DNA from: Pilasporangium apinafurcum | Lineage: Eukaryota; Oomycota; Peronosporomycetes; Pythiales; Pythiaceae | Length of the DNA: 53,585 nt | NCBI GenBank assembly: GCA_001600495.1 | Contig: BCKE01000075.1 | Span: 104,270 to 157,854 of the forward strand | Direction of reading: 5' to 3' | Shown here: one piece after another, positions 1 through 53,585 of the stretch | Layout of the letters: each line of letters starts with the position of its first letter | Position numbering within the stretch: the stretch's first letter is position 1 | Notes under the pieces: generated by a model | Told to the model about the DNA's origin: nothing | The model's input: only the letters and a program-made list of their open reading frames with translations | The model's database searches: none | Made by a program: the position numbers and the translations under genes

Positions 1-579
1 CGGACACGGACTGCGAAGAAGCAAGCACGACAAAGAATACGCACGCGCAAACGTCAGCGTTATCGTCTGCGACGCAAGATTCGGTTTCTGTTGAGAAAGG
101 TGTCACGGATGGTCAATGATATGCACCAGAAGCTCTCGCGGTGGCTGAGNGACAATTATCATGAGGTACTGTTACCAAGGTTTCAGACAAAAAAAATGTC
201 TGCGAGATATGTACGTGAGGAAGTTGAAGATGCAACACCAAGAAACTTATGGGAGCCAGAGGAGATGCTGACAGTACGTGGACGCAAGCGCAAGATTTCA
301 AGTCCGACGACGCGGATGATGTTGGCTCAGTCACATTATCAGTTCAGAATGCTCCTAACACAGAAGATGGAGCGCACAGGCGGACACTTGGAAGAAGTCT
401 GTGAGAGATACACGTNCATNTCGTGCTCACGCTGCGGGAAGATCAACAAGAGACTCAGTGAAAGCGAGACATTCAAATGCAAGAAGTGTACGTTTGATCA
501 TGATCGTGATGTAAGTGCCGCAAAGAACATCTTCCACAAGAATATCGGCGGATCTATCTTGCGCGAACACTTNGCCTGA
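1..579 (+). mobile_element. Fanzor2/TnpB-like nuclease, C-terminal part, open at left edge
   Basis: The frame is open from base 1 and ends at TGA 577-579, so the N-terminus lies outside the window. In order it shows a basic stretch, then the TnpB/Fanzor central signature (KLSRWL, then LLPRFQTKKM at about codons 45-65), a T-R-M-M-L motif, a RuvC-II-like region ending EVCERYT, a four-Cys zinc finger (SCSRCG then CKKC) and RuvC-III with the catalytic Asp in DHDRDVSAAKNI. Fanzors are eukaryotic relatives of bacterial TnpB, and members have been shown to act as RNA-guided DNA nucleases. The single zinc finger right before DRDVSAAKNI resembles the IS607-type TnpB/Fanzor2 branch rather than Fanzor1. 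No in-frame stop is seen, but ambiguous bases at 150, 416, 420 and 573 hide residues beside the finger. Activity cannot be judged without the missing RuvC-I half. Confidence 0.8.
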
Positions 580-995
580 TAAAGCAAAAAAATATCGAAG
601 TCGCCTTCTTCGAGGAGTCCTGCCAGCTTTACTGGTGTTATAGGCCCAANAGGGAGTAGGTGTCCGGTACTTTGGTATCTTTGGCATCTACTGGGAACTC
701 CTTAGGCGGGCGATATCGTTACCTGGTACTCTAGGAAGAAAACAACAACTAGACCTGAAGATAGATCTTATACACTTGCTTTTGGGGATGGATTTCTTGA
801 TGGAATCTGAAAGCCAATAAAGAGAGAAGCGTTGGGAAGTTTTATCAACAGAGAAGAACGAAACATGAAAAACATGCATCAAAATTGTATCTTTGTTGAA
901 TATGGAGGGTCTGAACATGAATTGTATGTAAAGTGACAAAAAGGAGTAAGACAGGAGGTGAATTATATACTACATATAATCGCCGATATAGAATT
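580..995. other. No gene recognised
   Basis: This is the stretch between the Fanzor2-like fragment and the first composite element. I see no coding signal. It may contain the 3' non-coding end of the left element, but its bases do not align by eye with the conserved Fanzor tail at 12232-12408. One ambiguous base is at 650. Confidence 0.5.
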
Positions 996-2463
996 CTTAA
1001 CCTTTATTCCGCCATTTCTCCCACTAGTGGGATAGAAACTTGTTTTCAATTCTTCGCAATAAGCTTTTTTCTCCACTACCCTTCTTCTCAAGAAAGGATC
1101 CAGGTCGATGACAGTACATCTCCGAGGAGATCAACATTGCTTCCGATCTCAAGGACATCAAGCCAGGACTGTCCAGATTGATAGAAATGACACGTAAAAA
1201 GCAGATCTCGAGGATTGCAGTTACCATCCAATATCAATTTGAGTACGGACTCGTCGCACAAATATGTAAAGAGCATAACATCCAAACCATGGTTCACACT
1301 GATCAAACGATCCAAGATAGATGAACCAAGTCCGAACAGTATCTTGAAAGTGAAGTTGTATCCAACAAAGGAGCAGAAGCAACTTCTCAACAAGATGTTT
1401 GATATCAGAAAGTCTTGGAGTATCCTCACTGATAGAGATGTCAACGCTGCTAGAACACATCTTTTTCAAGAATGGACACCTCCAGTAGCATCCCACTAAA
1501 GAGAAATACGAAAATATGATGGTACCTCCTGACAATTACGTTCCCGATACTGTCATTGGGATCGACCCTGGTATGCGATCGCTCTGCACTGTCATTCGTG
1601 TGCGAGAAGTTGATGTGGAAGAGAAGGAAGCGAAATGCAACGGAAGGATACCCAAGCAAAGTCAAGTGAAAGAATCGAAGTAGAAGCGACGAAAGAAACG
1701 AAAGAAGAAAAGGAAGAGGAGACGCAAACACGGCGTTCGACGCAAGCGAACCAGTAACCAGCAGTACGATATTCAACAGATATCTATGCGAGAGTACAGA
1801 CATCTCGCCAGGATGAACAAGTGTATGTTCTGGTACGAGAACTTGAAGAAGAGAGAACATGCGTACGGAAGGATTATCCGAGAGATGCCTTCGTTCAAGA
1901 CAGCATCATATGAGCAGTATATGACAAACGTCAAGTATGTGTGAAGACATCTCGACTTCTTGGTGAGCTTCTGTGGATCGCATCCATTTCATAAATGGCA
2001 TTTCCTTCAGTTCAGATTTAGTCGGAAGACGTTGGCACATCTGGCAAAGCGGTTGGTGTCTACGTCAAGTCCTCAGGTTTGCATTGGTCTCGGTGACTGG
2101 AGTCAACAGGACTTCGTCAAGGGTCACGTACATGGACTCGTGAAGCGGTTCGCACATGAGCTGGTAAAGCGTGAGATCGTGCTGCAGATCGACGAGTACT
2201 GGATGAGTCAGTGATGCTCCGAGTGCTACCAGCAGCTTGAAGAGACGCTATTCCCGATAAAAAAAAGGCTGATGGAAGCACAAGCGTCAAGTTTTCCTGC
2301 CAGGTTCTTCACTGTAACAACAGCGAGTGCAGAATCATGTGGAAACGAGATGTGAATACGTCAAAGAACATCCTTACATTCGCTATGTGTCTCCTACATG
2401 GATTTCCAAGACCGCCAGAGTTACGACGAGGAAGAAAGAATGTAGGAAGAGAATAGAGTGTAG
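996..2463 (+). mobile_element. Decayed Fanzor composite element, copy A
   Basis: About 1.47 kb, repeated almost perfectly at 26576-28043, which defines both ends. At 1335-1400 a TnpB-like N-terminus (KVKLYPTKEQKQLLNKMF) is joined directly to a RuvC-III-like tail (LTDRDVNAARTHLF), so the middle is missing. From about 1540 a second, Fanzor1-like frame follows: RuvC-I (VIGIDPGMRS), a Lys/Arg-rich stretch, GDWSQQDFVKG, VLQIDEYWMSQ, the finger half CSECYQQLE and, after a frameshift near 2250-2310, the other half plus RuvC-III (VLHCNNSEC, KRDVNTSKNI) and the closing RPPELRRG. In-frame stops lie at 1681 (TAG), 1942 (TGA) and 2212 (TGA), so the element is dead. The first 230 bases carry, on the minus strand, a stretch (EKSLLRRIENKF) also found at about 11940-12010. 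No target duplication or terminal repeat is evident. TnpB/IS607-type elements typically lack both. Confidence 0.8.
1019..1032. repeat. 14-bp perfect palindrome near the left end of the composite element
   Basis: TCCCACTAGTGGGA is its own reverse complement. It lies about 25 bp inside the left end of copy A and recurs at 26599-26612 in copy B. It could be a structural or recognition feature of the element end, but it might be chance. Confidence 0.45.
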
Positions 2464-2907
2464 TCGTCATTCACATCCTCAGTTGTGCATACTTTGGAGT
2501 GGTGGTGTACAGCTGCAAAAAATTGCCTGTCACTGTGCTTCCAAAGATTCATTGATTTCCTGCCAGCGATCATGATTCTTGGATCTTGAGGCATCCATAG
2601 TACACACTTTGTTCACACTGGTTTCACTTGACAGGGCTGTTCACCAACAATCATTGACTTGAAACGATACCAGTACGCCAACGGCAACTCTCATCTCTTG
2701 TTTCTCTGAACGAAAAAGGAGATGACGATCCAGCAGTCCATCAATTCAAAAGCGGTGCTTCAGTATTGTTCTGATCCAAAAAAGACCCAAGTAATCATCA
2801 CGTCATATACACATAAAATTAGGATAAATCCTAGTTTTAGTTTTACATCCCATTCTTCCCTTTCGGCTTTTCCCCTCCCCCCCCCCTCATTGTTAACAAA
2901 ACTCAAC
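2464..2907. promoter_or_regulatory. Intergenic, 5' region of EPL1
   Basis: No gene is visible between the end of the composite element and the EPL1 start. A C-rich run at about 2874-2886 is followed by TCATTGTTAACAA at 2888-2900, which loosely resembles the oomycete initiator (TCATTYYNNCAWTTT) and sits 8 bp from the ATG. The match is imperfect, so it is only a candidate. Confidence 0.3.
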
Positions 2908-4774
2908 ATGCGGCGCCAAAGCCTCCGGCCGCGGCAGATTGACATCCATGCGCGCATGCGCATCATCCGCTCGGCGGAGGATCTTGAAGTGGACGACGAC
3001 GGCGCATCTAGTAGCACCGGTGTCGCCGGTACTGGCTCCCAACCACATGCATCTTTCGAAGAGCTCGTCGCTGTAAGTTTCCTCCTTTTGTGTATACTTA
3101 AACAAGAACAATACATAATAAGGAGCACATTTTGGATAGGGACTGGAAGACTACTCGTCAGCATCAAAACATGCGGCGGCTGCCGCAAACAAGCGCAAGA
3201 AGAAGAACATCCCCATTCCTATCATCTTGACCGTTGATTCTTATGACGACGCCATCCCGGACGATTTCGTCATCCCCACAAGTTATGTGCGTTTCCAAGC
3301 ACTCCCTCAACCTTCCTCCTCCTCTATTGACACAGACAGTCAATTGCAGAAAATAGAAATGGATTTGGAACTCGCAGAGATCAAATGGCTGCGTAAACAC
3401 GTGAAATATGGTGTCAATGGCGATCCACGGTATCAATTGACACTCGACCAATTAGCGAAGATGCTCGATGTATTAGAAAAAGCGTCTGCGTTGATCAATC
3501 CCAACGTCATCACCTTGGCCGAAGCAGAAGAAGTGCTAGCGAAGCAATTAGGGATGGTCCGCACGCCACTCAATAAAGCGACGGTCGATGTCTACAACTA
3601 CTGGGCTCAGAAGCGGCTGGCACTCAAGCGACCGTTACTGCGCAAGTACTGGCCACAGACACCATTAAACGACACGAATCCGCATTTAGTGTTTCGACCG
3701 CGCGAAAAAGAGAGGTATAAGTTGCGCAAGCACCGCAAGAATGACATGGATGGATACCGAAAACTCCAGCAACTACGTACAGACTTTGAGCGAATCCGCC
3801 ATTTGATGGACTTGGTTAAGCGCCGAGAGAAGGCAAAGCGATTGCAGATTGATTTTCTGGATGAAACTCGCAGGCAAGCGATACATGAATTGACAGTGCG
3901 AGATGGGAGTGTACGAAAACCAGTGATTCCAGTCGATGAAGAACGAGAGCGACAAAAGAAGAACAAAAAGAAGAAGAAGAAGAAACATCGTCGAGACAGT
4001 GAAGACAATATCATAAGTGGTGGTATAATCAATGGCACAGGCAGCGATGGTAGTGCGACTGGTAACTTATCCGCAGATAACAGCAAACCAACTGGTATCA
4101 CCGCGGGAGGTGCAGCTGACCTAGCGATGGAAAGTGGTCGTATCTTGACGTTTATGGAATACGACACGTCACAAAATTTCCGCATGTGTGGTGAAGAGAA
4201 TGATCCAGAACTGTCAATACCATACTACCCTTCCTATCCAATGTCTTCTTCACATATAATGGCGAGTATGTTCATGCAACCACCCAAGTATCGTTGTCGA
4301 GGTCGAATCGGTCGAGGTGGTCGACTGGTGGTTGATCGAATCCCTGTACCGTCGTCCCGATACTATGCGCCGACTGAAATCAATGCAACGATGGCCAAGT
4401 TTGCCCAAACATCTACCGGTCAAAATAGGAGCACTAGTGGTGGTAATATTGGGAATGGAGCTGTTCAGAGTGAATCTCAAGCTGCTTCGATGGGCGAAGC
4501 GATCAACAGTGGCCATGGCGGTGCCATTCTCGTCCATGAGACCTCTTTTCGGCCGTTGATGGCTAAGCTCGAGCAAGTAACAACAAAACGGGTGGAAGAA
4601 ATTTACAACATGAGCGACAGTGAAGACGAATTTCTGGAACCACTGACGTCGTCTGTCTACGAAACGACCACATCGCGGAAATCGGCGAGTGGAAGTGGAA
4701 GCAGTGCAGGTGGCGGGAAAATGCATCCGAATGTCTCACCACCACACATGCTCAAATTTGCGCTTGATATTTAG
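2908..4774 (+). CDS. EPL1: Enhancer-of-polycomb-like protein (EPL1), NuA4 complex scaffold
   Basis: Two exons, 2908-3072 and 3140-4774, give 599 residues. The intron (GTAAGT...ATAG) is phase 0. The N-terminus MRRQSLRPRQIDIHARMRI matches the start of the EPcA domain, and residues about 238-290 carry its hallmark FRPREKERYKLRKHRKND, followed by a leucine/arginine helix (RIRHLMDLVKRREKAKR). A Lys-rich run (KKNKKKKKKKHRR) may be a nuclear localisation signal. The C-terminal half is low-complexity Ser/Gly-rich. In yeast and animals Epl1/EPC bridges the Esa1/Tip60 acetyltransferase module to nucleosomes, and a chromatin role is inferred here by homology. It converges with the DUF4795 gene, with only 93 bp between stops. 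The start is the first ATG after a C-rich leader. Confidence 0.9.
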
Positions 4775-4867
4775 GTTTCCAGCTGCGTTTATGTAAAGAA
4801 AACAACAACATATAATGAAGAATAGGAAATAGCTTGACTCTTTTGGTGCATTTTCTTACTGGATCGT

Positions 4868-7745
4868 TCACAAGCGCTTCTCATTTCTCTTCAAAGTGGA
4901 GTCCTGTGTTAGCTCTGCAAATGGTCGAACAATCACCTAGCAGTCACAACAAACAGTGAGCATAAACCAGGAAAATACCAAGACAAGAGAAGCAGATCGG
5001 CTTACTGTTGACGATACCGAGCGCGTAATAATCTCGCTTCTTCGATCTGGGAGAAACGCCGTTTTTGGACGTGAAGCTATGGAGCTATTCATGAGAGACG
5101 AGTTCAGCACATTGTGAGCCATTTGATGACTAATAGCCTAGCAGTTAAACAGAGGGACAAGCAATACGCACTCTTCGGATCGATTACTATTCGATAGCGG
5201 CTTCTTCTTGAATGTGTTCGGTGTGATGGAAGGACCGTACACGACTTGATCGGACAGCAACGTTTTTCTCAGTGGGATTCGATTGCGTCCATCATCCAGA
5301 TTGACAAACGCATGTTTCACATCTGCCCCAGCCCAATTATTGTTGTTTTGATTAAAAATTCTCAATGCAACCTCCTGTCGATGCTTCCTCCGTTTCGACG
5401 CTGCCGTAGTGGATGATGGAAACGAGAACTCGCCAAATACATCCAAATCTCCAAATTGCTGCATGAAAAGCGAAGGTAGTTGCTTATCAGCTGCTGGGTT
5501 CGGTGGTTGATCTGGTATCTGGTGGTTGTGATGAAGATTATGGTTAGTATGATGCCCATTCAGTGCATGTGCTCCAAATGCAGCAGTTCCATGACTAGAT
5601 GTATCGTGTTCAGGCGAAGACGGACCACCCGGGAAACCATAGGGAACTGTCTGATCACAGGCAAGACAACGCATTGGTGATTTCATCACTGCGCCCATCG
5701 GTGTAGTGGGGACTCCTGAATGGTTTGTTGCCTCCAATATATTCTTTTGCAGTCGATCTATTTCCGATCGGTCCACTTTCGTTTGCACCACTTTGGTGAG
5801 CCGATCAATCACGTCTGCTGTCGTTAATCCTGACAGTTTGGCGCGTAAATCATCGACAGTAGCAAGCATACGAGTAGTTGAGTCGTTGGCTTTTGCGTTG
5901 ATCTATTATGTGCAAGCGCTAAATTAATCGATTTGGTTCAGTTCCAATGATTAAAATGTCGAATCATACCTGATCGCTTAACTCCTGGATGATGCGCATG
6001 GTGTCTTCTTGACTCGGGCAGGCCATCAACTGCTTTCGCAGTTCTAATTCGTCATCCTTTCGCTCATGAAGTTCACGATGCAGTTGATCAATCGCTGCTT
6101 GCTGCCGTGCAAATACCTGTTCATACTTTTCTTGTTGTGTTTCAAAAGCCTCCAGCAAATTAGCTGTACCTTGTTCCATTTGCTGCAGTGTATTGGTCAG
6201 GAAACTGGTGCTTTGTTGAGTCGATTCCTGGTCTAGTTCTACACGTTGACTGAGGTTGTCCAACTGTGTAAGCAAATTACGCACAGTTAGAAGCATCTCT
6301 GCACCTCGGTCACTATGTAAAGCGTCCACATCCTGATTCAGTAATGCTAATAATTCCATCAAAAGTTGCAGAATTTGACTTGTTTCTTCAAGTAGCTTGG
6401 TTATTTCGAGTGAAGGCGTATCAGGATTTACAGGCTGTTGTTGCTGGGCAATCAATTGAATCTGAAATTTCAGCAAATCTTGCTTGAGCGCTTCCAATGT
6501 CGTGGCATTTGCACCAAAGTCACAATGGTCGCGCGCGTTCTGCAGCCACTTGGTGGCGATGTCATCAAGTTCGTGTTTTGAGACGAAATCAGTGGTAGCA
6601 AAGGCATCAAAAGAGGTTTTCGAAGCGAAATGGTTTGGAAGATTATTGATTTGCGCTAATAGATCGACAAGCTGCTGCTGTTGACCCGTCTGGCAGATCA
6701 ACATACTAGCGGACAACTCCTGAAGCTGTCGCTCAAGATCGCGTTGTTGCTGCTCTTGCTGCTTGAACAGCTCAAGTGGCGTGTATAGTTGTTGTTGCCG
6801 CCTCAACTCATTCATCTGCAGATCACAAACCGCCAATACCTCCGTATGCCACTGTGCTCGTGCATTCTGCAACAAAAGCTGCATTTGTTTTAGCAGTTTG
6901 GCGTCTTTCAATTGTGCTTCCCGCCTTCGGGCATCTTCAGCTAGCTGCAGTTCATGACAGGCCACAAAGAGACTCGTCTTCTTCGAAGGTCGTTCACTTG
7001 TTATTGTCGTCATTGCCGATGCAGCTACTTCCTCGCTTGGCGCAGTGTTGCTGTTGAAACCCGATAATTGTGCAATTTGTTCGTCTATATCGCATTCACT
7101 CAATCTACTCTCTACTTCTTCGTTTTCTTCGTGGGTTTGTGCCATCGTTTCTGTTAGTATTGTAGTAGATCTGCTTTCGTTTACTTCTTGCTGTTGCTTT
7201 TCGTGTGCATCATCGTTATCTACATCATCATTCACTTGCCGGTGTGATCCTGCTCTAACAAGAAATTTTGCCTCATCACTCTCCAGCTGCATGAGAATCG
7301 CCTCGTTTTCAGTCAAGACATCACTAATCGATTGGAAACGCGCTTGCTGTTCATGAATCTTGCTCACATCTGCTACATCATTCGATCGAAAGAAGAGCTC
7401 CAGCACTACATTCAACTGTCGTGAGATCGTCATGATATAATACTCGAGCTCCTTGCTATCGGGTTCAGTCATGACATTGGCAGTAAGAGGTACTACCGCT
7501 TGTTCACTGGCAGTCGTAGCCGAAGCAGCAGCTGCTGCTGAAAGCGCAGCGGTGGTTTCGGCTGTGTTGGTGATAAGCTGATGCATTGAGTGGAATTTTG
7601 TGGTTACATCACCAGTAAGTGTCTCAACTCGCGTCTCCATCATTGCCATTCGATCCATGAAGCTCCGGATGAGCGTGTCAAACACAGAGCCTTGCGACAC
7701 AAAGAACGTCGTCACATCATTTTCTATATTGTCGAAGAGAGGCAT
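4868..7745 (-). CDS. Coiled-coil protein with DUF4795 (QRICH2-like) domain
   Basis: Four exons, 7745-5970, 5902-5172, 5129-5006 and 4936-4868, give 899 residues; all phases close. Residues 1-590 are mostly Gln/Glu/Leu-rich coiled coil. Residues about 595-680 contain LRAKLSGLTTADVIDRL, then TKVDRSEIDRLQ, then RCLACDQTV. This layout (helices, a 'KxDRSEI' segment, then a CxxC turn) fits DUF4795 of QRICH2, a sperm-flagellum protein in mammals. The role here is inferred to be axonemal or basal-body associated. The 42-nt intron 5171-5130 is short, but skipping it would leave a stop at 5138, and the spliced frame continues cleanly to RNEKRL. The family call rests on motif memory, so another long coiled-coil family is possible. 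Confidence 0.6.
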
Positions 7746-9327
7746 CAGAGAGAGAAAGAGAGAAAGAAAGGTGAAAATGCAAAGTATATGCGGGTTTTAG
7801 AAATACAGATAACAAACAGTGGTGAAGCCAAGTTACTTGTGTCGTTTCATGTCCTTCACATCTAATATACGGTGATATCCTTAAATAATTTGCGATACAT
7901 TTATTTATGGTAGTGTGGGATTTAACATGAGGCAGGGATTTGTATGACATCAGTTGTATGCTCTTTGAGCAAGCACTTCGCAAACAGGAGGGTGGCACAT
8001 AGAACAATAAAATTCATCGCTTCATTGTATGCTGGTGATGGATATGGCACAGATACCGAGGCAATTGTCGCACTCCTTGTTAATCAATGGATAAGATAGG
8101 TGGAGGTACAGATGCAACTTCCGGTGGTAGGATCCCTTCAAGGACAAAATGCGATAAGCACAGAGTGTTAAATCAGCAGCAGAGTCCAGCGTTGCTCGGC
8201 TTCTGAACATCTCTGCTTTTAAAGAGATGAATCTACCAAGCATGACCGAAAACATTCAGAAAATAAGAGATTAGTTCAAGGCAATCTTCATAGATAGAAC
8301 AAGACAATGCCAATTTGACAGAAAGGAAAAAAAGAAAGTGCGGTATTAACGTGATGGACATGAGTATCACCAGCGCCTTGCTTTGTGCAATGTTGTGTTT
8401 ACGCGACATATGCAGACCAGATAGGTTGGCATTCTTGCGGGAATTGAGCTGTTTATGGTGAGTGAACGGTGATATCAGTCGTCAGTAGTCTGCATGAGGA
8501 ATCTAAGAAAAAATTTTATGAAAATGAATGATGGGTGGCGATCATATAGTGTCCATTCTCAACAACGCTGGGCGTTTCAGGTCCAAAACTCCAGGAGCCA
8601 AAGATTTATTAATGATTATTTTTAAAATAAGAATCGACAATTGGATAGATCCCCAATTGGTTCAGTCGACCCAAGTCCTCTCCCGCAGAACTAATAAGCT
8701 TTCAAAGCAAGTACATTTCTCTAATCTATAACAACAACAAAAAGTATCCGATGTGTGTATAAGCCCATTACGACATAAGTCACTTGAATATGATGAACAA
8801 CAAAGTAAAAATCCCACCCATTTCGCAAACAGCAATGCAATCGTTTTAGTTAATCGACTTGTTTCTTCCAACTGTTCAGGCTAAAGTGGGATCAGTTCAG
8901 CGTGTAGTGGGCAGGAAGAGCGCTCTTCTCCTCATTCGCACCACCACTAAGCAAAATCGTTTATGATGACAATGCTTCGCTCTCTCACCTGGCTGGTTGT
9001 TCTTCATGACCTGGTCCATTAGCTGCATGCGATTGGGCAGATGTTTCACAGGATCAAAACCGTGTCAAAGACGATTCTGATTGGTACAAATTTTGTCAGT
9101 AAGCTCCTCACATAGTAGCCATAGGGGCCCACTTCAGTTGTCCACGAGAACTTTGTGATAATCTTTTGACTTGGTTTTTGTATTGATGGTGTGCTAACTA
9201 AAAATGTTCTTTATTTTGTTCAAACCAAGTGGTACATATGTATGTGTATCACCAGGTCATTTCAGAATCCACCAGATCCGAAGTAGCAGTCCCTTCGATC
9301 ATAATCATCTACTGGATCTGTACGACA
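7746..9327. other. Gene-poor stretch of 1.6 kb
   Basis: No convincing gene apart from the doubtful short secreted-type frame at 8963-9186, listed separately. Frames at 8022-8255 (minus) and 8528-8731 (plus) have no recognisable motif, no partner exon and no clear splice signals. The part next to 7745 should hold the promoter of the DUF4795 gene, and the part next to 9328 that of the first TauE gene. Confidence 0.5.
8963..9186 (+). pseudogene. Possible small secreted protein, broken by a frameshift
   Basis: ATG codons at 8963, 8966 and 8972 open a short hydrophobic N-terminus (MLRSLTWLVVLHDLVH) that meets TAG at 9020. One base out of frame, coding-like sequence goes on (ACDWADVSQDQNRVKDD, then SDWYKFC) to a good 5' splice site at 9099. 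An AG at 9136-9137 restores the frame for a Cys-containing tail (PRELCDNLLTWFLY) ending at TGA 9184. A signal-peptide-like start plus Cys pairs suggests a small secreted protein, but no family is recognised. The frameshift may be real or a sequencing error, and the whole frame may be chance. Confidence 0.2.
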
Positions 9328-11560
9328 ATGCTTGGATTCCAGCGACTCTTGTCATGGTTGGCATTGCTGCTATCATTGGCTGTGCTTGTGATTCACACCA
9401 ACGCAGACACAGAAGCTGAACAAACGAAAGTGCCCTTCAGTGATTTTGTCGGGCTGACTTGCACCGTGACCAGCGATTGTGGCTATTTGCCCAGCCTCTC
9501 TTGCATTGATGGGTGCGTTCAAGTTGCTTCTGCTACAAATGCCAAGAAATAGAAACTAATCTAAGCCGTATGAATGTTGTGGTGATGCACGTATGCAGTG
9601 TTTGTGACTATTGTCGACAAGATACCGATTGTGCTTCTAGTCCGACGGACCGACACAAGCGCTGCCACATTGGCCTCATCTGGGACGATGCCGCACAGCA
9701 ATCATTGCCACAGATGGGCATCAATGCCAATGGTGAACCAGTGGCAGTGGGTTTCTGTGTGGAGAAAGACCTTTTCGCTCCATTCACTAGGACGGATTTT
9801 ATAGCGACGCTAATGGCATTCCTAAGTACAGCCATGGGGTCGGGTGGTGGCATTGGCGGTGGCGGATTGTTGGTGCCATTGTACATTTTTATCACCGGGT
9901 TCAGTCCGAAGCATGCTATCCCGCTTTCCAAAGCTACGATTTTTGGTAATGCGGTCGCGATGCTTTTATTCAATTTCGTACGCAAGCATCCAAGTACGTT
10001 GCTCATTTTTATATGTCACGTGACTTGTATCAAAGCTCTTATTCTTCTTGTTACTTCCACTAGATAAGCCGAATGTCCCGATCACCGACTTTGCTGTGTC
10101 GGTCGTGATGGAGCCCATGACGCTCGTTGGGTCTATCTTTGGTGTGATGCTGAACCACATATTGCCCAATTGGGTTATCCTGCTATTGCTTATCACGTTA
10201 TTGTCCTTTATCACGTACAAGACCTACCTCAAGGGAAACAAGGTACATTTGCATTTGTACGGCTGTTTATACTAGACGAAGTGCCATTGTTAACACCGGA
10301 TATGATGTAACTGACTAATCAGATTCGAGGAAAAGAAACAAATCGTGACGAAGCAATCATTCGCTCAACATTGAGTGGCAAGCGAGGACGTCGCTGGTCC
10401 ATTTTTCGCGTGTGTTTATTGCAAACTTATTACTTAGATGTGCAACAAATGTCTTGTTTATTGTAACGTGCTATTGTTGCGTTTTGGAATAGCATTTCGA
10501 TGTGGAGACGGCGGCAAAACATTGGTTAGCCATCACACGTCGCAATAAGAAGCAACGGCAGATCCAACGCGAAGATGAAGAAGATTTCAAATCACTCCCA
10601 CCACTTCCATTTGGTATTGAATGCAGTGGTGCCAACGGTTATAACAAGAGCGCAATGCCATTGGTGAATAAGGCCACACTATCGACAAAGCCAAATGGCA
10701 TATATGGCACATTTGCAAACGGTAAGTACTTGTAAATCACATCAAACGTATTGATTGAAGAACCTAATGCTTAATATTGATTACTAGGTGTGGGAGACGA
10801 TAGTATTTGGCCATCTATTCGACAATCGATTGAGCGCCGCGAAGCCCGGACGTTCCCAATAGGTCTCGTTCTCCCTTTGATTGTCTCCTGGGTCATCGTG
10901 TTTGTCCAAGCGCTGCTACGTGGTGGCCATGGTGCGCCCAGTATTATTGGCATCGAGTGTAATTCCACCAACTACTGGCTGGCCACAATCTTTCCCTTGG
11001 GGATCTTGATCGCATTCACATTGTACACCGGCAGGCAATTGCGATTAGAGAACCGTCTAAAAGTTCTGAGCGGCTACAAGTTCACTGAAGGTGATATCCA
11101 CTGGACCAAGAAGCGCGTGATCTGGACACCACTGTGTTGTACACTCGCCGGTGTAGCCGCTGGGCTCTTGGGGATCGGTGGCGGGATGGTTAAAGGACCG
11201 ATTATGCTTGAAATGGGTATGCTTCCACCGGTTCAATCGGCCACCACGAGCTTCATGGTGCTGTTTACGTCGTCATCAACGACTTTGCAATTTGCGATCA
11301 ATGACCAGTTCCCTGGTACATTGCAGTATGATTACATCGCGTGGTTTGCGTTTGCTGGGTTTCTTGGAGGGTTGTGTGGGCAGAAAGTCGTGGCATATTG
11401 TGTGAAGAAGTACAAGCGTGAGTCTATCATCGTTTATCTGTTATCCGCCGTCATTGGACTATCGGCCGTGGCGATGGGCATCATTGGCTTCCAATCGACG
11501 TTGAAAGACATTAAGTCTGGTTTGCATTTGGGCTTCCATGGCATCTGTGGGACCGATTAG
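9328..11560 (+). CDS. TauE/SafE-family membrane transporter, tandem copy 1
   Basis: Six exons (9328-9512, 9599-9993, 10064-10242, 10323-10409, 10493-10721, 10788-11560) give 615 residues. A signal peptide (residues 1-30) leads into a Cys-rich lumenal or external segment (LTCTVTSDCGYLP, CDYCRQDTDC). The two inverted TauE/SafE half-repeats follow. The first is marked by GGGIGGGGLLVP and SPKHAIPLSKATIFGN, the second by GIGGGMVKGPIMLEMG and PPVQSATTSFMVLFTSSST. Between them lies a charged loop encoded by exons 4-5. Family members move sulfite, sulfoacetate or related organic anions, but the substrate here is unknown. Exons 2, 3 and 6 have the same lengths as in copy 3. The start was chosen because copy 3's ATG falls at the same distance before the Cys-rich segment. 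Confidence 0.88.
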
Positions 11561-11621
11561 CAATAGAGAGCGAAAAGCAGTGCATGGAAATAGAATTTGT
11601 AAACAACTAAGATTGACCACG

Positions 11622-12408
11622 CCTCGTCTCAGGGATCAGTGCGATACCAATAGATACCGGTAACTTGGGGAGGATTTCCTGTTCCGTTGTTTAAGTTCGA
11701 CTTGACCAGCAAAAGTTAGCCTAAGACTAGACAACCACGGAGTAGACATTTCTAACACCTGGATTCATCAAGTCCAGGTAAGTAGGTGCTTATTCTTGAG
11801 GAAGATGTTTCTATTGTGATCTTTGCCTTCCTTTTGCATCAATACTACCGCGTCACGCTTTCTAGACAATCACTTTGACTTAGCCATCAGCTGTATCTCC
11901 TCGAACATGCACTGCCATCGCTTCGCATCTGTTATTGAAAAGAAGAATGGTGGAGAAAATAACTCATTGCGGAGAATTGAAAACAAATTTCCGCTTCTAT
12001 CGATGTGGGTTTGTTTGCCTTAAAAAGCACGTCAAAGTGTATTCTAGAGGTAGGAGAAATGGGGAATAGAGTTAATGCATTGCTCACGACTACCCAAAGT
12101 TGGCTGTAAGGAACACAATACAACGAAGACTTGTTCTCAGTGTGGGAGAATCAACCACGGAATGAAGCACTAGAAAATCTCTGACTGTCTTTACTGCAAG
12201 TTCGTCCTTGATAGAGATGCCGATGCTGCTAGAAACACCTTTCTCAAGAATAAACACCTTCTCACCTGGATTCATCGACGCCAGGTATCGGAGATGGCTA
12301 CTCTGTGGTTCGCTAGTCTTAAGTAGTTTTTGCTAGTCAAGCCAGATCCAAGCAACAAAACAGGGGATCCTCCCTGAGATACTTTCGTATCTCATATGAT
12401 TCCTGAGG
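11622..12408. mobile_element. Fanzor2-like remnants forming a 0.8-kb inverted repeat
   Basis: The right arm (plus strand, about 12100-12408) encodes a Fanzor/TnpB tail: TKTCSQCGRINHGMKH, a TAG, then CLYC and LDRDADAARNTFLKN (zinc finger and RuvC-III). About 150 non-coding bases follow. The left arm (11812 down to 11622, minus strand) is a diverged copy of the same thing: RNIFLKNKHLLTW, then a matching non-coding tail. Shared blocks in the tails include CTACTCYGTGGTT, CTAGTCTTA, TTTTGCTRGTCAAG and AACAGGRRATCCTCCC. Each arm has a hairpin right after the coding end (ACCTGGA/TCCAGGT at 11757-11779, ACCTGG/CCAGGT at 12264-12286). The centre (11880-12023) reads NSLRRIENKF on the plus strand, seen antisense in composite copies A and B. 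All frames are broken. It fills the gap between TauE copies 1 and 2. Confidence 0.7.
12375..12394 (+). other. 8-bp stem with TTTC loop in the Fanzor 3' tail
   Basis: TGAGATAC, loop TTTC, GTATCTCA forms a perfect 8-bp hairpin. It overlaps an alternative CAGGG/CCCTG stem (12361-12376). It lies about 100 bp past the broken Fanzor coding end, the place where guide RNAs of TnpB/Fanzor elements are encoded. The stem is not preserved in the diverged left arm. Confidence 0.4.
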
Positions 12409-12480
12409 TGTGGGTTAACCATTCTATTTTTTTTTGCGACACGAGCAGATCATTTCAGAATTGCCAACGGCAGAAGCGCA

Positions 12481-14651
12481 ATGATGTCCACCAAACGGCT
12501 TCTGCTGCCGCTGCTGGCGATAAACACTATATGCCATCACACTGTATGGGCCACACCGCTTGAGAATTCATTGGTCCCTTCTCGTACATGCAGCAGCAGC
12601 AACGACTGTGGATATCTTCCCACTCTCGCGTGCATCGACGGGCAAGTAGATTAGTTGTTGTCTCAGTTTGTTAGCTACTTTTCATCACAAGTGTTACCTC
12701 TTGCGATAGTCGGTGTCATTTCTTACTAACCGACGCGATTATATGTATATTTCAGGTTATGTGCGTCCTGTCGAACAGATCGCGACTGCGTCGATGACCC
12801 CCATGACCATTCAAGGCGGTGTCATCTTGAAAACGACAATGATGAAAATGATCCACTCGCAGGACTTTGTGTGGAAAAGAACCTTTTCACACCATTCACA
12901 TGGAATGATGTTGTTGCAACGGTCATCGCTTTCTTCAGTACGGCGTTAGGCTCGGGGTGTGGTATTGGTGGTGGAGGATTGTTAGTGCCAATGTATATAT
13001 TTATCATTGGTCTAAGTCCGAAACATGCCATTCCATTGTCGAAAGCGACGATTTTCGGCAACGCTGTTGCAATCTACTTGTTCAATTTCAAGCGCAAACA
13101 CCCACGTTAGATAGCTGCATCGATAGTCGAATTGTGCTGATGAAACTTGCTGAGTTTGTACGTCTCTCCTATTGTAGAGAAACGAAACGTACCTATCATC
13201 AATTACGCTGTGTCAGCGCTAATGGAACCCATGACGCTCATCGGCTCGATCTTTGGTGTGATGATGAATCACATGTTTCCGAATTGGCTCATTCTGCTGT
13301 TGCTGATCAGTCTACTGTCCTATATCACCTACACAACGTACCTCAAAGGGAACCAGGTAAGAAAGCTGGTTAATCGCTTGACATTTTATTCCTGCTAGTA
13401 ATTTCTGAAATGAAAAACTACGCAGATTCGTGGTAAAGAAACTAGACGAAATTTCTTACTCATCAAGTCAGCGCTGAGAGGCGGACCAGGCGGTGGACGT
13501 CATGGACGAACATGGTCCATTTATCGTGTACGTTGAGCTTTGCATGCGATTTACTCAGCTATCAGTTTAATTGTATACTACATGTATGATGACTTACTCA
13601 TTTCATTTTCCTTGTTCACAGCGATTCAGTGTTGAAATTGCCGCGAAGCGATGGTTAACGATCACTCGTCGCAACAAGAAGCTTCGTGAGATCCGTCGAC
13701 TTGATACAGAAGACTTTCAATCGCTGCCGCCGCTCATGCTGCCACCCACTTCTACCACAGCGCTATTAGATAAGCTGGAACTCCAGAAGAAGACGGATTT
13801 TGGCACGTTTACCCAATGTAAGTAAACTCATGAGCAGCTAGATATATAAACATGCTAATCGCTTCGTGTATTCAGTAAATGCTGATGATGACAGTGCCTG
13901 GTTATCCATCCGCCGCTCCATTGAATGCAGCGAAGAGCAAGTATTTCCACTCCCATTCATTTCAGTTCTCGTTCTGTCCTGGCTGGTCGTTATCGTCCAG
14001 GCATTTTTGCGTGGTGGGCATGGGGCTCCCAGTGCAATCGGGATCGAGTGTAATTCAACGGGTTATTGGCTGTTAACCATCTTGCCAATGGGGCTTCTAG
14101 CTGCATTGACCCTATGGATTGGCTATCGATTGCGATTAGAGAATCGGCTGAAGGTGTTGAGCGGCTACACGTTTGGGGAGGGCGATACCCACTGGACCAA
14201 GAAACGCGTACTGATCTTTCCAATCATTTGTACGTTGGCAGGAGTTGCTGCTGGGCTCTTAGGCGTCGGTGGAGGGATGGTCAAAGGACCAATTATGCTG
14301 GAAATGGGGATTTTACCTCCTGTACAATCCGCGACAGCCAGTTTTATGATCCTCTTCACGTCTTCATCGACTACACTACAATTTGCAGTCAATGGCCAGT
14401 TTCCTGGCTCATTACAATACGATTACGTTGCGTGGTTCGCGTTTGTGGGATTTCTTGGTGGCTTATGCGGGCAGAAAGTCGTGGCATACTTGGTGAAGAA
14501 GTACAAACGTGAGTCCATTATGGTCTACATCCTCGCCGGGACGATTGGCCTGTCAGCGATGGCCATGGGCATCATTGGGCTCCAATCAACAGTGAAGGAC
14601 ATTGAGTCCGGTACACACTTGGGCTTCAACGGGATCTGTGACAGTGAGTGA
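12481..14651 (+). CDS. TauE/SafE-family membrane transporter, tandem copy 2
   Basis: Six exons (12481-12641, 12756-13105, 13178-13356, 13426-13527, 13622-13817, 13876-14651) give 587 residues. The layout matches copy 1: signal peptide, a shorter Cys-rich segment, first half-repeat (GCGIGGGGLLVP), charged loop, then second half-repeat (GVGGGMVKGPIMLEMG). Intron 1 appears to begin with GC (GG/GCAAGT) where copies 1 and 3 have GG/GTGCGT; no GT nearby keeps the frame. Exon 2 is 45 bases shorter than in the sisters, from loss of part of the Cys-rich loop. Two blocks of exon 6 (14247-14323 and 14346-14542) are base-for-base identical to copy 3, although flanking exon sequence differs, so conversion between copies 2 and 3 is likely. 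Transported anion unknown. Confidence 0.87.
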
Positions 14652-14801
14652 GTTAATAAATAGACTTGGCTAAGATAATTCCCAAAGCAAGCCCGCCAAA
14701 AAAATGAAGCCATCTTGTTTGATTGGGAAGGACACTCAACAAGACAGTTTGATTCATCCCCAAGAGCTACGTATTTTCAATTTGACAACAGACAAAATTT
14801 G

Positions 14802-14839
14802 ATTGGCTATTTCATTTGAAATATGTATTTTCAGCCAAT
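14802..14839. promoter_or_regulatory. Inverted CCAAT pair upstream of TauE copy 3
   Basis: ATTGGCT at 14802-14808 faces AGCCAAT at 14833-14839 across 24 AT-rich bases, about 150 bp before the start codon of copy 3. CCAAT is the core of NF-Y sites. A similar facing pair lies at 19231-19289. The function is inferred only. The rest of the 14652-14987 gap shows no gene. Confidence 0.4.
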
Positions 14840-14987
14840 AATAGAGATTAATGCACGGACTAGTCGTACTTAACCGAAAGTGCACATCAAAAACTGCCAG
14901 CGGTAACGTCAGAGGCACATCGAGTCACACGTAGACAGTTGGCATCCGCTTACTGCTCTCCTTATTCCTCACATATCCTCAAAGACT

Positions 14988-17178
14988 ATGAGGCAGTGTC
15001 TGCGTCAAGTGCTGCTACTCTTGGCAGTAGCAGTGGCTCTGCCTAAACAGATAAACGCTTTGGACTTGACTGAAGAGACGGTGCCATTCAGCGATGTGGT
15101 GGGACTGACCTGCTCCAGTCGACCGGATTGTGGCTATCTTCCGGGCTTGGCCTGCATTAATGGGTGCGTTTTTATCATCTTGTTCGCTCGATAATGGTTA
15201 GAGCTGGTGATGCTAATAGTTTATTGTCATGCGTAGATTGTGTGAGTACTGTCAACACGACAGTGACTGTGCTGCCAGCAGCACGGATGACTCCAAGCGC
15301 TGTCATGTTTCTCAAGTGCTCGACTCTTTAACACAGAAACTGGTGACCCAATACGGCGTGAATTCCAAGGGAGATGATGTACCTGTGGCGTTTTGCGTAG
15401 AGAAAGATTTGTTCTCGCCATTCACCTGGAACGATGTGCTGGCCACAATCATCGCGTTCATAAGTACGGCGTTAGGCTCCGGCTGTGGTGTTGGTGGTGG
15501 AGGGTTGCTTGTGCCTATGTATATTTTTGTGATTGGACTCAGCCCGAAACACGCGATTCCACTATCGAAAGCTACGATCTTTGGCAACGCTGTTGCGATT
15601 TACTTCTTTAATTTCAAGCGAAAGCATCCAAGTAGGTTCTAACTTCATGAGGAAGATTGAGGCTAAAAGACTTACTTGGCTCTTTATGTGAATAGACAAA
15701 CCGAACGTACCAATCATCAATTACGCGGTAGCTGCACTAATGGAGCCACCAACGCTTATTGGGTCGATCTTTGGCGTCATGATGAACGATGTTTTTCCGA
15801 ACTGGCTGATTCTGCTGCTTCTAGTGGCGTTGCTTTCGTTTGTCACTTACAAAACGTACCTCAAAGGCAATAAGGTTTGTGTGATTCTCGCTTTGTATTT
15901 GGATAAACTACGATGTTTGTTTGCTTATACGGATGGCTTGTTTGAATTTTGGCAGATTCGTGCCAAAGAGACTAAGCGCAAAAAGGACATTGTGCGGAAA
16001 ATTCTTACAGGCAAGCCCAATAGCGGCACACCATGGTGTGTCTTTCCAGTACGTGTCATTATTCTCATTTTCTCACTTTCTACCTTCACACACGCAAAAA
16101 AAACTCATCTTATCCGCGCTTAACAACGCATTCATAGCGCTTTGATGTCGAAATCGCAGCAAAACGATGGTTGGCGCTTACAAGATGCAATCGCGAGCTT
16201 CGTGAGTTGGAACGTCAAGATCACGCAGATTTTAAGTCACTTCCACCACTACAGCAGCGCGTTCCTGCAACCGCCACGATGCTGCTCGAGAAGAAGAAAC
16301 TGGATCTCCAGGACAAACATGAAACCGGTAAGGATGGTCAAACTATTCTCTCTCTACATGTTCCTTGGTCCTATTTGATTAATGTATTTTTATATGTGCC
16401 TGTAGTCGCAGTGGACGACAATAACTGGACATCAACGCTCCAGTGCATCCAACGCCGGGAAGCACTCGTGTTCCCACTCGTCTTCATCATCCCTTTGCTT
16501 TTTGCCTGGCTGCTTATTCTCCTCCAGTCACTTTTGCGCGGTGGTCATGGAGCTCCCAGTATCATTGGCGTCACTTGTAATTCGCTTAACTACTGGCTAC
16601 TGACGATCTTACCATTGAGCATTCTCGTGGTTATCACACTCAGCGTTGGCCATCATTTACGACTAGAGAATCGACTGAAGGTTTATAGTGAATACCCGTT
16701 CGCTGACGGGGATATACACTGGATAAAACGACGCGTATTATTCTTCCCTGCATCCTGTGTCATGGCGGGGATAGCTGCTGGGCTCTTAGGCGTCGGTGGA
16801 GGGATGGTCAAAGGACCAATTATGCTGGAAATGGGGATTTTACCTCCTGTGCAGACCTCAACTGCGAGCTTCATGATCCTCTTCACGTCTTCATCGACTA
16901 CACTACAATTTGCAGTCAATGGCCAGTTTCCTGGCTCATTACAATACGATTACGTTGCGTGGTTCGCGTTTGTGGGATTTCTTGGTGGCTTATGCGGGCA
17001 GAAAGTCGTGGCATACTTGGTGAAGAAGTACAAACGTGAGTCCATTATGGTCTACATCCTCGCCGGGACAATAGGGTTGTCCGCAATTACGATGAGTATT
17101 GTGGGGATGCAGAATTCACTGAAAGATCTGGAAACAGGTACACATTTGGGATTTAATGACGTCTGTGTAAATGAATGA
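14988..17178 (+). CDS. TauE/SafE-family membrane transporter, tandem copy 3
   Basis: Six exons (14988-15163, 15237-15631, 15696-15874, 15956-16048, 16138-16327, 16406-17178) give 601 residues. The protein starts with a clean signal peptide (MRQCLRQVLLLLAVAVALP) and a Cys-rich segment (LTCSSRPDCGYLP, CEYCQHDSDC). The first TauE half-repeat follows (GCGVGGGGLLVPMYIF, LSPKHAIPLSKATIFGN), then a charged loop, then the second half-repeat (GVGGGMVKGPIMLEMG, LRGGHGAPS). Exon lengths 2, 3 and 6 equal those of copy 1, while the exon 6 sequence is in part identical to copy 2. The three genes stand head-to-tail about 0.3-0.9 kb apart and each has its own upstream gap, so they are probably transcribed separately. 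The stop lies 91 bp from the converging ankyrin gene. Substrate unknown. Confidence 0.88.
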
Positions 17179-17269
17179 AAAGATTAGACGAAAGATGAGA
17201 TTGGTGATAGAAATGTATTGTACACGTTTTGGTGTGTTGCTTCATCCATCTTATCTTTGTGCAATTGGT

Positions 17270-18763
17270 TCACTCTTCGGTCGAGTGTTCGTCGATGGAA
17301 GGCAGTTTGCGGTTCATGCGGAAGCTCTGGCTGCGGATGCTGATTACTTTATGAGATGACATCGAAGGCACCGGTGCAATGACAATCGGCGTCGAAATGG
17401 GCGGGAACGGCAATGGTTTGCGTGGCTGTTGTAATTGTAGCGATTGCGGAGGAGGAGCAACAGCCACCGCCTCCACTGGTGGATGAGGAGGTATAAAGTA
17501 CTCAATTCTCGGTCTTTCTACTGGTTTCTGTGGACTTGTCTGTTTCTCCCTGTTATTGACTTCTGCTCCATGAACGACTGGTAATATCTCTAATGACAGT
17601 TCAACTGACTGATCCGTTTGGTCGTTCGATTTTACTGCATACCATCGTTCATCTTCTGAAGATGTCGAGGTTGGAGGCGACGGTATCCACATTTTCCGTC
17701 CTTCTCCTCGCTCCACTTCTCCTAACTCTTCCTCCTCCTCCTCTTTACTCTCCTCCTGCTCCGTTCGCTCTGCGTCTCTCGCGGACTGAATGACCGCAAA
17801 CCCGTCGATCGTGCGTTGAAGCGGATGGGTTCTTCGCTTCATGCTCTCGGTCGATTCAGTCGACAGTGGCGGTTGCTGTTGTTCATCTGAGAACCGCAGC
17901 CACGCAAAACTGCCTGGTCGCTCCTGTTGGTCATCATCGTCTCCGTCACTCGCTTCGGTTTCCGCCAGTGACCATCGATGCTGCACCCGTCCCGACTGCA
18001 ATAGCATCGGGAAATCGTCGCTGTCTCTGCCCCCCAAATATCCGCCGCCGCTACTCGTGTTGCTTTTGTAGATCGGCTCCGGATCCGAACAAAACTCCGG
18101 CAAACAACTCGTGAGCAGCACGAGCACATGCGCCTGTCGGTGTTGCCTGGCACAGTCCACCGCAAAATCAATGATCTCCCCTGTCACAATTGCACTCGCG
18201 AGTAGCACTTCCACACATTCATAATGGCCATTTCGACTAGCAATTGATAGCAAATTGTGACCATTGAACTGGTAATTTTGCCAATCCGAGCCCATTTGGC
18301 GGAGCAAGAACGTCAGAATCTGATGGCGTCCATACTCTGCAGCTATGAAAATTGGTCGGGGTAGCTTGGAATTGGTTGATGAAATAGAATGCATGGGCAC
18401 ATTTCGTTGCGTGAGCTGCAGAAATGCCTGCCAATGGCCCAAACGGATGACAAGGCTATACATCTGCGGTCCCCAGAACTCGAGCAGCTGTGGCTTGAGG
18501 AAGAACGAGTCAAGTAAGAGGTTGAGCATGTGCACATCACCACTTTGGCACGCAAGCATCAGTGCATTGTACTCGTCGCTATTGTTATTATGATGACGAT
18601 GATTCTTGGTGCTGAGCCAGATGGGAGACGCGCCAGCATCCAGCAGCACAGCGACTTGCTTTGCTTTGCCATTTAATACAGCTTTCCGTAGCCGGTAGTG
18701 AAGCTCATCTTCTTTGTCCTCCTTACGCAATATGCGGCGGAAGAGCGTCTTCATCTTGGCCAT
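17270..18763 (-). CDS. Ankyrin-repeat protein
   Basis: A single exon of 497 residues. Residues about 20-215 hold divergent ankyrin repeats: LRKAVLNGKAKQVAVLLDAG, NALMLACQSGDVHMLNLLLD, IFIAAEYGRHQILTFLLRQ and LLSIASRNGHYECVEVLLAS. The C-terminal half is low-complexity, with acidic (EESKEEEEEELGEVERGEG) and Pro-rich (PPHPPVEAVAVAPPPQ) stretches and no known domain. Ankyrin repeats bind other proteins; the partner and role are unknown. The codon and frame are clean throughout and no intron is needed. It converges with TauE copy 3. Confidence 0.8.
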   Translation of the reverse strand: MAKMKTLFRRILRKEDKEDELHYRLRKAVLNGKAKQVAVLLDAGASPIWLSTKNHRHHNNNSDEYNALMLACQSGDVHMLNLLLDSFFLKPQLLEFWGPQMYSLVIRLGHWQAFLQLTQRNVPMHSISSTNSKLPRPIFIAAEYGRHQILTFLLRQMGSDWQNYQFNGHNLLSIASRNGHYECVEVLLASAIVTGEIIDFAVDCARQHRQAHVLVLLTSCLPEFCSDPEPIYKSNTSSGGGYLGGRDSDDFPMLLQSGRVQHRWSLAETEASDGDDDDQQERPGSFAWLRFSDEQQQPPLSTESTESMKRRTHPLQRTIDGFAVIQSARDAERTEQEESKEEEEEELGEVERGEGRKMWIPSPPTSTSSEDERWYAVKSNDQTDQSVELSLEILPVVHGAEVNNREKQTSPQKPVERPRIEYFIPPHPPVEAVAVAPPPQSLQLQQPRKPLPFPPISTPIVIAPVPSMSSHKVISIRSQSFRMNRKLPSIDEHSTEE

Positions 18764-19393
18764 GATTGTTGTGCTTTATAGTCTCTGTCTTGATGTGGGT
18801 GGGTAATACAAACGCTAGGCGTCGTGTGGGATTGTGATGAGAATGGATGGTTGGTTTCGCTTTGTAGGGCAAGAACACTTTCTTGACGTCAATATACAGC
18901 ACCTTCTGGTCAATCGACTGATCGGGATGTTGATAGCAGTGAATTGAGATCTTTGTGGAAGAGAGCACGTCGATAGAGAGAGCGAGAAAGAAAAAATTTT
19001 CATGTGAATGGCCAGGTGAAAAGGGCGAAACAGGCTGGTAGTAGTGTGAAACGCCGTGTACTATCTACTAACATCGGAAGGCGGCTGGTGATGGGTTTGT
19101 TGGTGTGGAAACGTGCAGAAGAACAGCAGGGTGCCAAGCGTCACTTCTGGGTTTGTGGCGACGCTGGCTGCGGCAGAGACAACAGATCCCATTTGCCATA
19201 CTGGTTCTCTCTGCCGTACCTGTTCGATCTTTGGCTAATTTTGACCAATAATAAAATATTAAATTATGGAAAAATTATTTTTTAGCCAATAATAATCGAT
19301 GTATCCATGTCCCTGAAGAGCTGCACACTGAATGCCTAGCGGTGGCTGACCTCTCTTTACACATTCACATCAAGTCCTATCCATGTGTCACCA
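18764..19393. promoter_or_regulatory. Intergenic; upstream of the ankyrin gene, with an inverted CCAAT pair
   Basis: No gene is seen in these 630 bases. They lie 5' of the ankyrin gene and 3' of the TMEM135-like gene. TTGGCTAA (19231-19238) and TTAGCCAA (19282-19289) form a perfect facing pair that includes CCAAT cores, with another CCAAT at about 19245 and a very AT-rich spacer. A TC-rich run sits near 18976-18995. Confidence 0.4.
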
Positions 19394-20816
19394 TTATTGC
19401 AGCTCGCTCTTTCTTATGTTTCTATCTGTCGACTTGCGCTTGGTGGAACGCACGTTATTGCTACCTATGAGTACGTGTTTTAGCATACCATTGCTGACTA
19501 AGGTTCCAGGCATCGTGTATGCAATGGCCGCAGTGACACAGGCGATATCTAAGACTGTGCGTATTGTACCTGATCCTTGTCTGAGCCATTGGAATCTCTG
19601 GGCAGCCACACTCCCCATACTGATGGCAGCGTAGGACGCAAGGATCACGCCAATTGGTCGTCTTCTTGCTGGCGATTCAAAGAGAATAGCGGCAGCAGGA
19701 AGCGATCCGCAAATTAGGTACTGCAGCTTTCTCAAGGTCAATGACTTATCCCCGATCGATTGTGTGTAGCAATTCATCGTCCATCCTACCGCAATGTAGA
19801 CAATGAAATACATTGATGAGCGCACCACCTTCTCTGTAAATGTTCGTAGAAGCTGGTGAAATGGCGTCGCTCGAGCTTTTGGGTGGCGAAGCGAGAGTAG
19901 CCATGTCGTAAAATGCACTGGCAAATAGACTTGAAGTCCTTTAGCCACCACTTGACCAATAAATCGACGAAAAAGAAACTCGTTGCATCCCTGACCGACA
20001 TGGCGAATGCCACACGTGTTGGGATTCAGTCCACGTCGATACTGGTCTTGGATTTCAAATGCTCCCTTGGGGGAGATAAGCGTATACCTCATGATGAGCT
20101 TCATGTGTGAGACTTCGTAGCTCTCCGGATGAAAGAATGCTGAGAACATGATCCAGCCACTACATGCCATGAATGCCGCCAGTTCTAGAAATAGTATACG
20201 ATGTCAGCACGCATAGAAAGTACGGTATGCATAGTCAGCATCTTAACATACCCAGTGAGCTGAGGTGCGCCAACTCCGGATGCTTCTCTATCAACTCTCG
20301 AAACCATACACTCAAGGCGTTAATCGACACTAACGAAACAATCGCCGATCGATTCTGCGGAGCAACGCACAAAATGCCGAGGATTGATGCCAAGACTGAC
20401 GCTGACATGGGGGAGCGGATCGGCATATCCTTTGGGTTCTGTGTCTTGGTTTCATGATCGGCCAACAGTTCAGTCTTGTTCTTTCGAATCGATTCCAGCC
20501 GCTCAATGAATCGAAATATACCTATGAGCCATCGTTATCACAATAAGTATCATGAAGTTCATTAATTTTAGCTGAACAGTTTGCATTCAGCAGCTATTGT
20601 TGAAATATTCTGACCAACAAACACGGCCACGGCCGTGATGCTTCGGGTCGGTTTGATGAACCGTAGTTTCGAGAAATCGAATCGCTGTAGCGCGTGCAAC
20701 AGCGCTTTGCTGTTTTGCATGATATTTGTCAGCACTAACACCATGCCCAGCGTTCCCGCAGCGCCATAGGACGCGTGTTTTGCTGGCGGCGCCAGCAGCT
20801 CCATCGCTGTTCGCAT
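19394..20816 (-). CDS. Multi-pass membrane protein, TMEM135-like
   Basis: Three exons, 20816-20615, 20521-20252 and 20184-19394, give 420 residues with phases 1 and 1. Several hydrophobic segments are spread along the protein (for example AAGTLGMVLVLTNIM, ITAVAVFVGIFRF, MSASVLASILGILC, AAFMACSGWIMFSAFF, VVRSSMYFIVYIAVGW). The C-terminal half has the arrangement NPNTC...CNEFLFRRFIGQ...KGLQVYLPVHF, which recalls the Cys-rich half of TMEM135/fungal relatives, peroxisomal and mitochondrial proteins linked to fatty-acid handling. That match is from memory, so the call is tentative. The ATG at 20816 is the first in frame. An earlier 5' exon is possible, because coding-like sequence at 21330-21492 lies on the same strand beyond a Fanzor remnant. 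Confidence 0.55.
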
Positions 20817-21007
20817 TTCTCTTATCTTATTTTCGCAAGCTGTCCGTCGGTACGGAAAACGTATGAGCTTCACTATTCATTTTGTCCGTGTGGCCAAACC
20901 TGTCATACTGACTAGAAAACCTGACAAACGAATTACCTCGAAATCTTATTTTCAGTATAACCAACTGCAGGTGTGTCTTTGCAACCAGTATGAGAATTTT
21001 TTTACTG

Positions 21008-21328
21008 GTATGACATTCGACAATTCGCTACCATGGCGTCAAAGCACTCAAGAAGGAACTGGCAAAGCGCACTACCGTTCGTTCCGTCGACGAGTTTCGT
21101 ACAAGCAAGTGATGTTTCCACTGTCACGCTGAACTTTCGAAGGTAGTCTTCCCGAAAATGGTCAACGGCGTTCCCGATGGCACAATTGAATCTCGATCCG
21201 TTTTGCACTGTGAATCCAGTGAATGCAAGACGTTTTGGGATCGCAACGTGAACGCTTCGCTGAATATTATGCGCGTGACGACAGAACTTTTCAACAATCG
21301 AGCAAGACCAGAGTACTTGCAACGATAA
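21008..21328 (+). mobile_element. Fanzor1-like C-terminal remnant
   Basis: The frame reads GVKALKKELAKR, then SVDEFRTSK, a TGA (21110-21112), CFHCHAEL, VLHCESSECKTFW, and RuvC-III DRNVNASLNIMR, closing with NRARPEYLQR and TAA at 21326. This is the Fanzor1 order: a conserved 'DE(F/Y)RTSK' strand, a split CxxC...CxxxxC finger, the last catalytic Asp, and the short Arg-Pro tail. Only the last ~105 codons remain, and nothing recognisable survives upstream of about 21000. The sequence is diverged from copies A and B, so this is a separate insertion. It lies antisense and just upstream of the TMEM135-like gene. Confidence 0.75.
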
Positions 21329-21329
21329 T

Positions 21330-21492
21330 CAAGTGAGTCGTAGAAGCGCAAAAAAAGCGTGAGCTCGGGGTCTTCGGGCTTGAACCTGCTCACACGGTAC
21401 AGCCCGTATTCTAGGTGTAGCCAGTTGGTAGGTGCAACTCGCTTCGCGAGTTGGAGTAATCTAGTTTGAAGCACCTGTAGACAGAAAAATGA
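21330..21492 (-). other. Orphan coding-like exon
   Basis: On the minus strand, after a CTGTAG acceptor at about 21479-21484, an open frame reads LLQLAKRVAPTNWLHLEYG, then LYRVSRFKPEDPELTLFLR and FYDSL, and runs into the 3' end of the Fanzor1 remnant. It looks like real protein sequence, but I recognise no family. It could be a first exon of the TMEM135-like gene, with the Fanzor remnant in the intron, or the stump of a gene cut by the insertion. Confidence 0.35.
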
Positions 21493-21571
21493 ACAACAGA
21501 CACAGCTCAGCACATGTGGTCCTAGTTATAGCATTTTATCAAAGTGGACCACATGGAAATAGGATGGCAAT

Positions 21572-23629
21572 ATGGATTCAATGTATCCGCTTGTAATAAT
21601 TCCAAAGATGTGGATAAATGATGTGGAACCGCTGGTTCAGCAATATGAGAAGCTGCTGATGCACAAGTACCGATTTGCATTGGCAGACGTGATTATCTCT
21701 ATCCACACAGTGGTGGAGGTGGTGAGACAGACAGATGAATTGCTTCTGTCTGCTGGATCCAGTATGTCAAGTGGCAAAGTGTCAACACAAACTGCACGCA
21801 GCAGCGGAAGTTTGTCTAGGAAGGCGACTTTTCAAGACATGATGCATGGAATTCGACGAAGCTTTCGGTTACTAGAAGCGCAAGTACCGGTGTTTCTGGG
21901 CAATGTGGTAATGCATACGTGTTTGATGTTAAAGTAATCTACTCTCCTGCTATATTGTTGCCAAAACCACTCAACTTGATCTGCTGAGTTAATTAAATAC
22001 ACAGGAAGTCATGGTGTTCATCAAGGCACTAAATGACTTTGTGAAGCTACCGGAACTGGAACTCTTTTGGGATTTGGAGTTGAATAACCTTGAGAAAATG
22101 GTGGTAGAGCAGCTTGTTGCACATGTCCAGACACTGACACAACACGTGATGGACATTGAAGCCGCTTTCACACAAGCAGCAACTGTCTGTGCGCAATTAA
22201 CTATGAAACGCAACGTATGCATATTCACTCGGTGAATTGACTGTGCAATTAGCATTGTTTCAGTACTCATGTGTGCTTCTATCGACAGCATCTGCGAATT
22301 TTCCTAGAAGACGCGATCAATGTGCTGCAGAACTCCCATGCCAAGAGGCTTGCGCATTTCGAGACCACATTGAACCAACTCATCGACGAGTACAAACAAT
22401 TGCTTGATGGTTGGTCAAGAACGTGGACATCCACATAACTTGCAGCTGATCAGCTTATGTAATGTTCGTATTCACTGACGTGTCGTCGTGTGTGTTGTGC
22501 ATGTGATAGCTATCCCTTTACGACAGGTCAAGCAGCTCGAGTACGAGACTCGATCTCTGGAAACGTCCATGGCCATGATGCTGCTGCCACACTTTGAGAT
22601 TTGTCACACCATCACCACAGCGTAAGTATCTTCTCATGCCAAAATCTAATATATCTTCTTCAATAGTGAATTGAAGGCCAACATCTCTTGATGACTGGTG
22701 GTCAGCAACGCTCAGGTGGAGAATAATGCTTATTTTTTGAAGGAAGAGCGCAAGCACATCAATGTATTCGTCCAAGTAGCGATGCAGTTAAAGAACCATA
22801 TAATCGGCTTTGATAGGTATGTTCTGCTTAGAACCTGCTCAGCTGGAATGCTGAAAGCTGACTGGTTTTTTGTATACTTGTTGAATGAAAACAAAAGTGT
22901 TCTGAGCGATTCAAAAGCGTTTGTGCATCAGCTCAAACTATTCGAAAGAGCAGCAAATAAAGTAGGAAAAATAACTGTCGCGTTGGCAAGAGTGTGACGG
23001 TCGAAAGCACTGATCCGCTTCTTGTGTTTGTTTTTATTTTCAGGACGCCTTCCTGGTACACTCCAGCGCATTAAAGCTTCAATTCCAGGAATCTTTAGAT
23101 GAAGAACTATTTCATGCCTATGTGCAGGATTGGACAATGAAGCGAAATCAACTCAAGGTGGGCTGAATAGTTGTGCATGATAGTTTATCATACACTGAAC
23201 GGACCAAGTGCTATTGTTCAGACATTGCTCGGCGACTCCGACTATTGCTTCACAACAAGGCGCGTGGACTACTTGAAAGCTGAAATTCTCAAAACGCAGG
23301 GTTCCATAGAGAAAAGGTACAGTACTAGCTTCAAAGTGTATCTCGTATGTGTCTTGTGAACTGATGCAAATAGGTTGTGGCTACTTGATATTTGTCTTCT
23401 CAGCAAGGAACTGGTTTTGTCGGATGATCCCACTCGCATGAGAGTATTTCAAGAGGTATAATTCATTCTCATCTTCGTAGTTGATGGAACTTGTGACTCC
23501 GACGCGGTTTGCATTTGTTTTTTGTTTGTGTAGATCAAAGTGATATTTGAAGAAGAAGGTGGTCGCATGACAGTCCACAATCTCTGTGCGTCAGTGTCCG
23601 GGGCTGCTGAAGGACAAAGAGTATGCTGA
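21572..23629 (+). CDS. Ten-exon helical protein of unknown function
   Basis: Exons 21572-21907, 22005-22214, 22289-22409, 22510-22621, 22706-22816, 22898-22961, 23044-23157, 23222-23316, 23404-23455 and 23534-23629 join without frame errors to 436 residues. All introns are GT-AG and 70-100 nt. The protein is predicted mostly helical, with repeated Leu/Glu/Lys patterns (LEDAINVLQNSHAKRLAHF, TTLNQLIDEYKQLL, ALKLQFQESLDEELFHAY). The N-terminus begins MDSMYPLVIIPKMWINDVEP. I recognise no domain. The BAR-like rhythm in the middle is only suggestive. The density of introns is unusual beside its single-exon neighbours. It converges with the TPR gene, with 140 bp between stops. Confidence 0.7.
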
Positions 23630-23769
23630 TGGTGCATGGATAGATATTGTAGAAATCATTCTCTTTAGTAGTCCAAGTAAATATTCGGAGTTGAATGTCC
23701 AGTGCTGATGTTGTGCTTTGTAGCTGTTGTTATTGCGTTAGGAAGGCACGTACTTGCATAATATCCACT

Positions 23770-26154
23770 TTATTGTCGGCTTTGGAGGCTATGTCTGTTT
23801 CCATCAGTATCTTCCATCAACGTAGCGATTGCGAGAGCCACACAATTGCTGGTCGCTTCAAATTGAGAAAGCCACCGATTGCTGTAGCTGAGGCAGAGCT
23901 TGGCTAGCCGTTTAGCATTCGCAGACGATACATGGGCCGCTTCAAACTCTCTCATGTGTAGCTGTTCCACTGCTAAATTGTTGTAGCACACAGCAGCTAA
24001 GCAAATCTTTTGTGCGGACGCACCGTCGCCATTCTCCCCCGTTTCCTCCAGTTTGTTCTCTTCGATCATCTCCAGGATACTAGCCATGTGTTTTATTGCT
24101 TCCTGATGTTTCCTCTGATATGAAAGCAAATTTGCTAGATGAAGGCGACATTTGGCGAGATGGGACCAGCTGTTTTGCTTGGAATGGATTTCCTGTGCTT
24201 TTAGAATGTATTGAATTCCTGCATTTGGTTTTCGGCGCCTGTAATAATAATGAGCGCAGGTATCGTATAAATATGCCAAGAGCTCGAGGCGCATAGTAGT
24301 GCTCACCAGAATGGAGTTGTCGAGAAGATGCTCCGCTTGTTTTATTAACTGCAGCGCTGATGCGAACTTTTGATAGTCGATACAGCGACTGGCAAATGCA
24401 TTGCAAGTTACAACAAGCTGTTTCCAAAGCTTGATATCCAATTCATCCATTCCTCGTGCTCGTATCAGAGTGATTAAAAGCGACTCCAGCATTGTGATAC
24501 ACTGAGTGAACTTTTGTTTTGCCTCCATCTGCCGCACTTCTTCACAGAGTCGATGCTCACACATGGCTAACGATGTCGGTACTTCATGTCTTTTACCAGG
24601 GGAAGTGGAAGATGGCTTGTCTGGAGAAGGTTGATGTTGTGAAAATCCATGCGCAAGCGCACACCACACAGCTTTGACCGCGCCTGTTCCTGCAAACCAA
24701 ATTGGACGCGGCACTTTCGGCATATTGATAATCACATTCCCATCTTCAAGTCGCTGCGATGGTTCCCATGATCGATGAATCGTGCGTGGTCGTCTGTGAT
24801 TCCTTGTCGTAGGGATCGACGAGGTTGATGAATCTAGATGCCCATTGATCGCTGGAAGTGAGCAAGATTGCCCGAGGTGTCGTGGTCTACTACTGTTTGA
24901 GGTTGGAGCTTCGATAGTAGATGGCCGTGGTTGCGGAGTCCCTATACGAATTGATCTGCTGGCAGGTCGACCGTTCTCTATGCAGGCATTTTTACTCACG
25001 GATACACCGGCTGCCTTCGCCTTCATGGACGTAGCGTAAATGGTCAAGATCTGTCGCGCCAGCTCGTTTTCCCACTCACCCTCATTTTCTGGAGCATGCT
25101 CTGGAGGACGGAGTAGTTCCGAATCGCACCGTATAGACGAGGGTTCAATTGCAGCAGTAGGTTCAATATTCTCTTCCCGAAGCTGTGATGCATCTGAAGC
25201 TTCGTTATTTAGATCTTCTATGTGAGCTGCAGTATCTGGTGCTTGCTCAAGTGCACATATTTGCGAAGGATCGGTCTGTCGGCTTGCCCTCTTTGTATGA
25301 TCAGGACTTTCACCTGAGGCATTGTGACTTGTGGCATTCGACTGATATTGTTGTCGCATATTTCCTATGAATCTGTTTTCGGTGTCACCGTCTAAGCAAT
25401 TGCTCTTTTTGATCGGTTGTTTTGCCTCAGATAATAATGTCTTCGACTTTTTTAAAATGGCATGCGTCTTTTGACTCACTTTTTCGCGCACGGCATTGAA
25501 CTCAGCTTCTATGGAGTTACTGCAGTCTCCATACTCGTCGCTGCTGTGTGCTATCATATTGTCGCTTCTTGGCTTTGCTGTTGCCTGCCGCTGGTGCGAA
25601 GACTTGGAAGTGCTCCGCTTGGGTTTTGCATTTGCACTCGAAATTAATGGCGAGTAAAGTAACTTGTCTTCGTGGAATTTTCGAGTCTGATTTCTCTTGA
25701 CTTGCCTTATCGTTTGCGAATCTCTTCCAACTAATTCCTCCAGCCCTTGAGAGGGCAATTCTTGAAGCTGCTGCAAACTTGTGGAAGCGCTGATTTCCAG
25801 TTCATTGCATCGTTCTTCCCGGCTTATTATAATCGGATTACTTTGATAAGCTCTTTCGACTACTTCAGAAGGTTCGCAAAGTTGTGAACTTTTTGTCTCT
25901 GCGCACCGAATAGGCGTATACGTCAGTCTCTGGACATGTGGCAGGTCAAGACCGCTTTCAGATAACGAATGTAGCACTAAAGTGTGCAAATTCCGCTCTA
26001 ACCGCGTTGGAGATTTGTCTTTTGATCGCACTCTCGCTTTCAATTGTGCTCGGTTCGAAGGCAGCGCAAGTCCAGAAGCGCGAAGACTATCCATTACATG
26101 CTGAATAATTTCATCTCTTTGTGTTCTTAGCATTGCCTCGTGTCGTTCATTCAT
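23770..26154 (-). CDS. Large protein with C-terminal TPR-like repeats
   Basis: Single exon of 794 residues from the first ATG (26154); the frame extends 6 codons further up without an ATG. The first 500 residues are polar and disordered (Ser, Gln, Arg-rich, with SVSKNACIENGRPASRSIRI and similar). Residues about 515-780 form paired helices typical of TPRs: QKFASALQLIKQAEHLLD, LYDTCAHYYYRRRKPNAGIQ, LHLANLLSYQRKHQEAIKHM and AVCYNNLAVEQLHMREFEAA. TPR arrays are protein-binding scaffolds; the partner is unknown. I could not tie it to a named family. There are no transmembrane segments. Confidence 0.75.
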   Translation of the reverse strand: MNERHEAMLRTQRDEIIQHVMDSLRASGLALPSNRAQLKARVRSKDKSPTRLERNLHTLVLHSLSESGLDLPHVQRLTYTPIRCAETKSSQLCEPSEVVERAYQSNPIIISREERCNELEISASTSLQQLQELPSQGLEELVGRDSQTIRQVKRNQTRKFHEDKLLYSPLISSANAKPKRSTSKSSHQRQATAKPRSDNMIAHSSDEYGDCSNSIEAEFNAVREKVSQKTHAILKKSKTLLSEAKQPIKKSNCLDGDTENRFIGNMRQQYQSNATSHNASGESPDHTKRASRQTDPSQICALEQAPDTAAHIEDLNNEASDASQLREENIEPTAAIEPSSIRCDSELLRPPEHAPENEGEWENELARQILTIYATSMKAKAAGVSVSKNACIENGRPASRSIRIGTPQPRPSTIEAPTSNSSRPRHLGQSCSLPAINGHLDSSTSSIPTTRNHRRPRTIHRSWEPSQRLEDGNVIINMPKVPRPIWFAGTGAVKAVWCALAHGFSQHQPSPDKPSSTSPGKRHEVPTSLAMCEHRLCEEVRQMEAKQKFTQCITMLESLLITLIRARGMDELDIKLWKQLVVTCNAFASRCIDYQKFASALQLIKQAEHLLDNSILVSTTMRLELLAYLYDTCAHYYYRRRKPNAGIQYILKAQEIHSKQNSWSHLAKCRLHLANLLSYQRKHQEAIKHMASILEMIEENKLEETGENGDGASAQKICLAAVCYNNLAVEQLHMREFEAAHVSSANAKRLAKLCLSYSNRWLSQFEATSNCVALAIATLMEDTDGNRHSLQSRQ

Positions 26155-26172
26155 TTTCTGTGATAGTTTCAC

Positions 26173-26575
26173 ATGACATTTGTGAGGGTACTTCGATGCG
26201 GTAAAATGTTTCTACTTCACATGTTGCCCACCTCTATGATTGACGTCACTTGATCCATGGAGAGCATTGCTGTTTCACCGCTTTGATTATTTCAGTGGCA
26301 GTATAATAATGTAGTGAGAATTTTTTGCAGATAGTATCACAGTGGGAATCACATACCTTTTGCTTTCATTTCCAGCATCATTCATTGTATCCAACTTCGC
26401 GTTGTATACTGTGCTGCTTGGTTTCTGTGTCGCATCAAAATGATGCTCTCTGATCGATTTACTAGCTATATACCTTAAATCCCTACACTCAGCATATCAA
26501 CATACTTTTTGTCGGATAAATTTAGAGCTATGAGTGCAACAGTAGAGACCCTTCTTCGCAAAGAACCGATCCTGT
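26173..26575. other. Intergenic, no gene recognised
   Basis: This 400-bp gap lies between the 5' end of the TPR gene and the left end of composite copy B. It is AT-rich and has no coding signal. It should carry the TPR gene promoter. Confidence 0.5.
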
Positions 26576-28043
26576 TTTAACCCTTATTCCCCCGTTTCTC
26601 CCACTAGTGGGATAGAAACTTGTTTTCAATTCTTCGCAATAAGCTTTTTTCTCCACTACCCTTCTTCTCAAGAAAGGATCCAGGTCGATGACAGTACATC
26701 TCCGAGGAGATCAACATTGCTTCCGATCTCAAGGACATCAAGCCAGGACTGTCCAGATTGATAGAAATGACACGTAAAAAGCAGATCTCGAGGATTGCAG
26801 TTACCATCCAATATCAATTTGAGTACGGACTCGTCGCACAAATATGTAAAGAGCATAACATCCAAACCATGGTTCACACTGATCAAACGATCCAAGATAG
26901 ATGAACCAAGTCCGAACAGTATCTTGAAAGTGAAGTTGTATCCAACAAAGGAGCAGAAGCAACTTCTCAACAAGATGTTTGATATCAGAAAGTCTTGGAG
27001 TATCCTCACTGATAGAGATGTCAACGCTGCTAGAACACATCTTTTTCAAGAATGGACACCTCCAGTAGCATCCCACTAAAGAGAAATACGAAAATATGAT
27101 GGTACCTCCTGACAATTACGTTCCCGATACTGTCATTGGGATCGACCCTGGTATGCGATCGCTCTGCACTGTCATTCGTGTGCGAGAAGTTGATGTGGAA
27201 GAGAAGGAAGCGAAATGCAACGGAAGGATACCCAAGCAAAGTCAAGTGAAAGAATCGAAGTAGAAGCGACGAAAGAAACGAAAGAAGAAAAGGAAGAGGA
27301 GACGCAAACACGGCGTTCGACGCAAGCGAACCAGTAACCAGCAGTACGATATTCAACAGATATCTATGCGAGAGTACAGACATCTCGCCAGGATGAACAA
27401 GTGTATGTTCTGGTACGAGAACTTGAAGAAGAGAGAACATGCGTACGGAAGGATTATCCGAGAGATGCCTTCGTTCAAGACAGCATCATATGAGCAGTAT
27501 ATGACAAACGTCAAGTATGTGTGAAGACATCTCGACTTCTTGGTGAGCTTCTGTGGATCGCATCCATTTCATAAATGGCATTTCCTTCAGTTCAGATTTA
27601 GTCGGAAGACGTTGGCACATCTGGCAAAGCGGTTGGTATCTACGTCAAGTCCTCAGGTTTGCATTGGTCTCGGTGACTGGAGTCAACAGGACTTCGTCAA
27701 GGGTCACGTACATGGACTCGTGAAGCGGTTCACACATGAGCTGGTAAAGCGTGAGATCGTGCTGCAGATCGACGAGTACTGGATGAGTCAGTGATGCTCC
27801 GAGTGCTACCAGCAGCTTGAAGAGACGCTATTCCCGATAAAAAAAAGGCTGATGGAAGCACAAGCGTCAAGTTTTCCTGCCAGGTTCTTCACTGTAACAA
27901 CAGCGAGTGCAGAATCATGTGGAAACGAGATGTGAATACGTCAAAGAACATCCTTACATTCGCTATGTGTCTCCTACATGGATTTCCAAGACCGCCAGAG
28001 TTACGACGAGGAAGAAAGAATGTAGGAAGAGAATAGAGTGTAG
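26576..28043 (+). mobile_element. Decayed Fanzor composite element, copy B
   Basis: Aligns to copy A at a constant offset of 25580 with no insertions or deletions over 1.47 kb. By eye there are three mismatches in the first 25 bases and two inside (2058/27638 and 2152/27732, both G in A and A in B). It shares every stop and the frameshift of copy A, so both descend from an already dead element, and the duplication is recent. The flanks of the copies do not resemble each other. The right end (GAGTGTAG) abuts a dead ankyrin gene. Spread of a dead element implies help in trans, segmental duplication, or an assembly artefact. Confidence 0.8.
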
Positions 28044-28136
28044 GAATAGCATCGGTGGGCATTGGGGGAGTCAACCGACTTTTCGAACGTGTCTACACGT
28101 TAGATCGTATTCTGGTAATCACCAGTAAGATGATGA

Positions 28137-28529
28137 GTGGCGAAGTTGTCCGATGCAGTCTGTGATGGTAACATGAACGAAGTGAAGTGATTAATTGATG
28201 AAGATCGTGCAATTGCGAATTACATTGGAATGTATGATGGACGGCCGTTCCTCTTTTGGGTAATGAAGGCCCATCAACCTGCGTGTTTGGCCGTTTTCCT
28301 TACTCATCGCACCAAAATTCACGTCGGTAGTTGTTCTAGCAATACTGCTTTGCACAAAACTACATATTTGATCCACGAGGATTGTGTCTTGCTGTTGATC
28401 AAGCATGGTGCTCAAGTAAATTCTTGGAATTTGATGGATCAGATGCCCATGAATCTGACAGAGTTGTTTGAGCGCAAGAATATCGCGGATCTACTAGTCA
28501 CAAAACAACGCGAACAAGAAAATTATTGA
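28137..28529 (+). pseudogene. Small ankyrin-repeat pseudogene
   Basis: The frame reads VAKLSDAVCDGNMNEVK, TGA, then LIDEDRAIANYIGMYDGRPF and the repeat NTALHKTTYLIHEDCVLLLI with KHGAQVN, ending at TGA 28527. The likely start codon is now GTG (28137), and an in-frame TGA lies at 28188, so the gene is dead as read, unless the start is elsewhere and the stop is a sequencing error. Around 130 residues would suit a small single-exon ankyrin protein. It begins 93 bp past composite copy B. Confidence 0.55.
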
Positions 28530-28658
28530 GATGCTAAGAGGCAAAGTATGTCAAAGAATAAACATGTTATTGCGAAGGAAACCTGTTCACATCATCTTCT
28601 GAATAGCATGCCGACTGGTTTATGACATGACGTACAGACAGGCTGGGTGTGTGATCGA

Positions 28659-30027
28659 TCACTGAACTACGCCAATATCGAAGCTGATGCCGTTCACACA
28701 GCAAGTAAAATAGTGACTGCAACAGCCACATATCAATATGAACGTTAGATGTGTTTCGTGCTGCCGATCATACAAGCACTGACCTTTTTCCTCGAACAAC
28801 ACATTTTGCTTCAAACTTAAGGATATCCTGAACGTTGGCTTTCGAGTCTTCGGCAATATGTGTCCTGTCAGCCAAGGTATAGGTGTAGCAATACTGCTAT
28901 AAGTAATTATGTCGTGGTTATGAACTGTAAGCAAGAAATATCGCTTGAGTCACCTCTCAAGCTGGACTGGACGAAGTATAATCCGTTTCGAGACTTGACT
29001 CGTCCAGGATGATGGCAGAAACTCTGCATATTCCCAGGTACTTCCAATGCCTGTGTGAAGTTGGCATGGTGAATAGAATAACTATGATCACGAATTAGAA
29101 CTAAGTTGAGGACCATTAGTCTTACCCGGCACCTCTTTCGCTGCTACCACAATGGGGGAGTGATGTCGTATGAATTGTTTCAGAAAGTGGAACACCTGCT
29201 CTGATAATGCTAAACCCTCTCCAACGCTCCTAATTGCCATCTGGTCAGGTGTAACGTTGCAATGAGGTCCAAACATGATTTTTCAGTCTTCGATGTAGCA
29301 AAGCCTACCTTGTCCACGGCATGGAAGGAATCGATGCAATTAAAAGCCAGTAACAGTGCTACGAATTGCACGGCAGAAGCGATGATAACTTTGTGAGAGT
29401 ATTATAGATGATACGAAGATCCACCTACGTGCTGATGGAAGATCGAGAAGCTGAAAATGGATGTGATTTAGTGTTGCCAACAGCTGGAATGTGTCGCGGC
29501 AATGGTAAAGAAGCACACGATCCATCGCATGTCGTGCCTTTTCCTACAAAATAATCCGCTTGCTTAGACGCCTTTATGACAGTCTTTTGTAGATATTGCT
29601 CGAATGCTCCCGCATGAGCACCATCACCAACTTCGCCACGTACCTGTCGCTCTTGCTGATCTGTATATATCCTTTGCAATTTCTCACACACAATTTCCAG
29701 CAACTGGTCCGCAAATACCTCATACTCATGATCAAACATGTAGACACGCTCGTTTGAGTTCTCTCCATCATCGCCATTTGCGGTCATACTACGCGTGAGA
29801 AACGCCGCGATGATATGTAACACTACTAGCAACTTTGGAGTAGCTGCACTCCCGCAGATTTCGACTACATGCCGCGGATAAAATCCATCGCTACCTCCGC
29901 CATCAGCGGCGGGTGAACTATTAGAAGTGGACACGCAAGCATCAACGAAGCGTAGACCCGTGAGAAATCCGCGCGTAGGACGGCGCGCGAACAAATCCAG
30001 TGCGGTTTCATCCAGCGACCAGAGCAT
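28659..30027 (-). CDS. XRCC2: XRCC2-like RAD51 paralogue
   Basis: Seven exons (30027-29581, 29543-29429, 29388-29309, 29240-29126, 29050-28954, 28864-28784, 28716-28659) give 330 residues with consistent phases. Human XRCC2 has 280. Similarity runs along the whole fold: VVEICGSAATPKLLVVLHII (Walker A position), ERVYMFDHEYEVFADQLLEI, RVLLYHCRDTFQLLATLNHI, LLLAFNCIDSFHAVDK (Walker B position), FHFLKQFIRHHSPIVVAAKE and a Rad51-type end (YFTCCVNGISFDIG). XRCC2 works with RAD51D in homologous recombination. The Walker A loop is degenerate: the Lys is kept but Gly and Thr are replaced. Exon 1 ends ACT/GTCATA, a weak donor, so that junction is the least certain. It is divergent from ELP2. Confidence 0.78.
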
Positions 30028-30085
30028 ATTCCTTTTGTCTTGATGTGTGCAAGAATGAATGTCGTAAATACAATTCAACCAAATA

Positions 30086-30106
30086 ATTGACTACTTAGTA
30101 GTCAAT
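30086..30106. promoter_or_regulatory. 21-bp palindrome in the XRCC2/ELP2 two-way promoter
   Basis: Arms ATTGACTACT and AGTAGTCAAT are perfect reverse complements around one central T. The centre (30096) is 69 bp from the XRCC2 ATG and 76 bp from the ELP2 ATG at 30172, that is, almost midway. It could bind a dimeric regulator serving both genes. It also argues against ELP2 starting at 30115, only 9 bp from the palindrome. Confidence 0.5.
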
Positions 30107-30171
30107 ATGTTGATATGACTCTCTGGAAGCTCTTTCCTTATGACCACCACTCTTACTACTTTGCCATTGTG

Positions 30172-32673
30172 ATGACAGAGAAACAAATAGCAGCAATGCG
30201 GGTGGATGCGGCGCTGGCGCATGTGTTTGTCGGCGCTAACGCCATTTCCAACGCATTCTTTGGCTACAATTCACTTGAATCATCATCTCCATCATTGCGA
30301 GGTTCTACCGCTTGTGCTTTTGGTGCGAAGAATGCAGTGGCGTTGGTTGGCCGAACTGCTAAGGGAGCGAACGTAGAGATCCATGAGACGCTGCAGCATC
30401 GCGTGGACACTAAAGACACCACGCGCATCACGAGTGTGTATTTTCAAGATCACTCAGGTGGTAGTGCACGTGTATTGGCGGGCGATTCTGAAGGAAATAT
30501 CTTTTTGTGGCAGCGAGGTCTGGAAGCAGATGCAGATTGGAAATTCATGCACGTGAACAAGGATCTTCAGATCGCTGTGGATGCATCGGTGGCAGCAATG
30601 ACGGGTGCAGAGACCAAGAAACGCTGGCTCTACTTTGTGACCTTCTCGACTGGCGTGCTATTGACTCTAGAGGTATTCAAGCAAGAACCGAATATTGTGA
30701 AGGTGGCTTGTCAATTGAACCTTGGTGTGAAAATGATTATGGAGACACTATCAGCAACCACAATTGCCATTGACAAAGAAGAAGAACAGGTCCTATTGGC
30801 TGCAGGTGGAGTGGATAGCAAAATATATTTATACGAACTACCAAGTGGGTCGTCGCAGTTGTCGCAACTGATGGCATTAGAAGGGCATCGTGGTTGGGTT
30901 CGCAGCTTATCGTTTCAGCATCAGCAATCGCAGTTAACGCCATTCTTTTTAGCATCAGCTTCACAAGATCAGCGCATTCGCCTATGGAAAGTAACAGCAG
31001 TGGTAGATGATTCAGAATCTGCTTCGAGCTTGAACAATACGCATGATGGATTCCGAGCATCTGGAGCTTGTCTTTCCTATACTGTCAGCTTTGATGCACT
31101 TCTTCTTGCACACGAGGACTGGGTGACATCTTTGGCGTGGACGCTCCTGCCGTCGTCTGGATCAGACACAGACGAAACCACTACAATGACTTTAGCGTTG
31201 GTCTCCTGCTCAATGGATAACACACTGATAGTATGGACGAAAGGACCGTCTAGTGTTTCCTGGCTGCCGTCCTTGCGTGTTGGTGAAATGGGTGGTAACG
31301 GGTTTCTATCTGGTGTTGTTCTCCCAATGGAAGCTGATAAGCGGCTGGACCTTTTAGTGTTGAACTTTTCTGGGCAACTGGAAAGATGGAAGCAGCAGCC
31401 AGCACCGTCCAAAATCTTTCTCCCAGCTGAGTCATTGACAGGTCATTGCTCATCGGTGACAGATTTGTCATGGTCTCCTCGTGGAGACTATTTACTCTCT
31501 GTGTCACTTGACCAAACAGCACGTGTATATGCACCACTGACGAGTGAGAAGATATGGTATGAAATTTCTCGTGCCCAAGTCCATGGATATGATCTGAACT
31601 GTGCATGCTTTCTTCTGGAACACAACCGTGATGATCAAGGGAATGACCGATATGTAAGTGGGGCTGATGAGAAAATCTTGCGTGTCTTCGAAGCTCCAGA
31701 CGAGGTCCAGACACTTGTCAATCGACTCAATAACACTGGTACATCGATAGAAGCTCAGCACCCTCGTATACTGCACGCTTATTTACCGGAGCTAAGTCTC
31801 ACAAACAAGTCAAGTGGCGCTCAAAACAGTAAAGATCCTGAGAGTGGTGGGTATGTCGAGCTTAATGACAAAGGAACTGCTCCTGTTCGTCTACCAGTTG
31901 GTGATACGTTGAGCAAGAAGACCTTGTGGCCCGAACAGCGCAAGCTCTACGGCCATGGTAATGAGCTTTTGTGTGTTGCATCCAATCATTCTGGAACGAT
32001 GATTGCTTCTGCATGTAAATCCCGCGAAGAACGCTTTGCAAGCGTTTGGCTATGGAATACGACCGACTGGAGCGTGCGTCAATCTCCTCTTGAAGGCCAC
32101 AAAAGCTCTGTAGTGCAACTGGAATTTTCGCCAAATGACCAGTATCTGCTTTCGGTTTCTAAAGATCGACATTTTTGTCTGTACGAAAAGAATGACAGCG
32201 ATCAATTTCAGCTCATTGAAAAAGTGAAGGCTCACAAACGGATCATTTGGACCTGTTCATGGTCTCCAGACTCAGTGCTATTTGTGACGGGATCGCGAGA
32301 TCAATCCATCGCGTTCTGGGGTAAAAATGCTGAAGGTAAATGGAGTATCATCCAAAAACCCATTGTAATGCCAAAAGCTGTTACGGCTGCTGCATTTGCT
32401 CCGGCATCGGCATCTAAGTCGTCGAGTGCTGCGCATCCGTATCTTCTTGTAGTTGGTCTTGAAAGTGGTGCGATCAAGTTGTTTTCTGTCATTGTCACGG
32501 CAGATTTTACCTCACTCGATTGCCAATTGGTCTGTGAAGTCGCACTTGCTGTCTCACCTTCGTCCATGATTAATCGATTAGCATGGTCAACTCAGCAAGA
32601 TAGCAACGATCTTCTCTTAGCTGCAGCAAGCACTGACTACTCTGTTCGCCTCTACCATGTCCATAGAAGCTAA
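30172..32673 (+). CDS. ELP2: Elongator complex protein 2 (WD40)
   Basis: Single exon, 833 residues from the ATG at 30172; an in-frame ATG at 30115 would add 19. The N-terminus (VDAALAHVFVGANAISNAFF) is characteristic of Elp2. About twelve WD40 blades fill the protein in two halves, for example LEGHRGWVRSLSFQ, ASASQDQRIRLWKV, SCSMDNTLIVWTKG, TGHCSSVTDLSWSPRGDYLL, GHKSSVVQLEFSPNDQYLL and TGSRDQSIAFWG. Elp2 is a core scaffold of Elongator, which modifies wobble uridines in tRNA. Length is close to other Elp2 proteins (about 790-830). The gene shares its promoter with the XRCC2-like gene, and its stop is only 15 bp from that of the converging channel gene, so the 3' UTRs must overlap. Confidence 0.93.
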   Translation: MTEKQIAAMRVDAALAHVFVGANAISNAFFGYNSLESSSPSLRGSTACAFGAKNAVALVGRTAKGANVEIHETLQHRVDTKDTTRITSVYFQDHSGGSARVLAGDSEGNIFLWQRGLEADADWKFMHVNKDLQIAVDASVAAMTGAETKKRWLYFVTFSTGVLLTLEVFKQEPNIVKVACQLNLGVKMIMETLSATTIAIDKEEEQVLLAAGGVDSKIYLYELPSGSSQLSQLMALEGHRGWVRSLSFQHQQSQLTPFFLASASQDQRIRLWKVTAVVDDSESASSLNNTHDGFRASGACLSYTVSFDALLLAHEDWVTSLAWTLLPSSGSDTDETTTMTLALVSCSMDNTLIVWTKGPSSVSWLPSLRVGEMGGNGFLSGVVLPMEADKRLDLLVLNFSGQLERWKQQPAPSKIFLPAESLTGHCSSVTDLSWSPRGDYLLSVSLDQTARVYAPLTSEKIWYEISRAQVHGYDLNCACFLLEHNRDDQGNDRYVSGADEKILRVFEAPDEVQTLVNRLNNTGTSIEAQHPRILHAYLPELSLTNKSSGAQNSKDPESGGYVELNDKGTAPVRLPVGDTLSKKTLWPEQRKLYGHGNELLCVASNHSGTMIASACKSREERFASVWLWNTTDWSVRQSPLEGHKSSVVQLEFSPNDQYLLSVSKDRHFCLYEKNDSDQFQLIEKVKAHKRIIWTCSWSPDSVLFVTGSRDQSIAFWGKNAEGKWSIIQKPIVMPKAVTAAAFAPASASKSSSAAHPYLLVVGLESGAIKLFSVIVTADFTSLDCQLVCEVALAVSPSSMINRLAWSTQQDSNDLLLAAASTDYSVRLYHVHRS

Positions 32674-32688
32674 ATACACTACCTGCGA

Positions 32689-34913
32689 TTACTTGTATCT
32701 GACTTTGGACTGCATGTACTTGTTGATTTCTTGCTCGAGGATTTCGGCTTGGCTAGGGTATTGCTCTTTCACATCGTCCAGATCATTTCGACAAAGCACA
32801 TGAATTTGCACCCAAGTAAGTGCGATAGCTGTTGTTGAGCGTTTGGCTCGCTGCAAAAGCGCCATTTCTCCAAAGTAGTCACCCTTACGTAATATGCGAA
32901 TGATTTTACGCACATTTGATGACGGATCAAGGACACCGACAGAACCTTTTGAGCCGATGAAACCCATCCAGTCGCCGCACTCACCCTTCCGGATCAGTAC
33001 GTCATCTTGCATATAAATCACGGTGCGAAGGTGCAGAATGAGGAGTTCAATAACAGTGGGATCAATTTTCTTCGCTGACAGGAATGGAATCTGCTTAATC
33101 ATGTCGCGATAGAGTTGGAATCTAACCTCACATATCAGTGCTGGTGAGAGTTCGTTGATAAAAGAGTCGCCGTCAGGACTGACACTCTTGGTTTCTCGAT
33201 ACAGGTTTTCGTAGTAGCCGCGGATCCTGCGTGTGAGATCATCTGGGATTCCGAGAAATTTGCAACGCTCAATAGTGGTGATGAGTTTCTTGTTGTAAGC
33301 TGCTTCTTCTTCGTCGAAGGATGAGATCAGCACGGCAACAGATCCAAAGACGGTAGCCTGAAGCACATTTCCGACCAGCATGAATAACGCTACGGATGCC
33401 TCTTCAATCGGAGTATACATCATTGGTGGACTCGCATTCAGAGAGCCGATCACAAGTGCCCAACAGTGCACGTAATTCTGGAACATAGTTCTAGGAACGT
33501 ATATACCCTCATCAATATGCTCCCTCCAACGAACAGCGACCCAATACCAGTAGCAGGATAGCGTGTGACTGACGAGAAAGACGATGCCCAGAAGATATGT
33601 GAAGCGCACTATGCCAGCTTTCTTAGCGGAGTGCACTTTGCGTGCGAGTTGGCTCACTTTCGCCAGCCGAATCACCTTGGCAATTCCCAGAAATCGACCT
33701 TGTCTATCGGCGACAAAGATTTCGAACGGAAAAAAACTCAATAAATCTGGAATCGCCCAAACGCTTAGGAGGTAATGTCGGGCTGTTTTCGATGGACCAG
33801 AGATCAGTTCTCCACGTTCACTTGTGTACGAAGAAAAAATATTAACGAGAAAATCCAGGGCGAATATGCATGATCCAGTGATATTAAAGCGCACAATAAA
33901 CCAAGGAGCATAGTCGTATGCCAAGGACAGCGGTGTGATAACGATATCCATAAGAATCAACAGCATCACCAGTATATCCCAAATAGCTCGTTGAGGGGAA
34001 TCATGATGAATAGTGAACGGATGCACTTTGCTTTTGCTATCGCGCTCAGTTCGGATCTCTTCGGGTGACACAACCGGATCCATGCGGACAGCCATAAACC
34101 ATCGAGCGACTCGCTTTACAGGATGATTTGCTGGTGGCCGATCCGGCAGAACGGAGCTAATTGAGAAACGTCGTGTGAGTTGTGCACTTTGTTTCTTCGC
34201 TGCACCGGTTGTTAAAGCTTCAACGTCCGTCATGGCATCCGCCAACTCTCTGGATTTGTTGTGAAACTTCAACCCTGTGTCTCTTGTAGGATTAGATGGT
34301 GCATTTTCTGGAATGGAACTGTCTGAAAGTATCATTGCATCCCGTACTGCGAGTTGTTTGCTTTGTCGTTTCTGTGGCACTTGTAGTTCTGAAGTCTCAT
34401 TTACTTCCTGGATGGTAGAACTTCGATCACTTTGAGGAATGCTTCCGCCACTGATGTATCTGTCATCTGTTACCACAAGCGAATGCGAAGATTCAGTTGC
34501 CATAAAAGTAGGGCGAAAGATAGATCCTAGAGTAGCCAGACTTGGTCCACGAACGGTAACAAGTTCGTAGCTTGTCGGTGGAGTGTGTTCACTATAGCTT
34601 CGCTGATGATTTTTCGCGTGGCTCATCTGCGTATCAAAAACAAGAACATGAATCCAAGCTGAATAAGTGAGCTGTACCAAACGAATCCAGTAATTACCTT
34701 GATCTGTCGATGCACAAGTACACTGAGCTCCCGCATCATACGTTGTGTAGCTAGGATTTGAGTCTGCATCAGATCCATTCGCTCTTCGAGTCGCTCAAAA
34801 CGAGCACTGTTACCATCCGGCTCATTGCTGGCAGGGTGTCCCGCACTTTGGCCAGAAACAGTAGCATCAGAACGCGAACGGAGCCGTGAGGCAAGTACAG
34901 GGATAGTGTTCAT
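32689..34913 (-). CDS. CNG/HCN-like cation channel with cyclic-nucleotide-binding domain
   Basis: Two exons, 34913-34698 and 34626-32689, give 717 residues. A long polar N-terminus is followed by six membrane segments (S1 near residue 285, WDILVMLLILMDIVITPLSL; S4 near 385, with basic residues in GIAKVIRLAKVSQLARK; S5 TYLLGIVFLVSHTLSCYWYW). The pore loop is NYVHCWALVIGSLNASPP, then S6. A C-linker and a cyclic-nucleotide-binding domain (about residues 600-705) end the protein; the phosphate cassette YFGEMALLQRAKRSTTA keeps the Gly-Glu and the Arg. The usual GYG or GE(T) selectivity filter is absent, so ion selectivity cannot be predicted. It should sit in the plasma or flagellar membrane. It converges with ELP2 and diverges from CEP76. 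Confidence 0.88.
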
Positions 34914-35281
34914 CCCTGTGTGATTCCAGTCTCGAAGATGTGTGTGCAACTGATGTGTAAAGTTGAGTCAATTAGGCGCCAGAATCGGTCGATTAAGTTG
35001 AAAAACAAAAACGAATGTGCTGCTTGCCACGAACTTAGACAGTGTAACCGCCAGCTCAGTTTGAAGGTCACAATCAGATGTGTCATGGTCGACTCCCATC
35101 AACTATCATGTGGACAGTCTCATAATGAAAGATATTCTTGGCCAATTAGGATACAGTATAAACTTGTATGGCTCCATTCAATTGGTCGAGGACACCACGT
35201 GCGACTTTTCAGGATTCATTGTTTGCTGGATCTTTTGTTTGGTGAACTGGATCGATCATTTGCATTAACTTTTTGAACACC
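34914..35281. promoter_or_regulatory. Two-way promoter region between the channel and CEP76 genes
   Basis: The 368-bp gap serves two divergent genes. GGCCAATT (from 35150) and CAATTGGTC (from about 35199) form another facing CCAAT pair. No other gene is seen here. Confidence 0.35.
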
Positions 35282-37670
35282 ATGGACAAAGATCTTGGTG
35301 AAAGAAACGTAACAACGGATCCGATATCAATCGACGATAGCAACAAGAGCAAGAATGGCGAGGATACAGCGCCGACGTCAGTGCAAATGAGCTCATTACG
35401 CTCTGCTATTGATGCGAAGTTACATGAGGAAGGCGTATACAATCAGATTCGCCAATTGGTTCATGAAAAAGTTGAGGAGCGAAGGCAAAAGCAGCAAACA
35501 ACAAAGAGTGAGAATGTGAACAATGACAACGCAATCCAAGATGATGGCGAAGGCGAAGCGCAGCAGATTGAAGAGGAAGACCTCATTCACGAAGTTTTAC
35601 AAAGCGATATCGTTCAGCAGTTGCTCGCTGCTGTTAAGCCACTCGACTATGCTACCTCTGCTACAAAGCCTGGTACAATCATTGACACGTTCGGAGAGGA
35701 AGAAGGATGTGATGGTTCTCGTAGTGGAAACGAAATATTTTTGTATTTACGGCTCGCTGGAGGGAAAGCGTTTGTAGATCAATTGATCGCAGATGAGGAA
35801 ACTGATATCGGTCAGCTATTCTCTATTCGGCACGTCGGTCAAGTCGCCTCTTTCTTCCGCGTGATTTTGACGTTTCAGAATCAACGTATTGTGTCGAAAG
35901 ATGTTCGCTGTTGTGTGGATCCGCCATTTGACGAACATTTCCGCTTTCGCATCGAAAGAAAGAAAAGTCGGACAAATCGGACGAAACGGGGCGCCGCATA
36001 TGATATTGAGATCGTTTCACCATGGGAGGCACTATGTCTCGTCGACGAACCCGTTCAAATTGACTTGTTGAACTACACAAAAAAACTTGTGGAGTGGGAT
36101 CCAATAACCGGTGCCGTTTGGCACGAATTGACGAGCGAATTAGTCTCAGTACATCGTCTGGATTGGCGACGAGTGCTCTGTTCCACCTTACAATTGGTCC
36201 ATTTCCCCATACAATTGCTTGGCAAAATGAAAGTCCCGATTGGAACACTCGATTTTCGTGCTGATATTCTAAATTTCAAACGAACTCCATCTATCGCTCG
36301 AGAAGCCACATTGTTTCTACAAAAAGAGACACTACAACGCAACACGCTCAATCGTTCGTTCTATAACTACGCTAAGCAATGGTGGGAAGAGTATCGAAGC
36401 GAGACGAAATATCTAGATCAACAACAACAGAACAGCCAAGATGGAGAAGATGAGTACAGTACTCTCTTATCTCAGGTAAGCAGGCGACCACGACTCGTCA
36501 AACTCTTTGGGGAAGATGATGAAGGTCGATTCCGTATGGTTTGCAAGTTTCTTGTGCCTTTGCTTGTTCCAGAGGCGGTCAAGAGCCCAAGAGAAGCAGC
36601 TCGCTTTGTCGGATTACTCCCATATGAGTCAGACCTACTGATTGGAGGCGTAAAAGACGAAACCTGGCGTTCTCTCGCTGCATTTCTCTCTGCTGCCAAA
36701 GGCAGTGCACAAGATCATGCGGTATGTTTCATATCTTTATGAGATTTGCTTCTCCACTTGTGATAACACTCATTTGTGTCTGTAGCTTTTGCTCGCCTCG
36801 CTCTTGCTTGGATGTGGACTGGACGCCTATGTGTGTATTGGTACGATTTCCTCCAACAAAGCTGACGCACGGTTGTTCGGGTCCAAGGTCAACACCAGTG
36901 TGCTTCAGAAATCGGGTACAAAAATTGAAGTTGGCCATGTATGGGTGATGACGAAAGGTACCAATCCAGATGATAGCAAAGCCATTACGTTCTGGGAATC
37001 GACAACAGGTGAAATCTACCCACTAGCGAATTCCAAAGGACACAATCGTCATGGCTATTGCTCTATCGACTGCGTCTTCAACCATCGACAACTCTACGCC
37101 AATATCCAGTCCCGTGCCTATAAACTTGCAATGACCTCCTTTGATTTTGATAACGACAGTGCATGGAAACGAATGGACGATCAATTGATAGCTGATCTTC
37201 CTTTTGCTCAACCCCATGTACCTTTACAAGCGCCAGACGTAGCCGCCGCGCCAGGACGAGAAAAGCGCTGGACGATGACGTTGAAAAAAGAGATCAGCTC
37301 ACGACGGCGAAGCAATGGACTAATCACACGATGGAGTGATGAGCTGAGTTTTTATCTTCTTCCAGCATTGAACTCCTATGAAATGGAGCGACTGTATGGC
37401 ACCCCACAGATCGACAACGACTTTTTCCAGCAAAGCATCACGCGTTACGTGCCAGATGGACACACATTTCAGGGCGTTCCAGTCATGTTGACTCGTGAAT
37501 CGCCGCAGGAAGCAATGGGCACTTTGCTCAATAATAACTTAGTGGCAGAAATGGTCGAACTGCACGCGAGAGGGGCTCAGTTCGGACTGGCAGTGCGGTG
37601 CTTTGCGTATCCAGAAAACATCTTTGTAATGTGGGTGATGCTCGCTGTCAGCTACCAGTCCCTCACCTAA
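35282..37670 (+). CDS. CEP76: CEP76-like centrosomal/basal-body protein
   Basis: Two exons, 35282-36721 and 36786-37670, give 774 residues (human CEP76 has 659). The second exon is strongly CEP76-like in its transglutaminase-like fold: LLLASLLLGCGLDAYVCIGT, GHVWVMTKGTNP, ITFWESTTGEIY, CVFNHRQLYANIQ, SFDFDNDSAWKRM, SFYLLPALNSYEMERLYGTP and RYVPDGHTFQGVPV. The first exon holds a long acidic N-terminus, a C2-type region (NEIFLYLRLAGGKAFVDQLI) and linker helices. In animals CEP76 limits centriole re-duplication. Here a basal-body role in flagellated zoospores is inferred. The ATG at 35282 is the first in frame. Confidence 0.9.
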
Positions 37671-37864
37671 ACAGACCCAAACCTACCACGTAAGCCCAGC
37701 CTTGCCTCTTCTTAAATGCAAGGGATGGTGTAATATTATTTTGTAGGTTATTGTCACTCGCTGTCCACATCCTCAAATATTCTGTAAATCAAATCATGTT
37801 CGTTTGAAGGACTAGTGCACAGAAAAGAATAACTTCACACATCGCAGTTCTCTTTTTTTCCAAG

Positions 37865-38685
37865 CTAAGATGAACTCTCGGCAGCATTGCTCCATGGTGC
37901 ACGTGCTACCACGTCCAGCTCTGCGTTTCCTTCGACCACCTGTACTGCTGGGGCTGAAATGACCAGCGGTTGCGGAAGATCGGGTTCGCTCTCTGTCTGT
38001 CCAGACCGCGGATCAACGACCAGGATCGTGGAATTTACTGCCAGCAACTATCATGGTGCAAAACCATCAATGAATAACTCATGGATTCAAAGAGGCAAAT
38101 GGAAGATTAACATACTTTTTCCAGGGCATTGATGAGTTTGTTGAGACTCTTGTAAGACTTTTGTGGCTCCAAGATCACTTCTGTCAGGCGTTGAAGCGTA
38201 AATGGTGGTCTATGAACAGAGAACACGAAAAAAACCATTAGTACAAGCAAAAAGTTGCCTCCATCGGCATTGCCCTTGAATTTTTAGGTCATCCTTACGC
38301 ATCAAATGCTTTGAGCAATTCTGCGATGTTACTGCGCCGCTCGTCATGCTGGCTCTTGTTTGTTGGACTCCAACCCACACCAACTGTCGATGCGTTCTTG
38401 TCATTCGCCAGCACTTCGTCCAGCGCCAAATTTAGTTTTGCCACCAGCAGAACCTTCAGATGTTCCCACGAGTAGCAAGGCACACCTGTCTGGCGGATCT
38501 CCAACAAAATCTGCTCCAATTCGGGCGTGATGGTAGCGTTGGGACTGGACGCGAACGCTAAAGGGGGAAATATATACATAGTAAGTCAGCGAGTGTAGTT
38601 GGATCAGCGTGAGCAAGAGAAAAGAAACTGAAAGCGTACCAGCGAGCTGCTTCTCGTTCTCTGCGATGAGCTCTTCGCTTGCCAT
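37865..38685 (-). CDS. PP4 regulatory subunit 2 (PPP4R2-like)
   Basis: Four exons (38685-38640, 38557-38299, 38209-38116, 38047-37865) give 193 residues. Diagnostic stretches are TPELEQILLEIRQTGVPCYS with WEHLKVLLVAKL (as in the N-terminal helices of PPP4R2) and PPFTLQRLTEVILEPQKSYK with SLNKLINALEK, the most conserved block of the family. PPP4R2 is the regulatory subunit that directs the protein phosphatase 4 catalytic subunit, for instance in DNA-damage recovery. The protein is much shorter than human PPP4R2 (417), missing the long acidic C-terminus. It lies downstream of and parallel to NAXD. Confidence 0.8.
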
Positions 38686-38912
38686 TTTATTCTCTGAGTG
38701 AAAAGCGATTTTCCGTTATGTGATACAGGCATGAAATTGATGTTGGTGCAACTTTCGTGCAACTTTCACAAAGGTTAACCTCTAGTTTTCACGCGTTCTG
38801 TACCACGCGTGGTAAAAATGGGACTAAAGGGTAAGCTCAAGTTCCAACAAATATTGCTTCATTTTTTTGCCATGAAAAGATGTGAGATCTGAGAAAATGG
38901 AACAGAAGTCTT

Positions 38913-40533
38913 TTAGATGCCTGAAGGTGGAAGCGCGGCTGTAGATGGGAAGGCAGTGGTGAAACCTTCCCCGATACTCTGAAGCACGTCTGGTGCCGTC
39001 ATTGATCGCTGGTGGATGCGGAAGGCAACTGCTGAGCTTTACGATTGTTAAAGTGAGTAAACATTTAATGTGAGTAACGGCACTTCAGTTTGACTTGTCG
39101 AATGTGCTTACCTTGCTCGAACGAGGAGAGATCCTCCAAATCCAGCAAGCATCAATGGATTGCCAGCAAATTCTTCTTTCGAGCTACAACATTCCACGTC
39201 AATAGTACAAAAATGTCAGATAACTTCTGGCTCAATAAGGCAACAACGATTAGACATCTGTTACATTTCAAAGTTTTTAGTCCACGAGGCAAACGTTGCA
39301 ATTGCTCCTGTAAGCACCTGATACGAATAAAACAAACCGTTAGCTACAACTATCAACAATCTGAAAGGGAGAGACATGAAATCAACGGATACTTACATCC
39401 CCTTGGCCGCCGCACCTTCTCGGAGACCCAAACTCCTCTGCTTGAACAGCTACAGTACCAAGACAAATCAATACATAAAGGCAATGAATATCAAAATAAA
39501 CCATTTCGAGGAAGGGAACTACCACCACGTACTGGATTCTCCGTCTGAAATTTTATCTTCACGTCCCTTTTGGATCACAATAACGGAGCCCAGCCTAACA
39601 CCATCCTATCATTGAGTCACAAGGATTAACACGAATATCGAGGCAGACAATGGTACTTACGCTTTACTGAGCTCTGAGGGTGGAATCTTGACCGCTTCGG
39701 CTGGATCCGCGTTCTCCATCAGCCCTGCCGCCACACATAGGCGTGCATACTCCATCTAGTCAGCAGCATCCCAAAGTTAGATGTTCTTTGAAGACTAACT
39801 CGCCACATACGATTAACCACAGAAGCTCTCACCGTATTTGGCGTGAGGATCGAACGCGAATAGCCATGAATCATCTCTGGTGCCAAACTGACAAAATAGA
39901 GTCCATCACCATCCAGCACGATCTGCAAGTCGTTCTCGCGCGCGCGTTGAATAAGCTGCCGTGTGATCTCCTGCACGCTTTCATCTCGACCCAGTCCTGG
40001 TCCAATAATAAGCGTGTCTAGACGCGGAAACACCTTCGCGATGCTCTCTGCAGCTGTTTTCAATGCATCCGAACGTTCAGATGAAGAAAGTCCCTTCAGC
40101 GACGCTTCCGATCGGAGAAAGGGATGGACAATGAGCTCTGGACTGTAACATTTGATTGGGGTCGCGGCTTCTTCTGCACAAAAGACATGACACATATCCG
40201 CTCCCTATGTTGTTACGTGGATGCTTTAATACACTGATAACATGGCAAACACGTAAGAAGTGCATTGTAGATTCTGTGTATGTTGCTTACTGTTTTCAGT
40301 GACGAAATTCCAGCGTAGTATGGAGCGCCAGTGTATTCGATCGATCCACCAACAACACCAATGCGACCTAAAGTAAACCACACAGCAGTCGTTTCTCAAC
40401 TCTAGAAAAGATATATTAGATAGATAAGTGGAAAGATGAGTAGTTCACCGTGTTGGCCTTTGCGCGATCCACCTGTGAACGACGGGATCAGTCGTGGCAG
40501 AAGCTTCCGGAGCTGCTGTGCTGTGATCGGCAT
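38913..40533 (-). CDS. NAXD: ATP/ADP-dependent NAD(P)H-hydrate dehydratase
   Basis: Nine exons (40533-40449, 40367-40291, 40204-39833, 39755-39661, 39594-39533, 39449-39397, 39317-39265, 39183-39112, 39036-38913) give 330 residues with every phase consistent. Signature elements are RIGVVGGSIEYTGAPYYAG, IIGPGLGRDESVQE, IVLDGDGLYFV, SILTPNTMEYARL, SVIVIQKGREDKISDG and RRCGGQGD, which holds the catalytic Asp of the ribokinase-like fold. The enzyme repairs hydrated, inactive NADH and NADPH. No obvious organelle-targeting peptide precedes the first domain, so it is probably cytosolic. It is divergent from DZIP1, sharing a 155-bp promoter. Confidence 0.9.
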
Positions 40534-40688
40534 CACTTTTGCTTCCTCAGATCTTTTCGTGTTGTCACAACAGTGTTATACATCAATGTGATCACATAAT
40601 CATTTTTATCCAATCAGTTTTATTTTTATATTTTTAACCAATCATTGCATTGTGTCGCTTCGATAAAAAGATACTTATCCATCCTAGA
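40534..40688. promoter_or_regulatory. Two-way promoter between NAXD and DZIP1
   Basis: This 155-bp AT-rich gap contains two CCAATCA boxes in direct orientation (about 40610 and 40641) separated by a T/A-rich run (TTTTATTTTTATATTTTT). The second box is followed by TCATTGCATTGTG, loosely like the oomycete initiator. It must drive both genes. Confidence 0.4.
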
Positions 40689-43600
40689 ATGACGAGCGGC
40701 TATGATGGTGATATGGAACGCCGCTACAATGGATATGACGAATACGAAGGCATTTTTGGACCTATAGGTGGATTCAACGACGCTTATTCGACGCACCGAG
40801 GTCTGAGGAGGCAGCGTAACCACAGAAATCGACCGAAAAGCTCTCAAATACGTACATATAAACGAACCTCGACTGCCTATGGTCAAAATGACTTTGCACA
40901 GAGAGAGAAATACTTGGTAGCGCGGCAATCAAAACGGAGAGTAAAAGCGTTCGATATGAACCCTGTTGGCGAAGAAGAGGAACCTCAGTCCAGCGACATA
41001 GGCCCTTCATTGCGTGTTTCGGCTACCAATCAGTCGGCTGTAGGTGCATTACAAAAACAAAAGCAGCAACTTTCCCAGGACCATCAGCTGTGGTTGCCCA
41101 CGCGTGATTTCTCCTTCCGCCAACGCGCTGGGAAATTGGACACACGTGCAATTGCGCGGCTAGATCTGGAGCGCATTGTCGCCACGACTGATATTGATAC
41201 GATTCAGCGACATTTGGAGAATTTGGCATTCGCAGATATAACGTTGGACGATGTCCAGCAGTATTCGGACGCGTATTTCCTCAAGCTCTTTCAGATAGCC
41301 CAGGTATATTCTCCGGATCATAACTAGATTGAGTATGAAGCTATTTGGAAATGACAGTATTATTGAATGTGTATATGTTTTGGTCAGTTGACATTGGAAT
41401 ATTTAATGAACGTGCAAGATTCGCTAGTGGATCATTCCAATAGCCTTGAAACGCAATGTGAGCAGCTCCTTATCGAGTGTCAACAATTAGAGACCGAGAA
41501 TAACACGCATGAAACTGAAATAACCAATTTGAAGAAGGAGATTCGGCAGAAACAACGCACCTTGGCCACGTTTGAAGTCATGCTGCTCAATGCTTCAATG
41601 GCAACCAACAACAGATCATTAGCACAGCGTGATGGTCCTCAGACTGTGGACAAGGAAAACGCTGGAGACACAGCTAATGCACTGATGGTCGAATTGCTGA
41701 GCAGAAAGAAGGATGGTGATCATGAAGAAGGCAGTATTGGGAAGCGTAAGTATCTTTTTTGTTCAGCACGAACATAAGTGATTCTAAAATTGTATAATGT
41801 TGTATCTATTTACCAGTGGCGACATGTGTAATTTGTGGGAAGAAGTTCGTGTCAGCTGAGTATCTGCTTCGCCATCAACAAAAGCGACATCAGCAAGATA
41901 CACAAGAACAAAAAGTTAAGAAGAAGAAGCAAAAGCAGAAACCAGTATCACGTAGTACTTCTTCATCCTCTTCTGAAGTCGAAAGTGATCAACGCAAGAA
42001 GAGCAAGTCTAAGAAACAGAACGCGGCAAATGCAGTGTCTCCATTATCTCGAGAGGTCATACAAGCGGTCGAGGAGAAAACCGCACTCGCCAAGCAATTG
42101 TTGGCGCTGCAGGAACAATTAAGACTGGAAAAAGAAGCACGCCATGAAGAAGCCAAGCGATTCGAGGACCAACAAAGCCAGTTGACGACGCAATTGACTG
42201 AGTACATGGGCAAATTACAATACACACTGCTGGAAATTGAAAAGAAACAGGAAGACACGAAGCGTGAGATCATGACGACGACGCAGCAGACAATAGAGCG
42301 GTTGAAACACGAAGCTGCGAATGCAGAAGTACTAAAAAGGCAACAAATATCGTCACGTGCTGGAAAATTAGAAAATGACGAAGATGATAGAAAAGTGGAG
42401 ACAATCAAGCAGAAAGCCAAAGACGAGGAAGGAGATTGGACCAGCAAGATTGAGAAACTGATGGACACTTTTCTACGTGCTCAAGCGCAGAAACAACAAG
42501 AGATCGATGCGCTGGCACAGGAAAACAGTGAGTTGTGGAGCAAGCACGCCCAATTAATGAAGAAAAAGAAAAAGAAACGATTGATGACTTCGGACACAGC
42601 GTTGCGGGATATGGCAGCGCTGGAGGTCAAGCGGTTCGGCGTGGATAGAGGTGAAGTGATGGAACAGCCCATTCCTGTCAGCAATTTTCCATTGGCTGTA
42701 AAAACGGCTATACTGGAAGACAAACCAGTCCAAACGGACGACGAGAAAGAGAACGAACCACGCAAAGCAATAGCTAAATCAGTGTGTTCTCAGGAGATTC
42801 AGACAGATATTCTACCGAGTAGCGACACGAAAACAAAAACAATTGTAGAGACGCAAAAACCCGTGTCATTACCAGCTCAAGAGCGGAAATCGATGCTACG
42901 ACAGCCTGCGCCTTCCAAACGAATTCCTCCATCAATGAAGACAACGATTTCACTTCCAATACCAGTAGTTGAGCAAGTGGAGAGTGAGCCAAAAGTGAAT
43001 CTACCAAATGTAGAGGCTCATGAAAAAAAGGCAGAACCAACACCATTACCACCTGAATCGAAGGACAGTGATAAAAACAAAGAAAGTCGTTTCCAGCATG
43101 CAGCACACATCGTGGCCAAAGTAGCGCTGGGATATCTTACTAGAAAAGCGTTGCATAAGCCCGAAAACTGGATGATTACGTTGCCTATAGCAGCAATCGA
43201 AAGTTCGCTATCTGAGGCTGAACGTAGCGGATTGAGAGACGAAAAAAACTCGGAGCTGCAGATCCAAGTAGAGGAGAACATGACAGCCAACGACCTACGC
43301 GTCGCAGTTGCGACTGCTTTGACTGATCGAATAGAGAGCGAAGACGAGAGTATTCAAATTGATTACCATCGTGTCCTACTGCATCATATTCATACTCATG
43401 ACGAACTGAGTGGTGATCGACTCGTCCATCCGTTCAAAAATCAAATCGCAATAGAGTTGATTCCTCGCTATGCCGAAGCTGAAGAGCATGTGGAACAAGT
43501 GCTTCAACTTCGTCAACAGATATCAGCACAGTTACAGGAGATTAAACGCGCTTCAATGGAGTTTGCACCAGGGAGTCTTGGTTTATTACGAGGTAAAACT

Positions 43601-44662
43601 ACTGATCAGCATGAGAGAGATGCCTTACGAAAGCTGATTCGTCTTCAAGCCTGCGTAAGGATGTTCTTGGCAAAAAGGAAAGCGGAAATATTGAAAATTG
43701 ATCGACTCGTGGATGCGCGTGTTGTGAAGATGCGAGACAAAGCAGGTCAACAGCGTAAGTCTCAAGCACAAATCAATTTCACTTCCATCCGTAAGATGGT
43801 GACATCTGAGGCCAGAGCAGTCCAGAAAATTGAGAAGCAGCTGACGGAAGCGATACAGACAAAAACAGCATCAAGCGACATCAGTCGACTTGCATCGGCA
43901 GCGTATGAGCACCATCTGAAGGAACTGGAACAGGCACGAACGAGATTGCCTTCCGAAGTCCAAGAGCGGATTCGGTTGGTACTTGAACGTATGGATATGA
44001 TCGTAAAAAATGAGTACGACCAGCTGAAGGTGCAACAGCAGCGAAATGACAAGATACCGAACGATAAGCATGCTGCGACGACTCGCAAGCGATTGGAAAC
44101 ACTTCTTGGAGATAAGAAAAATAAGAGAGAAGACCAACCACATGTTTCACAATTGGAGCCTCGAGGATTAACTTCAACCAAATCGTCATTGTCTTCGCTA
44201 TCAGATGACGAGATAAACGACCAAAGTCTGGAAGACTTTGATGATCGGGAGATTGAGAAACTGGCGGATGCGTACGAGGAAGGGAAGGAGAATGACGAAG
44301 CGCAACGCAAAACGGGAGCCCAAGCATCAGTTCTGACATCGATTACGAGTACAGATCCTGAAGAAAAAAAAGAAGGTGTAGCCTTCAATGATTCACCACC
44401 AACAACACCTCGCCCACATCCAACACCATTCAACACCCAAACATCGACAGCATTAACAGCACAGTCTCGAGTATCCACACCAATTACCAAGGTCGAGCCC
44501 AAGACCTATGCACCTGGAGCTAATGCTAGTGAAGATGAGCTGGGTCGTTCACCACGTCCAAAGCAAACTAGTCTTATATCGCCTTTTTCACAGACGCCTC
44601 TCATCTCGCGACGTACGGGATCGTTTGCAAGGCGAGGAAGTGGTTATGACAACGCACGATAG
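40689..44662 (+). CDS. DZIP1-like ciliary zinc-finger protein
   Basis: Three exons, 40689-41303, 41388-41745 and 41817-44662, give 1272 residues. The N-terminal Dzip-like domain (about residues 140-290) shows FRQRAGKLDTRAIARLDLER, SDAYFLKLFQIAQLTLEYLM and a following coiled coil. A single C2H2 finger, CVICGKKFVSAEYLLRHQQK, starts near residue 327, where DZIP1 and DZIP1L have theirs. A long coiled coil with many Lys/Glu repeats follows, then an IQ-like helix (LRKLIRLQACVRMFLAKRK, near residue 940) and a Ser/Pro-rich tail. In animals DZIP1 sits at the basal body and is needed for ciliogenesis, so a role in zoospore flagella is inferred. It converges with the DAHP synthase gene. Confidence 0.82.
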
Positions 44663-44814
44663 AGTTTTTTTGATCAATAAACAAGTCCATAAATTTGTTT
44701 ACCTTGCTCTTTCAAACACAGAGCTCGTGTCTCTTCAGCTACAAAATCTTCTCTTTCAACATGTTTTCTTGTTGTTAGACAGTAACTTTGCTTGTTTTAT
44801 GGAAGTGAAACGCC

Positions 44815-46660
<1,846 letters not shown>

Positions 46661-47047
46661 GGTTGTACACTGTGTTTAAATATTTGTGTACAAGTCCGCG
46701 TCCACACTTGCGCAATTGTTGGATTTGTGTTTGTGGATGAACCTCCTGTGGCCAGCGGTTCAATTTGATTTTGGGAGACAGGCGCTGCACCTCCCAAATC
46801 TTTCAGATAATGTTGCGCAAACGGCGGCCAAGCACCAAGATTTGGATGAGCAACCGCAAAAGAAACTTTCTTGTGGTTTTGTGTGGCCACAACCACTGAC
46901 CGATTTAAAATAGTGACATGAGCTGCATTGGTTATTCCGCATTGCTTTGCTTCTTGTTCATCACATTTTGTGCATTCACATTCAGTTAAATGTAGTATTT
47001 TAGATAAGTGTTGGTGTTCATTTCTTCACACGAATACATATGGTAAT
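46661..47047. other. Intergenic, no gene recognised
   Basis: Lies 5' of the DAHP synthase gene and 3' of the START-FYVE gene. No coding signal is seen beyond short overlapping open frames. It presumably contains the DAHP synthase promoter. Confidence 0.5.
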
Positions 47048-49163
47048 CTATGTGAGCACTTCAAAGCGCTCGGAACTGCTGATACTTGAGGATTCGCTGA
47101 TTCGAACCCCACCAGCTTCATTTTCCATGTACATTCGGCCCGTGCTGACGAATCCAATCACATTTAGCAAATCGGCTTGTTCAGAAATGGATTGATCCAA
47201 TTGCTGGAACGCCAAGAGCTCCGACGACCGAGGCGCGCTGCTGGTGTCACTCATCATGCAGGAATTCCGTCGAGTCGTGTCCAGTGTTTCCTGTGCTTTT
47301 GCTGCAATTTCCAGCAGCCTTGTTGTCAAGTCACTATCACGTGACATCGAGATTCGCGGTTGGCTTCCATTGCTGGCATAAGATGTGCGTTGGTTGTTCG
47401 GATTGTTGTCATGCTCCAAGTCAAATGGAACCCCGTATTCTTGGTTATCAAACATGTCATACGATTCCATCGGGTCCGTCTCCAGTCGGGATCGTCGCTT
47501 CTCACGTTGGATACGAATGGATAAGGGACTCATTGGCACTTGGCTGGTTGATAATCCCGTGACCGATCCAACAAACAGCGGTGTAGTTCGGCGATTGCCT
47601 GACGTTTGACGATTTAGATTCGGTGGTACTGCTTTATCTGGTGTATACGGAGGTAAGGAGCTGTGGCTGTCACTACTGCTGAGCGTGGACAATCGGTCGT
47701 TGGAGTCGATACAGGCCGGGTTTTCAAGCGTCGATTCCCTGAAAATGTTTTCGTCAGAAAACCCTTCGAACAGCGACTCCGTTTCTCTTTCAGGTTGGTT
47801 CTTTAAATCGCGACGGGCACTTCCAACACAGCGCTTGCAGAAACGCGTGACATCTAGTCGTGAAGAGGTTGGTGTGGCCGGTTCATCATTGTCGAATGCC
47901 TTCGCACGGCTCAGAATCTCACAATCCTTGCACATGTTCTGTAGATTTAAACAGGAATACACGATTAATATGCATTAGCACATCTTGTAAAGACTATACC
48001 GATAATAACGACATATATAATTACCTCGCCGCAGATTCCGCACTCGCTACGCGGTCGGATGAGTGTGAATTTCTTGCTGCATATATAGCAGTACTTTCGC
48101 TCACTACTCAGTATAAAATAGCCACATAAAGATTCGTTTTAGACCCATTGACGTGACAATGCGAACGCAAACCACATATATCCAACTTACTTTTTTGCCA
48201 ATCGCAAGATACGCTTCGCTTCAATCTGTTGCGCCATAAATTTAGCTTCAACGAATTTATTGAGATTGGTGATACACGACGTGAAGCTCTCGTGGACAAA
48301 CGCTACGAGTTTGCTGGATGAAAAGCCACCCAGATTCATCGACCCATGCCACATGACATTGGTCGTTCGTGTGGCGGGGNTTTCTTTAAATAACAGCACA
48401 CCAGAGACTTTGGCACGCACAAGGCCATGAGAAGCTTCCAAGGATTGGCACTCTTTCATGTCAATGGACTGGAGAACGGCGTAACCCACTTCTGCTTTCT
48501 CCTGATCCAGCATAGTTCCCATACTCTAACAGACGTTATAAAGAAGAAAAAAGTCATTATAATGCAGAAATGAAGACAAGACCAATCTGTTAACTGACCC
48601 ACCTTGAGATAGCAATAATCTTTACTTTTCGCGAACAATCCCGGTGTTTTTAACGCCATCCAGTTTACACCAAGATACCGATGCGGTTCCAGCTCCGATT
48701 TACGTTTAATTACATGCACAACCGCCGCATCAAGGCAATTTTCCAGCAGAAACATTGAGTTGTTGCGAAAATCGACCGTATTATCCGAATACATAGCGTC
48801 CATTGCCTGATATAAGGACAGCGACACCTTCCCAAGACACTTAAAATCGAGCTGCTGTCGTGCGTTTTTGTCTTTGGCGTCAGGTTTCCGACAGTACGTG
48901 CGGATGCCCGTTTCACGGAAATGTCTCTGCGAGCTCGAGAGCTTCCACCCGGAGGAACCATCTTCGTAAGACATCGCCCATTTAGCGCGCTTCATGACGT
49001 CATGGCGGAGCGCGTCTGCTTTCTGTTGAAGATAGTCCTCTTGGTCACGAGAACATTCGACTTGCGGGAAGAATGCAGTCGGGAGCGGGAACCGCGCGGT
49101 CGCAGAGGACGATCCACGCATGCGCCCCATCATGGACGGTCGAGACTCGCGGGAGTTGTCCAT
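47048..49163 (-). CDS. START-like plus FYVE-type zinc-finger protein
   Basis: Four exons (49163-48603, 48525-48191, 48106-48025, 47938-47048) give 622 residues. Residues 60-290 look like the START-type lipid-binding region common in oomycete START-FYVE proteins (LGKVSLSLYQAMDAMYSD, YCYLK, SHGLVRAKVSGVLLF). Residues about 300-375 carry eight Cys in FYVE spacing: YCYICSKKF, SECGICGENMCKDC, RFCKRCV. The usual FYVE WxxD start and RHHCR lipid-binding patch are not present, so phosphatidylinositol 3-phosphate binding is doubtful. The remainder is a Ser-rich disordered tail. The organism's lineage has many such genes, so no specific role can be given. One ambiguous base (48380) falls in exon 2. Confidence 0.75.
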
Positions 49164-50266
49164 TCCTATCTGCCTAACACTTTGTGCTCGTTGGCTGGTA
49201 ATATTGTGGTTTGTGTGTGTGGGTGGGTTATGTGGATGATCCGCTGTTAATTGTGATCGTATCTCTCCGCACGAGTTTGGAGCTTTTCAATTTTCCATTT
49301 CCAGCCGGTACCCATAGTATACAGTATCACTGTATAGATAGCAGCCCCTTCAGAGGGTTAGGGATAAAAAAGACGCAGTCAGATATGCGTACCCCTGACC
49401 CTATTTGAATAGCAGTACCCAATTGGTGGATAAGGGGTTGATAGGTTCGGATAGACAGATCTGTATAGAGTATCTTGAACTTGGAACACCAATAAACCCA
49501 CACCTAAGTCGATGGCCAGCTAGCTTGGCGGTTCATTATCTAGAAAATTTCTCACACTCCACTTAGTCTCCAAGAAGAGCGTGTGAGAAATTTTTTGCGA
49601 GTGATGGGTAGAAGCTCTCCTGTTTACAGAGGCGCTGGAATTGCAACAACACAACAAGCACAATACAGGTGGGAGGACGTACGTACCGCACTTTTTCTTG
49701 ATGTGATTGATATGGTGGGGTGCGTGGGTAAAGGCTGGCAGTAATGTTACTCAGTAGCGGATGGCAAGACAATGTTGTTGGGTTGTTTGGATAAGCTACG
49801 GAGCTACGTAGCACCACTTGGCTGCCATTGCTCGTATACAACTGAGTCAACGATTTTTGATGTGTTCATCATCCCCATTTGAGAAATTCCGGAATCATCA
49901 CCAACTGTTTAATGCTACGTTCAACTCATGGGGTCAAGTGTCTCACAAATGTAATCAACAAACCAACGTATCCAGTGCAATAACCTGATTCTTATCCATC
50001 TGGTAGCTGCGCATTGCTAATCTTCATCGGCTGGTTTCTGGACTAGCATGGGTTCCTCATACAGATTTACCATCATTATCGATCAGATGTCGCAGGAATT
50101 GGTTAAATTAGTTTATGACTACCGAGCGTCAATATGCGGTTTTTAGAGGTTAAGTTGGCACACATTCCAGCTTTCTCGCGTCAGCTTACCCATTTATTAG
50201 ATAGGTTCAAGATCTTTTGAACCCAAATTCAAAACTGTAGCCATTTTATTCTTAATGGATGGATGT
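49164..50266. other. 1.1-kb gene-poor stretch
   Basis: This gap lies between the start of the START-FYVE gene and the 3' end of the FAM194-fusion gene. It has short open frames on both strands without motifs, GT-rich sequence near 49212-49235 and short palindromic bits (for example GTATACAGTATCACTGTATA around 49317). I see no gene, RNA or mobile element that I can support. Confidence 0.5.
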
Positions 50267-52840
50267 CTAAGCTGAACTGGATCGGAGTGCATTGACCACT
50301 ATACCATTGTGAGTTTTGTGGTTATTGTTTGTCTGGAAAAGCGTGGAGCTACTACCCAGCACAGTTTCTTTTGCGCTGAGTGCCATTTCAGGGACCTCGT
50401 GCGCTGGGAAGAACAATCCACGCTTGGCCGCGGCCAATTGCTTCTCTACCTCTTGTAGGAACGACTCAATAGTCAACCCAGTGTAACTCCCAGCGCTGGA
50501 AGCACGTTTCGCTTGTTGCTTATCCGTCTTAATCCGTGAGGTGACCCATAATTCCGCCAGTCGGTGCATGGTGGCAGCTCTCGAGTGTTTATAAACCATC
50601 ACCTGAGCCACTTCTGAGAGTATCTGCGAGGATAGAACTTGTGTTTTGTGATCGATGGGGATGATCCCACAGTGCGGACATGCCAGTACCACCTCGCTCT
50701 TCTTTGTCGTCGGTTTACTGGCCTCTTGGCTGATCCGCCGACCTTGTGCGCGCTTGCAGTCGATGCACATAACACTTGCGAATTGAATATCAGCTGATGG
50801 TGAGTTTACTACCACACAAACGACAACAGCACTCGGTTTGGATTTGTCTTTTGGTCGCAAGAAGCGATCGACCGAGCGGATTTCAGCGTCTTCCAGCTAC
50901 AAATATACTCCAATAACCATCAGGAATTCCCCATAGAAAATACAAAACAAACACAAACTACTGACCGTATCACTCAGCAAAATGAGATCAAACGCGCCTG
51001 CCGCTCCCGGTCCGGTATACCCACTACTGCTATGGGTGCTTCCTATTCCTGAGCCAGGCAATTGCGTAAAATAAGACACTGCTTGTTCGCCACTAATCGC
51101 CAAAGCCCACTGAAAATTTTCCTTCTTGAGCATTTTTTCGGTCGCGATTTGCTTTTTGGTGTCTTTCTCTACGAGTAGCACTCGTGGCAACTGCTCCATT
51201 TGTCCCGACAGATTAGCATTCTTAGTCGCAGGAACTACACGAAGCGCTGCGCCTCCCAAACTCGTGACGTGAACGAGTTGCGAGTCGTAGAACCTACAGA
51301 GAAATCATCCTTAGATTCAGCAATTGATGGCAATTGGCTAGAAATCAATCGGTTTTTCCTTACATAAGAAACGTCGGTACGGCATGCACACGGTAGCGCT
51401 CGGCTAACGCAGACGATTCCGCTAAGTCACATTTCACCAATCGGCATTTGGACCTACATAACCAGATACGTCAGTCCACAAAGCATAATGACCGCTACAG
51501 CTATTGATCATTGATGCTGAAGAATAAACAACATTACCCAATGACAGAGACAGATGTCGCATCCCCCTTATTCTTACTTAGCTCACTCAAATGCAATTGC
51601 ACCTGCTCCAACACAGCTTCAACAACGCGGGATTGCCGGTCATCTGCGCGCAAACATGCCACCACTACTAATTGATCTTTCCCACATTGTTCGCTTAAGA
51701 ACTGGTCTAGTTTCTGAGCTGAAAGGAGTTGTAATCGCTCTCCGCTGGGTTTCCCACCACCACCTGGTACAGCCAGCTGCTGAGAATACCGACCACTGGC
51801 GTTAGTGAGCGGACCAGAGCGACGCAGTATTGGATTCTCCTGAACGATCCGCTCGTGGATCTCAACTGAGCCTAACCATTTGTCGGTCTCTTGATTTCGC
51901 AGCCTTGAGAGTGTGGCTGAAGCATCATTCACTCGCAGAGGGGAACCAAAGAGTGTCGGCTCTTGACCGACTTCATAACCTGTGCAAGGCAAAATTGGGA
52001 TTTCAGATAGCGTTTGAAGATGTGCATTTTCACGCCAATTGCCGTCTGCTGCCGGTGTGACTTTCTGGCCTTCGTACTCGTCGAATTTGCTTTCCAAATC
52101 AGCAACGATACTTTTGATTGTGTCGTGTGAGAGGTCCTGGCTACGTGGCTTCTGTTTGCTGCGCTTTTCAATGGACTCTAATTCAATCCGTTTCTGCCGC
52201 TGCTGCAACGTTGGTACCTGTTGATCGATCAGCAATTTGCCTCGTTGAGGCCCGTCGGTAGCGCGATGTGCATGGTCAAAGTACGTGTCAGTCCGACGAA
52301 GACATTCTCCACACCCAAATTCTACTGATATGCCTGGACAGGGCATGAATTTCACGTAGATACTGCTCCGATCTTTGAAAGTGAAGATCAACGAGTTGTT
52401 CAGTTGAATCACGACTGGTTGTCTTGGTGGCGTACCAGCTTTCTGTGCCTTTGGATCCCATCGCCAGCTCTTTAGATTCGATTAATAGTTAGTCCAGTTG
52501 GTTGGATACAGAATGTGCATGAGTGCCATAATTACCTGCACGATCTTGTCACTTTCATCCATAATGAGTCCCAAGTCTTTGGACAAAATCATCTTTTTGC
52601 CGTTCTTCCGACCAACAGAGCCCACCTATACAGATTCAAGCACAAGATGAAATTAAAGTGAATCATATTGGTACTTAAACTATTGTGTACGCCTTCATAG
52701 TAAATAGAAATGCAATACGTACCGCATGTTCATCGATTGTTGCAAGCAGCGTTTTGTTGCGATTATCTTCGTAAAACTGGAAGCTGCGTTGATAATCGTT
52801 GATCTTGTTAGCACAGGCTGCAACTCGGCCAGATGCATAA
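50267..52840 (-). CDS. FAM194/ERICH6-like, thioredoxin-like and pseudo-receiver fusion protein (5' end unresolved)
   Basis: Exons 52840-52723, 52625-52536, 52469-51538, 51453-51364, 51293-50966 and 50896-50267 join in frame to about 729 residues; at least one exon upstream is missing. The first exons hold an ERICH6/FAM194 domain (YASGRVAACANKI, GLIMDESDKIVQSWRWDPKA, IQLNNSLIFTFKDRSSIYVK). After a charged linker comes a thioredoxin-like fold (DQLVVVACLRADD, CRLVKCDLAESSALAERYRV, HAVPTFLMFYDSQLVHV) lacking the CxxC redox site. Then a response-regulator-like domain follows (PRVLLVEKD, DLILLSDTV, VVVCVVVNSPSAD) without a clear phospho-Asp or Lys. It also carries CxxC pairs (CIDC, CPHC). FAM194 proteins are linked to sperm flagella. 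A signalling or structural axonemal role is a guess. Confidence 0.7.
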
Positions 52841-53538
52841 CTGCAATAAATCACAACAACTCATTTAGAAAACGTATGTCGACACAGTAGGTATAGCCAT
52901 AGCATTGAACAAGAGAAGCTGTAAACACCAACTAGCAAAATCCACATCCAAACTCATCCAAGCGGACTGCCAACTCGCCCGTTGGGTAGTGCTGCTCCTG
53001 GGTCAAGTTCTGACGCGCACTTGCTGCTACATTTGTTGTTGCTGTCATGACTCAGGTAGCGATCTACTTTACACGGAAGGTAAATGTGAGCTGCCTGTGC
53101 TCTTTCAATGTTGGAAGCATTGACCTGTTCATCAAGTCTTTTTTTAGTAGAAAACACAGAGAATGGTAATATCGACCAATAGTAGGGCGGTCACCCATTT
53201 CAAGCATGTTGTAATCTTAATTAGATGCACCGCAACTTTATAAACACATCAACCATACACATGTCAATGACAGTTTCCAAATATTTTCTAGAGATAAAAC
53301 AACCTCACCAAAAGCTTCAATGACCACAGCACAAAATCGTCACAAAACAAAACACTAAAGTGATACGATTCCTTTAACAACTTGGTCCACAAAGCTAAAG
53401 CAAACCTTATAATACAAAGTGATGATAAAGGCAAGAATAAGTAGATTGATGTGTGAAGAGTGCGCATGATGTGTAGATTTGGATGAAAGAGGTGAGAGCA
53501 GATTTGCGAAATTGTAGGTGGAGCAGGTTTGGAACGAT
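52841..53538. other. Unresolved 5' region of the fusion gene, then intergenic
   Basis: On the minus strand near 52950-53030 an open stretch includes LTQEQHYPTGELAVRLDEFG, which looks like another FAM194-type element and may be an upstream exon, but no donor site keeps the frame. From about 53160 to 53538 I see only AT-rich intergenic sequence. Confidence 0.35.
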
Positions 53539-53585
53539 GGTCAATTGGCCGAGCGGTCTAAGGCGCCAGTTTAAGGCACTGGTCT
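53539..53585 (+). tRNA. tRNA-Leu (anticodon AAG), 3' end beyond window
   Basis: The 5' half of a leucine tRNA is present. The acceptor strand is GGTCAAT, the D-arm GGCCGAGCGGTCTAAGGC, the anticodon stem CCAGT/ACTGG, and the loop TTAAGGC gives AAG at positions 34-36. The start of the long variable arm, typical of leucine, is reached at the edge. There is no anticodon-loop intron. Confidence 0.9.

Follow-up and report, generated by a model that had tools for sequence, protein, structure and literature searches.

The window, by which we mean the whole 53,585-nucleotide stretch of Pilasporangium apinafurcum DNA analysed here, is the final part of contig C75, and the genome searched comprises 36.47 Mb in 136 contigs. 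As the initial annotation had it, the window carries two nearly identical copies of a dead Fanzor composite that lacks terminal inverted repeats. Direct alignment of positions 996-2463 with 26576-28043 yields 1468 bp with 6 mismatches (about five had been claimed) and no gaps, at an offset of 25580 throughout. The mismatches fall at 996, 1003, 1011, 1014, 2058 and 2152; the BLAST match, 1467 bp long, includes five of them. Beyond these bounds identity at the same offset is at chance level, the flanks of the pair display no similarity on either side, and likeness of the two copies by chance is excluded. Four of the six mismatches lie within the first 19 bp, which the initial annotation missed; counted inside the element, three of five are confined to the leftmost 17 of its 1466 bp, a post hoc binomial probability of 1.5e-5. 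Outside the pair, a distinct, young Fanzor2 element contributes its 3' part at 1-708 (forward strand), with five single Ns and 97-98% identity to at least seven other loci.

Organisation of the composite

The element is a non-autonomous chimera, in which an IS607-type left end is followed by a serine-recombinase remnant, a gutted Fanzor2, the C-terminal half of a Fanzor1 and a guide-RNA-like 3' end. Both copies lie on the forward strand. Copy 2 is full length (26578-28127, 1550 bp) and runs from a TA core at 26578-26579 to a TA core at 28126-28127; copy 1 (998-2463) has the true left end, with its TA core at 998-999, and is truncated by about 85 bp on the right. The left end proper, TAACC..TTTCTCCCAC.., occupies 26578-26614 (998-1034 in copy 1) and follows the left-end pattern of the family. 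The IS607 serine recombinase TnpA survives as a remnant only, a reading frame at 26692-26901 (1112-1321 in copy 1). The window copies themselves are not among the 111 IS607-TnpA matches of the genome, and the assignment comes from relatives that match the model NF033518 below its cut-off, namely the composites at C10:56514 (E 9.6e-10) and C38:174052, and locus L073 (6.8e-15).

The Fanzor2 piece at 26912-27059 (1332-1479 in copy 1) joins N-terminal KVKLYPTKEQKQLLNKMF to C-terminal DRDVNAAR. It matches HTH_OrfB_IS605 (E 7.9e-6), and its zinc-finger region is reduced to the RD end. Its relative L044 has an open frame of 504 aa with the whole domain (PF07282, 3.7e-21) and the mimivirus TnpB-like protein L79 as best PDB match. 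The marks of Fanzor2, a TnpB-like N-terminal domain and a CxxC..CxxC..RD end near an IS607 TnpA, are found in this lineage. The fusion junction lies at 27060 (about 1480 in copy 1), the start of the match to L081, an unfused, broken Fanzor1 with an N-terminal half, whose similarity to the composite begins exactly there (query base 485).

The Fanzor1 C-terminal half extends from 27060 to 28036 (1480-2456 in copy 1) and contains the motifs GIDPG and GDWSQ and a zinc finger, CSECY..CNNSEC..RDVN. Its class was decided by the match of one profile and by kinship with locus L079. Profile A1, built from six copies, matches the Parasitella Fanzor 1 at E 5e-4, its sole match below 0.01. Single pieces searched against the PDB matched two Fanzor1 chains weakly (E 0.03 and 0.09), with an unrelated chain ranking higher (0.015); the other single pieces of this half gave no Fanzor1 match there, and Pfam and NCBIfam named no family for this part (best PF07282 at 0.0018, below cut-off). 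In the same genome, L079 has a stop-free frame of 681 aa with a RuvC and zinc-finger half, to which the Fanzor1 half is 47% identical, and its named relatives in the protein database are Nothophytophthora, Phytophthora and Globisporangium proteins. One relative, P0002, matches only three Fanzor chains at E <= 0.01. Two of these are named Fanzor1, and the third, from Spizellomyces, we take to be Fanzor1 as well. The fused piece itself, as a protein-database query, finds only partial oomycete Fanzor1 relatives. By this kinship to Fanzor1 structures, the right half of the composite is assigned to Fanzor1.

Distal to this half, the right end of copy 2 (28044-28127), missing from copy 1, forms guide-RNA-like hairpins up to the TA core. 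Single-sequence folds predict up to three hairpins (three in L020, two each in L002 and L005), and the 3' region of a separate Fanzor1, L080, folds into the same three, although the single-sequence folds are not all concordant. RNAalifold finds a partial structure with an energy of -6.4, a value that none of 100 column shuffles reached (mean -2.0).

Family size, element ends and lesions

A genome search with copy 1 gave 514 first-look candidates, of which the 40 best, a sample that is not random, were scored (L001-L040). All 40 are copies, the window pair and 38 others with 81-89% identity to copy 1. In nearly all of them (T)TAACCTTTATTCCCCCATTTCTCCCAC or a near variant opens the element after unrelated flanks, the deviants being L024, L028 and L037. 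At the other side, 39 of the 40, copy 1 being the exception, continue about 85 bp past the position equivalent to 2463 and 28043, to ...CCAGTA or a near variant; the final bases read ...CACGGTTAGGCCGTATTCTGGTAATCGCCAGTA or a variant, and L004 has diverged at the last ones. This places the end of copy 2 at about 28127 and marks copy 1 as truncated. The earlier proposal that the shared ends of the pair reveal the element limits holds on the left, within 2 bp and at the TA core, and fails on the right, where a limit at 2463/28043 is rejected since every one of the 40 copies except copy 1 goes further.

Both ends recur widely. At up to 3 mismatches the left-end pattern has 111 genome matches (100 of them listed) and the right-end pattern 72, with none for either reversed control. 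Thirty of the 100 listed left ends are paired with a right end 1.1-1.7 kb downstream, which leaves 70 of these left ends and 42 of the 72 right ends unpaired at this threshold. The same IS607-type left end also stands upstream of IS607-Fanzor2 elements at C62 and C55. The dinucleotide TA is fixed at both junctions, as expected for the IS607 family: on the left T occurs in 37 and A in 39 of 40 copies, on the right T in 39 and A in 37 of 39. The base before the left TA is T in 31 of 40 copies, and that after the right TA is A or G in 36 of 39. Inverted repeats are absent, as judged from the two end alignments only.

The three in-frame stops and the frameshift that had been reported as common to both window copies are present in each. 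In copy 1 the stop codons in the Fanzor1 frame lie at 1681, 1942 and 2212 with a frameshift after 2214, in copy 2 at 27261, 27522 and 27792 with a frameshift after 27794, and neither copy has an intact nuclease frame. Across the family these lesions are in the minority. The same stop codon occurs in 7, 8 and 8 of the 40 copies, pair included, any stop in 7, 9 and 9, and a sense codon in 32, 31 and 29. The family was therefore not yet dead at the time of its spread, and the pair shares its stops through whatever made the two copies alike; the idea of a unit already dead before copying, taken for the family, is thereby rejected. Among the 42 copies read no long intact frame was found, the longest being 302 aa. 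Variability by codon position, lower at the second than at the third position in five of six pieces (exception A1), hints at a past coding constraint.

Help from an active recombinase, which the initial annotation had offered as one option, is not supported by the assembly as searched here. A search for IS607 TnpA with one family model, introns ignored, gave 131 candidates, all scored, and 111 matches. None of the 111 exceeds the family cut-off, which was attained in just 2 of 7 matching control genomes, and every match longer than about 150 of the 187 model positions contains stops, such that no match is both long and stop-free. One stop-free frame of 218 aa at C36:99362 covers model positions 87-183 only. 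Pairing of the match lists likewise revealed no complete three-gene element with TnpA, Fanzor2 and Fanzor1. In the past the element most likely dispersed through serine recombination at TA dinucleotides with help in trans, IS607 TnpA being the presumed agent of this earlier mobilisation.

Likeness between copies on one contig

The near-identity of the window pair is not special. The median pairwise identity in the family is 87.8%, and five other pairs reach at least 99%, each on one contig. In all of the nine most similar pairs both members share a contig, and 16 of 40 copies have their nearest relative on their own contig, where 0.62 would be expected and 10,000 permutations gave at most 8. 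Identity declines with distance over 12 same-contig pairs, which are not independent of each other (Spearman rho -0.88): it is 99.4-99.7% at 15-34 kb, 96-99% at 49-107 kb, 93% at 169-197 kb and 85% at 909 kb. Equal TnpA scores, used as a proxy for near-identity in further pairs in place of base-by-base comparison, give a similar picture in the separate list of 111 TnpA matches, where 4 of 10 equal-score pairs lie on one contig, against 1.4% of all pairs.

The six pairs with at least 99% identity, four of them in inverted orientation, differ mainly at their ends. Pooled differences amount to 25/536 at the left end, 11/8211 in the interior and 9/701 at the right end (five pairs, copy 1 lacking a right end), whereas the family median divergence is similar by segment, with 10.1% on the left, 11-14% inside and 14.3% on the right. 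Single pairs can be exceptions: the first segment is free of differences in L024/L025, as is the right end in L018/L019. The pair L008/L017 is a mosaic: differences along the element number 11/101, 25/250, 3/373, 2/400, 1/298 and 19/134, the ends being 10-14% and the middle less than 1% apart, without an N in either copy. By segment, the partner ranks 31, 7, 1, 1, 1 and 32 among the other copies. Tracts with sharp limits between otherwise diverged copies, as gene conversion would leave, are seen on both sides in L008/L017 and on the left in L012/L013.

Ectopic gene conversion in repeat families produces mosaic copies, favours partners on the same chromosome and declines with distance. The present copies resemble this in all three respects, being mosaic, same-contig biased and distance-dependent in likeness. 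We consider it probable that the window copies are independent old insertions whose interiors were made alike by intrachromosomal gene conversion, and that, after the spread of the element, copies within about 100 kb of each other may have been overwritten in this way. In the window pair the conversion tract would reach from within about 20 bp of the left end to the end of homology in copy 1, and a tract that spans the interior would explain the same stops and frameshift in both copies. The options listed in the initial annotation did not include gene conversion between old insertions. Against conversion as the process stand the six of 10 equal-score TnpA pairs that lie on different contigs; moreover, L026 and L029, located on C4 and C22, are identical over a stretch of 372 bp, which implies that conversion or collapse was not strictly local in this assembly.

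The strongest alternative is an assembly artefact, in which one interior consensus was placed at two sites and true differences were kept only at the ends that are reachable from unique flanks. The concentration of differences at the ends of near-identical copies would fit, and isolated Ns are about five times denser in elements (46 in 65,695 bp) than in flanks (14 in 101,685 bp). L009 and L011 have 14 N positions in common (of 16 and 15), and L029 and L030 both of theirs, one of which is shared by L026. Ns at equal positions indicate that parts of these interiors are one consensus placed repeatedly, and in these two pairs assembly collapse sharpens the near-identity effect. The misassembly option raised earlier is in this sense partly open. 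However, no N lies inside the window pair or L008/L017, and copies that are 12% apart should not merge, so that a real near-identity would be required first. The bias for the same contig and for short distance is likewise hard to obtain from collapse alone unless assembly was local, and the unmatched end stretches range from about 17 to about 480 bp. Weighing the Ns shared in other pairs against their absence from these two, we regard an artefact as an unlikely, albeit serious, explanation of the window pair.

Recent local transposition is less probable still. Copy 1 would derive from copy 2, or both from a third copy, by IS607-type excision and nearby reinsertion, helped in trans; local hopping would yield pairs on the same contig, and both window copies have the canonical left end between unrelated flanks. 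But copy 1 lacks the right end, the six closest pairs, pooled, differ more at their ends than in their interiors, L008/L017 is a mosaic, and no long stop-free TnpA was seen among the 111 matches, the open frame at C36 being partial. We therefore reject simple local transposition on account of the mosaicism, the end-clustered differences and the lack of a long stop-free TnpA match. Segmental duplication of a piece carrying the element is very improbable here, as the flanks of the window pair are dissimilar on either side and its left edge is the element end of nearly all other copies, even if the right flanks of L018/L019, alike for about 0.5 kb past the element, resemble a larger duplication.

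If intrachromosomal gene conversion is the process, as we favour, homogenisation that depends on distance makes pair identity no guide to copy age in such families. For ectopic conversion in an oomycete-like genome, the family is also a naturally occurring data set. A limited literature search found no report of ectopic gene conversion in Fanzor elements.

Fanzor1 within IS607-type units

The presence of Fanzor1 within IS607-type units is a more novel point than the likeness of the pair. A derivative at L076 has the same Fanzor2 deletion. Next come an intergenic segment and the Fanzor1 upstream region, which is likewise found ahead of the unfused Fanzor1 of L081 and L082. A 681-bp query across this arrangement matches 24 genome places, its own included and the others 83-90% identical, 20 over nearly the whole query and four from base 95-117 onwards. 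At these places the gutted Fanzor2 end and the region just upstream of Fanzor1 follow each other on one contiguous stretch. L076 is consequently one contiguous repeated unit, and its interpretation as two adjacent elements is rejected. Seven further places begin to match the query only at about base 425, which is also the start of the similarity to L082. This suggests that Fanzor1 elements possess their own left boundary, so that insertion of a Fanzor1 element beside an IS607 piece explains the arrangement as well as old cargo does. A conjectured left-end pattern of Fanzor1 elements had one genome match only.

IS607-Fanzor2 elements without Fanzor1 have a different right end, ..CCCAAACAATAACGGTTAA, and the composite is read as an IS607-type unit that took up Fanzor1 and retained the Fanzor1 right end. 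The recombinase acting on this pair of ends would presumably be IS607 TnpA. Tentatively, IS607-type elements may have carried Fanzor1 as cargo alongside Fanzor2, the fused derivative then spreading to dozens of copies, a scenario to which we give slightly less than even credence. If it is true, one recombinase would accept the ends of both kinds of elements, and a possible route is indicated by which Fanzor1 and IS607 joined or parted. A genome whose elements join Fanzor1 and IS607, with ends mapped by dozens of copies, turns the recombinase of Fanzor1 into a testable question.

In the relevant passages of Yoon et al. 2023 (PMC10711439), a survey that sought an association of Fanzor1 with IS607 units without success, no Fanzor1 is apparently encoded in IS607 transposons, and such intermediates are regarded as support for a model leading from Fanzor2 to Fanzor1. 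The same passages give GG as the core of ISXfa1, in contrast to the TA core of the present family. Compared with the eukaryotic IS607 elements with Fanzor2, as far as described in the corresponding part of Bao and Jurka 2013 (PMC3627910), the composite likewise combines a serine recombinase (here a remnant) with Fanzor2 (here a piece), and likewise lacks inverted repeats and any target-site duplication beyond the core dinucleotide. It differs from them in its TA core, with the context T-TA-A/G, and in its right half, a Fanzor1 with its own 3' RNA-like end. With oomycete Fanzor1 it shares the C-terminal RuvC and zinc-finger half and 3' hairpins similar to those of L080, whereas about 50 aa of Fanzor2 stand in for the lost N-terminal half and the whole follows an IS607-type left end. 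Like non-autonomous TnpB/Fanzor-only elements, it would need a recombinase in trans (PMC3627910 in part, otherwise general background), but unlike them the present unit is a chimera of two Fanzor elements, in at least 40 copies.

Other Fanzor elements of the window

The window opens (1-708) with the 3' portion of a young Fanzor2 element that is distinct from the composite and shares 97-98% identity with at least seven other loci. Five of the six Ns of the window fall inside this element, which is followed after 288 bp by the start of the dead composite copy 1. Elsewhere in the genome, the composite copy L028 (contig C14) is likewise directly preceded by a copy of this young element.

A deletion derivative of another Fanzor1 element occupies positions 20878-21467; it is 91-95% identical to its relative L080, a separate Fanzor1 locus of the same genome. 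The body is missing between two near-identical CGTCAAAGCNCTC stretches, and a 19-bp palindrome (CAACTCGC..GCGAGTTG) is located close to the right end.

Remnants and duplicated genes in the window

IS607-Fanzor2 element remnants are found at 11640-12408, where a left end with part of TnpA (11895-12075) lies on the minus strand and a Fanzor2 zinc-finger end (12104-12400) on the plus strand. The window likewise contains a tandem gene duplication (9430-17069), the blocks of which are spaced about 2.5-5.7 kb apart and share 72-83% identity.

Genome-wide content and further pairs

Across the whole 36 Mb genome, which yielded 852 candidates, all 150 of the 150 scored PF07282 matches were above the cut-off. 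Some are situated in open frames of at least 500 aa, a few of which are inflated by N gaps. At C36:99362-99664, a 218-aa frame without stops matches the model of the IS607 transposase over model positions 87-183.

Further same-contig pairs were picked on scores alone, these being equal or nearly equal in the Fanzor/IS607 searches. Four are inverted (C2:967908/981278, C1:564878/577127, C105:13588/35374 and C66:195570/200716), and C9:409698/433071 is the sole pair of these five that is not. The composite copies L018 and L019 (C26) likewise form an inverted pair, with 15 kb between them; they have about 0.5 kb of right flank past the element in common, but not the left flank.
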